From Clavelina lepadiformis (lineage: Eukaryota; Chordata; Ascidiacea; Aplousobranchia; Clavelinidae): a stretch of 64,000 nucleotides of DNA. The DNA lies in NCBI RefSeq assembly GCF_947623445.1, contig NC_135242.1, positions 23,002,001 through 23,066,000 on the forward strand, written 5' to 3'. A program made the position numbers and the translations under genes. Of this stretch, positions 1-64,000 are shown in pieces (the first letter of the stretch is position 1; each line of letters begins with the position of its first letter). A model generated the notes under the pieces. It saw only the letters and a list, made by a program, of their open reading frames with translations. It did not search any database and was not told the origin of the DNA.

Positions 1-3000
1 TGAATAGGACTTGGCGACTCCTTCGGGATATCACCAACCATCACTCGCCAAAAAAATGGGAATCGTCTGCCAACAGTCCAGGCTTCGCAACCTGGCTATA
101 ACTGCCGACTTGACGAATCACAGCAGACGATGAAACTACAATGCCAACCAGGTTATGGCTTTATAAGGACATAACAAACTGCCGACCAGACGAACCAAAA
201 CGGAAAACTGATTCTAAAGTGGAAACAGTCACTGAAGCTGACTACTGCCTGCGCGGCAAGCTTTGGGAGCCAGTTATCGCCAATCAAGCGAACCAAGAAA
301 AAAATCGTGATGACCTACCAACTAGGCAGATTTTGGAAACTGTTGTTAAGTTAAAGCAGGTTTTGGAAACTTGTCTATTGCCAACCTAGCTAAACAAAAA
401 AAGACGTCGGAGTCGACTGCCACCACAGCAGGGTTCAGGAAACCTGGTTATACAGCATACACTACAGACGTGTAATACAGTAAGTAACAACTGTGGAACT
501 AGGACATAGGACAGATAGGAGTTCTTTGGTGAAAAATAACTGTCGTCTTCCAACAAGGCAAAAAGTTCTTATCGGCACTTCCTAAGATGCTAACAAGGCA
601 TCAAAAACCAATGAACAACAATTGTAACAATGGAAAAACTACCCGTGACTAAGCGTTGGCTGTCAACGCAGGACCGGTTTTACAGCACTTGGGTTATGAA
701 AAGATAAACTATAACGCGCCATTTGTGCTGTGGCTCGCCCAGCTTCAATACAACCTATGAGATGGTGATGATTTATTAAAAATAAAACGCCTAAAACAAA
801 AGGAGAAACGGTTACAATTGTTGACTGCTCTACTGTCGATAACATGCCAGCTAAATTGAGATTAGCGAGAAAGAAACGATACTGAGTAATTACTTACATA
901 AGAATTGAACGAAACACTCCGCACACGTGGCACCCTTAAAGGTGTTTAGGCCATAGTTTAAAAGAATTCCGGGATCCGTATCTTCAACCTTTCCATTATA
1001 TTGCGTATGAAATTGATTTATTTTGTATTTTGATGTAACTAACAAACGTTAGGGACAGTAGTACGTCGTTCCCGTATAAAAATCAGCGTCTAAATCACTC
1101 TTTGCTTAGTGTCTATATTTAATGATACTTAACCTTTGAAATGAACGGCTTTGCAAGCGTGCCAAATGATTTTATGAAAAGAATATCTAACCGTCGCTTA
1201 ACGTAACAAAAATCGTGTTTTGTTTTGCTTCTTACATGCAATGACTCAGCGTAAAATATAAGCACATTCATTTTATTCACGACATTGCAAGCTTTGTTTT
1301 CGCATCTATGCATGGCATACAATCGTTTGAGGGATTAAACATCGGAAATGACGTAAGTCTTACTTATCTCCCCGTTGATTAAAAACTTAGCAATAGACAT
1401 TAAAAATTTTGTCAAAATCATCTTCTTTTCATGCAATTCTAAATGGTATTCTGAAAGTATTTGCAAATTCGCTGGAAACGTATTGCCGCTTAAAGATTAT
1501 GACTACCACACTCGGTGACCTTTATAGCCAATAGGGCATCACAACGCATTTATCATGTCATAATAATTTGCTGGGTGGAAATTGGAGCAACTTGTAAAAT
1601 TTACTATAAATTGTTTTCAAATTCTGTAACTTTTCCATGCGGCTGCTTTTTTACGTTACAATAATCGGTGATTTCAAAAAGGTTTTGCTCCCTTGGTTGA
1701 AAGGTCTGACAAAATTCCTATCCCAGCATGTTGTCAAGCGCATCATTAAAGACACTTCGAATATAATTCCTGCAGTAAAGCAGACGATTGATATACCCAA
1801 TCCGTGTGTCGTAATCTGGTTTATTTAATTGTCGTCTTATTTCAAGTCAGGGTTTGATACAGCCTTCAAGTTCAGCTGAAACGGTATACCAGAAAACACA
1901 AGTTAAAGTGATCAGAACAACCTTGATGATTATTACTGAACAGGATTTCACAAAATCGATTACATGACATATCTATCAACATTAATGTTTTGTATACTCT
2001 GCTTTCGTTCAAATCACAAAGCATTTTGTGATGCCGGAAGTGCTGTTCAACGTAACGTACTTTGAATCTTTTAAAATTTGGCAGAAAGCCGTCGTTTCAG
2101 TTAGTCACGTTTGCTGGTTGAGCTGATTTGCTCTTTGCTTGGCCAGTAAACACGTTTCATTACGTAACAATGCAAAAAAGATAATGAGAATTTAAAAGCT
2201 TATTGCAATCTTTATTAGTGCATTTGTAGCGGGAACTCTTCGCTTTTATGTTATAGGCATAACCGTTTACTAAATCATACGCCGCTGTGTGTTTATTCCG
2301 CCACAACACTTATTATACGTACAAGGTGAATCTCAGTTACATTTGCACCTATTCGATGTTTTCTCAAAATTGTTTGCTAAGCAAGAATTTAAACAACTAA
2401 CACAATGGAACTTGTAATGGTTATATTATAAAATGTAATTTACAGATATATTTCGCAAAGGTTTATGAGAACATTGACAGCTTTGCATCAACTTTGCGAT
2501 TGAAAAGATTACAAACTTGAGTATTTTGAGCAGAATTTTAAAGCTGTATAGTTGATATGAGAAATTAAATTTGTGGAATGACATACAGTCAAGTACTGAA
2601 CTGCTCAAAACAGATTCGAAACTAACGTGACAAGTTGGAGTTTTAAATAACACTTTCTTACGTAAAACACTTCCGCATGCTTCTTCGTAAAATGTTGTTA
2701 TTTCTAAATCATGAAGGAAACTAAGCGACAGAAAAGAAGTGTTTTAGTTTTATAGATAATCACTAATTTCAAACAATTAACTTATATGTTTTTCTAAATA
2801 CAGAAGGAACACATCGTAGCTCAGAAAGCTGCTTGAGAAGGAAATTTAGAATTTAAAATGTACAGCATTAAGACCACAAAGGCAAGAAACAGGTCAGTGA
2901 TTTGTGGTGACATGTCACAATTTAGAATAATGAGAAAGATGACCGTTTTGATGTAAGCGTTGCGCAAGTAAATAACGTATAATTAATGGAATAGGTCTTT

Positions 3001-3669
3001 TATAGAAACTAAACCTTTGCATTGAAGCGATAACTAAACTTGGTAATACCATAAGTGTAAATTATATTAGCCTCGTACTTTTAATAAAACGCTTTCAGTT
3101 GCAAGGACATCTTTTTTGCAACAAAGCAAAGTATAACAAGTTAAACTAGTTTATTCAGAAATGCTTGTACAGGTAACTGTAGTGCATCTCAATTTCGGCA
3201 GCAATATTCGATTTGCAAGAGCTGATATGATGGCAATCTCCGACTATAATGCCGTTTGTACAAAACAAATACTACTGCAAAAATGTTTATTTGCACCTGC
3301 AAATACAGTACAACCAAATGTTGAGGAACTTGTACGCCATTTAATATCATGGGAAAAGTTAAACGTAGGCTGCAAGATTAAACTTTGTTTTTGGAGTATC
3401 TTGGATCAAATTTTCTGCAAATAATATCTACAATGCTAAAGCTTTGTTAAACAAACCTGACTGTTAATAAACGTATGGGTTACTGATTTAAAGTTAATGA
3501 ATGTCTAGAAAATACCACATTAAAACAATTGTTTGGAAAAATCTAAAACTGAAAATTGCTTTGTGGACTATTAACTATTTATTTATGCTATATTGTTTCA
3601 CTTAATTCTAACTTAGTTAGGTTATGCTGATTACTGTAGATGTAGGATATATAAGAGCACATAAAGTAA
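1..3669. other. Intergenic stretch, no gene recognised
   Basis: I see no coding exon with family similarity on either strand. The longest open frames are short and lack recognisable motifs. The first 600 bases are less AT-rich and hold a diverged repeat (separate entry). The remainder is AT-rich sequence leading to the Toll-like receptor start at 3670, so the last several hundred bases probably contain its promoter, but no clear TATA box or other site can be assigned. Confidence 0.6.
46..460. repeat. Degenerate tandem-like repeat
   Basis: Two blocks about 340 bases apart share a run of A followed by a CGtCTGCCAaCA-like core and a ...AACCTGGcTATA end (about 50-110 and 391-455). Between them are shorter variants of GCCAACCAGGTT and CAGaTTTTGGAAACT (about 149, 315-375). 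The units are too diverged to fix a period by eye. It may be the edge of a repeat array that extends left of the window. Confidence 0.35.
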
Positions 3670-6600
3670 ATGAAAATGATGTGGTCAGTAGCATACTTGT
3701 CAAATTTTATATTTATTTTAATGGCCTTTGCCAGAAATCCATTGAATCCTTGCGAAGAAGCATCAAACGTCAATGGGGTTGATTTTATTTCTTGGACAGA
3801 ACAAGCCTCCGTTCCAGAAAAGCTTGTCCAAATTGCCCCTTGGCTGGACCATAATTACATTTATGTTGATTGTTACAGCAGGGGACTAAAAACGATTCCA
3901 CAAAACCTAGCAAGCAATGTAGAAGCATTAGATCTCACATATAATGCTATATGGCGCATAAAACCAACAGATTTTTCTAGATATCCGCAAATAAAACTTC
4001 TGAATCTATACAGCAACTGTTATGAAAACTACGCTGGTTGCAAAACGGATTTTTACATTGAACCTGCCCAGTCGGAAATTATACCAGATTATGTATGGCC
4101 AATTGATCACTTATGTCTGATTATAACAGATTATGTATGTAATATGTTTGTTCGTAAGAAAGAGTTACATAATCTTACATATATCCTAGTTTATCATAAA
4201 CAGCCCATCGCTGGTTCATGGTACCTTTCTAAACCTTGCCTCAAGTAAGAATTTCTTGCATAATGTTGGTATAAAAATCGAAATTTTTTATGTACGTTTT
4301 ATCAAAAATATTGGATTGTTATTTACGTATCCTTTTACCAAACTTGAAAGACGTTATTTCTGCATGTCACTGAAAGCCTACCAGGTAATTGGAAACAATT
4401 AATTGTATATGGACTATAGATGATTACCAACATTGTAGGTGTGAAAATTGTATAATACGATAATGATCACACAGTAGGTACTGTATTGTAATGATAATTG
4501 TGGTAGTTCGATATTACAATAAGTGGCGATAAAATGCAAAGCGCAAGTAGAACAATTAACCGGTTAACTTAATTATAAATTATTATTATAAGATGGAATG
4601 TACATTTTCAAAATTTTATGTAAAAACGCAAAATTGTTCCTTTTGGAATCATTTGTAGTTATAAAACCTAACTCACTGCCACGCTTTCAACAGCTCGTAC
4701 ACAATATTCATTTTCAACATGGCGACCAAATCGCAAACCTTTATAGTTGTTCTCTTTACGCCGAAGAGTTTCTACGTCATCACTCTACCCATAGTTCTAC
4801 CGATAAGGTTTTTCCCTTGACCAATCGCGTGGCATTGATTTATTTCGCGCTTTTTTTTACGAAATCTAGCCTCATGGGAATTCTTTGTCTTGAATTCCTG
4901 TCCTTAGATCTGATGAGCCCGTGAGGCCGTGACTTGTTTGCTAGTGATAGTTAGCGCTATTCTTATAGTGCTTGTTAGTTAAACCCTAGTTCTTTTGTGT
5001 TAGCCTAGCGCATCAGTTTAATCCCAGCCAATTGAGTATGAATTGGAAGTTGAAAAAAAAATTGGAAGTTATTTAGCTGCAATGTATTGTAGCCTATCAG
5101 TCAAGTGAGTACGTAGGCCTAAGTATTAATTGTTGTGTATGACTATACGCAGGTAATACAAATATTGTTTAGTTGGCATTACTGAGACATTTTTGTGAGG
5201 TTTTGTAATCTTGTAGCATGTAATTCGCTAACAGGAGAAACAAAACATCACGGAAATATCATTTTACCCGAAGCAAACCTTTTTGTGTAAACTCATTTAG
5301 ATTAACGAGACTTACCTGTTCCATTATTTTTATTAGGTTTGTATGAAAAGTGCTGTCGATTAGCGTATACTACGCAGCAGTGCTCAACCAGTGAGCCAGA
5401 TGCTGAGGAATGTAACCAAAATGCAAGATCACTATCAAGTCTTGTACGAACTGATGATGAAAGGTAAATACTCTTCCATTTACTGTTATCATTGCTGAAA
5501 ATTGCTGGCATTCATTCTTGGTTCGTGTGTGTTTATTGTAGATGTTTGAAAATGTGAAATTTTTTAGTCTATGTTAAACCTAATGTCAATGTTTAACACC
5601 AGTTTGTATTTAGTGGAGTCGGAGATTGGGATGGTGGGAGGGAAAAGAGGGCTGCAGCTTTGACAATATCCTAAAGACCAAAAGAGCCGCATTAAAGTGT
5701 CACATTTCTCACGTTTTGTCTGAGGACGATCGAATCTTGCAGCAGTGGGGAAGAAATACACACTCACCTATAAAGAATTCTTATTTTATCTTCGTTTCAT
5801 TTTCTAATTTCCTGCGTTCTTGCTTTTGTCAAGTAAAACTTTCAATAAATATCAGTTAAAACGTATACGTTGCATTAAGCCGCAAAAGATCGTAGCTATT
5901 AGTAATGTTACTGAAAGGGTTTTATGTCAGGTAAAGACTAGGCCCAGAGAAAAATATAAGATAATTTTTCTCAGGCTCTTGCATGGTTATATAAGGCTTA
6001 TGATCGGTCGCCATACTTGGCCCAAGCATTGCCCATTGTCAAATTTCCTGACCTCTTTCTAACATATATCTCTGGCTGTTGAATGGCGGACGTACCTTGG
6101 GCCAACTTTGTTCCTAACATGTGCGGCAGATATCACATAGTAAGGCCAAAGATAAATTTCTGACTGGGTGGCGCTCTTCGCAATCTGATTCATTTACAAT
6201 GGTTAATTATTTCCTTCAACAGGCTTCGTGAATTTCCAAATCAACTACCTCCTTCAATAGTGGGTCTGGATATAAGTCGAACTGGCTTAGGACGCATCAC
6301 TTCGGAACTCGATCATTTGAAAAACTTGGCCATTCTTCTAAGTGATGGCAATTGCATTACACAAGCCACATTTCTTGAATGCCCCCGAAACTTCACAATC
6401 ACTAAACCGCTGCCATCTTCCATAAAGATCCTTGATCTTAGTTATAATAACTGGGACAAAATTCCAGTGACTCTGATGCAACCAAATCTCGTGACCTTTC
6501 TTTTATGTCATAACGCTTTGTCTCGATTGAGAAAAACTGACTTCGACAACGCAACAGGTTTAGAGGTTTTAGACTTATCCAGAATGTTTTTTCTTGTACC

Positions 6601-9078
6601 TGATTGGTTCGTGTTTGAAGACGGCGTGTTTGATCCGCTTATTCACCTGCGATTTCTAAACTTGTCAGCTAATTTTATAAATTTCTTGCCAAACGGAATT
6701 TTCAGAAACAATGAAGAATTGGAAACTCTAGATCTTTCATTTAACTGCCTGAAGAAAACAATTTTCGAACCAACTTATTTAAAAAACTTGGTAAATATTC
6801 GTCATCTTGATTTGTCTTTCAATAACGTCTGGCCATTACCGCACTCGGTGACCGTCGATTTTTTGAAAATGGGTGAAGTATTTTCTAAGTTTACATTTTT
6901 GCAAACATTAATTCTGGGCAAAGCAGATACGTTACAATCGACTAGTGATTGGTCAGTGCAGTTTCGCAAAATCGACAACCAATCATTTGCTACTTTATCA
7001 AATTTAGCCCATCTATCGACAATCGATATTTCCTACTGCAATATTCATCACATTTCCTCTGATGCCTTGTCTGGATTACGTCACCTTAAATCCATTCGGG
7101 CTACTCACAATTATTTGGACTTGGAAAAAGACCGTTTGGAAGAAAAAGAAGTACCTTTAAATTCTGTTTATTTTTCTAAGCCCCGATTACCATTTATGAC
7201 ACGTCACGAGATGAAGCCGCCTAAGAAATTTTTGCTGCGAAAATCTGACACAATATGTGACGTGAGAGGACTAATTGACTATTCGTACAATCACCTCACA
7301 AATATTTCTGTAAGGCTTCTGATAGCAACAGCAACCGTCCTCGATCTATCGCACAATCAGTTGCAAAGATTACATCATGATGATTTGAGGCATCTTAAGC
7401 GTCTGTGTAGCATTAACTTATCTTTTAATCCCATTTTGGTGATAAATCTGTTCTCATTCTCTACCTTATCTGTGCTTCGTGAAATAATGTTGTCTGAAGT
7501 GCTGTACATATCCGATTACTCATTTTTGTGCAACTTGAATCCATCCAGTAAAGTACATTTCACATGGCGGGAGAAGGATTATAAACTTTGGGACGATTTA
7601 ATGCTATGGCAAGAAAATGAAAACTGCACTGTAGAATCTGTGTCTGCTCTATCAATCTCTTACAATTCATTGTCTGTAGAGTTGGTAAAAAGTAAAAAAC
7701 ACTTTTTAGATTTTTTCCCAGAATCCAAAAGCTTGTACTCAGCCACTGCCAAGTTGACACAGAAGTACCAAGAAATTTATTTAATGGTTTAACTCATCTG
7801 ACAAATTTGGATATGAGTCACAATAAAATACCTGGTTTCCCACTTCGGGCGTTAAAACGTACCAGAAGATTGCGTGTGCTAGACTTGAATCAGAATAACA
7901 TTGTGGAACTTAAAGGGAGTTTGTCATTTCTTGTTAGTTTGGAAATAATTACAATTTCGAACAATAAAATCAGTTGTATTCAGCCGAATTTCTTTTCCCG
8001 TATGTCACTTAGAAAGCTCGATCTGAGTTATAATTATATATCAAGACTTGATCCGAGTATCTTCGACAAACACGTCCTTGGCTCGCTCCTGTATTTGGAT
8101 ATAAGATGGAACAACCTCGACTGTTATTGTTACATATGGAACAAATTTTATTTGTGGTTCGTTTCTCATGACAGTGAAACAACTAGACTTCCTGGATTTT
8201 TTCCAGAATGTACAATCGAAATCGATAAATATTTTGACGGATGTGTATCTTGCCAAACGCCGCGAGGCTTGCGAGGCCGCTCGGTGTCACGCTATGGATA
8301 CAACACTTCGTGCGACTTGCAAAAGAATCTCTTAAACACCGTCGTATTCACGGCATTGTTTACGCTATTTCTTTTATGCGGCTGCATTGGTTATAGTAAA
8401 TGGTTGAAGAGGTTGATATTTCGAAAAGTAAACGAGTATTTTAGAGTTCAATCATTGAAAATCGGCAGCATATTTTCAAGTCAAAAAACTTGTACGAACG
8501 AAAAAGCTTTTGTATTTTTTGACCACAACAATGATGAACTGGGTGACTGGGTGGATAACAAACTGGTACCTGGAATGATTAACGGGAACCCTTCCATCGA
8601 ACTTCTGCTAACAGGTCGTGATATCGACGCTGGAATGTCATCAACTGAAAATGTATTCCAACTTGTTACCAAAAGCCGAAAAACCATTCTGATTTTATCT
8701 GGTTGTTTTTGTAACACTTCAATATGCAAGTGAGTTGGTCGAGTATTTCAGGCATTCGTTTTTAGATGAAGTATTAGTACTGTAGTTTATCTCTAGTGTG
8801 ATGTATCACAATTAATTATGGTAATTGGAACACTCTTTTCTTTAAGGTTTATGATATCGGCTCTTCAAGAACTTCAATATTCTTCTGGAAGAGATCAACT
8901 GATATTATTGGAGTGGCATGGTGAAGTAGCAGCTCGCGTGCCAGAATTAATCCAACGAACTTTTAACCGAAAGTTCTACAATTTTCTGAAATTTGATTAC
9001 ACAAATGATGACGAAGTAATGTTCTTCGAAACGCTGCGAACTGCTTTTGCAAGCAGAGCAAGGGTGCTAGAAGACTAA
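3670..9078 (+). CDS. TLR: Toll-like receptor, TLR7/8/9-type, three exons, one frame break
   Basis: Single-pass innate immune receptor: the leucine-rich-repeat ectodomain binds ligand, the cytoplasmic TIR domain recruits TIR adaptors. Exons: 3670-4244, 6223-8729, 8847-9078, with phase-2 junctions at both introns. About 1,104 residues, close to the roughly 1,040 usual for vertebrate TLR7/8/9. Order: signal peptide (about 1-20), a VDC...LKTIPQNL N-terminal cap and the long first repeats with the NCYENY insertion typical of TLR7-9, many LRRs, a C-terminal Cys-rich cap (WNNLDCYC near 8110), membrane helix near residues 895-917 (8331-8396), then TIR. TIR box 1 is KAFVFFDHNN, box 2 LLLTGRDIDAG, and the third box lies in FFETLRTAF. 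The BB loop has Ala where most TLRs have Pro. The large exon changes frame between about 7678 and 7720: both sides encode good LRRs, but no splice pair of the right phase joins them, so it is a frameshift in this allele, a sequencing indel in the A/T runs, or decay. Confidence 0.93.
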
Positions 9079-10595
9079 AGCAGTTTCATGATAGCTATTC
9101 GTGAGTGAAAAACTCCATAAAACGATGTTTTCTCGGAGGTTTTACATGATTCTACATTGTAATGATTTGCCTAAAGCAAATAGTTCTTTATTCTTCATCT
9201 TTAAAAGATTTTTTAGTTCATTTTTATTGGTTTGTTATATATTCTCCTGCTTTGTGCGTGATTAAATTGAAAATGGAAACGCAATATCCATATTATTTTC
9301 TCTTTCTCTCTGTCTATATATATATATAGTAAATTATTAAGCAAAGGTGGCGGCTAGAGACGCCAAATTCTTTATACTATCGTGTAACTCCGCGCCACAT
9401 ATTTGTAACAACTAACCTACCAAAAGAAACTGCCAACATTGGCCAATTGTTTCCGTTTCTCATTTTTTGCTTTCGTGCGTTGGCGGAAGGCGTTTTCCTG
9501 CATTTCAAGCGCTATTCCCGCCGGTATATATCAAAGTTTATTACCAGCTGTTTCACATCGGGATGCTATGGCGTACTAGTGTACAGTATTTAGCAGTCGA
9601 AAACGCTATTATATGTCTCATTGCGCACTTTCCAATACTGAGGTTATATGTATATAGGCCAGTAAATGACAAAGTGGCGTATCGCACCACCCAAGCTGTT
9701 TGACAGATGCTACACTACGGTTACAGCTGTTTTGACAAATACAATTCTCATAAAATTTGTGAAATGAGATAACGTACTGCTCAAAATGTAAAAAATCTTT
9801 CTTGAAGCTTTAGAGTAAGACTTGTCATTGTCATCCGTGCGTAAGTTTTAGTTAGAAGCAAAACATATTATGGCCAGAAGTTAATGGGCTCCGGTAAGTT
9901 CTGGATATCCGCAAAATGTGCGACATTTACATACAACTAAGTGGCGTATCGCGTATCGCAAAGCGAGCAGAAAAGCGAATACACATACGTGTACCGGTTG
10001 AAAGCAAACTTAATTCACATTTCCTGCGAAGAAAAGTGCGAAGCCTATAATGGCGATAATTAATTGAACCATGTACGCCCGATATGGCTGTGGTGCGAAC
10101 AACAAATTACTATGAACAGATCGGTGACGTGGTGTACTGGGCTGTCGAGCGACATCTCGAGGATGGAAGCATTCTCATCGTGTAGACGGTTCGAGTTACC
10201 ACAGACCCAGATCAATTATAATAAATCCAATGAACCTGCCCATTGGGTAGTACCGTGGTTGGGTCCTCAGATTTTACGAGCCTAAGAAACATTTAACTAC
10301 TGTTAACTATACAACCAGGCAGTAACTAACATTTCATCATAAACGTATGTTGAACTGGTAATAACAGAGCTCCTTGAACCTGCAGTTGTCACGAGAATAT
10401 CTTTACACACTTGTTTTAAGAAGCACTGCATTTTAATGTTATATAATCCAATTGTTAAGGCACTAGATTGGGTTGTAGTTTGTTGTTGTGTAGTAATATT
10501 TTATCGTTGTGGCACTTGTGACCGTTATCGCTTTTATCGTTTTTAGGAAATTGTAGTTCTATATACACGTTCACGTTTTTCTTTGTTTCCACGAA

Positions 10596-10671
10596 AAGCT
10601 CTGTTTCCTACAGCTTTGTTTTGTACAGCTTTGTTTTGTACAGCTTTGTTTTGTACAAGCTTTGTTTCCTA
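10596..10671. repeat. 15-base minisatellite, five units
   Basis: Three near-identical copies of CAGCTTTGTTTTGTA (10611, 10626, 10641) flanked by two variants ending TTTCCTA (10596 and 10656). Read in one frame it gives an artificial Ala-Leu-Phe-Cys-Thr repeat, which I take as non-coding. Confidence 0.85.
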
Positions 10672-11599
10672 CAGCTCTTCCACGAAGCATGTCGCGCTAC
10701 CCGCGAATCCTTTTTCCTCGTTGATTGAGAATGGTGAATGGTACGATAGTTTGGTGACCAATAGTTGGGGCAGTTACGTTTGGGTTTTATAGCATTAAGA
10801 TGGATGTTTTTACCTAAGAGATACGCCATTAAATGTTAATAAAGAAAACAGAGCTAATTGACTAGCTGTAAAGCGGGAAGGTTCCTGGTAAAGAAAGTTT
10901 GGTTACACAGTGACTGGCATTTTCGAAATTATTGCAATATCTTGTATTGACATGTTGATTCGGATGATTCATTTGTTCATTTGTGGTTTTTATTTTACCA
11001 ATTTACTTCGCTCGTTTCCCGTCACATTTTCATAACTATGCCTTATACATTCATTGGACTAAAGGTCGTAAAACATCGCGCGTGCAACAGCAGCATTGAA
11101 GGACTTAGCGCACCCGTAATTGCCACAAAAGACAAATACTATACTACATCAGCCTACACATAAACGTTTACATGTGAAATTGCTATACTGAAAGTGGGTT
11201 GCCAACCTGGTGAGATGTTAGCTATCAAACAAGTTAACCATGCCACCATTACTACCATAACACACACCATTAATACCATATTTGATCCACTCGCCAACCA
11301 ATCAACTGTTAATTGATCTCAAAATACGACGTCACAATTGCCATCATCTCAGTCATTTACTGCAGATTTTTGCTGATGTATAGTTGTTTTTTAAGTTTTT
11401 AAACAACTGAAAGTAAAATGATTGACTTTTACAAACAAATGCAAACTTATCAATTTATGTAAAAAATCGATGAAAATGATTTAAACTTACTTTGTGCGTT
11501 TTCGATGTCATGCTTAAACAAACTAAGAGCACGGCAGTAGCTCAAGTTTATCAAACCTCGATATATTCTAATTGTGCTTTAAAATTGAAAATCGTCATA

Positions 11600-11645
11600 A
11601 ATAATAATAATATCATCACCACAAATCATCATCATCATCATCTAT
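11600..11645. repeat. Trinucleotide-rich simple repeat
   Basis: AAT-type triplets run into ATC triplets (ATCATCATCATCATC). No coding context. Confidence 0.8.
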
Positions 11646-12358
11646 TTATGAAATAAAAATGGTTTAAATAAATGTCAAATGCAAATATATTTGATATTAA
11701 ATAACTAACCGAAAAATGATATTTCCCTTCTTCCACTCAAAGACATAGCCAACGCCCATAACATGATAGTGGTCAAATAAAGTTTCAGATTAGAGCTTTG
11801 CCATTCGAATCCATCAAAAATTTATTTAATTTTCTCAGCAAGATTACGGATAAGGAAGTTTTACTCCTCTCATGAAAGGGAAAAGTGATGGAATTTGAAA
11901 AATCTGATTTTGTGTCTCAACTTTTAAGGTCAAAAATATCTTCAACAATCAAACAATCAATAATATGAAAAAAATATCCACTTTTTTCAAAAGCGTTGCA
12001 AACGTAAACCTATTTAGTTTTAATTATTTATAAATCGGTTTGATTGTATGCACCGTAATAAAAAAACGCATGATTTTGTATTTATAAAAGCTTATCTGGA
12101 GCGGGGTAAACAAACATAAACTCTTTTTCTGGAAACGTAAGGCTTGTCCACTACATTTGTACATGTTTACTGAATCTTGACTTGTCTGGTGTAGTGCGAA
12201 GCCATGGAACCAAACGCTTTTGAACGGGGCGTTGACACTGTGCTTTAGGGCTTGACCAAATCTGCGCTTTGCACCAATTCTTCGCGTCCTATTCATCGAG
12301 GTTGTACCAGATTGCCACTACCAGAGAGGTTTAGCGTTAGAGCTGTAAGAAGCCGAGT

Positions 12359-14224
12359 ATGGGATGTTTAGGTATTGTAACGTTGCAAATTGTGGTATGG
12401 ATGCTTTACCATTTATTTATCATAAACGTTATTGCTCCTTTGTTATGTAAGTTGAAGTTGAAACGCTTCGATGACTACAATGAGGAAATGAAAAAGGAAA
12501 GTCGACTCAGGTGGGTTTCCAGGATTAAAATTGATGTTTTAATTCGCGATGCTGTAAAAATATATAAGTAACAGAAACATTAAAATATGTTCAAACATGC
12601 TGCGTGTTTATTGTCGTAGCGTTGTCCAATGTATAATTTGAAAATTTGTTAAAGTGCATAAACTGGACACGTTTTATATCTTGTAAAATATTACTAATAA
12701 AGGAAAATTGAATTTGAAAGAGATCGCCGGTTTCTCTGAATCATAATTTTTAGCTTTGCTAGTGTATGGTGCTTGGGTTAGTATGCTAACCCATGCTTTG
12801 CTTGGGTTAGTACAGCCAATTAATGCTCATCAGCACGTAAATTTGAAAAATAGTTTTCAAATCCCAATTGCTCTTACTTCCCAAATGTTTTCCGCTTTTA
12901 AAATCTGATTTTAACTTCAAAATATTAACCTGAAACATACATTGCTGTCTTCAGGTTTGCATCTTTGTTGTATGTAGTCAAGACAGCATGCGGTGCCATG
13001 GTACTTTTGATTCTGCCTGGTGACGACACATACAGACTCTACAACCTCTGGTAAAGAAGTTGTTGATAAGACACAATATTTATGTGATATGATATCGGTG
13101 TGTTTGACGAATCAGAAACTTTAAATATTTGCTTTTAAAAAAATGCTTTTTGTATGTGTTTGCAGGGGTTACACTAATTTGACTCGATGTTTTCTTTTGA
13201 TGACTATTTGCTATTGCTTTGCGGGTAAATAGCTAACAATTTTAACAAGCTTAATATATTGTCGTTTCGTAATTCATAATGTTCTGTCTACAGTATTGAT
13301 AAGTTAATGTTTAACTTTCAACTTAAGAAATATTGTTTCAAATTATCGTTACAGATATTTTAATGCAATTAATATGGAAAGTCAGACGAAAACCATGGCA
13401 GAACCTTCATCACGTTTATATAATTACACTCGGAGGCTTTGTAATTTTGGCGAGTTTGTTTATAAATTGCTAAAATGTCTTGCATAGAGAACTTAAATAA
13501 GGTTTAAAGCTAACATTAACTTTTTTTCAGGTAAATGAAATTTTATTATCATCTGCAAGCTTTAAGTTAATGGCAGACGTTTTTATTCCGTTTTTGGAAC
13601 TTCTGTAAGCACTTTGTCATTTTTTTGATCAATTTTTAGAAAATATTTTTACCGCTTCAAGTTTTCTAACTCAATTTGTTAGTTGGGCAAAGTGCAGTGG
13701 CCCAGTATTTAACGATGCAGAATGTTTGTCTTATTTGTGATGTAAATTTACAGAGCTTTGCAAGAATTGAGAATGAATGACAACAAGACCTTTAGGCGAT
13801 CCATAATGACTTATTTTGCTGCGTACACTATCTTTGTAATTTTATTCATACCAATTCATTACTACCAATTTTATGTGAGAGAACGTTATTCGGAAACCAG
13901 AAAGTAAGTTACTTTACATGACATTGTGGTTCTGTATTTTTTCATTTTTGCTCGAAACAAAATGTGTTGTTTGCAGGCTAGATGAGGTGTCGTTGATCTA
14001 TTGCATGGTGGGCGGAATAGCTCTCGATCTTGCAAGTTTCTACTCGTTTTTGATAATCAGCCACATTTATTGGAAAGGTTCGTCAAAAAAGGAGGAAGTG
14101 GTCCAAAAAGAAAATGGAGGTAATCCTAAATATCTGTTGCTTAAGTTTAATCAAAACCGATTATAAAAAGTCTTTAATTACAGTATATTGTTTTAAAGAT
14201 AATCCTCAGAAGAAAGATAAATAA
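12359..14224 (+). CDS. TLC-domain membrane protein A (TLCD4/TMEM56-like)
   Basis: Multi-pass TLC-domain protein, family of TRAM, LAG1 and CLN8, most like vertebrate TLCD4 (TMEM56); likely acts in an internal membrane on lipid homeostasis (family knowledge, not shown here). Exons: 12359-12510, 12955-13050, 13166-13224, 13355-13449, 13531-13604, 13754-13903, 13977-14119, 14199-14224; together 264 residues, phases continuous throughout. Visible TLC signatures: the Trp ending exon 2 and the Cys-Phe-Ala-Gly-Asp junction of exons 3/4, the WQNLHH histidine pair in exon 4, VFIPFLELL in exon 5, IPIHYY in exon 6. Exon 4 has a GC donor (GCGAGT) instead of GT. The last exon gives ...DNPQKKDK, a C-terminal KKxx dilysine that would fit ER retrieval. 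If the last intron is retained, the frame instead runs to 14166. The function within the cell is inferred from family only. Confidence 0.85.
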
Positions 14225-15499
14225 GACTTAAATGATTTATACCACCTGATGACCTCACAGCGCAAGTGGACAGTTCTGGTAATTCACAATACGTGTTATC
14301 TCGATCTACAATACGTACCTTCTTACAATAACGATTTATTACAGCTTACTTGTTCAACTGCCATTAAAACTAACTTCAACATACATGTACCATGCTTATT
14401 TTCTTTTATGAAAGTATAAACTGCATTAGTGTGATATAAGATTGAAAAATTGACTTCATTTCATATAGGCAAAAGTAATTGGTCATTTTTAATCACATTA
14501 TTACACTGTTGTACATGTTGTTGTACCGTATACTAATAATACTGTTGTTGTTTTCAATCTCAATAGACCTTTGTTCCTTCTCAGAAAACTGACTAAATTG
14601 TACCTGCATTTTCTCTACATGCTTGGTTAAATTCTAACAAATAAATATTATTACAAACTTTACAGTTGAATTGTATCAACACAATATTATGTATGTCAAT
14701 AAAATGAAGTAGAAACCAAAGAAAGATGGTTCGATGCCGGCAGCTCATGTCTTATCTTTGGTTTTTAACATTTAAAAAACAAGTAAAAGTTATAATATTC
14801 AAGAAACGGCCTGACATTATCTTCTGAAAGGACCGTGGACAATTTGGCCAGAAGTTGGAAGATGTATTTTTTTAATTACATCAGCAACAATACAAGCAAT
14901 AACCTTTACCATTGAAATCATTTTAAAACACACGTTAAAATCGTTTTTTTAAATCAACACAGCAAAGGAAAACAAATTCCTCGATGTGCAGTTGGTTAAC
15001 ATAAAATTACTTCAAACATTAAATATTATCTTTTCGAAATAGCCTTGTCTCCAATTTTTTTGGCCTCAGTTAAATTTGCTGGTTCAGCAGAAAACAAAAC
15101 GCTGCATGAAATTTTTTTCTTTATTCAAGCGATCCAAATTAACAAACCTTCCTCTTATGTTTTGGATTGGGCATTTTATTTTGGAAATTACTGCAGACTT
15201 TTAATCCCAAAGAAAATTGCAGACTTGAAAAAGCAATAAAATTGCAGAAAGTTAAACATTGCGCCGATGCTAACAATAAAGCTACAAAATGCGAACAGGA
15301 GTTAACAATTAAAAACAGATGCTTACAACAATGTTAAGAAAATCCAAAAACAATTGCTCTGCAAACCGAAAACTAACTTTTGACAACGTGACTAAATTTT
15401 TGTAAGTTAAACTTTGATGTGTAACAGAAAAAGCTTCACATTTAAGTATACTGAGGAACTTTGATAGCAATAAGTTTGTTTGGATAGACATCAAAAGGG
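14225..15499. other. Intergenic stretch downstream of TLC gene A
   Basis: AT-rich sequence without recognisable exons on either strand. A 64-codon open frame at 15045-15239 has no family motif. The right edge runs into relic P1. Confidence 0.55.
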
Positions 15500-15960
15500 A
15501 AGATTTTCAAACTTAAAGATCAGGCCTCCACTCAGCTTAGAAAGTATAGAAACAAATGATTTGATAATGAGTTATGATCGTAGTTTCACAGTGAAATAGT
15601 TATACCGGATATACTATGCCATACATTGCATAAAAATGGAGAAACATTTACTAGAAGCTGCTGGAAAAAACAAAGACGAGGTTAGGTTAACGTAGGATAA
15701 GTCACAACAAAGTGTAAAATGCAATCAATACGGTTAGGTTTGTGCCATCAAAGGAAGCACATTAAAGGTTGCCTTAAAAACTTTATGCAACCAATTCAGT
15801 TACGACCAAACACTGAATACAGTTCACAATGGTAAATAGGTCTTAGCAAGTGTTACAAACATCATCGTGTTTACCTAATAAAAATAGAGGCTGGGATTAA
15901 GGGTGATACTTCTAAAGCTGACCCGGTGCGACTATATGTTTTTCAACTAAACTAGCGTTG
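15500..15960 (-). pseudogene. Relic P1 of a TLC gene (G-type, exons 5-6 only)
   Basis: On the minus strand about 15881-15960 aligns with exon 5 of gene G (32723-32796) and about 15511-15545 with the end of G exon 6, including the 'aggcctgatc' tail. Exons 1-4 and 7 are missing. The exon-5 piece carries an in-frame TAG where gene G has a Trp codon (unless the acceptor lies just after it). The same intron sequences as in P2 lie between (15780-15840 against 20340-20400). I take it as a decayed half-gene. Confidence 0.65.
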
Positions 15961-16008
15961 TATAATTACTGTACAAAAGTTTGCTTAATGGAGGCTAGGT
16001 CTGTTACA

Positions 16009-16075
16009 ATAGTTTGCAATAGTACAATACAATAGTACAATACAATAGTAATGCAATAGTAGTTTACAATAGTTG
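16009..16075. repeat. Short tandem repeat of CAATAGTA-type units
   Basis: Imperfect units of ACAATAGTACAATAC and shorter derivatives repeat four to five times. Lies between relic P1 and the leader of TLC gene B. Confidence 0.75.
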
Positions 16076-16481
16076 CATTGTTTGCCGTAGAAATTTGAAA
16101 TTTGGTGATTTAAGCGTATCATTTTCATTTACTTATTCACGCACCACTAACTCGACTAACAGTTCTCCTGTGTTCTCGTTTCGCGGTCAGCTGGTTTTCC
16201 GCACAGCCGGAACGTGTCGTAACAAGAAAAACTTCTAAAAATGTATCGCTTGTAGAAATACTTAATTTACACCAAATGCACTTTTTTTGTTTTACAATTT
16301 TGATATATAAAGGAAACCAGATATTTTTACTACTAACCTGTAAAAATCTGATCAGTTTACGACGTTTAGTTTTCGAGTAAATAACGATTGAAAATGTATG
16401 TACAGTGTCGGCCACACCTAGTTAAAATAGTAATGTCGCGCACCCGGTTTGGATAGGATTAGATTGGCGCAGTGCGAGGCC

Positions 16482-16526
16482 ATGGAGCAGTTGCTGCTGG
16501 CCACGGCGACGACATGTTTTCGCTGA
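16482..16526 (+). promoter_or_regulatory. Leader uORF of TLC gene B (14 codons)
   Basis: The leader shared with genes C, E and F begins with TTGGCGCAGTGCGAGGCC and an ATG. Here it encodes MEQLLLATATTCFR then TGA, ending 103 bases before the gene B start at 16630. Its first eight residues are identical in all four genes while the stop position differs. Whether it is translated is unknown. Confidence 0.5.
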
Positions 16527-16629
16527 TTCAATCAGCGCTTCTTGTGGCAAATTCTTCGCATTTTATTATTTAGGTTTGTACTCGATCCCCACAACCCAGA
16601 AAGCTTGTTAGTCTTGTAAAAATATAGTC

Positions 16630-18643
16630 ATGGGACGTTTAACTTCGGTGACGTTGCAAGTTGGGAGCTGGACGCTTTATCATTTATTTGTTACAAGCTT
16701 TATTGCTCCTTTGTTATGTAAGTTGACGTTGACCCGTTTTGACGACTACAATGAGGAAAGGAAAAAGGAAACTCAACTGAGGTAGGTTTTGTCAAATTAT
16801 AATTGATGGTTTCTTAATGAGCTGAAAACAGATAAAAAAATTTATAAATCGTAAAAAGAAAAATATTTGGAAACAAGCAAGGTATGTTTCATCGTAGCGT
16901 TGACGGATAGTATTTGAAACCACATTGTTTTCTGCAGGGCCGCGTCCATTTCGTTTCTAGTCCAGACTTTCGGTGTCATTACAATTGTCGTTAAGAACAG
17001 TGACAACATGTGGAAATCAGACTTGTAAAGAAGTTAAAAAATAATAGAAAATCTTTATGTGTTATATTAATGTTGTCCATGGAGAACTAGTTATTTTGAA
17101 CTTTTGCTTTTCAAAAAATCCTTAATTCTTTTCAGGGTTTTCTCCAATATTGATCAATGGATTCTTATCACTGTAATCAGCTATTGTTTCTCGGGTAGAT
17201 AACTATGTCTTTACAATAACTTAAAAGTAACTAATGCATTGCTGTTGTTGCTTTGTGATTAATAATTTTGTACACAATGTTGATGAAATCATTTTACTTG
17301 GTTGAGAATTGATATTTGAATGTTAATAAATTTTTATACAATTTTCATTAAACCAAATTTCTTGGTTAAAAACTTATTTGAAATTATTTTTACAGATATT
17401 ATAATGCAGTTGATTTGGAAAATGAAACGAAAACCATGGCAGTACCTTCATCACATTTATGCAATTGGAATCGGAGGTTTTGTAATTCTGGTGAATATTA
17501 CTTTAAAAGCTGCCATTATTATTCCGGAGTCAGTCGTGCGTTTAAAGTTTTATGTTTTCAGCTTTTTCCAGTTAACAACTTAAATATTATGACATATTCT
17601 ATTCTGAATTTAATTTTAATAACACATTAAATAGCTAAAATCACCTGTTCGCTTACCCATTCTAACCTAACCTAACCGCTTATTCTTAACAGGTTGCTTG
17701 ATCCACTTAGGGCGAAATAGTCACTCTCTGTGTTTAATGATGGAAGTTGCATCATATTCCATCCATTTCGCCCTAAGTGGATCATCATGGAACACAATGT
17801 ACTTAGTAAAACTTGTAGTCTTTAAAAACTAAAACAATTTAATACTTTCAGATAAATGAAACATATTTATCTTCTGCCAGCTTTAAATATACGACAGAAC
17901 TTTTTATCCCGATTTTGGAACTCCTGTAAGTTTTTTGGTCATTTCTTTGGAAAACGCAGCTTTGACTATTTTTTGGAAAATATTTTACCTTAAGTGATTT
18001 TGCAAAAATTTGTTACGTGAGCACAAAGTAATTCTGATTAAGCAATAACTTACTCAATATCAATTTCAGTCTAATTTACCAGGTTTACAATACTAATTGT
18101 AATTAGATTAATTAATAATGATTTTTATTATATTTATTATATTTGAATCATTTAATTATAATTCACTAAATTTCAGACTTTTACATGATTTAACAATAAA
18201 GGACAACGAAATCTTTCGGAGCTGGGCACTCATTTTATTTTTGTGTTACTATACCTTTCAAATTTTTTTTACAATAATCTATTACTATGGAATTTTGGTG
18301 AGAGATCGGAATCCGATAACCAGGAAGTAAGTTAAGTTTGAAAATTTTCCAGTAAAGCGTTCGATTGTCATCAATGCTGTTTGCACTGATTACGCGATAA
18401 TAATTTACGTCTTGTACGCTAGCCTACAACAATCAAAACAAATATATTAATTGCAGATTAGATAAGGATTCAACACTGAACTACGTTGGCGGCGGATTGG
18501 TGATTGAAGCTATAAATTTATACTCGTTTATAACTATTTGTTACATTTATTGGCAAAATCGGTCTCAAAATGATGAAACGGACAGTGAGGATAACGACGA
18601 AAGCGACAAAAGCGACAAAAGCGACGAAAGTGAATGGCTTTAA
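16630..18643 (+). CDS. TLC-domain membrane protein B with acidic tail
   Basis: Paralogue of A in the same cluster. Exons: 16630-16781, 16938-17024, 17136-17194, 17396-17490, 17852-17925, 18177-18326, 18457-18643; all phases match A, and exon sizes match except exon 2, which is 9 bases shorter. Keeps the WQYLHH histidine pair (exon 4), ELFIPILELLL (exon 5) and a final helix ending in YIYW. Unlike A, C and F it has no separate eighth exon: exon 7 runs directly into a tail of Asp/Glu/Ser/Lys repeats (units of Ser-Asp-Lys and Asp-Glu-Ser) ending EWL. No dilysine signal. Intron 4 carries a perfect 20-base hairpin repeat (17699-17784). Membrane lipid role inferred from family. Confidence 0.85.
17654..17740. 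repeat. Dispersed repeat with TAACCTAACCTAACC core
   Basis: CCCATTCTAACCTAACCTAACC, then about 40 bases on AAATAGTCACT. A diverged second copy lies in an ABCG intron at about 50680-50752 with the same two landmarks in the same order. The CCATTCTAACCTAACC part also occurs in relic D (about 23875), where it is probably shared by descent from B. Confidence 0.55.
17699..17784. mobile_element. Miniature hairpin element, perfect 20-base arms
   Basis: TGATCCACTTAGGGCGAAAT at 17699-17718 is repeated in exact reverse complement at 17765-17784, around a 46-base loop. It lies inside intron 4 of TLC gene B and is absent from the matching intron of relic D. No unambiguous target duplication is seen; a small MITE or solo inverted terminal repeat is likely, but an intronic hairpin of other origin is possible. 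Confidence 0.6.
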
Positions 18644-19754
18644 TTTTTCATTTTTAGGGGCTACTTTAGCGGTAGGAATAACTTAGATCGTTAACATTTC
18701 CCAACTTGAGCTTTATCTTGAGCTTTATCTTTTCAAATACAATTCCCGTGAAAAGGCGAATGAGATTTTTTTCACCTGACTGCGCGTTTTGTTTTGTATA
18801 TTTTTGTTTTGTTTTGTTTTTGTTTTAATAGTTTTGTTTAGGCCTATTCACAGGAGTCATCTCGTAATTTCGTAATTAAAATTTGTTTGAACTTCGGTCT
18901 TTCAACTGCGAATAAAGCAATTTCAACAGTATTTACGTTTCATTTATTATATGGAAGCAAATTGTAATATTAACGATTACTTGAAAACTAAAAATGACAA
19001 ATGGATTTACTTCTTCAGCACGCTTTGAAAACAGATTTGTTCCCGCATTTTCCGGTCATAGCTTCACTGATCTAATTCATAACAACAGGCACTAATGGGT
19101 CTTCTTCAGGGGTGCATTAGCTTTCCGGGACAATGGTATAATATCGACGCAGGTTAAAACTGCGGCTGTACTTAAGAAATGAAAAATAATAATCGCATAA
19201 TAATAATCGATAAAATAATTATCGGAAAAATAATAATATGAAAAGAGTCTCGATGGACGGACGACTGCGGATCACAGTAAATTCTTCGATTTTTTTATTA
19301 ATAAAAAACATTTGTAAAAACCTGTTTGGGAGAGTTTTAAATGACCACTCTACTTCCTTTGATGGCACAAACCTAACCGTAATGATTGCATTTTATTGTG
19401 AGACAAGAAATTTAGACAACCAGCTTTTAGAAGTGAATTCGTTTTAAATTTGCAAAATAAGATTTTCAGAAAAATAAAGTAAAAAGTGAAAAGAAAATCG
19501 ACGGTGTGCATTTGGATAAAATACAACCAGGTGACAATTTAAGTTCTAAACCGTGGATTCATGGCCTACAAAATCTTCCTTTTGCCTCCAGTCAGAATCG
19601 CAGTCCACGCTGAAAACAATAACTTTACATAGAACCCACAAAGCTGTTTCGTTCGATTATGCAATCTCAAGTACTTATATTCTATTCGATGTATGTAATA
19701 CATAAAGAAACATTCTCGTGTTTTTATGGTTGCATTATTTTCAGTCAACTCATT
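18644..19754. other. Flank between TLC gene B and relic P2
   Basis: No exon recognised. 18793-18843 is a TTTTG-type simple repeat and 19185-19240 an ATAATAATC-rich stretch. About 19250-19754 resembles the sequence downstream of gene G (about 31690-32010, e.g. TTTAGACAACCA and CGACGGTGT landmarks), so the duplication that created P2 included several hundred bases of 3' flank. Confidence 0.55.
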
Positions 19755-20700
19755 TTATTTTAACAATGTGCAGGCTTTAGAAAAGCAGTAAACATGCACA
19801 GGTTCAAACGATGCAACAACGTCAATATAGAAGAGCACCTCAAAATACTTTCTGCAAATCGGTAAACAACGTTTTACTGCGTATGGTTAAATAATAGTGG
19901 GCTTGCTAACAATTAACAGTACAAACTAAAATGGTTACAATCAAGAGTGCTGATTCACATCAAAAGCCATTTTTAATAATATACAGTTAACAAAATGTAA
20001 ATATTTTCTAGATACATTTAACTTCCTTATAAAAAAAGACTTACAGAGTTAAAAACAAATTACGGATCAGGCCCCTCACTTAACTTAAGCAAGTGAAGAC
20101 ACATGTGAGAGTATAATGGGATGAGCAAAATTTGAAAGGTAAAATCCACAACAAAACCTACAAGTTTAGGTTTCCAATGCAGAATGTCGTCGTCCAGTTT
20201 CAACCGATGCAACATAATTCTGAAATAAAATATCAAGCAAAATTATGATAAACAATAATATAGTATAATACAACAAAAGTGTTTCAATACATAAACCTAA
20301 CCAGTTCTGAAGTTAAACTTGCCTTAAAGGCTTTGTGCAACCAATTCATTTATGACCAAACACGGAATACATTGCACAATGGTAAATAGGTATAATGCAA
20401 GAAAATTTACAAACGTTACTATTTACCTAAGCTAAAAAAGGACTGGATCTAACAGCGACACTTCTAAAACTGACCCGTTGCGAATATGTTTTTCACATAA
20501 ACAAATGTTGTGTAATTTCTGTACAAAAGTTTGCTTAAAGGATTCTACATTGTAAAAGTGACAAACTTTACAACATATACCTGCCAGAGGTAGTGCAGAT
20601 ACAATTACATACGTTTAAAAAATTGAACGAAAGATGATTTAAACAACATAATGTTCAAAAGTCTTTTCGAAACAAAATATCATTAAAAATGTATAACATG
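19755..20700 (-). pseudogene. Relic P2 of a TLC gene (G-type, exons 4-7)
   Basis: Minus-strand pieces align with gene G: exon 4 about 20585-20690, exon 5 about 20430-20505, exon 6 20064-20219 (starts RIMLHRLKLDDDILHW), exon 7 19755-19851. Exons 1-3 are absent, the exon-4 acceptor AG is lost, exon 5 has small deletions, and the exon-6 donor is weakened (GTAATT). Exon 4 keeps a GC-type donor (GCAGGT). It is divergently placed against gene C, whose leader starts about 400 bases away, and mirrors P3 beside gene E. Confidence 0.75.
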
Positions 20701-21136
20701 TGTTTTTATAAAGCTAATATTTTTTTCAAAAGGGCGTTAGAATATAAATCAAGCGGCAGAAAAAGTGCCAAAGATTTTGCAGTTTTTTTCCTGGAGCGTA
20801 CACTCTGAAAATGATTGACTATTTTTTATAACTATGGTCATGACGGGATCTTGACCTCCCAATGCAATAAGCATTTCCGAAATGCTATTTCAGAAATTTA
20901 TTATTTAGATCTAATTTCAACCGTCTATTAGGATATGCAAGAAATATCTTTTCTTTTTGAAAAGATCATAAAAGCAAACCGATTTGGCAATTATATTTTG
21001 TTTTTTATATCAATAAATTATGGTGAATGATTTAATTTTAGTCGTTTATTTCTCAATTATATTGCATCTATATCAAGCGAATCTCCATCAGGCATGGAGC
21101 AGTTGTAGAAGTTCATAAAGTACTTTATGGGAATCT

Positions 21137-21143
21137 TATAAAA
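21137..21143 (+). promoter_or_regulatory. TATA box upstream of TLC gene C
   Basis: TATAAAA followed by AGCTCTTTATTAAAACC, about 240 bases before the gene C start. The same element in the same context occurs upstream of E (27272-27278, minus) and F (28729-28735), which supports it being a retained core promoter. Confidence 0.55.
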
Positions 21144-21226
21144 AGCTCTTTATTAAAACCTGATGCTTTTTGGCGCATATTTGCTCATTTTACCGAATCT
21201 TGATTAGATTGGCGCAGTGCGAGGCC

Positions 21227-21376
21227 ATGGAACAGTTGCTGCTGGCCACGGCGATGACATTGCTTCAGGGCTTGATCCAATCTACGCTTTTTGCGGCAAA
21301 TTCTTTGCTTTTCATTGATTACAGTTTCTCTCGATCGTTACAACCTAGAAAGCATGTTAGTCTTGTAGGAATCTGA
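21227..21376 (+). promoter_or_regulatory. Leader uORF of TLC gene C (49 codons)
   Basis: Begins MEQLLLATAMTLLQGL and stays open for 49 codons plus stop, ending in TGA at 21374-21376, two bases before the gene C ATG at 21379. In B, E and F the frame closes after 13-14 codons. The first half is hydrophobic. It could be a translated upstream ORF, a remnant of an older N-terminus, or simply conserved leader sequence after recent duplication. Confidence 0.5.
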
Positions 21377-21378
21377 AC

Positions 21379-23216
21379 ATGGAGGGTTTAGTTTCATTTA
21401 CGTTGGAAATTGTGGGATGGATGCTTTGCAACATTCTCGAAATGAACTTCGTCACTGCTTTGTTAAGCAGGTTGATGTTGAAACGCTTCGATAATTACAA
21501 TGAAGAAAAGAAAAAGGAACTTCTAGTCAGGTAAATTTCCAAGTATAAACTCTATGGTTTTTTAATTTGAAAAATGAACTGCTGTAAAAATTTATTGGAG
21601 AAGGATCGTCAGATGCTCTGGATACGAGTTGTTAGCTTTTTTAATATAAAATTATATCACAGCTACTTATTAGTGTGAAGTTGCCAACTACAATAACATT
21701 TCATAAATCATTTTCGTGACCTGTTGTTCTTATCAGCATATTTTCAGAATTACTCTAATTTGGTTGAGTAGCTTTATTTTTTGTAATAGCATGTAAACTC
21801 GAAACACAATTGCTGTTTGCAGGTTTACATCATTGTTGTTTGTACTCAAGGTAGCATACAGTACAATTGTGTTTTTCATGCTGACTGATCACAAGATACG
21901 CAAATCGCACAATATCTGGTAAAAAATTTGTTGATATTAAGAAATATTTATGTGATTCGACGTTGGCATGTTCGGCGAAGTAATTTTTTTTTTGTATTTG
22001 CCTTTCAAGAAATTTCAATTATGTATTATTTTGCAGGGGTTACTACGATTTTTATAAATGGATTCTTGTCATGATTGTCAGTTATTGCTTTGCTGGTAAA
22101 TATTTAAATCTTTTCAATAACTTAAAAGTAATTAATGCATTGCCGTTGTTGCTTTGTAATTAATAATTTTGTACACAATGTTGATGAAATTACTTTTCTT
22201 AAAAAATTAATATTTCCAATTATCCTTACAGATATTCTAATACATTTAATATGGAAAGTGAAACGAAAACCATGGCAGTACCTTCATCACATTTATGGAA
22301 TTGGATTCGGAAGTTTTGTAATTTTGGTTAGTATTATGTAAAAGCTGAATGCAATGCATTAAGGAAAACGTGAAGGCTTTAAATTTAAAACTATTTAATT
22401 TTTTCAGTTGAATGCAACTTTGTTATCCTCTGCCAGCTTCAACTTGATGCCAGACGTTTTTGCGCCATTTACAGGACTTTTGTAAGGTTTATTGCCTTTA
22501 GAACAACGCAGCTATGAAAAATGTTTTAAAAATTGTTTTGAGATTGACTGATTTTTACAATTATTTATGCGAGTGCAAATAAATATGATTATGTAATGAC
22601 TTAAATTTTAACATAAATTTTCATCTAAGTTACATGCTTTATGTTTAATGTTTGTTCTTGCTCTGCTTTAAATTTTAGAGCATTGATTGGTTTTGGAATA
22701 AATGAAGACAAATCTTATTGGGAAGTTACAGTGGTAGGTTTAGGTGCATACATTGTGTTTCAAGCTTGTTCCATACCCATCCATTACTGCCGATTTTCCT
22801 TCAAAGAACATGAGTAAGTTACATTTCAGAAGTTTCCAGTTTTACGTTCAATTTTTTGTGCTCTCCAAGACATCATACAACGTACAAACATCAAAACAGA
22901 AACTCTATTTTTTCAGTCTAGATGACGAATCATTAAGCAATTACACTATGTATGGAATGCTTCTTGATTTTGCAATTTTCTACTCGTTTGTAACAATCTG
23001 TTTGATTTATTGGATAAATTTTACAGTAAAGGAGGAAAACGCCAGAAAGAAAAGCGAAGGTAATTATTGGGGTCTGTCACAATGGTTTCATTCCAAGTCT
23101 ATCTTCAGCGTTTAGAATAATTTTAAGCTTTACCTGTTCTAGGTTTGAGGGTCAAGGCTCGAGATTACGGGCTATTCATCTCCTCTAAAGGTAAATCCCA
23201 GCAGACGAAAGAATGA
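21379..23216 (+). CDS. TLC-domain membrane protein C
   Basis: Paralogue in the C/E/F subgroup. Exons: 21379-21530, 21823-21918, 22037-22095, 22232-22326, 22408-22481, 22679-22813, 22917-23059, and a small last exon 23191-23216. Starts MEGLVSFTLEIVGWML with an RFDNYNEE motif ending exon 1. Exon 4 has WQYLHH, exon 5 PDVFAPFTGLL, exon 6 IPIHYC; exon 6 is 15 bases shorter than in A and B, as in E and F. The last exon gives a short charged tail GKSQQTKE; if the last intron is kept the frame ends at 23115 instead. No dilysine at the C-terminus. Forms the left arm of an inverted duplication with E. Lipid-related membrane role is inferred from the TLC family. Confidence 0.85.
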
Positions 23217-23654
23217 GGCTGATTTGTTGCTTCATCATAGTGCACATGGATTGTTTTGTTTACGCACAGGCGATTTCTCCTATTCTCATTAAAGTTTATT
23301 TCAACTTTCATCTGCAAATAAAAATCATCTCAGCAGAAATAAGCTATCTGTATTTTATGGAAGCAAATTGAATGAAGCAAATTGAATGAAGCAAATTAAC
23401 AGCATTAGCGTGAGAAACCCTGAAACGACTTTGCTAAAAACATTTACGTTATTACAAATATTACTTCCAAACTCTAAACTGGTTTCTGCCGCTGCCCTAA
23501 ATAACTATTCACAACTAAACAACATGGAACCGGGCAAAAAGCAATCCCTAATTCTTCGTTTATTGATTAAAATCTTATGTTTTGATTTAGTCGTGAGTTG
23601 GATCGCTATATGACAACGGTCGATCTTTTTCCTGTCATGGTTACCAGCTAAATT
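23217..23654. other. Short gap after TLC gene C
   Basis: No gene. Includes three direct repeats of GAAGCAAATTGAAT near 23360-23397. The same tail region follows gene F (about 31080-31270). Confidence 0.55.
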
Positions 23655-24400
23655 TCTCGCTTGTCATGGTTGTCAGCTATTGCTTTGCTGGTAGATAACT
23701 AAGTCTTTTCAATATTTAAAAGTAATTAATGCATTGCTATTGTTGCTTTGTGATTAATAATTTTGTACAAATTTTTGACGAAATCATTTTACTTGGTTTA
23801 GAAATCCTACTACTTTTTGAACTACTCTAGTTTCAAAAAGATATTAAATAGCAAAAATTACCTTTTCATATATCCATTCTAACCTAACCTAACCTTATCC
23901 TTAGCGGGATTCTGCCAGCGTTAAGTTTACGACAGATGTTTTATGCCGTTTATGGAACTCCTGTAAGCATTTTTTGTAGTTTCTTAGGAAAACGCAGCTT
24001 TGACTAATGTTTGGAAATTATCTTACTGCAACTGATTTTGCAACTATTTGTTACATGAGAACAAAGTAATTGTTATTAAGTAATAACTTATTTATTAAAT
24101 TTAAAATTTCATCTACTTCACATGGTCCATAATACTAAATGTAATTAAATTATGTAATTATAATTTTTATTATATTTATTATATTTAAATTAATTAAATA
24201 TAACTCACTAAATTTCAGAAATGTATTAATTACAGACTCGATGAGGAACCAACACTGTACTACATTGTCAGCGGATCGGTTATTTATTTGGTAAATTTAT
24301 AATCGTCTGTATTTATTTGTTACATTTATTGGAAAAATCGGCGTAAAAAGAGGAAACAGCAACAACAAAGGAGAAATATCCACATTTTTATTTTTAAGGT
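23655..24400 (+). pseudogene. Relic D of a TLC gene (B-type)
   Basis: Contains the end of exon 3 (about 23660-23691, CTATTGCTTTGCTG then GTAGAT), the end of exon 5 (about 23909-23961) and most of exon 7 (from about 24237, LDEEPTLYY). Exons 1, 2, 4 and 6 are missing. Intron sequence between them matches gene B (for example 24000-24120 against 17950-18060). The exon-7 piece has a stop soon after Val-Asn-Leu. It lies in the spacer of the inverted duplication. Confidence 0.75.
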
Positions 24401-24973
24401 TTACTTTAGCGGTACGAATAATTTTGATCGTTAACATTTCCCAACTTGAGCTTTAGCTTTAACTTTATCTTTTCAAATAGAATTTTTTTGAAAAGACGAA
24501 TGAAACGTTCTGTCACCAGACTGCGTGTGGACTATTTTGTGGCATTAATTTATTGCGCAATGTGAAGAAACGCTTTCACGTGCAAAAGCTGGTTGTCTAT
24601 GTTTGCTACCAAACATGAAACAGCAATTTACTTTTTTTCTCGGTTTATGTTATTATATTGGCTGACATTTTTTTGAAAGCTACTACAGCCTTGGCCGAGA
24701 ACTATTATTATCAATGAGATCCCTTTAATCAAGAAAAGAAATTAGAGTTTGCTTCCATGTGGTTAAGCTGTATCTATTCATATAGGAAAGTTATTTATAA
24801 ACTTTGCAATAAAATGAATGTCAGAAACAAAATCTGGCAATGCGTAACAAACTTTATTCAAAGCACGCGGAAGAAGTTGTAATAAACGTCAGTAAGAAGA
24901 GATAACGCCCATGCGTAAACAAAACAGCTCCATGTGCAACTTGATGACGTAAGAATTCGTTTGACGTAAGAAT
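24401..24973. other. Short gap between relic D and TLC gene E
   Basis: No gene recognised. The left part continues the 3' flank resemblance to gene B (CCCAACTTGAGCTTTA at about 24442 and 18699). Confidence 0.5.
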
Positions 24974-27043
24974 TCATTCGTCTTTAGCCCCCTTTAACAA
25001 TGGACCTGGAGCCAGGAGCCTGGAATTTCAAATCTGGAACAGGTAACGGTTGAAACGATTCCAAACGCTAAAGATTCGCTTGAAATTAAAACTATCATGA
25101 TACCAATATTTACCTTGGGATTCCTTTTTGGGGCTGTTCTCCTTGGTAGACGAATTTATGTAATAAATGTAACAAATTACTACAAATGAGTAGAAAGTTG
25201 AACAATCAAGAACCATTCCGCCGAAAATGTAACAGATTATTGATTCCTCATCAAGGCTGCACAACAATACAATTCTGCTTTGATATTTGTACAGTGTACC
25301 CTACTAGAAACTTTTATACAGTGTACTTGGTGAGCAAAAAACTGAACGTAGAACGGGAAATTTGTGAAATATGTTACTCAAAAGCTCTCGCTTTAAATTG
25401 TAACTTACTCGTGTTCTTTGAAGAAAAATTGATAGTAATTGCTGGGTATGGAACTAGCTTGAAATATAACATAAGCACCCAAAGAAACGAATGTGTATCC
25501 CCGAAAATATTTGTTGTCGTTCATTCCAAAACCAATGAAAGCTCTAAAATTTAAACCAAATCAAGAAGAAACACAAGAGTGAGAAGGATGTAAATAAAAG
25601 TCATTACATAATCATATTGACATTCCCCTCGCATAAGTAATTGTACAAATCAGTCAATGTGAAGAGTTTAAAAAATTCGTCAAAGAGGCGTTGTTCAGAC
25701 AAAAGAACTTACAACAGTCCAGTAAAAGGCGCAAAAACGTCTGGCGTCAAGTTGAAGCTGGCAGAGGATAAGAAAGTTATATTTATCTGAAAAAATTGAA
25801 TTGGATTTAATTTTAAGCCTAAACCGTTTTCCTTAATGCATTGCATTTAGCTTTCACATAATATTCACCAGAATTACAAAACCTCCGATTCCAATTCCAT
25901 AAATGTGATGAAGGTACTGCCATGGTTTTCTTTTCACCTTCCATATTAACTGCATTAGAATATCTGTAAGAATAATTTGAAAAATTACTTCTTAAAGAAG
26001 AAAATATCTCATCAAAATTGTGTATAAAATTATTAATCACAAAGCAACAACGGCAATGCATTAAATGCATCGTTGAAAAGATTTCGCCATTTACCAGCCA
26101 AGCAATAGCTGACAATCATGACAAGAATCCGCTGATAAAAATGGAAGTAACCCCTGCAAAAGAATACTAATTGAATTTTCTTGAAATGCAAATATCAGAA
26201 CAATTTACTTCACCGAACATGCCAACACCATATCACATAAATATTGGTTAATATTATCAACTTTTTTACCAGAGGTTGTGTGATTCGCGTAGCTTGTCAT
26301 CAGTCAGAATGAAAAATGCAATGATACTGTATGCTATCTTGAGTACATGCAAGAATGATGTAAACCTGCAGACAGCAATTGTATTTTCTAAACTGCACAG
26401 AATAATCTTATAAAATTAAATTAGCAATTTAAAGCGGAAATAAGTTGGGCAATAGGAACAATTGGGATTGAAAAATTCTTTCGAGTTTACATGCTAATAC
26501 AAAAAATAAAGCTACTTATCCAAATTAAAATACTTCTGAAAACATGGGATATGAACAGAAGGTCTCGAAAATGATTAAGGAAATCTTAGTCTAGTTAGCA
26601 GCTTCAGTTATAGTAACGGCGATGTAAGTTGATATTAACAAAGCTAACAATAATTTCAGAGAAACTGACGATCCTTGCCCAATTTGTTTTTTACCATTAA
26701 TCATACGATTAGAAGAGATACAACATGTGCAGTGTGCATTATAAAGTATTTTAAATATATACATGTTTTCAACGCTACGATGAGATTTCTTCGGGTTATT
26801 TAAAAATATTTTTCTTTGTCCGACGTATAAATTTTCACAGCATTTTCTCCTACTCATTAAACAACCATATATTTTATTCTGGGAAACTTACTTGAGCAGA
26901 ACTTCCTTTTTCCTTTCCTCATTGTAATTATCGAAGCGTTCAAACATCAACCTGCTTAACAAAGGAGAGACGTAGTTCATTTCGAGAATATTGCAAAGAA
27001 TCCATGCCATAATTTCCAACGTGACTGAAACTAAACCCTCCAT
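24974..27043 (-). CDS. TLC-domain membrane protein E
   Basis: Closest to C and F, on the opposite strand. Exons in transcript order: 26892-27043, 26270-26365, 26095-26153, 25869-25963, 25713-25786, 25409-25543, 25114-25256, and a tiny last exon near 24982-24974 whose acceptor is uncertain. Exon sizes equal those of C exactly. Starts MEGLVSVTLEIMAWIL; exon 4 WKVKRKPWQYLHH; exon 5 PDVFAPFTGLL; exon 7 ends KKESQ. If the last intron is not removed, the frame runs on to 25028. No disabling change seen in the core seven exons. It is the right arm of the inverted duplication and faces gene C tail to tail. Confidence 0.82.
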
Positions 27044-27146
27044 GTTCAGATTCCTACAAGACTGACAAGCTTTGTGGGGATCGAGTACAAACTTACTTAA
27101 TAAAAAGCAAAGAATTTGCCGCAAAAAACGCAGATTGGATCAAGCC

Positions 27147-27188
27147 CTAAAGCAATGTCATCGCCGTGGCCAGCAGCAACTGTTCCAT
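27147..27188 (-). promoter_or_regulatory. Leader uORF of TLC gene E (13 codons)
   Basis: Encodes MEQLLLATAMTLL then TAG, followed by 103 bases before the gene E start at 27043. Same start context (GCGAGGCCATGG) as in B, C and F. Confidence 0.5.
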
Positions 27189-27271
27189 GGCCTCGCACTG
27201 CGCCAATCTAATCAAGATTCGGTAAAATGAGCAAATATGCGCCAAAAAGCATCAGGTTTTATTAAAAAGCT

Positions 27272-27278
27272 TTTTATA
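27272..27278 (-). promoter_or_regulatory. TATA box upstream of TLC gene E
   Basis: TATAAAA on the minus strand, followed by AGCTTTTTAATAAAACC, at the position equivalent to those of C and F. Confidence 0.5.
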
Positions 27279-27699
27279 GATTTTTCATAAGGTCTTTATG
27301 AACTTCTACAACTGCTCTATACCTGATGGGGATTTGATTGATACAGATGCAATATAATTGACAAATAAAGAATTAAAGTTTAATCATTCAACATAATTTA
27401 TTGATATTAAATTTAAATTTAATCCGGTTTACTTTTACAAACTTTTTCAAAAGAAAAGATAACTTTGGCATAACCTGATATATGGTTGACGCGAGATCTA
27501 AACAATATACTTTAGAAATGCGATTTCTGAAATGCTTGTTGCATTGAGAGGTCAATAACTCGTAATCAAATTTCAAATATCTTCATAGTGTGTGAGCTCT
27601 AGAAAAAAACCGCAAAACCGTAACATTTTTTCTGCCGCTTGCTTTATACTCTAACGACCTTTTGAAAACATATTAATTTTATGAAAACATATGTTATAC

Positions 27700-28620
27700 A
27701 TTTTTAATGATATTTGGTTTCGAAAAGATTTTTGAACATTATGTTGCTTCAATCATCGTTCATTCATTTTTTAAACGTTTGTAATTGTATTTGCACTACC
27801 TCAGGCAAGTATATGTTGTAAAGTTTGTCACAATTACAATGTAGCCTCTATTAAGCAAACGTTGGATCTAAAAATACACAACGCTTGTTTAGGTGAAAAA
27901 CATGTAGTCGCACCGCGCCTTAGAGGCATCACTCTTAAACGCAGCCCTTATTTTGCTTAGGTAAATACGGTGACGCTTAAACTTGCTTGCAATATGTCAA
28001 TTTACCATTGTACATTGTATTCGGTTCCACGACAATTAACCGTGGGAAATTGACCGCGAACAAACTCACCGGGGACAACTGACCGGGGGACAACTGACCG
28101 TGACGTAAATTTACCTAGAACCAACTGACCTGAAATCATATTATTACTTAAATCATATAATTTGAATAAACAACAATGCTAATTTGCGTAAAAAATAAAA
28201 ATAAAATGCGTAGCGGTTGATTTGTGTCGGCGGCCAATTTGTTGCCGGTCAGTTGACCACGACCAATTGTCGCTGGTGAATTTGTTCACGGTCAATTGAC
28301 GTGATCCCATTGTATTCAGTGTTTGATCATAAATGAAATGATTGCATAAAGTTTTTAAGGCAAGGTTAACTTCAGAACTGGTTAGGTTTATGTATTGAAA
28401 CACTTTTATTGTATTATACTATATTATTATTTGTCATAATTTTACTTGATATTTTATTTCAGATTTATGTTGCATTGGTTGAAACTGTACGACGACATTC
28501 TGCATTGGACACCTAAACTTGTAGCTTCTTTTGTGGATTTTACCTTTCAAATTTTGCTAATCCCATTATACTCTCACCTGGTTCTTTATTTGTTTAAGTT
28601 AAGTGAGGGGCCTGATCCGT
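27700..28620 (+). pseudogene. Relic P3 of a TLC gene (G-type, exons 4-6)
   Basis: Plus-strand pieces align with gene G exon 4 (about 27725-27812, ending with a GC donor GCAAGT), exon 5 (about 27893-27959) and exon 6 (28463-28618, MLHWLKLYDDILHW, donor GTAAGT). Exons 1-3 and 7 are absent. The exon-5 piece has an in-frame TAG at the position seen in P1. An inserted element (28023-28307) splits the intron between exons 5 and 6. Confidence 0.75.
28023..28307. mobile_element. MITE with 10-base target duplication (Mutator-like?)
   Basis: 285 bases flanked by identical CATTGTATTC (28013-28022 and 28308-28317). Ends are related inverted repeats: GGTTCCACGACAATTAACCG against GGATCACGTCAATTGACCG, followed by inward repeats of ACAACTGACC type. 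The uninterrupted site is visible in the paralogous introns near 20360-20385, 15805-15830 and, more diverged, 32650. A 9-10 base duplication fits Mutator-like elements; the family name is inference. No coding capacity. Confidence 0.85.
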
Positions 28621-28728
28621 AAGTTTTTTTAACAAGTCAAACAAGTTTTATAAATTGAATCTACATCGACCGAATCCCCATCAGGTATAGAACAGTTGCA
28701 AAAGCTCATAAAAACCTTATGGAAAACT

Positions 28729-28735
28729 TATAAAA
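28729..28735 (+). promoter_or_regulatory. TATA box upstream of TLC gene F
   Basis: TATAAAA followed by GCTCTTTTATAAAACC, about 236 bases before the gene F start; a second TATAAAA lies 13 bases downstream. Same position as in C and E. Confidence 0.55.
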
Positions 28736-28818
28736 GCTCTTTTATAAAACCTTATGCTTGTTTGGCGCATATTTGCTCATTTTAACGAATCTTGATTAGA
28801 TTGGCGCAATGCGAGGCC

Positions 28819-28860
28819 ATGGAACAGTTGCTGCTGGCCACGGTGATGACATTCCTTTAG
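28819..28860 (+). promoter_or_regulatory. Leader uORF of TLC gene F (13 codons)
   Basis: Encodes MEQLLLATVMTFL then TAG, 110 bases before the gene F ATG at 28971. Differs from the E version by only a few bases. Confidence 0.5.
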
Positions 28861-28970
28861 GGCTTGATCCAATCTACGCTTTTTGTGGCAAATTCTTTGC
28901 TTCTTCTTAAGTACATTTGTACTCGATCGCTACAACCCAGAAAGCTTGTTAGTGTTGCACGAAATTGAAC

Positions 28971-31026
28971 ATGGAACGTGCAACTTTAATCATGTTGGAA
29001 ATTGTGGGATGGATTCTTTGCAATCTCATCGAGATGAACTTCGTCACTCCGTTGTTAAGCAGGTTGATGTTGCAACACTTCGATAGTTACAATGAGGAAA
29101 GGAAAAAGGAAATTCTACTCAAGTAAGTTTCCCAGAATAAAATTTATGGTTGCTTAATGAATAGGAAAAGTGCTGTGAGAATTTATACGTCGGAAAAAGA
29201 AAAATATTTTTTAATAACCCGAAGAAATCTCATCGTAGCGTTGAAAACATGTATATATTTAAAATACGTTATAATGCACACTGCACATGTTGTATCTCTT
29301 CTAATCATAACATTAAAGGTAAAAAACAAATTGTGCAAGGATCGTTAGTTTCTCTGAAATTATTGTTAGCTTTGTTAATATCAACTTACATCGCCGTTAC
29401 TATAACTGAAGCTGCTAACTAGAATAAGATTTCCTTCATCATTTTCGTGACCTGCTATTCATATCCCCATGATTTCAGAAGTATTTTAATTTGGATAAGT
29501 AGCATTATGTTTTTTGTATTAGCAAGTAAACTCGTAATACAATTTTTCTAATCCTAATCGTTCTTATTCCTCAAAGTTCTTTCCGTTTTGGGAAATCTAA
29601 TTTAATTTTAACAAAAATTGCTGTGCAGTTTTTAAAACATGCTGCCAATATCAACAACATTGCTGTCTGCAGGTTTAAATCATTGTTGTACTTCCTCAAG
29701 ATAGCATATAGTATCATTGCATTTTTGATTCTGACTGATGACAAGATACGCGAATCGATCAACCACTGGTATGAAATTTGATATTTGATTTGATTTGAGA
29801 AAAATTTTAAGCAACATTCATGTGATAGGTATTGGCATGTAATTTTCCTTATAACAAATTTCAATTATGTATCCTTTTGCAGGAGTTACTTAGATTTTTA
29901 TGAATGGATTCTTGTCATGATTGTAAGCTATTCCTTGGCTGGTAAATAATTAAATCTTTTCAGTAGCATTAAAAGTAATTAATGCATTACAGTTGCTGCT
30001 TTGTGATTAATATTTTTGTACACAATTTTGAAATCATTTTTAAGAATTATTTGAAATTATTCTCACAGATATTCTAACGCATTTATTTTGGAGGATGAAA
30101 CGAGAACCATGGCAGTATCTTCATCACATTTACGGAATTGTAATCGGAGGTTTTGTAATTCTGGTTAGTATTATCTTATGCTGATAGTATATAATGCTAT
30201 AATGCAATAAGGGAAGTAAAAGCTAAGTAAAGCAATTTCATTTTTTCAGATGAATGAAACTTTTTTATCCTCTGTCAGCTTCAACTTGATGCCACACGTT
30301 TTTGCGCCATTTACAGGACTTTTGTAAGCTCTTTTGCCTTTTGAACAACGCCGCTTTGACGAGAATTTCTTTTAACAGTTGCTAATTTTAATTACTTATG
30401 CCAGTGGAGTGTAAATATGATTGTGTAATAACTTTTAGCTTTTGACTTACTTTCTCATCTAATTTACATGGCTGTGGTTTAAATTTTAGAGCTTATAATG
30501 ATTTAAGACTAAATGAAGACAAATATTTTCGGGGATACGCAAATATTTGTTTAGCTGCTTACGTTGTGTCTCAAGCTTGTTCCATACCCAATCATTACTA
30601 CCGATTGCTTTTGAGAGGACAAGAGTAAGTTATATTTCAGAACTTTCCAGTTCTGCGTTCATTTTTGTTTATGCTCACCAAGTACACGGTGTGTACGTTT
30701 CCAGTATTTTATAATATACACAGTACAAATATCAAAACAGAATCGTATTAACAGAATATTTGCATTTGTATTTGCAGACTAGATGATAAATTTTTGATGT
30801 ATTACATCGCCGGCGGAACGGCTCTTGATTTTGCCAGTTTCTACTCGTTTGTAATAATCTGTAACATTTATTGGAGAAAACAGGAAAGCCAAGGTAATTA
30901 TTGGAGTCTGTTACAGTATTTTCTTAAGTTCTGTTATTGATTCATTAGCTTCTGAAATACTTTTGAGCTTTTCCTGTTTCAAGCTATTTCACCTTTTAAG
31001 GTAAGAAGAAGAACAAAGACGATTGA
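28971..31026 (+). CDS. TLC-domain membrane protein F
   Basis: Third member of the C/E/F subgroup, a direct rather than inverted copy. Exons: 28971-29122, 29673-29768, 29883-29941, 30069-30163, 30250-30323, 30490-30624, 30778-30893, 31001-31026. Starts MERATLIMLEIVGWIL. Exon 4 WQYLHH, exon 5 PHVFAPFTGLL (His for the Asp of C and E), exon 6 IPNHYY, exon 7 ends WRKQESQ, last exon GKKKNKDD. Exon 7 is 27 bases shorter than in C and E because the charged stretch after the last helix is reduced. All phases are intact. Flanking leader and TATA box are shared with C and E. Confidence 0.85.
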
Positions 31027-32022
31027 GACTTGATTTTTACTTCATCAGGTTGCACAGTTTGACATCATCACATCAGGTTGACTGTTTTGTTTACGCATAA
31101 ACGATGTCTGCTATTCTCTTGACGTTTATTTATTTCAACTTCAAATAAAAATCATTCCAGCACAAATAAATTTCCTGTATTTTAAGGGAGTAAAAAGTAT
31201 GAGTGTGGAAAAGTCCTAAAAAGACTTTGCTAAAAACATCGAACAGTTTATTTACCAATATTACTTCCAATATCTAGACTTGCTTCTGCCTCGTTTTATT
31301 CGTTATCGTTGAATTTTACTTCTGAAATTCATTTTATTGTTCAGTTGATTAGAGAATGTTTTAGGTTAAACGTAAAATAATAACTGTACCGTAATTATAT
31401 ACATACACAATAACTACAAGGATGAAAGCATAATAATGTTCTTTCTAATTCGTAATATGCTTCGATTTCGTCAACTAAGAGTAACAGGGGTCTTTGACAA
31501 TGGTTTTCTTCCCGAAAATAACTTTAAAGACAATGTCAGCCTAACAAACTGCGGGTGAACTGGTAAATGCACATGTGTTTTTTTGTGTGTGAATTACTAA
31601 ACCAAGAATATTAAGAGAACCGGCTTGTAGAATTCTTTTGCAGAAGAAGTTTAAGAAACATTTACTACAGTTCTTACTTCTTAACTGAAAACTTTGCTGT
31701 TTAATGTTTGGTAGTAAATATAGACAACCAAATTTTGCACGTGAATACGTTTTAAAGTGCAGAATAAATTATATTGCTTCAAAAATAAAGCACAAACGGG
31801 AAGAAAAATTGACGGTGTTCAGTTGGATTACACATAAACACGTGACAATCTGTCTAGAAAGACGCTTGTATCAAAAATTTTGTTTTGGCCCCAATCAGAT
31901 TCGTAGTGGCGGCTGAGAAGAAAAAGTTGCAAGGCAAAACCTATCACATCGGTTTCTCCATGCGTTCAAATAATTACTATAATTGAAACTACAGAAAACC
32001 TTCCGGTCGTTCTTTGGTTCTT
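31027..32022. other. Gap between TLC genes F and G (tail to tail)
   Basis: No gene recognised. About 31080-31270 repeats the 3' flank seen after gene C (from about 23240). About 31690-32010 is the gene G 3' flank, which also occurs beside P2 (about 19350-19650). Confidence 0.5.
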
Positions 32023-34005
32023 TTAATTTTCGGACAAATACTTTTTATCCCAACGATAAGTGCAGACTTTAGAAAACCAGATAATATTCACAACATCAAA
32101 CATCGGTACGATGCTAAGCAAACTGAGCTCCCCAAAAGATACTCTGAAAATCGGTAAAAACAAAGTTTTGTTAGGATATGGTCAAATGTTTGTACGTTTG
32201 TTTATATACGGACTTAGAAACAGGCCGGGTAAGCGTTGTTTACTTATTCTGATTTATTTTAAATGCAATATTTATTTATATAATGTTAACAAAAAGTGAG
32301 TTTTAGTAAATATCCTTTTTTTATTCAACGAAAAAAATTAAACTATCTTACAGATCAGTATCAGGCCTTTCCATCAGTTCCAACAAGTAAAGAACCAGGT
32401 GATAGTATAATGGGATGAGCAAAATTCGGAAGATAAAATCCACAACAGAAGCTACAAGTTTAAGTGTCCAATGCAGAATGTCATCGTCCAGTTTCAACCG
32501 ATGCATCATAATTCTTAAGTAAAGTAATAAATAAAATTATAATAAATAATCATATAGTAAGCTACATCAAAAATATGACAACACAGTAATTAAATCAGAT
32601 TTAAGCTCAAGAAAGCCATTAAAAGCTCAAGTCAACCAATTACTTATGACCAAGAACACTAAATACATGGCAAAAAGTAAATAGACCTAACAGCATTTAT
32701 TAACAAACGTCTCGGTGCTTACCTAAGAAAAAATATAGGGCTAGGGGTGAGGGTGACAATCCTTAAGCTGACTGGGTAAGACCATTTAGTCTTCACCTAA
32801 ATAAGTGTAACTTCTGATTGAAATATTGCTTAATGGAGAGTACTATTTAATTATGAAAAACTTCACAACATATACTTGCCAGAGGTACAGCTAATACAAT
32901 TACAAAAACATAGAAATAATGAATAAACGATGATGGATACAGCTTTATGTTCCATTTTTTCCGATACACAAGATCTGTAAAAATACATTAAAGATACTGT
33001 TATTAAAAAATCTTTAGGAATATTGGTTAGAAAATAAAGTCAACAGCATCAAACATGCTCAAGTATTTGCAGATCTTTCTTGTACCTGCAAAAGTATTTC
33101 CCATTGCCAAAGCACAATTCCATCCAAAATATGGATAGCACCTATAACACATGACAGTAAAAAGAAGGTTGCTAAAACCTATCCAATACTTCATATAACT
33201 CAGAAAAACAGCCTGTCACATAAACAAAATATTTTTAATGAATCGTGCCTCACAATCAAATCTTTTCTTACCAAGGCTTGTCTCTGCCTGTGGTGTTATC
33301 GCCCTGAATACAGGAAACAGTGATACAACTCGCAAAGGTTGCAAACAGGAAAAAGGCCACCCTACAAGTAAAAATATTTATCATATACATGTTTAGGGTT
33401 GTTAATGACAGGGTTTATGATTGAAACCTGACAAACTAAAATATTTCGCAACTTTTGAGTGACAATTGTCTGAAGAAATTACTTAAAATCATAAAACAAA
33501 ATCTAGATAAAAATCAATTTCTTTGTCATATTCATCGAAAATTTACAATTAAAAAAGAGCTTTAAGAAATTATTCTTTGCTCTTACTAAACCTCTATTAA
33601 AAATCTTTTGGTTTTAACAAAAAATGGCTAAAGAATTGGTGTTTTACAATAGTGATTGTTAAAATAAAATTAAGCATTTTCTCTATTTGCAAATAGTTGC
33701 ATCACAAACAAATACCACCACAATATTGAATAACGTCATACTGCAAAGCAAGTGTTTTAAGAAAGCGATTATTATAATTATTTTTGCTTTATTTATTAGA
33801 ATTATGATTAGCAGAGCAAGTTTTCAGAAATAACGTCCAGTTTTCCAACTCACTCGAGATTAAGTTCTTTCTTCTTCCTCTGAGATAAATTTTCGAATTT
33901 CTTCAAGTCTAATAGACAAAACCTATGTGCAATTTGTTCCACAATAAGCATATTGAAAAATAAACCAACTACATGAGCCCAATGGTTTGATTGTATTATA
34001 TCCAT
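32023..34005 (-). CDS. TLC-domain membrane protein G, divergent, lacks the His pair
   Basis: Intact seven-exon gene: 33854-34005, 33272-33361, 33086-33141, 32880-32974, 32723-32796, 32352-32513, 32023-32143; 249 residues with continuous phase. Same exon plan as A-F but much diverged: starts MDIIQSNHWAHVVGLFFNML, exon 3 gives GWNCALAMGNTFAG (close to gene H), exon 6 DDDILHW, exon 7 ends RWDKKYLSEN. In exon 4 the family's LHH motif is replaced by SSFIHYF, so one histidine of the pair is lost, and the exon-4 donor is GC (GCAAGT). Relics P1, P2 and P3 derive from this type. Could be a TLC protein without catalytic activity; the sequence cannot settle that. Confidence 0.8.
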
Positions 34006-36260
34006 GTTCCACGTTTTACAGCTGATGAACCTTTGGATATCGAACCGTCGAATACTCGAATAGAAGCGCTGCTTGAATGGTTGAGCAAAACTGGACAAGC
34101 CTTCGAGCAACCTAAACTTTGCAGGCAAACGCAAACATCACGAAATCGCTTTCCACCTGCGACGAAAAAAATGGAAAAATGTTGATAAAAAAGCGCTTTA
34201 TGTAGCAGTCTCATTGATTGTGTAGAATTTTTTACTTAGATACTATAAAGGTTAAAGGAAAACTCATCGATTTAGTGTAGTCAACATTCATTCATTTTCT
34301 TCACTTCATGTCAAAAGCAAGGTGGGGACAAAAAATCAATCCGTTTGTTAATGGCATGTGCTAATGAACAGGAAATTGGACAAAGAAGATAAGCTTAAAT
34401 CGTGCTCAAAAACAATTAACGTAATATCATCTGGTAACAACTACAGTATATAGCCACTAGTATAGGCAGGGTTGCCATCAGTCTCAACTCAAAAATAAGG
34501 ACGACTAGGAAACGAAAGACGAATACCACCTTAAACAGTGTACAACAAGAGAAAGCAACCAATGTTCCTAAAAAAACAAAAAAAAACAAGACACTATCTG
34601 CATGTTCATAATTTTGGTATCTCTTTGGTACAAAATGGTATCGTAAAGGTGACAAAATGTCCAAAATAAGGACAAAAGTGCCCACCTCCGCCCTAAAAAT
34701 AAGGACGAAAGTGAAAATAAGGACATTTCTTAGAAATAAGGACAAACATATTTTCTAAGACACGGACCTTTAAAATAAGACAAATCTTAGAAATAAGGAC
34801 GGTATGGCAACCCTGAGTATAGGCTATAGCCTGTCCACTAAAACCACAGTTAAACAAAACAAAAGTTTGAAAGTCAACATAAGCAGACGAGCAGGCGATA
34901 TGTTCAAGCAACAGATTGCTGATACTGTATATCTCCAATACTGTACCTCAGTAGATGGGAAAAGGCACCCACCATAAAATAAACCCAATCCCAGGTAGCG
35001 GCCATGATAATATAATGTATTGGACGCTGTTAACAATTCCATGTTGTACAGCAAATATGCGCACATTTTGAAGATATACAGACTTACAACCTTAACTCAC
35101 TTAGCTTTTTGTTTAACATTAACAAAACTCTTAACCCTTATATAAGTTGATGCAGGATTTCTGATAAAAGCTGATGCCAGAATTAGTATAGACTGGTGCT
35201 ATCAACCTTAGAAAGCGCCATTTTTATAAATCTGTTTCGTATGGCATTTTTAAGCGTGCTGGTTTAGAATAAATACTAATTAGATATAAATGGAAAATGA
35301 CAAGTTCCGGTAAAAGTTAACAGAGGTTAAACCTGCCCTGGATGGCAACTATAACCCTTCGATGTATAAAGTTCTTTTATGTAACAAAGCATTGAATACT
35401 TCGTAGCTTCGGTAACAGTGGGACGGGTGGTCACCAAAACAAACATCAAAAGAAATATTAGTTAGAGTGAACTTACATAGACATCATGATAATGCATGTA
35501 GTTAACTCACAGAACCATCGACACAGAATCTAATAACTAATTAAGAAAGAAAATTATCCTATTTTGTTAATTTTGAGAAATTAACTCCCTTCTCAATCTT
35601 GAATCGGATTCTTTGTTCAATCACCGTCGACAAGTTCAACGTCGTTTGGTGCTATGGTGTCGTTTATCGCAAAATAAAAGGAAAATTAAAATGACAAGTT
35701 TTTAACTTTTGAGGCGTTTTCGTTTCACAGTTTCTGAGAAGAATCGTATTTGTGTAGAAAAATTTGTATTTGCAATGTTTGTATAAGGCTACTCCAGTAG
35801 ACTCGCACCATTCATATACTCAATTACAGGAAAAAGTTTCCAAATTTCTTAATAATAGGTAATAATAAAATAACAGGTCAAGGCAATGATTAATTCAACT
35901 GATGATTGGTGGCTAAAGTTCAGGGTCAATATTAATTAAGTCGGTGTTTTTAAATCTGTTTGTAAAATAAAAAAAAAATAAAAAAAATCTCAGGTGGTCT
36001 TTCTTCAGTCAGTGAATCCGACGCAGTTCTGACGTGCACTGGTGTAAGCACAGATCGTCAAAAGGAAATATTCCGATTTCTTTAGGAAAAATTGCAAATG
36101 TGAATCTTTTGACCCTTTTCCTCAAAGACGATTGGGCCTATAAATGAAAAAAAAAAATAGAAACAAATCAAATGACATAAGGTTGCTCCACGTAGCCTAC
36201 ATACAGTATATATAAGTTATTCAGAAAATCATTTCCATCTACAAACCTTCCGGATTCTGC
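34006..36260. other. Intergenic stretch between TLC genes G and H
   Basis: No exon recognised. Holds a hAT-type MITE (34467-34815, own entry) and several A-rich runs (about 35970, 36150). The remaining sequence shows nothing I can name. Confidence 0.55.
34467..34815. mobile_element. hAT-type MITE, 349 bases, 8-base target duplication
   Basis: Exact 8-base duplication AGTATAGG at 34459-34466 and 34816-34823. Terminal inverted repeats begin CAGGGTTGCCATCAGTC on the left and CAGGGTTGCCATACCGTC on the right. The interior is rich in AAATAAGGACA units, more on the right side. No transposase. Open frames inside it on the minus strand are by-products of the repeats. Confidence 0.9.
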
Positions 36261-38206
36261 TTAACTTTTCGACTTCTCTTTTTTATCAAAATAATTCCAG
36301 TAAATCTTGAAAATTTTTATGAACCAATGAATATTTAAAATATCAAGAGCCACAGCGCCGGTAAACCACCAGTAAAATGTGACGTAATCTAACCTAGAAA
36401 CAAAGGTGTATGCCTGTCACAAACATCAAATTTTTGTCACAAAGAAACTTTCAGCAATGGAAATTCCAAATGATACAGAATTCTTAAGAACGAGATTTAC
36501 CAGACGTGAAAAACAAAGCGTAGTCAGTCTCACGGCTTGTCAGTATGTTGAATGTTTTCAAAACTAACAAATAGGAAGAAATTGTATACAGACTCACTGT
36601 CTTTTTCCCGAAAACGGTTCCGCCATATAAAAACTGTAGTAATGAAAAGGAATGAGAAATATTCGAAAAATAGCGAAGGCCAGAAAGTTCAGGAGAGCAG
36701 CCACCAGATAAATCTTGTTGTTATGCATTCCTAAATGATGCATAGAGATTCTAAACGAAAACAAAACATGTACCGTAAAGCGGTTATCACAGACATAGAG
36801 GCATGACAACAACTATAGAGAACTTGTAATACACACAGAACCAATAATACACTAGAAATGATATTAAACTACTATCGATCAACAGAAAATGAACAAGATT
36901 TCAAAAAAGTTATCAAAGAACATTTCTTTATTCGTTAAAGCATGTGCAAAAATTTCTGCTCACATAATCTCTAAGAAGGGTGTAGAAACTTCTGACATAA
37001 TTCTCAAAGTTGTAAAGTATAAAATGGTTCTATTTGCCTGGAACGAAAGTATTATGTCAACATTTTTTAACGTACAAATTACGTAATACACGGAAGGTTT
37101 AAAATAGTTTTTAAAAGAAAGAAACAACCTAAATATACCAAAAAGGCAAATCCTCCTGTTCCAACAGCGTAAACGTGATGAACGTACATTAATGGGTCTA
37201 TCTTTTGTTTCCACTTTAAATGCATTAAAATATCTGTGAAAATTCTTTGAGTTATTGTTACTTTAAAACTATTTCAAGAGAGTCCAATCCAGGCATATTT
37301 TTATGCTGCGCATGAGATATCTGGTACACACGTCAGATTATATACATACAGACTACAGAGTATTTTGCCGGGGGATTCGGATTTAGTTATACCTGCGAAG
37401 GAATATCCGACAGCCATGGCTAGGTTCCATTGCGCCAGCTTTGAATGACCCCTTTCGCAATTAAAAAGATAAGACAAACCGGTATTAGCGAAAGCAAATA
37501 TATCAGAGCTGTAGTTAACAAAATAATGCAAAACTTTACACACAAAACGTCGGTGTAACTTTCCTTACCACAGCTTATCTCGATGTATGCTGCTTTCATC
37601 AATCGCAAGCAGGTAAAAACTGACAGAGCTCGCACAGGATGCATACAGAATAGTACTTGCTCTGCAAAAAGAAGTTTATTTGTCAAATATTTGACGATAA
37701 TCTAGCAAACCCTTTAAAGTTGAAGCACACAAACAGTGTTATTGCTTATGTTGTATGCTCGATTAGCCTGAGCGAGAGCAACATTTTTTTTGACTCCTTG
37801 AGTAAGACTTCGCTGATCTGTTATCCGGGCTTCACACTGCCAATCCACTTGAAATAATGTCCAAGTTATATTAATATTTGCGATAAAATTTTGGCCATAA
37901 CTGCTAAACCGCTAAATCTTCATACAAATCCTTTCTCTAATATGTTTACCGACAACTACTCTTTGGTTTAAAACCAACTTGTTTTTGGACTTGCGCTCAC
38001 TTTAAACAGGTCAGGCCAGGTCAGGGAGTTATTTTACAAACCCACCTGAGTTTTAAATCCTTTTTCCTGTCTTCAGCGAGGCTATCAAATTGTCTCAACG
38101 TCATTCGACACAGCATAGGAGCGATGAAGGTCATGACGAAAATAATGACGAATAGACATCCCATGACTTGTAGAATTACAGATAACATATACAAGAAATA
38201 CCACAT
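36261..38206 (-). CDS. TLCD4-like: TLC-domain membrane protein H, the most TLCD4-like copy
   Basis: Exons: 38046-38206, 37569-37661, 37393-37451, 37139-37233, 36964-37037, 36598-36750, 36261-36393; phases all continuous, about 255 residues. Compared with vertebrate TLCD4/TMEM56 as I recall it, the match is recognisable along the whole TLC core: LWG.S.L...N.A.A.GY...D at exons 2-4, WK then VHH, SEVSTPFLEIM (TLCD4 has AELSSPF), PFHYYSFYM, ALDILNIHWFIKI near the end. The protein ends KKEKSKS, lysine rich but not a strict KKxx. Start codon 38206 is the first ATG in the exon; 38164 is an alternative nearer the start position of the other copies. H is probably closest to the ancestral gene from which the cluster expanded. 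Confidence 0.85.
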
Positions 38207-40953
38207 GCTTTCGTTTTTTCACGCTTCACTGGCCGCTGATCTTGAAGCAAACAGCTGCTACCGTAATAGGTGCTTGAAATGCTAAATGCCGAAATGCTCT
38301 GCAGAATCTTGGCGCAAATCAGGCAATCGCCTTGAGCAGAATCCCATTGACCTCCAGGCGTAAACTGAATCACAATAATCTTCATGGTATGCTGTTAACA
38401 TAAATAATCATACAGACTTTGAACTGTTTTCGTTACACTGAACCCCGTTCGAGATTGTTTGCTGTTACTCATGCGTGCCGCTATTACGGCGCCACTCTCT
38501 TACTGCATGTGATTACGTCATATAATTTTAATCAATAAAAATGTGACTGCTGAGACTTCACTCAGCCTAGTCTTTTCGTTTTGAGGAACTTTGAAGGTGA
38601 CTGAATAATAAACACAAGAATCCTGACAACATAAAACTCTTCTCTTCACCATTAACGCAAGTTTATTCCCACAAACGCAATCACATTGACGCTTGCAAGT
38701 ATATACCAGTCACAGTCATGGTTCTATTATTATTTCTTAGTAAGCCTAGCCCAATGTATGATTAAATATTTTGAGCTTAATTGTTCATTAACCAATGAGG
38801 ATGAGTCCTTTTTGGGGCTATTCTACCTCTTATTGCTTCAGAATAAACCTTTATGTTTGAAACGAAAGAACTGTTTGATAACATTTTAGCAGGAAGCAAT
38901 AATGTACACATAAGCGCCGCCTTTCGCTATTATTACGTCAACCCGTAATCGTGCCTTGAGCAATTGTTTTGAGATTAGCGCATTGTGTTGTGTTTAATCA
39001 AGCATAAACCGCTGGTCAGCGGCCTAACTTCGAAGTGTGGAAAAGAATTCCAGTGATCTCTGAGAAAGAATGCTTTCTTTCTCGATTTAAAGTGCTGATG
39101 AATCGATCAAACCTGTTCATGGCTAGATGTTGTATGTTGTATGTTGTACATGGCTAGATGTTGTGAGCAATTTATTACCAATTCTTATATTCTTGTATTT
39201 TTAAGCTTTTGGACGTCAGTTTTTGCCTGTGCATTCACGAATGCTTGAAGCTTCTGGCATTGTTTTTTCGTCCGCTCACCGTTAATGGCGTAAGTCATAA
39301 ATAACGAAAAAGGATGAATAGAGATAAATCAACTGCGGTCGAAAAAGCACGTGTCCAAATGTTTAACTCCGTGACTAACCAAAAATTGATTACATAATAA
39401 AGTGTTATGTAACAAAATTACGTAACAAGCGCTGTTTATGTCGTAGCGCCAACGCTTAATTTTGTTTCCAAAATCACGCAGTTTCGTCAAAGTTATCTAT
39501 AACGAAAAATTATTGCAAATGTGCTATATTCATGGTCATAATCAGTTAATAAACATACCCTCGTTCTACTTCGTTGCGCATGACCAATGAAGCGTGACAA
39601 ACGATTTTATTCAGACTGTCAATCTGATGACTGTGGGCCCTTACACTGTATGTCGCCAAAACATTGTGAAAAAAGCCATCCAACTGGTATCAGTCTAATC
39701 GAGTGTTGATTGTTCGTGAGTCGTGACGGGCTGCACAGGAAAAGATTAACTTGGACAATTTAGGTCAGCAAAAGTTGACAGGGATAGTTTACTTTGCTTG
39801 GCTGTATAACAAGCTGTACATCATTTTAGCTGTAAAAGGATATCTTGGACCATAAGACCAGCATGCAACGTTACACTCAACTCCAAGACGACAGGTATGT
39901 TTTTATGTTAACGCTTACGTAATTCCTTGAATTAAATTAGCTTGTGCGTTCTTTGTTAAACACCGAAATAAATGCATACTGTTACTTACTGTACCATGAA
40001 TTTGTTATATGATAATGGTTTAAATATGACAGTATTGTGTACATAAGCTGCATTGCGGTTCAAATCAGTATAGTGTAGTATTATATACCGGTACATGTCA
40101 CAAACCAAATGTTAGCCTGAAATGAAGTATGTTGGAGTACATGGGCCGTGTATTTGAAGAAAATATTGCGTCAACAATTGTCGTAGTAACTTTAAAAGGC
40201 TTGGTATAGTCAAAGTATTAACATTTGTTCAACATAATTTTGCGTCCTGAGCCCTTAAACCGTATGTTCAACGTAAATTCAAGGGGAAACGCTGTAAAAC
40301 TCGTGCTTGTACTCACCAAATGCAGGATGTTGTTCTTACATTTTTCTCGTATTACCCATGTTGCCTCATCTACTTTCATCGATTTGTATTGAGTACTATG
40401 TTAGTCTCTAGCTATTACACGATAAGGGCTTGACGTCGAAGGAGGTATTTCTCATTTTTCTACAGTGATCTGGTGATTGACGTGACCAGTAGTCGTTTCG
40501 TACATGAGGCTGCTGACAGCGACCATACGTCATATCGTAACTATTAAAAAGGTAACAAGGTCCAAAAGTTCAAATGAAGTTTGATTGCTTCTAATATTAT
40601 GTGGTTCTTAGTTAGGGTATTGCGCCGATGTAAGTAAAACATGTTATCGTAGCAAGCCATTTAAAGCGTACGGGGAATTTGCAATTGTCACACTTGTATG
40701 TATAGCATGGTTATAAACCACTATGTTCGCCTAATGAGATTGAATTCAAAGTTTTAACCTCAGCTATATTTCGACGAATCGCGGCTTCACTAACGATATT
40801 ATCAGTTATAACGCGATTGATTATATAGTCTTGTCACCTACCGGTTACACAAAAGCATATGATTGAAAAACAAGATACCGTGTGACCTAGCGTTTCTATT
40901 CTACGCGATCCATTCAATATCGGGGTAACACTTTGTTTGAACTGCATTGTTAG
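38207..40953. other. Intergenic stretch after TLC gene H
   Basis: No coding exon recognised. A short direct repeat (GGCTAGATGTTGT with TATGTTG units) lies at about 39120-39165. 38207-38400 may hold the H promoter, but I see no TATA box or shared leader like that of C, E and F. Confidence 0.5.
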
Positions 40954-41141
40954 CAGTGGCGTAGCCAGAAAAAAAATTTGGCGGGGCCAAATATTTGATG
41001 AGTTGAAGGGAACTATACAATACAAATACAATACAAATTTTAGTATATTTTCAACAAAAAGCACAACTTCGGAATCCAAAGTTTGAAAATTTGGGGAGGG
41101 GGGCATGGCCCCTTTCGCCGCCACCCCTGGCTACGCCAATG
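40954..41141. mobile_element. hAT-like MITE, 188 bases
   Basis: Terminal inverted repeats CAGTGGCGTAGCCAG and CATTGGCGTAGCCAG. Flanking octamers ATTGTTAG (40946-40953) and ATTGTAAG (41142-41149) match at seven of eight positions, as expected of a slightly aged 8-base duplication. The GGCGTAGCCAG end is common in animal MITEs. No coding capacity. Confidence 0.8.
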
Positions 41142-41690
41142 ATTGTAAGTACTTGTGTTATTCGTCTTCGTCGAAATGGACTAAGCTATGTTTGACGCGT
41201 CGTTTTCGTAAGGGGTTTTAAATTACACTTGACTGGCTTGCAATTGAATACAAACGGTAAAGATGCTTCTTGTGTGAAACTTCTTCACTTTCGAAATCCT
41301 GTAGCCTATATACTGTATTGTGATATCCAGTCCACAAGTGTTTCTAATGCTAGGTTGTAATGCATAGCAGTTTAACTCATTGCCTCAGCAGCCTGCAGAG
41401 GGTAAGTTGACATCACACTTTCCATCACATCCATCACTTGGAAATCGAGAAAAGCACCTTTTACAAGCGATCCGTTGCCATTTGCAACAAATACAATTTT
41501 TCTCTAAATTCCATTCATTAAAACGAGTTTTATTATTTTGAAATAAGGTCAAACTATTACTGATGAGCTTGCAACAATAGTTGTGCGCCCGCTACCGATT
41601 GCTTTTCGTTAAAAATACTTCGGTTAGATGATGTAATAGAACATGAGTTTGAAACGCTGAGTCGTAACTACAACACATGTTTGACATCCT
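41142..41690. other. Gap between the hAT-like MITE and the Penelope-like relic
   Basis: No gene and no named repeat seen. Confidence 0.5.
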
Positions 41691-42371
41691 TTTTCAAACT
41701 TTTTTCCTTTACTACAAGCGGTTTGGCGAAACGCGGGTATGATCACTGTTGTCTGAACCGTGTTAACCAAATTTTAAAGTAAAATAAAAAAAAACAGGAT
41801 ATAGTTTGACACCCTGAAGGTTAATTTTATGTTTTTCGACACAAGTTTTCGTAAGCACAAGCTTGCTTCTTCAGGTGTACTGTGAAATGGCAAAAAATAT
41901 TTCAAAATTGCAAGATATAGGTCTGTCTGGAAACAACGATCGCAATTGTGACGTAATACCTACATGCATCCAAGCAAACACAAAATACTTTATGGCGTAA
42001 CAACATAAAATAAATTGGTAAATGAAAGGAAAACGGGAATAAAACCGTATTAAAGTCAAATAACGAATATTTATTATTTATTAGCTGTTATTAGAAATTA
42101 GTTTTCGTAATACGGTGATGCATAAGTCGTTGATGTTATTTTCCGGTGAGTTGAAATGTTCAGCTACTGGTTTATGGTTGTGTTCATGACGAATATCACG
42201 TCTGTGACCCGTTGAATCGTTTTCTCAAGGTTATCCTGTTTCTCCCACGTAAACTGCCTTGGGGCATTAATTACATTATGTTTAACATATAGCTTACAGT
42301 ATATGTTTGGAGTAACTTTCTCAAACTTAGTTCCTTAACTACAAGCTGTCCGGTGAAACGCGGGTATGATC
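41691..42371 (-). mobile_element. Penelope-like retroelement fossil, 3' part
   Basis: On the minus strand 42266-42081 encodes a remnant of a GIY-YIG endonuclease of the Penelope type (CPK.VYVGETG, then EHNHKPVAEHFN and a DLCITVL tail). Two direct repeats of about 60 bases flank this part (41691-41754 and 42317-42371; shared core CGGGTATGATC with GAAACG before it), which could be the long-terminal-type repeats known in this family. No reverse transcriptase is visible, so the copy is truncated and broken; it looks old. Confidence 0.6.
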
Positions 42372-45300
42372 CCTTTATATTTCATTAATTACATTGCACT
42401 GCTTATACTCAAGCGCAATCCTCAATTGTTTGTCTCGTCGTTTTAGTGCCTCCTTTAGACAAGGACCAATCGACGCCTTGCAATATGCTCGGCTCAAACC
42501 GTACTTGCTTGCTGCGGTAAATTTTATTAATGCGAGAAACGTTGATAAATGTTCTACTGTATATATTTACCCCCTTTCCCAGTTGTTTGCATAAAATCAG
42601 ATCGACGGGTAAAACGTTTCGTATTTTGGACTAAAAGTACCTCGTTCGGTGGTATCGGTCACGCAGTCTGTTGTTAAGAGATTGCCGATTAGATTAAGCT
42701 ATCTAAAATTCAGTTGAAATTAGATTTACTGCACAGAAAATTAAATGGTATATACATGTCATCTAGGTTCGTGTTTATATATTGTAATATATAAACTTTG
42801 TTAAAAAGCTATAACTTTAAACAATGATTTTCTCCGGTGAAATAATGACGGTTTTAATAATTTCCAGTATAAAAACAATGTTTTGCTTGTTGCGGTTGAT
42901 CAAGTGTGCCTTAAGAAACTTCACGCGACATCTCGACTTCACCGTGTCACCGTCTCACAAGCAAGGGTTTTCCCCTGTTTCTCTCAGAGAAGCGCATGCG
43001 CAGCAGAAATTATCCGGAACTGCTTTTGTTGCTAGTAGCGATGGTGCCGCTGGGTTTATCTATTTACCAACTCCAAATTTAATCACTTCTCCTGTCACAG
43101 CTGAAAACTTAATCAAAATTGGTTGAAATGTTTTGTAATTGCGAGTGATGTTGCTAACAGACTCATATACAAACAAACCGTAATGAAGACATTCGTGGAA
43201 GTCACGATGAAGTCTGTGAACAAGTGCGTACGGTGCGGTTATATGATGTCAGTTTTGAAGAAACGTAAAACTTTTTGTTTGCAAAAGTAGAGTGTTTGAT
43301 TTCTCTGCTATGACTTGGCGTCTGGTTGTAATCAACTCGGCTTGGTTCGACTTGACCGGAGTTTTAGAAATTAGATGGAGATTGATTTGACTTTATTGAC
43401 GACTCAAGTTTGGGAACAGTCGACAACACAACTCTGTTGAAAATAAATTAATATTTCATAGGATGACAAGCTGTTACTTTTATGGACTTGCAAGCGATAG
43501 CAAGGTTTTTTACGACAGTGTAAAAATCACGTTCACTACCGATATGTAAAATAAACCAAGTTTTCGTTTTATACCGTATAAAACAGAAATGACAAAAGAT
43601 TTGCGGGTTGGTAAAACATTTTTAAAACTACCTTTCGTTGAAACATGGGCTTGCAGTTTATGAATTGATCACGACCCAAGCTTTGGTCAGCTTGCATTTT
43701 TCGTGATTGTTGTCTCATCTTTCAATTTATGACGAAACATCAAAGAAACAATGGGCCATATGTTGAAAATGGTGTAATCAAAGGATTTAGTAAGCTGATA
43801 GACTTAGTGCTGCAGTGCTGCTTAGTCGGTATATTTTAAGGGTCTGGTACCAGACCCTATTTTAGTGCTGTAGATAAATATATTTTTGGAGTTTTTCAAG
43901 AAATGCGTTTAGCTTACGGTTATTAATTTGTGACATCGCAAAGGTTGTATCACAAGCTTCTAAACAAGTAAAATAAAAGGGACTTGGGTTGCTGTACAGT
44001 AAATTCAGAAACCATCTTCTAGCACGAGTAGGCTACGCGTGATGATACATTATGATACATGATACATTTCTTGCAAATGGCATTTCTTTTTGCATTACGA
44101 TTTTAGGTCACTACTGGTAATGGAAGGATAGTTCTTTTCATGCTGTATAAATAAGACAAAGAAAAAGATTATGCGTTATTCTATGCCACAGCACCTGCAT
44201 TCACCCTACTTACCTGCTTTCAAACTTTACCCGTTCATAGACCTTTGCAAGCCGACATGACTTAGACATGCAATTTTAAGTAAAAGCAGTATTTTATAAC
44301 TGCCAGTTTTCGTTGTGGGTTATTGCCTGGTATCAGGCTGTCAGTGTAGGTCAAACTTTTTGGCAAAGGCCCATCCATTTCGTCCACTTTTGTTGTAAAA
44401 TGCAATCAAATTGATTCTGCCCATTATCAGTTAGGCCTACGCTTTTGCTAATTCAAATATCACACCTGCATTTGAGCTTTAAAACATGTGAGTGAAGTTT
44501 AGCAAATATTACGTAGAAAACCGTTGTAGACGCTGTTTGGTCTGGACTTCGCAAGGATCTATCTAAAGTTACTTAACAGTAAGGTAGCCGTATGCACTAT
44601 TGACCATGCTATGTAACGTGAAACACTGTTTGAAGCGGCTGACGGCATAAAATGACAGCTGTAAAATGCCAGCCCCATCTTTTCTCGAGCGAAAATAATT
44701 TATACCAAATTAAGCTTCTATTCTAAGTTAAGAGTTCATTTCGGTTTCATCGTGGTATAACTGCCAATGGGTTGTTGAAATTAGAGTATGCCGTAAAAAT
44801 CTTGTCCAAAAGTTCAGTGTGCTTTCCCGGCCACTGTATGTGCGTTGAGCAATAACTGTATAAATAGAGCTCTACGTACTAAAGTGGCGTCTGTATCGCT
44901 CCATCGATATTAACGTAAGTCTGACGACGTTGGGGAAACGGTTCATAGCCTGCCCTTGGCAGCAGTCTGGACAATTGTATTGAAATAGGGCATGATGGCG
45001 ATAGGCGTTTGCAGTATATGTATTCGAGTAAATGCTGTTGTTACACGCAGCTTGTTATAGGGCAGACAGAAATTGCTTGCGTTTATGTCGTATTGCAGAT
45101 TTGCAGCTTGACTGCGTTGCTATCTACGTCACAAAAGAGATCAGTTCGTTGATCGACACGTTTCATGCTGCATGCCAAAAGCAAGACAACTACATTGTGC
45201 GTAACTACTTAATCCTTATCATAAGCCGCAAGTGCGATCTGGTTTAGACACCACTCAAACATACCAGTATAAAAACCGTACTTTTTCTATGCCGTAAGTT

Positions 45301-46478
45301 TGAAACGTCATTTCTAAGATTTTTTCGTGGGGCTCAGCTGTGCCGATAAGAATCAGCACAACACGAAATTTTGCATTAAAAAGGGCAACTACTTATAACT
45401 AGACAGCGCCAAATTTGGCATGACTAACCAATTCTGCATAGAGCAGGTGTCGGTGTCGGGCTGTGCATGGCTGGCAAAATCGGCGTTAAGTCGTTTGTGT
45501 TGCAATTACTATAAACGAAGAAGATATTCCGTAGAACCCTCATTTCGGAAGAACCCCACAGAAGTAAAGTTAGGTCCTTACATGATCTTCCCAAAGTTAT
45601 TTTGTGTCAGGGCCAGGAACACTTTTTCCCGGAAGAATAAATGTATCATTGTTGAATTCTGATCCCTGAAAAGTAGAAAACATCGGCGGCTTCCAATTAG
45701 TTTGAGGGCGCTGCGATATATTTTGGACTTGTTTAACTTTCCTACACGTTGGGGATTATATCGGATATATCGGATATATTGTCATTGCAGGATCCTTTCG
45801 ATTTTCACATGTTATTAAATCTTTGTCGAAAGAAATTAACCATCTTTGATTTTCCAACTTTCTTTAGCCCGCATTGGTTACACCAAGCGGATTTGCCGCC
45901 ACGGAATGGGCGACTTAAAAATTGTGTCGAATTTTGTAGCGAGTTTATAAACAGTTGTAGCCTATAATGAGTCGAGAAAATGACAGGCGATAACATAATG
46001 GACTATTAGTGTAGCCTAGTAATAGTCGCTTAGTGTAGGCATCGTACTGAAAGTAGGGCCACTAAAAATTTTTCTGACGGAATGTAGTTTACGATTTCAC
46101 ATTTGTTAGGGTCTTAGTGAGCAGCTCGGTCGTTGACATGGCAAAGTGTGCCCGTGGCGTTGTCACTGACGTATTTTATGTCGTTTTATGTTATGACGTA
46201 TTTTACAGACGTCGCGATATCCTAGTTTGGTTTTGCGCGTACACACACGAAAGGTAATATTTCGACCAACCATGTTTAAAAATGAGAAGTCTCCTTTATA
46301 AGCATTACTTTACCGACAATTAATAAAAACTGTCAAAGCAACTTATGCATTTCAGCAGATTATATGCATTTATGTATTTCCCTTTATGTTGACGTATAAA
46401 TTTAAAAGCCTGGTAGTTGCCTGGGCTTAAAATATTTATTTTCAATATTTACACTGTGGTTAATAATTCCCAAAAGTA
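42372..46478. other. Intergenic stretch before the ABCG pair
   Basis: No gene recognised. An open frame of 100 codons at 42824-43126 (+) has no motif or splice context I can tie to a family. Contains a perfect palindrome at 43839-43858 and a short ATATCGGAT tandem at about 45757-45780. The final few hundred bases should include the ABCG promoter. Confidence 0.5.
43839..43858. repeat. Perfect 20-base palindrome
   Basis: AGGGTCTGGTACCAGACCCT reads the same on both strands. No repeat family or gene context. Confidence 0.85.
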
Positions 46479-46534
46479 ATGGCAGAAGCGAAAGATGAAG
46501 TTGAAATAAGCCTGAAGCGGTTGAAAACGAACAG
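46479..46534 (+). other. Probable 5' exon of ABCG gene 1, with out-of-frame ATG
   Basis: Starts at an ATG (AGTAATGGC) and ends at a good donor (ACAG then GTAAAT). The next exon begins at 46663 after TTTCAG. Joined, this ATG encodes a 36-residue peptide (MAEAKDEVEISLKRLKTN and on) whose TGA at 46715-46717 overlaps the main ABCG ATG at 46714-46716. The true 5' end of the exon is not known. Could be a uORF-bearing leader exon or my misreading of the splice. Confidence 0.45.
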
Positions 46535-46713
46535 GTAAATCTCAGCCCGAGCTCCCCGTGAGAGGAAAACTGCGCTGGAAGCAGGAAAGATATAGTTTTA
46601 TCCTGCATAACCTCCCGGGGTGATACTTCATATATTGATAAGTTCAATGGATTTACTTTCAGTTTGTTACGCGAAGGTCGACTGACGGAGATAACGTTTG
46701 GAGGAGGGGAAAC

Positions 46714-49700
46714 ATGACGTCAAACAAGGGGATTACTCTTACTTTTCATGAGATACGATATGAGGTAAAACAAAAACTGGATGACATGCCTGTGTGTGGG
46801 AAGACGGGGATGAAAGACATCTTAAAACGAGTGAGGTAGAAAAAATTCGATTTATGATGTAGAAATAAGAATGAAGTTCTCATAACGCAAATGTCGCAGT
46901 CAAAGTTAATATACGAGTAGAAACCTCTAAACTACACGACTTTACATTTTATGTGCATCGTTGACAGTAAAATTTCTCATAACTGCCATAAAGTTGTGAT
47001 AAAATTTTATTTCCTTGTAAACCTGCAGTTGTTAAACTTTAATAGATTAAATTTGACAACAGCTCAGTTTCAAATTAGTTAACATACCAGCTGCAAGGTC
47101 ATTGACATCAGTCATTCTCTACTCCATGTTGTATTTTGTATTACAGTGGCTACCTTCCACCCGGACTGAACGCTATTATGGGACCCACTGGTAGTGGAAA
47201 AACATCGTAAGTCCAAAAATCTCACCGAGTGTTTGGTTAAATCTCTGAAAGTTGTTGAAGACCAAGTATCGCATGCTGGCGGTAGAACCAACATGAACTT
47301 AGATGTACAATTTTTTTCCAGATTACTGGACATTCTCGCTCAACGCAAAGATCCGCGTGGACTGAAGGAAGGTCTCGTCTTATTGGACAACGAGAAACCG
47401 CCTGAAGATTTCAGGCTCATGAGTGGCTACGTTGTACAGGTGTGTACTTACGGGTCCAGCGCCAACTCCGCCACTTTGGATGATTTAAATTCGTGCTGAA
47501 GTGTTTTTGACGTCCCCGCAATACGATTATATGGGAAGAACGGCTTTATTATATATAGATAGCAACACCCCCGATTGAAGTGGGAAAACTATGCCGGAAG
47601 CACTATTTAAGCAATGGTTGCCAGGTCGACTTTGTTAGTCCCAAGGGTTCGGGTTACAAAAACTAATCTAGGATCATTGATACAAAGCAAGGCTTAACTT
47701 TAATAAAACGGTGTTTGCTCATATGAACGTACACAACACATTGTACAGTGAAGGATACTTGTGGTTGAATTCTTGACAAAAAATTTAGAAATATTCTCGT
47801 GGTTGACAGCATTAAGTTTGAATTTATGCCTTTTCTTTCTATTAAGTTTGTATTATTCCCAGGATGACGTGGTGATGGGAACTTTAACTGTCCGCGAGAA
47901 TCTCGCCTTTTCCGCCAACCTCCGACTTTCAAACAAGGAATTCGACAAGCAGGCGAAAAAAGAGAAAGTGGATCACGTGATCAATCAACTTGGACTTCAA
48001 GCATGCGCTGATACTCTGGTAATGATTGAAAACACTAAGCCAGGTTAATTATTAGGTTAGTTAACTATTAGTCAGGTTATTAGTTCAAACATGAACTTTT
48101 GCAAGCTTCAACTTGCTCTGTTAGGTGTCAAATATTGCGGTAATTTAATAACTTCATAAGGCAAAATGTTTTGCGCGTCACACTTGAGCAATCGTTGAAT
48201 CCATTTTGACATGCTTGTCATATTTGCTTGACGGTGTTATAGCTTAAGTCTTCAAAGACCATTGTTTAAATATAAAAATACTTTAATCCTGTCAGTGCTG
48301 CACTTATTTCTTGCTTTTATGACATCACAATGTTTTATTCGGAAGTATCTTTTGAAGGGGAAAGCTTACAATGACATTGGATATGACTTGTCGTAACAAT
48401 CGTTTCTACATTCCCAGGTTGGGAACGAGTTTGTCCGCGGAGTATCGGGTGGAGAGAGGAAGAGAGTAAACATCGGAATGGAGATGATCCTTGATCCGCC
48501 CATCCTCTTCCTCGATGAACCGACCACGGGACTGGATGCAAACACAGCAAACTCACTGGTGCTTCTTCTGTACAAGTGAGAAACTTAAACTGACTTTTCT
48601 CACCCAATTCAAAATGTTTCATACAGTTCAGTAAATATCCGACATTTCGTTGATTTTCTCATTTTTTCAACATCTACAAAGATTTTCTTCGAGTCCCACT
48701 TAATGTGTTTTAGTTAATGTCTGCTATTTATTTTAAGTTGCGTACATAATTTGATTTGAACTGATGCACCGTAGGTTGGCAAGTGGAGGCAGGAACGTCT
48801 TAATGTCGATTCATCAACCTCGTTATTCAATATTTTCCCTCATGGACCGACTCTTGATCTTAAACAAAGGAAATGTTGTCTACAGCGGCCCAACCAAATC
48901 TGCCGTGGAATATTTCAGTGAAATAGGTGATATATGTCGTTTAGTGTGCTTTATTAGGCTTCTTTTTATCGGATTCGTCTTTTGGATTTGGACTGTAGTT
49001 GTTTTCAGTTATAAACTTGTTTTTCTTATCATTCAGGTTATACTTGTCCACAGTTCCACAATCCTGCCGATTATTTTTTGGACATCGTGGGTGGTGACGT
49101 CAACACGGCAAAACTCATCGGAAACATCAACACTCCACCAGAAAACTCGTACGAAGCGAACGGATCCCAGAGTAGTCAGAGTGACGAGGATGGTAAGTGA
49201 AGATGGCCGTGACAATGGTTTAACAATTCTATTGTAAATCTATCGCGGCATAATAACGCCATCGTGTGGATGAAATAGATGCGAATAAGAGACAGAAGAG
49301 GGCGGCAGATATCACTGTGGCTATGGAGGAGGACGAACAAGAAGACAACAGCCAGTTTCTCGTCGACGCTTTCGCCAAGTCCTCCCTCGCTCAGGAGGAA
49401 AACAAACTGTTGAACGTAATAAAACTTGAACTTGCTATTTCTAAGTTTATTTTGTAATTGGTAAAAAGCATGTTTTATCTTGTGCTAAATTACTACGCTT
49501 AAAAGCGACTTTTAAAAACTTAAAAACTTTTGTTAAGTTTAGCTGTTGGGCAAGTTCAATCAATGTGATGTGTTTATCTTTGGTTTTGTAAAGGGAAATG
49601 AAATTATAACTGGATGTGTTCGAATCTTAAATCTTCTGTTTCTTTACAGGAAATTAAACAGTCCTACTGGAACAAGTCCAATGCACTTGAGCCTGGTTTC

Positions 49701-51735
49701 ACAAATGGGAAACTCCCGGAAACGAATTACGCGAACGGCTTCTTCGCTCAGGTGAGAATTACAGTAATTGTCGTATACGGTGACGCAGAGACTAAAATCC
49801 GCAACTTTTACTAACAATTTTAAAATTGTTTTTTCTAAGCTCGGCGCCGTTACCAAGCGTACCGTCATCAACATCTTACGTAATCCCATGACGTCATTTG
49901 CGCAAGTGCTTCTGATGATTACGTTCGGGGTTTTGATTGGTCTGATTTATTTTCAAACCGACACTTCTTTCCAAAGTGGAATACAGAACAGGTTGGTTTT
50001 GATTATATAAGCACTTTCTCTTTCGTCTATTTACTTATTGTTTATTTACTTATTTATATCCTTAACAATCTATTACATACCTGAAACCTTTATTCAAACG
50101 ATCGATTTATTTCAGATCGGGTTGCTTCTTTTTCCTTATTACGTCACAAGTGATGTCCAACCTGTCTGCGCTGGAACTTTTCATCAAGAATCGAACGCAT
50201 TTTATGTAAGTTGTGCCCGGTTTTACGGTTGAATAAACTTTGAATACGTTTAATACGCTGAGTACGGTTTGCGGTTGTGCCCAGTCAGGGATGACTTGGT
50301 AATCGCAACATTTTAAGTCGACATCCGCCGTTTCCACATCTTTCTTTTCATTTAGACACGAATCCGCCAGCGGATATTACCGAGTGTCCGTTTTCTTTAT
50401 TGCCCAAGTTTTTGCCGACTTGATTCCGAACCGTCTTGTTCCTAATTTATTTTTCTCCGTCATAATTTACTTTATGATCGGTAAGTATAAACAATGACGT
50501 CAATGTTAGATTCCATATTTACTTCTAGGCTACATTTGGCTTTTTCATTTACTTTTTCGTAGTTTCTTGTCAACTTAGCTTACATGTTATAAAATAATAA
50601 TCTAAGCCTAAAACTTTCTTCCAACTTAAATCTAATTTCAATTAAACCCCAAATGGCTAAGATTAGTTTTTTTACAAACCCATTCTCCTAACCTAACCGT
50701 CTATCTTTAACAACGACTCAACGTGACCTACATATGGTAAAATAGTCACTTCCTATAAATTCTGCTTTTTTGATAAAGTATTACACTATTGTTAATGGGT
50801 TTTTATCTAATTCAGGTTTCCAAATGGACGTTGGGAAATTTTTCTTTTTCGTTCTCACGCTTTTCATCACAGCCATCGGGGCCTCGTCCATGGCTTTTTT
50901 CGTTAGCGCCTCCGTGCGGGTGTTCGCCATAGCAAATATTCTCGTTTCTCTTCCTTACATTTTAATGATGTTGTTTGGTGGTTTCTTGGCCAACACTGAG
51001 TCACTTCTTGACTGGCTTGCCTGGTTAAAGTGGGTCAGCATTTTTAGATACGGAATAAACGTAAGTAAGCGCATCAATACGAGACCAACATGTGGAAATA
51101 CAGTCTACACCTGTGGTTCCCCACCTGGGGTGGCGAGTGTAGCGTAATGGGGTCAAAACTTTTACGTTAATTCCTCATAAAAACTTATTTAGTAACAATT
51201 TTTAAGTTTAAGTAAATTTTCAAGTAAGAGAATCACCGGATTATATGTTGATTTCTGCTGGAGCGTTTGGTGATATTTTGCACAGACTCAGACGTGAATC
51301 GATTACTTTACAGGCCCTAACTGTCAACGAAATGTCAGGACTCGTCTTTATCGACAATTCGTCTTACCCTGGGTTCAACATAAGTTCCCCACTGCCATGC
51401 ATGAGTTCTATTGATGGCAGCCTCATCCCAAACTGGTACGTACGAAAGCTGCAGCCTATTCCCGCAGCCTAAGCTAAAGGAGATTATGCTAAGTACGAAA
51501 TGACTGTGATCACGGTTTTTAAAAGCGTTTTTTTTTGATATTTTTTGATAATGATATCCACGGTCTAACTCTTTACCTTCTTTGCAGTACAACTGGTGAA
51601 ATGTACATGGACATTCAAGGCATCCCGTACGACATTTGGGGAAAGTGGCAGAACATCGTCGCCCTCGGCTGCATCGCTTTCGGTTTCCTTTTCTTTGCTT
51701 ACGTGCAATTACGTAGAGTGAACAAGTTCAAATAG
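46714..51735 (+). CDS. ABCG2-like: ABCG2-type half transporter, gene 1
   Basis: ATP-driven efflux half transporter of the ABCG family; works as a dimer, in vertebrates exporting drugs, urate and porphyrins from the plasma membrane. Coding exons: 46714-46835, 47147-47206, 47322-47439, 47863-48018, 48418-48575, 48775-48926, 49037-49192, 49279-49415, 49650-49751, 49840-49991, 50116-50205, 50356-50480, 50816-51060, 51314-51435, 51588-51735; total 680 residues against 655 for human ABCG2. ABC domain first, as in all ABCG: Walker [10 protein letters not shown] (about 53-61), Q loop GYVVQDD, signature VSGGERKR (about 161-168), Walker [14 protein letters not shown]-loop [10 protein letters not shown]. 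Linker is acidic. Membrane domain starts [13 protein letters not shown], includes ASGYYRVS and FRYGIN; extracellular loop has two cysteines (PLPC, then the split Cys of exons 14/15). Ends RRVNKFK. No break found. Confidence 0.95.
50680..50752. repeat. Dispersed repeat, second copy
   Basis: CCCATTCTCCTAACCTAACCG followed by AAAATAGTCACT, as at 17654-17740. Lies in the intron between exons 12 and 13 of ABCG gene 1. Confidence 0.5.
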
Positions 51736-52576
51736 GTTCTTTCTTTGATTGATTTGAAACGTTTCAGAAGGCACTTCATTGATTTACTGTTGATTTTGCA
51801 AACAAATTAAATGGAATAGCAACAACAATTCACCCCTACAAGCAACCAGTATAACATGGCCAGTCACATACATTGGAAGAACAAAATACGTTACCAGGGG
51901 CTAATTATATAATAAAAGCACACAATTGTTTGTGCTAATTCGTTACACATTACCGACTTTGCCCTTGTGTCGCCTTCTGTTTGCAGTACAAGTAATATGT
52001 AACAAAATTCAGTTTCATGGAGTAAACTGACGTGTTGTCCAACATTTCCATCGCCAATGACATACAGTTTTTATTAATCTTGCAAATTGTTGTCATTTAA
52101 AACTCAATCTTCAGCTGTTATTGCTAATTATGCAACAAAAACGAAATAATAAAACGCAAGCCCACAAATATGAATACATGACGAGTAACAAGCAAACAAC
52201 CTTAAGTTAATCAAAGGTAAAAGCTTATAGCTTGCGTCATATGCATTGTATGAAAGATAAACATACTTAAGCGAAGTGTAACCTGTCTAGTGTCTACCTC
52301 TGTAGTTCTTTTTAATCAAGCTGGCACAGACTAGTTAAACAAAGCATCACTATTTCATGAGGCTACACTACCTATAGCCAGGTTGGAAGTGACAGACACA
52401 AGACAATAGCTTTAATAACAGTGTTAAAGTTTGAAGATGGAAGACAGGCTACAATTTGACTTCATGCAGCAACCTTAAAGAATGCTCAATTTAAATCGGC
52501 AACTAAATTTTGCACTGAAATTTAGGGTTTTTTGACGTCTGTTTATCTTACAAAGTATGAGCATTTGACTTAACAT
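51736..52576. other. Spacer between the two ABCG genes
   Basis: 841 bases, no gene. Must contain the 3' end of gene 1 (an ATTAAA-type signal lies near 51806) and the promoter of gene 2, unless both are read from one transcript. Confidence 0.5.
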
Positions 52577-55500
52577 ATGTCGACTTACACAACTTTGAAT
52601 ATTGAAGACGACAGAACCTCAGCAAATGGGATTACCCTCAGTTTTCATGACGTACGTTATGAGGTAAAGCAAAAGTTAAATGACGTACCGATTTGTGGGA
52701 AGACGGGGATGAAAGACATCTTAAATGGTGTAAGGTACGTGATACCAACTAATCTTCATCCATTGATAACAACTTTTTGTACGATGTCCAATCCCCATTT
52801 CGAATCAAACTGTTTGGGGAAAGATAAAGTTTGTTGTTTTCTTATCACGCATTTATAATCTTAAAAATGTCCTTAAAACAGGAAACATATGACGCACAAG
52901 TGGAGCAACAGCTTTCTTAACTGTGTTTGCTGAAACTAAGTTATGAAATTGATTTTGTATTTTCAGTGGATACTTTCCACCTGGCCTGAACGCGATTATG
53001 GGACCAACTGGAAGCGGTAAAACATCGTAAGTGATTGCAAATCAATGTACAATGCATAATTTAATCGTATCTTTTACACCTCGTAAGAATTAACGTGTGT
53101 GTACATTCAAGGAAATGCTTTCAATGCAGCTAAATCGTTTTGAAGTTCTTTTGTGTCTCTAAGCTACTAACCCAGAATGTATGTTGCCTGTGACAAGGTT
53201 ACTGGATGTCCTCGCTCAACGCAAATATCCGCGTGGACTGAAGGAAGGTCTCGTCTTATTGGACAACGAGAAACCGCCTGAAGATTTCAGACTCATGAGT
53301 GGTTACGTTGTACAGGCGAGTTATATAACAATTTCATATTAGTCAGGCAACAAACCTAGCGAGACATTTATTGCAAGTAACATAGTTAAATAGTTAAATA
53401 ACAAGTTGCATAATCACCGCTTTGTTTACTCTTAAGTTGATCATTAAGCAGCGCAATACCTTATACGCTTTCGCAGGCTGCAGAATGGTCGTCTCGTCAC
53501 GTCAAATAATACGCTGAATTGAATTAGTCAAAATACATTGCTTAAACTATTAGACTCTCAAATAAGCGAAGGTTGCCGTTTGTGTAAGCGATACGCCAAG
53601 TTCTACTCTTATGCATTGTGACATTATATTTACATTAACTGCCCTTATCATTACGAACTGTTCACGGTATTGTGTCAGGCTTTTTGATATGTGACGTCTA
53701 ACATGTGTCCAGGATGACGTGGTGATGGGAACTTTAACTGTTCGAGAGAATCTCGCCTTTTCCGCCAATCTCCGACTTTCGAGTAAAAGATTCGACCAGC
53801 AAGCAAAAAAAGATAAAGTAGATCACGTGATCAATTAACTTGGACTTCAAGCTTGCGCTGATACTCTGGTGCGAGGAAGCGTAACATAACTGACATCTTG
53901 TTCCGTTGATCACGGATATTTGGCCTCTATATGCTGTTTCAATTTAACTACTATCTAACTAAACCATTCAAAAATACAAGCGCAGTAAATAAAAAAACAA
54001 TTTTTTCATTAATCATGCGCTTATGTCTGTGCTGTGTTTGCAAAATTACCGGCCCTTTTTGAGCGCGACTTTGCTTAGTATTAAGAGTAAATCGTCTGAG
54101 ACACCTTTAGGTTGGGAACGAGTTTGTCCGCGGAGTATCGGGCGGAGAGAGGAAGAGAGTAAACATTGGAATGGAGATGATCCTTGATCCACCCATCCTC
54201 TTCCTCGATGAACCGACCACGGGTCTGGATGCAAACACAGCAAATTTAACCGTCCTTCTTCTCTATAAGTGAGAAAAGATTTATGTGAAGCAATTTCTAA
54301 CAGAGTATTACCTTTTGTGGATTTTGTTATGTCCAAACACACTCTATGGTAAAAAGTATTGTTTGGTTCGAAATAAATTATGCAGCGGTTAGTAATATAT
54401 CTTGGGTCAATAACTACCGCTTTCAGCTACAGCGAATAGAACCCGTTTTATATAATATTTGTAATAAACACGTATTCATTATTAATATGATTATTGCGAA
54501 TGTGATTATTATTATTATTGCAAATAGTTAAATATATATAATCTTTTGTTAACTCCAGGTTGGCTGAAGGTGGTCGGAATGTGATAATGTCGATCCACCA
54601 ACCTCGGTATTCAATTTTCACATTACTTCAGCGTCTTGTCATACTTAACAAAGGAGATATCGTCTATAGCGGACCAACCGACGCATCAGTGGAATATTTT
54701 CGAAATATAGGTTATATACTGCAGGTTAAATTTGTCTAAATTATACCAACCACAAATATATTTGTAAGCTTCACACAGAAAAGTGTATATGCGTATTTTG
54801 AGTCATGCTATTTTCTACTTCCAGGTTACAGTTGTCCACAGTTCCACAATCCTGCCGACTATTTTTTAGACATTGTGGGTGGTGACGTCAACACAGCAAA
54901 GTTAATCGGAAATTTGAATGCTAGCCAAGAAGATTCGGCCGAAGCGTCAGGTAAGAACAACATTTTGAGCATAGAGCCCAAAATTCTTTCAGATAATATA
55001 CGTTATACAGTATATACATGTACAGTATATATAATATATACAGTATATACAGAATATACTGTATATATACACTAATACGAGCTACAGTACATATTATAGC
55101 TGTATCCTGGATCCAGATATATGCCGACTGGAAAATGTAAAGAACATCGTGAACATTTCAATGAATATTTTATCAAATTTCTAACTCGAAATTCAGATCC
55201 AAAGGTGAAAGAAGCGAAGCTCGTAGACGCGAAAGCGATCACAGAAGCGATGACTGCAGACGAAGAGAAAGACAACAGCCGGTATCTGGTCGATTCATTC
55301 GCTAAGTCGTCTCTTGCGATGGTGGAAAGCCAGAGGCTGGATGTAAGAATGTTTGCACGACATGTTAACTTCTGCTACTCTGCTGTAAACCTTTCAAAGA
55401 GAAGTGGTGGCGGCTAAGAATTAGACATGATTTTGACGTTTGTATTACACTAATCACTATTCACTAAAGGAAATTAAACAAATCTTCTTCTCCAACACTG

Positions 55501-57678
55501 GTTCTGACCACCTGGTCGCTCGAAAGAACGTGTTTCCCGGGACCAACTATGCCAACGGTTTTTTTAAGCAGGTAATGTTTTACACTAATCATATATTTAT
55601 TATTGAGAATCAAAAACAAAAATTTCCGGCATAAAAATGATTCTTTTGCTTAACATACAGATAAAAAATTTTTGTGTCCCTAAATAGTTTTCACATCTAC
55701 ACTTTGTTTCATTTTCTCACCTTCTTTTGCAATAGATACCGTTAAGAATTATCAAATAAAGTGCAACGTATATAGATTTACAGCCAAGCTCCTTTTATTT
55801 ATCTTTACTATGGCTGAATTCTAGCCCTTCTCGCAACAATACATCTATCTAAAAGTACAGTATGTTATTGCAGGCGGCCATTGTAACCCGAAGGACTGTG
55901 ATTAATATGGTGAGGAATCCTATGCTGTCAATCGCTCAAGTTGCCCTTCAAGTTGTGTTTGGAGTCTTGATTGGCCTTATCTACTATCAAAGCGACACCT
56001 CCTTTGAGAGTGGGATACAAAATAGGTAAATTCGGTAACTTATTTTACACATAGTCGTAGCTTATGGTAAAACAAAGTTTAAGGATAGAAACAGCAATAA
56101 AGATAAGCTTAGATATCAAACACATCACCAGTTACACATTTATACTGCTTCCTTTAAGTATACTTCACACTTTACCTTGAGTAGAGTTGTTCTGTTTAGT
56201 AAGAAAGAGCATTTATAACCAATTAAAATTTAATGCAACATAGAGCTGGCTGCTTCTTTTTCGTGATTACTTGGCAAGTGATGGCTAACCTGTCGGCGTT
56301 GGATTTGTTTATCAGAAATAGAAAACACTTTATGTGAGCGTTCATCAAAATAAAACTGTATTTTTTCATTATTTTGCGTTTTTTTTTCGGTGATTCATTA
56401 ATCTTTATCAAGGGCTGCATTTGCTTTCACAGCCACGAATCTGCAAGCGGGTATTACAGGGTTTCCGTTTACTTTATTGCCCAAGTTTTTGCCGACTTGA
56501 TTCCAAACCGACTTTTCCCGAATCTGATATTCTCCGCAATCATATATTTCATGATTGGTAAGTCGTGCGTGACCTTGCCATCGACAAATCTATTTCAACA
56601 AGTTATTTGGCCTACTGCTACCCTTTAATACAATTTTATGGAACCGTATTTTAAAGTGATTTACATTCTTGCTCTGGGAAAACATTCTCAAAGACTTACT
56701 TGTACTAAAAACTTAGCGTAATATTTGTTGTGGTATTTTTCTCTGGCAGGATTCCAACGAACCGTGGCCAAGTTTTTCTTCTTCGTTCTCACGCTTTTCG
56801 CTACAGCGATAAGCGCTTCTTCAATGGCTTTCCTTGTTAGCGCCTCCGTGCGGTTGTTTGCGATGGCGAATATACTGGTCTCGTTGCCTTATATTTTGAT
56901 GATGCTATTTGGTGGCTTCTTGGCCAACACTGAGTCGCTATTGGACTGGTTGGCGTGGATCAAATACGTCAGCATTTTCCGATACGGAATAAACGTAAAA
57001 TTTTTGTAAACTTTAATTAACGTCGATATAACTTCTTCGGCTTGTCCTCAATATAAACTTATTTAAGTTATGCATAAATAAAACATTTGTTTCATCGCTC
57101 ATCAATATTTGTGCTTTTTGCATGAAACTGATTGCTTAACTATAAATGTCTATAATCAAGTTAAAAGTTAGTTAAAAATCTGTACTTTTCAGGCCTTAAC
57201 CGTAAATGAGATGAAGGGACTGGTATTCATCGATAACTCGTTTTATCCTGGCTTCAACATCAGTTCGCCAACTCCGTGTCTTAGCACAATTGACCACACT
57301 TTAATTCCAAAGTGGTATGCACACAATAGTTTTCACTGGAAATGGAAATATGGTTTATCAATACCCAAAAATGGTTTAGCAAAATATTGTTCTATAAATT
57401 ATATCTTTTAAATTACCTCTTGCGTAACAATTGAGAAAATCAATACTACAAAAGGTTTTAACTTGCAGTTAAAAGAACATTTTGGTTGATAACTTAACGA
57501 AATGATAGCATAACCGCTATTTTTCCCCAGCACTACTGGAGAAACGTACATGGATATGCAAGGCATTCCATACGGGGTTTGGGAAACGTGGGAGAACTTA
57601 GTTCTTCTCGGTTCAATCGCAGTCGGATTCCTGCTGCTTGCGTATATACAGATGCGGAGAGTGAACAAGTTCAAGTAG
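52577..57678 (+). CDS. ABCG2-like: ABCG2-type half transporter, gene 2, with in-frame stop
   Basis: Tandem duplicate of gene 1 with the same 15 coding exons: 52577-52734, 52967-53026, 53198-53315, 53713-53868, 54111-54268, 54559-54710, 54825-54950, 55197-55342, 55470-55571, 55874-56025, 56244-56333, 56433-56557, 56750-56994, 57193-57314, 57531-57678. Would give about 685 residues. All motifs are present: [38 protein letters not shown], ends RRVNKFK. In exon 4 a TAA at 53836-53838 stands where gene 1 has CAA (Gln, in VINQLGLQ), 170-odd codons in and before the signature motif. Every other splice site and frame is intact, and membrane-domain changes look conservative, so the stop is recent, allelic or an error. 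The intron after exon 3 has a GC donor (GCGAGT). Exon 3 has Tyr for the Asp of RKDP. Confidence 0.88.
54995..55085. repeat. AT-rich palindromic microsatellite
   Basis: Runs of TATACAGTATA-like units on both strands inside the intron between exons 7 and 8 of ABCG gene 2. Confidence 0.8.
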
Positions 57679-58191
57679 ACAAGATTATCTGGTTCCCTTG
57701 CATTCTGTGTAGTCATTATGCATGAGCTTTGTAATAAAAACCAACTCAAGCTTGGTCACTCAGCGTATTGTAATATATATTACAGACAACCCTTTCACGT
57801 TAGTCAGCATGGGCGTATTACACATCGAGTAATATTTTATCCGATGTAAATGCAGAAAAAAATGCAAAAATAGTAATAAAGTCAACTTAGTGTTTCAACG
57901 CAAATAACAAACATTTACATGTATACAATTCATACGAAAGTCAAAGTCAACTTTGAACATTTACATGCGTCTCAATTCTTTATTCTCAAAAAAGTTGACA
58001 AACTGAGAGAGAAAACAAATTTGCCGTCAGCAACGCTTTTGGTTACAAATATCTTCATACATCGGTCTCTTTCTCTCTTCGCCCTTCGTGAGGCGGCAAT
58101 ACAGGGAAGTATTTTAAAAACCTGGGAAAAAAAAATTTGATAAGGACTGTGTGCTACATTTTTTTATTACTCTTTTAATTGGGAGATTACG
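57679..58191. other. Convergent spacer between ABCG gene 2 and SLC23
   Basis: No gene. AATAAA near 57734 fits the ABCG gene 2 poly(A) signal. The far end should hold the 3' UTR of the minus-strand SLC23 gene. Confidence 0.5.
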
Positions 58192-61100
58192 TCACCGGAA
58201 TTTGGGCATGGGAAAAGGAAGATCATACGATTTTTTCACTTCCTGGGAATAAACGCCAGGTTCAGAAGTTTGACAGTTGTTCCAGGATTTTATGCCACGC
58301 TCTTCATCTGTGCCTACAGTAAAAAGATATGGATGAATTATAACCCACCATGAGAAGAAATGTTTCCGAAAAAATCTTAAAGTTTTTATAAAGATCCGTT
58401 TTGCAGGAATCTCAGAATGTAATTAACCGTTCATAAATTCCTCTCAGATTAAAGCCAAACAACATTATCACATTACGTTACCTGGCAAAGTATTATCAAG
58501 GAATAAGCCAAGTACTCCACCAACAAGCATGGCAGAACTCAACAAAATAGAAAAAATCTGATCCAGTTCTTTCACTCCTGTATGGATTGCTCCAGGATTT
58601 TGCTTCATCCAATTGGCCACAGTCAATCCCATGAACAAGGTGAAGCCGATGATGAAGATATTTCTGAGTAAGATAAGTACAATTTGGCAGGAAATTGATA
58701 ACTCTAAGCAAAATATTGTAATTTATATGTCCTCTTGTAGTCTTCCACCAATTTACAAAATTCGGTACCATGTATGGTATACAAAGCATACGTACAGAGA
58801 CGTGCACATATTAGCAAACATCAAATAAAATGCACCAAAACAATTTTTCTTGTATATGCGATGTATAGTATTGAGGTAAGTGCTGAAATCTTCTCATTTT
58901 AGAAAACTTTAAGAAATTGTATAAATAAATGGCAGAATTACCTGGATGAATTCAAATCGACAAATCGAAGATTAGTTAATCCAACGGCTGCTATGGTACC
59001 AAACATGACCAAAAATATTCCGCCAATTACCGGGTCAGGAATAGTGACAAAGATGCTCCCAAATTTAGAAATGAGTCCCAGGAAGAAAAATAACCCTCCG
59101 GCTGCCAACATCACCTGAAATTCATAAGAATAACAAATGCATTGAACCCAGGAAAAATCCATTAGTAAGACGTCAGCTTAATTTTACTCTTCTGCTTGCA
59201 ACTCGAGTTATTCCAATCGCCGCCACGTTTTGGCTGAATGAGGTCACACCAGGCCCGCTTCCAATAACACCACAGAAGATGCAGCCAATGCCTTCCATCA
59301 TAATCCCCCTGAAAGTATAGTTGCTTAAAACTATATGGAAGAAGCGTTCCGTGCACATGATTTGTCTGTGGTAATACGTCAAATTGTAAAGTAGGTTGTT
59401 CAGATTTACAGCTGGTCGGATTGTGGTGAAATCTGCACAGTCGACCAGTAATCGTTTCAGAGTATGCTTTTTGACAAAATAGGCTACAGAATGTTTACCC
59501 GCAAATATAAGCTGTGGTTTGTATGAGAATTTAAGTGAACAGGAAGATGAATCAAACCTGTTCAGAGCGTGCTTTGGCATCGGCGGCGCACCAGACAGCT
59601 TTGCGCAGGCGATGTAGTCTCCAATCGACTCGATGATGCTAGATACCACGGCAGATATCATCCCAATAAATCCTCCAATTGTTACCACAGGCAAACCCCA
59701 CTGTCCTGGGTACGGTATCCTGAACCTAACAGCACAGAACGTTGTCTCAGAAACTTGCAATTTTATGGTCATTTTGTATCAGTTAATCGTCATAGACTCA
59801 CCAAGCGCTGTTTTTGATTACGTCAACTCTTATGTCGGTACGTGCACGGTAAAACGGATGAGCCGGGTCATCAGGAATGGAATCGGTTGTTGTTAGTATG
59901 AAACACAGAAACCAGGACGAACACAAAGCAATTAAAACCTGCACCATAACTGGATTACTATAAACACCAACTGTATTGCTGAGTTACTTCCATACTTTAC
60001 TGTAAACTGTAACGATAAATTAATACATGAATTTCATATTTGAAGGCATTTCTACCCAAGAAATCTTATTTATGTTTAAGCGCACACTCAGATTAAATAT
60101 ATTTGTTATACCGGGAAGAGTTTGAACACGGGAATCCACCTCAGCGCACATTTCCTTCCATCAATTACCGGTACAGGTATAGTGACTTTACTGAAGTATT
60201 GTGAGCAGAGAATCAAGATAACGGCGGTGCTGAAAAATGGTTATATCTCGGTATATGATTAGGTCCACTGCACATGCTTAATAGGTTGACGCAATCGTTT
60301 CATTTGCATTATAAAAACCTTCTTACAAAATAGCAATCCCCCACTGTCCTTGCGCACTTCTAGCTGCAGTGCCGAAAAGGTCAAGTCCTATCAAGGCGAT
60401 GGTTGGCATGATAGTGAGAGGGCCTATGAACCTCATCAAGTAACCTACCGCACCGGTAAAACCTAACAAGACCTCGAACAGTGACGCCATAATGACAGCT
60501 CCTTGGACCTACATGTCAGAAACTTAAGAAATTAGAGCGTATTAATATTGTCTACGAAGGTTAAGACATGAGGTCACAGTCGAGGAGAAGGCATTCCCGA
60601 GAATATATAGCTTACTATAGTGATTGTTAAAATCTATCTTTTACATTGTATAAGTTGCTTCACTTCCTTATTTTATACTTCTCTCATTCTCCGTTGCCAT
60701 AACTCTTCTCCATCCACCACCTCGCCATCCGTGTCCAGGTAGAAAGTGGTCGACGAATTGGTGAAGTTTGATGGAAGTGGGCTGGGGCACTGGTTGTGAG
60801 GAAGTGCAAGAATGGCCAGGATTGGTGGGATGAAAGCAAAGGAACTACCTTGCATGATAGGCAACCTGGAAACAAGAAAGTGTTAAAGAGTAGTGGGCCC
60901 ATGTAAGCAGATTTGAGTCATTGACTTGACTTGAGTCGAGTGAAGTGGCGTGGAGTTTTCCTATGACTTGACTTCACTCTACTTCACATGACTTGACTTG
61001 ACTCTAGTAAACTCTGTTATTTAGTCCATTGACTTGGCTTTGGATTCAAAGTCCAAAATAACATTTACCTGACCCAAGTAGCTTAATCACAGTTGTGACG

Positions 61101-61648
61101 AGACAAAATAGAATGTTCAGTAACAAGGGCTATTTACACTAACTTGTAGACAACCATGACGGCGTTAAGATAACTAGTTTAAACAACACATAGTGTGACG
61201 TCAGGCAATCTTTTCAGTTAAATGCGCATTGACTTGACTTTATTCGAGACACAATTTAAGTTTACTTGATTTCAGCTGGCGTCAGAAAAATTGACTTGGT
61301 TACAAGCTTGCTTAGCCTACTGAATAGTTATTTGTTGAACTTTATGTGAAAAAAAGTAAAGAGCCGATACAAGCATTTGGTGACGGTAGTCATAAAGGTG
61401 TGTAGGCTATTTTATAATGATGTCTTAACAGATCGAAAATCTGAAAAAACGAATTCATGATCTCATTGTGCTTGTACGTACCTGTTACCAATCAAAGTCT
61501 GCAGAATCGTGCAGATGCCGCTGGTCACAAAGATTGTGCTGATGAGATTTGATCTTGCAACGTCGCCAAGTTCGTCATCAGCAATGCACATGAGTTTGGC
61601 CAACAGGAGCGGAACTCCAACGAGAGAACCAAGAGTGAGAAGGTAATG
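58192..61648 (-). CDS. SLC23A1/2-like: SLC23 nucleobase/ascorbate transporter, N-terminus not placed
   Basis: Sodium-coupled uptake carrier of the NAT family (ascorbate in vertebrate SLC23A1/2, nucleobases in SLC23A4). Exons in transcript order: 61482-61648, 60679-60865, 60327-60508, 60112-60229, 59802-59938, 59558-59725, 59188-59308, 58942-59114, 58482-58663, 58192-58313. Begins [17 protein letters not shown] (first helix), then [33 protein letters not shown](I)[10 protein letters not shown], the NAT-type [50 protein letters not shown] and [11 protein letters not shown]. The protein stops right after YDLPFPMP, where vertebrate proteins continue some 40-60 residues. The SIIESIGDY and Q-N-V-A-A-I-G segments hold the family's substrate-site Glu and Gln/Asn. 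The first coding exon is not certain: ATG-AAA-CAG before a GTGAGC donor at 63119-63111 is in phase but weak. Confidence 0.92.
60905..61290. repeat. GACTTGACT-rich degenerate repeat
   Basis: Many copies of TTGACTTGA, GAGTCGAGTGAAG and ACTTCAC in an SLC23 intron (between 60865 and 61482), densest at 60915-61010 and sparser to 61290. Probably a degraded non-autonomous element; no ends or target duplication could be fixed. Confidence 0.55.
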
Positions 61649-62091
61649 CTGAGATAAGTATAAGTCATCAATACTTGTTTAAGAAAAATGTCAGAAAAAT
61701 CGAGTCTTGCTGGTTAAATTGACTTTTCAAAAGACGTATAAAATACTATATGCGTGAAGTTTGTTACCGGTTATCATTTTACTTTTTGCAAGTTTGAAAC
61801 ATTCATATTATCTTGGCTATAAACTGAAATGAATACAAATACCACTGACAAAATATTACTACACGTCACCCAAGCTTCTTGTGCAGTAAAAATTGGTTAA
61901 AGTCGGTCAAGCAAAGATATTTTTCATACCGTATCACTTTTTATTGTAAAGGTTTGATTCTTATCACTGCCCAACAGGTATAAAAACGCCTATATTTTTC
62001 AACGTTAATGAGAGTAGATTTTAAGAACACCTTTGGGACCAGAAATAGCCCACAACACTTTCATTCTTTCCATTACGCCTGGCCTATGTAC
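61649..62091. other. Sequence upstream of the placed SLC23 exons
   Basis: No exon recognised on either strand. If the SLC23 start lies to the right, this is intron. Confidence 0.45.
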
Positions 62092-62523
62092 CAGGGCTTT
62101 GGAGCCGGAGCCCCGGAGTCGTGCATTTTCAAAGGAGCTGGAGCTGGAGCCGGAGCCAGTTGTTTGAAACATAGCTCCGGCTCCGATGTATTTCATAAGA
62201 TGCTATGCTACTAGCCTACTACTATTGGCTGAATTCACATAATTTAAGAGCAACCCTTCATAAAATTAAAAATTACTGGGGATTTGACAGCAGAGCAGTC
62301 ACATGTTCATAGTAGCAACCGATGGTACTGACTACTGACTGACCCATTGAGCTATATATTCCAAATTGAGCCTTCATCCTTAAACCTCAGTTTGTGACGT
62401 AATGGAACCGGAGCTGGAGCAGTGGTATCAATGAGGTCCGGAGCTGGAGCTAATTTATGATAAAAGAGAGCTCCGGAGCTGGAGCTGGAGCAATTTAAAA
62501 TTTACGCCTGCTCCGAAGCCCTG
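62092..62523. mobile_element. hAT-type MITE, 432 bases, exact 8-base target duplication
   Basis: CTATGTAC flanks both sides (62084-62091 and 62524-62531). Ends are inverted repeats CAGGGCTTTGGAGC and CAGGGCTTCGGAGC. Inside both ends are tracts of GGAGCTGGAGC / GGCTCCGGCTCC. No transposase. The exact duplication suggests a fairly young insertion. Confidence 0.92.
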
Positions 62524-62531
62524 CTATGTAC

Positions 62532-64000
62532 AGCTTGCACATTTTCCAACAATATGGGAAATTAGGGAAACACGAAAGATACGACCTCGTGCTAACCCCA
62601 AGGCAATGTCTATACAACAAAGACAGCAATACCACGCTTCTATAAATTGAAATTAACTGGTTTTTGTGAATTTGTGCGGGATCGGCTACACCAGCCTCAA
62701 TGCTAATGATCTGCTTCTGACTCCGCAAACAGGAACCAGGCTGCCAATGTTTTTGCAGGGTCCAATACCGGCTTAATCCCAGTAAACGTAATAATATGAG
62801 CCTAACAAAAATAATGGTATTGGCAGCTTTTACCTTAACAACGAGAAGCAAATTGTAAGCTGGCAGTTAATATCTTCCGTGAGCTTCTGCCTTTCTGCCA
62901 TGTCCAGCCACTAATTAGTCCAGGGTAACTTTGGCGGACGGACGGACGAAAGGACGGATCACTCACGTGTCGCCAACAGTCCGAAAACTTAAGTCAGTAC
63001 GCAAAATTATCGTCACAACATGTCAGGCTCAGACGTTATGCTGGGGCTGCTGGTTTTCGTGTACGGCAGACCTAGCCTTATAGTCTATTCTGCCACTGAT
63101 TACTGCTCACCTGTTTCATGTTACAGTACACATAGGCTACACATGTCAAAAACGTTTACGTTTTACAAGTCTTTGTGAGGTTATCATACCGATATGCGTG
63201 TTCGTTTAGCGCTGCACTACGGTATACTTTTATAGATGTATTCCACTCATATTGTTGCGTCCTTTCTTGTGTATAATGTGTGGCCACGTGTTTTATTAAT
63301 ATTTTACCGTTGTGCCACTTGTCACTCTTTTTATTGTTGGTAATAATTTCTCTACACACGTAAATGGCTTACGCCTTTACCTACAACTCCTCCCTATGTT
63401 ATGATGCCCGCAATGTCTAATCTCGCTCCTTAATAGTAGTTGATTGCGCTGTGGTTTTATGGACAAGAGATTTTTATTTTACTTTTTTATGTTTTCAAGA
63501 AAATGCCGATGCTTAACTATGATGATGGGCAAGACTGTTACTTTTTGATTCGAGCGTAAGCGAGTTGATTTTGGTACAAGTTTAAAGAACAAATGTTGGC
63601 TACATCTGACAAGCCGTGTAAGCGGAAAGGATTAGACAAGGAGAATTTGGCGTGACACACGCGCCCACCAAATCGACACTGCCAGGAAAGACATTTAGCG
63701 TAATAAGACTGGTTCTCTGAATCTGACGTTAATGTGCAATCTCTTCCATCCTAGTCTGAAGAAATAAGGAAGCACCGCGAACAACGCACAACACTCAACA
63801 AGCTTCGTCCGCACTGCGACCGTGAAAACATGCCGAGAACTCAGGCAGGCAGTGATATGATGATGATATGATGTGATGATGTGATATGTAAGGCGAACTA
63901 AAACGGAAAGCAGAGTGTCAAGAAAGTTGTTTCAGACTTCGAAATTTCATCACTGGACTTGTGCCCCGATATGTAATCCGGATAAGTAAATAAACATTTT
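62532..64000. other. Unexplained right end of the window
   Basis: No gene recognised. 62935-62960 has GGACGGACGAAAGGACGG. About 63285-63360 resembles 10490-10560. 63855-63895 is an ATGATATGATG simple repeat. The candidate SLC23 first exon (63111-63119, minus) is here. The last 350 bases are less AT-rich and might be part of another gene or element cut by the window edge. Confidence 0.45.
63855..63895. repeat. GATATGATG simple repeat
   Basis: Imperfect units of GATATGATG and GATGTGATG in tandem. Confidence 0.8.

Follow-up and report, generated by a model that had tools for sequence, protein, structure and literature searches.

A dispersed TLC gene family in Clavelina lepadiformis, with a cluster of TLCD4-type homologues, most of which carry altered catalytic residues

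The window analyzed here is a 64,000-nucleotide stretch of the Clavelina lepadiformis genome (contig NC_135242.1), and at positions 12359-38206 it harbors a TLC-family cluster composed of seven spliced genes (A, B, C, E, F, G, and H) and four relics. Genes A, B, C, and F are encoded on the forward strand, and E, G, and H on the reverse strand. In the list below, the active site of each gene is given as the residues aligned with TLCD1 D98, the His-His pair (HH), E145, and R183; the last follows what we take to be the TLCD1 numbering and is presumed here to be equivalent to CLN8 R204.

12359..14224, forward: gene A, 8 exons, 269 aa; site D, HH, D (for E145), V (for R183); tail KKDK; intron 4 donor gcgagt
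15197..15935, reverse: relic 1, G-type, with fragments of exons 5 and 7 (matching exons of gene G at 74% and 77% by blastn)
16457..16559, forward: leader block of B, 86% to the C block
16630..18643, forward: gene B, 7 exons, 267 aa; site D, HH, E, Q; acidic Ser-Asp-Lys tail
19737..20656, reverse: relic 2, G-type, with fragments of exons 4, 6, and 7 (89% to G in exon 6); the protein match has a stop codon close to its end
21202..21308, forward: leader block of C, 107 bases, upstream of C
21379..23216, forward: gene C, 8 exons, 259 aa; site D, HH, D, Q
23660..24357, forward: relic 3 (probably D of the earlier note), pieces of A/B/C/E/F-type exons 3, 5, and 7, with stop codons
24984..27043, reverse: gene E, 7 exons and, with uncertainty, a final one of 8 bases, 253 aa; site D, HH, D, Q
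27107..27213, reverse: leader block of E, 97% to C
27734..28594, forward: relic 4, G-type, with fragments of exons 4 and 6 (91% to G in exon 6); matched stretch free of stops
28794..28900, forward: leader block of F, 95% to C
28971..31026, forward: gene F, 8 exons, 250 aa; site D, HH, H (for E145), Q; tail KKKNKDD
32023..34005, reverse: gene G, 7 exons, 249 aa; Tyr in place of the second catalytic His, Glu replaced by Leu in the alignment, Arg retained; intron 4 donor gcaagt
36261..38206, reverse: gene H, 7 exons, 255 aa; all of D, HH, E, and R retained; Tyr at the H54 position; sole Pfam TLC match among the seven

The gene models were built by hand, with splice-site choice partly guided by frame-keeping, and they confirm the earlier note's description of seven genes on a common exon frame, alongside four relics. 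Exon 4 is 95 bases and exon 5 is 74 bases in every gene, exon 3 is 59 bases in six of the seven, and the cumulative phases after exons 1-6 (2,2,1,0,2,2) are common to all; in H, these phases derive from exon lengths of 161, 93, 59, 95, 74, 153, and 133. The shared lengths and phases bear out the proposed common origin, and rule out chance similarity of the exons. A count of seven exons is exact for B, G, and H, but A, C, E, and F end in an additional short exon (41, 26, 8, and 26 bases, respectively), which in E is uncertain and broken relative to C and F. The needed splice sites are present: all introns end in AG, and they begin with GT throughout, except for intron 4 of A (gcgagt) and of G (gcaagt). 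An in-frame GT lies, by eye, 9 bases upstream of the intron 4 donor of A, and exon 4 of this gene might be 86 bases. Spliced alignment of the H query to H's own region alone returned an identical model, minus the stop codon. The proteins share between 19% and 69% identity, with a variable number (4 to 7) of crude hydropathy peaks, and their C-terminal tails do differ as had been described. The KKXX/KXKXX motif is an ER-retrieval pattern, and it is fitted by two of the seven tails, those of A (KKDK) and F (KNKDD).

The earlier note predicted that all seven proteins would hit the TLC domain. In a search with Pfam TLC (TRAM_LAG1_CLN8, PF03798; curated cut-off 24.6 bits), H alone matched (71.5 bits, 1.1e-19), and A, B, C, E, F, and G gave no match at E <= 1. 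Among seven copies from outside the window that were run against the same model, the cut-off was reached by four (chr5 a, chr5 b, the chromosome 9 15.35 Mb minus-strand copy, and a chromosome 4 copy), and missed by the chromosome 9 15.35 plus-strand, chromosome 3, and chromosome 9 14.93 copies. The six non-matching window proteins are nonetheless TLC proteins as judged by homology, because they align with H by blastp (1e-55 to 4e-28, within a small sequence set) and with the chromosome 5 TLCD4 by hhalign. The A/B/C/E/F profile matched the chromosome 5 TLCD4 pair with a probability of 96.9 (E 1.3e-10; reversed control 0.3) and H with a probability of 100, and the G-branch profile matched the chromosome 5 TLCD4 with a probability of 99.6 (reversed controls all below 1). 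Among the other TLC kinds tried with the A/B/C/E/F profile, CerS-like frames gave a probability of 19.2 and chromosome 8 TLC frames 0.2, and a PDB sequence search returned no match at E <= 1. The cluster proteins share with CerS6 and other ceramide synthases the TLC superfamily and, presumably, the double-His mechanism (PMC11919693), but differ in that their profile match to the CerS-like frames of this genome is only weak (at most 19.2). That six of the seven proteins miss Pfam TLC, and that the profile reaches TLCD4 but no other TLC kind tried, counts against the explanation proposed below, as does the uneven number of hydropathy peaks.

For the placement within TLC, presumed TLCD1 and TLCD4 sequences served as references. 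The kind nearest to H is TLCD4 (shuffle z 23.5, vs. 6.6 for TLCD1), and the direct shuffle test also favors TLCD4 for A, C, E, and F; it is not favored for B (2.7 vs. 3.6) or G (7.5 vs. 7.7). In a tree of 18 rows, chromosome 4 was represented by one of its two copies (from exon 4 onward) and one chromosome 3 copy lacked exon 3; neither the third chromosome 5 copy nor an incomplete third copy from chromosome 9 14.93 Mb was part of it. In this tree, C/E/F form a group (100/100), as do A, B, C, E, and F together (98/100), and the suggested A/B pair is not resolved. Human TLCD4 (presumed sequence; the sole vertebrate row) groups with the chromosome 5 pair at 93/91, slightly under the firm-support mark of the tool, and H and A-G fall outside. 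The description of H as TLCD4-like holds for its nearest kind, but orthology was rejected in favor of the chromosome 5 genes. There are three of these, with an intact active site where read, and the two that were run against Pfam TLC match it far more strongly than H (4e-33 and 2.9e-29). On sequence grounds, chromosome 5 carries the TLCD4 proper of this genome. The 74-base exon 5 is common to all three chromosome 5 genes and the seven window genes, and the 59-base exon 3 is found in the two chromosome 5 genes read further, as in most of the window genes. Taken together, these comparisons establish that the cluster encodes predicted homologues of TLCD4-type TLC proteins. The departures from TLCD4 are the missing H54 equivalent in H, the missing Arg in A, B, C, E, and F, and the missing second His in G.

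G belongs to a wider branch, with relatives on chromosomes 3, 4, and 9, and its catalytic His-His pair is broken, as it is in every copy read among these relatives. A GCAAGT start of intron 4 (GC-AG) occurs in all seven distinct dispersed copies in which intron 4 was read and in G (8/8), and the two chromosome 4 copies share 99.95% identity across 9553 bases. For A, B, C, E, and F, the search for close relatives led to no place other than the window cluster (E alone was the whole-genome query, and the best candidates were scored). The proposed local expansion is an incomplete description, given the dispersed relatives of G. With four queries, no TLCD4-like gene above threshold was found at loci on chromosome 7 (L066) and chromosome 2 (L068). 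The window cluster belongs to a dispersed family, and catalytic residues are altered in the majority of the copies in that family.

TLCD1 and CLN8 were established as acyltransferases only in 2025, and the active-site chemistry of TLCD1 involves H117 and D98 (PMC11838012); His211/His212 provide the double-His chemistry of CerS6 (PMC11919693). CLN8 disease changes include H139Y, and a conserved Arg, R204, is also a disease site (PMC11838012). The Asp and His-His core of these acyltransferases is present in A, B, C, E, F, and H, and differences lie in the Glu, kept only in B and H, and the Arg, kept only in G and H, such that H alone among the seven has both. G has His-Tyr in place of the pair. 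The Asp is kept in all seven window genes, and is replaced by Val in the chromosome 9 15.35 Mb minus-strand copy. In A, B, C, E, and F, the Asp and both His residues are invariant, Arg is lost in five of five and Glu in four of five, and the codon model assigns the Glu and Arg positions a posterior of 0.0 for constraint. A His at the TLCD1 H54 position occurs in E alone among the window genes, and is kept in chr5 a and b.

Codon-model omega for A/B/C/E/F was 1.04 (0.996 without tails; 241 or 229 columns ungapped in all rows), about fivefold the value for the chromosome 5 trio (0.19; 147 columns), and was 0.60 for four G-branch copies (235 columns), G itself excluded. The most constrained part of the A/B/C/E/F genes is exons 4-5, the site of the HH pair (0.51, vs. 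1.2 elsewhere). Omega from a counting method was lower, at 0.62-0.87 in eight of the ten pairs of A, B, C, E, and F (B-C and B-F left out), vs. 0.32 for two chromosome 5 genes. Approximately 29 nonsense changes would be expected on the A/B/C/E/F tree under neutrality and none occurs in the models, in which frame was used in splice-site choice. An omega near 1 could reflect recent loss of function; the absence of these nonsense changes argues otherwise.

The relics, detected after all real exons were masked, each preserve fragments of two or three exons out of seven, and three are G-type and one is A/B/C/E/F-type. The leader block has four matches genome-wide, all upstream of B, C, E, and F; a conserved short upstream ORF was rejected as the cause of its conservation, since the stop is placed differently (by eye) in C than in E and F. 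Long inverted repeats connect the C, E, and F regions, which points to inverted duplication. Exon/intron identities are 81.3/79.4% for C-E, 81.5/81.6% for E-F, 79.8/78.0% for C-F, 67.8/62.8% for A-B, 69.9/62.9% for A-C, and 65.5/66.1% for B-E, with intron 1 of E and F at 89%. Identity between C and E declines toward the 3' end in exons and introns alike, which makes gene conversion likely, and gene conversion would distort codon models. Given the exon/intron identities of these six pairs and the apparent gene conversion, the idea that exons evolving faster than introns would prove positive selection was dropped.

Several explanations can be weighed for the A/B/C/E/F branch. These could be ordinary, fully active, and redundant TLCD4-type acyltransferases that tolerate changes of Glu and Arg, as the invariant HH and D and the constraint on exons 4-5 would allow. 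We consider this unlikely in view of the Arg and Glu losses and the fivefold higher omega, and since, in cells, TLCD1 E145K yields almost no acyl-thiamine product and the conserved Arg of CLN8 is a disease site (PMC11838012). Still less credible is decay, in which the five are young pseudogenes, or nearly so, en route to joining the four relics. An overall omega of about 1, relics within the same 26 kb, and the broken last exon of E are in its favor, but the five models are without an in-frame stop, just 2% of simulated E copies are stop-free at 0.15 changes per site, the needed splice sites and the constraint on exons 4-5 persist, and the leader block is 95-97% conserved between C and both E and F.

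Recurrent positive selection that diversifies A/B/C/E/F outside the catalytic exon, which is compatible with altered activity, has a slightly better standing, although it too is doubtful. With tails included, M2a vs. M1a gave 2 delta lnL of 10.8 (p about 0.005; p values were hand-computed from likelihoods), with 18% of sites at omega 2.6, and B-E exons 6-8 have an omega of 1.99 (interval 1.15-3.77), as one among many pairwise subsets. However, p rises to about 0.09 without the badly alignable tails and to about 0.10 for A, C, E, and F alone, and gene conversion is likely.

The explanation we favor, at a probability of roughly 0.6, is that H is probably a working acyltransferase, that low activity or altered specificity characterizes the TLC proteins A, B, C, E, and F, and that G is a pseudoenzyme. 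The products of the cluster are predicted ER/Golgi membrane proteins. By analogy with TLCD1 and CerS6, H most likely would load the acyl group of acyl-CoA onto the first His of the HH pair, and then hand it to a lipid acceptor. For A, B, C, E, and F, the most likely picture is that the TLC tunnel continues to accommodate an acyl chain or acyl-CoA, and that acyl transfer by these proteins is poor or directed to a different acceptor. The location, cytosolic tail, and CerS2 contact of TLCD4 (TMEM56) have been described (PMC13147617). G is most likely non-catalytic, and if it acts, it may do so as a lipid-binding protein or partner subunit, as proposed for TLCD4 with CerS2. The units would have spread by tandem and inverted duplication, with G-type neighbors dying in three places.

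No published account of TLC-domain genes in ascidians, of TMEM56 in tunicates, or of TRAM-LAG1-CLN8 genes in Ciona was found, which does not prove absence from print; by title, none of the TLCD4 literature listed concerns tunicates, and none of the C. lepadiformis gene-family literature concerns TLC. A study of the bivalve Pinna, which discusses gene family expansion, has a table entry for "TLC domain-containing protein 4-like" with the number 4 (PMC13093298); this is a mollusc, and the parts of that study available to us contain no cluster or active-site analysis.

One tentative and rather improbable possibility is that a tunicate housekeeping lipid acyltransferase became a rapidly diversifying multigene family. 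In one branch, a fixed His-His-Asp core, with freely changing acceptor-side residues and C-terminal half, may have given rise to enzymes or lipid-binding receptors with different lipid partners (for membrane adaptation, defensive lipids, or self-recognition), and the other branch would be made up of obligate pseudoenzymes, marked by an inherited GC-AG intron. The cluster is an unusual case of a lipid-enzyme family that combines a codon-model dN/dS near 1 with open frames. The role of each TLC active-site residue is still being worked out, and here evolution has separated these residues: one branch has His-His and Asp but no Arg and, in most members, no Glu, and the other mostly has Arg but no His pair. 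The cluster proteins are ready-made natural variants for residue-by-residue testing.

Seven TLCD4-like genes (A, B, C, E, F, G, and H) were modeled from the sequence of window positions 12359-38206. They share a common exon frame, and exons 4 and 5 are 95 and 74 bases in 7/7 models, as the earlier note had described. The hand-made H model was reproduced by a purpose-written spliced aligner run on H's own region. The earlier note had also placed the cluster in the TLC family, and this placement is right, although the Pfam TLC model misses six of the seven window proteins: only H is matched (1.1e-19), and A, B, C, E, F, and G return nothing at E <= 1. The earlier note's refuting condition, absence of a TLC hit, thus applies to six proteins under Pfam alone and does not hold under more sensitive comparison, because each of the six is clearly homologous to H (1e-55 to 4e-28 by blastp in a small sequence set), and a profile of A/B/C/E/F matches the TLCD4 pair on chromosome 5 (genes a and b; probability 96.9, E 1.3e-10; reversed control, 0.3). 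The same profile finds neither the frames of this genome that we take to be CerS-like (19.2) nor the chromosome 8 TLC frames (0.2).

The 209.06 Mb assembly (95 contigs), in which the window spans C3:23,002,001-23,066,000, was searched with H, E, G, and the later-found copies as queries, followed by spliced alignment.

TLCD4-like genes and copies outside the window (genome search and spliced alignment)
chromosome 5, 13.71, 13.79, and 13.80 Mb: three TLCD4 genes
chromosome 9, 15.35 Mb: two dispersed copies
chromosome 9, 14.93 Mb: two dispersed copies and one partial
chromosome 3, 24.27-24.28 Mb: two dispersed copies
chromosome 4, 24.04 Mb, repeated at 24.28 Mb: dispersed copy

Including the window's seven genes, the family occupies 19 places, and several of these were read in part. 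The two chromosome 4 stretches, 236 kb apart and each with a TLCD4-like copy, are 99.95% identical over 9553 bases, which reflects either a duplication of very recent date or an artefact of assembly. Genes of the A/B/C/E/F type, for which E was the sole query, seem confined to the cluster, since the best match of E beyond the window and outside its own branch is at 0.009.

Other kinds of TLC gene in this genome are also matched by Pfam, with long open frames that lie in clusters: chromosome 4 has four, 363-378 aa in length, inside 19 kb (8.68-8.70 Mb; presumably CerS-like), chromosome 8 has them at four places (7.2-12.4 Mb; presumably TLCD1/2-like), and chromosome 9 has four of 255 aa (13.66-14.11 Mb). 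L001 (chromosome 4 group) and L006-L008 were translated among these loci. Elsewhere in the window, 3670-8733 (+) carries leucine-rich repeats and then a TIR match that is weak and falls below cut-off (0.00085), and resembles a Toll-like receptor gene split into pieces; ABC-2 transporter exons, which we assume to be ABCG-like, lie at 48764-51147 (+), and a xanthine/uracil permease exon at 59173-59772 (-).

In the tree (LG+C20, 18 rows, with assumed human letters and TLCD1 a long branch), human TLCD4 groups with the chromosome 5 pair (93/91). Another group (98/100) comprises A, B, C, E, and F, within which C, E, and F are united (100/100); support is 98/95 for G together with the chromosome 4, chromosome 3, and chromosome 9 14.93 Mb copies, and 90/86 once the 15.35 Mb copies are included. 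H has no firm grouping with any branch of this tree. The G branch is also marked by a GC-AG intron 4 (for G, see window 32880-32974), which opens with GCAAGT in G and in 7/7 distinct dispersed copies where read, eight members in all. In H, B, C, E, F, and all three genes on chromosome 5, intron 4 has a GT start; that of A starts gcgagt, which possibly arose on its own.

Four relics were detected when the window, its real exons masked, was searched with exon pieces. G-type relics at 15.2-15.9, 19.7-20.7, and 27.7-28.6 kb are arranged head to head with genes B, C, and E, from which we infer that a divergent gene pair was copied as a whole, on one occasion in inverted orientation, in agreement with the window's inverted repeats. 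A 107-base leader block has four matches genome-wide, all in the window:

Leader blocks
16457-16559: upstream of B
21202-21308: upstream of C
27107-27213: upstream of E
28794-28900: upstream of F

The E and F blocks are 97% and 95% identical to that of C, against ~80% in the exons of these genes, and the block is probably a promoter or 5' leader element. By eye, A has a diverged version.

Active-site positions follow TLCD1 numbering, with reference letters that are consistent with residues named in PMC11838012. H54, D98, H117, H118, E145, and R183 are all present in chromosome 5 genes a and b, and the third chromosome 5 gene, read beyond its N-terminal part, has D, HH, E, and R in translation. 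H lacks H54 alone. A, B, C, E, and F all retain the Asp and both His; their Glu position reads D, E, D, D, and H, their Arg position V, Q, Q, Q, and Q, respectively, and only E has His at H54. G retains the Asp, first His, and Arg, and its second His is Tyr. Since the dispersed copies read HN, HF, HG, HG, HF, HL, and, for the chromosome 4 copy, YH, the His pair is broken in 8/8 of G and its kin read there, a count in which the duplicated copy on chromosome 4 enters once. The Asp is also lost in the minus-strand copy at chromosome 9 15.35 Mb, and the Arg in two copies at 14.93 Mb. In CerS6 the acyl chain is borne by the first His, and the second His is essential too (PMC11919693). CLN8 H139Y (H139 being one or other His of the pair) and R204 changes are found in Batten disease (PMC11838012).

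Gene conversion in the cluster is likely, and limits all selection results. The A/B/C/E/F group has an omega of 1.04 under M0 (0.996 without the C-terminal tails) and 1.05 in IQ-TREE. By counting, the estimates are lower: 0.62 to 0.87 over the 8 pairs run out of 10, compared with 0.32 between two of the chromosome 5 genes, 0.36 within the chromosome 3 pair, and 0.55 within that at chromosome 9 14.93 Mb. By maximum likelihood, omega is 0.19 in the chromosome 5 trio and 0.60 across four copies of the G branch. Both approaches yield the same order but differ in the size of the gap. Strong constraint applies to ~14% of sites, among them D98 and H117 (posteriors 0.73 and 0.66) and, with less certainty, H118 (0.46), and the A/B/C/E/F models contain 0 nonsense changes against ~29 expected if neutral. 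A positive-selection class is supported with tails (p ~0.005), and has no support without them (p ~0.09) or for A, C, E, and F alone (p ~0.10). The function of the cluster proteins is a matter of inference; the cluster itself is real, and its family has proved bigger and odder than the earlier note described.
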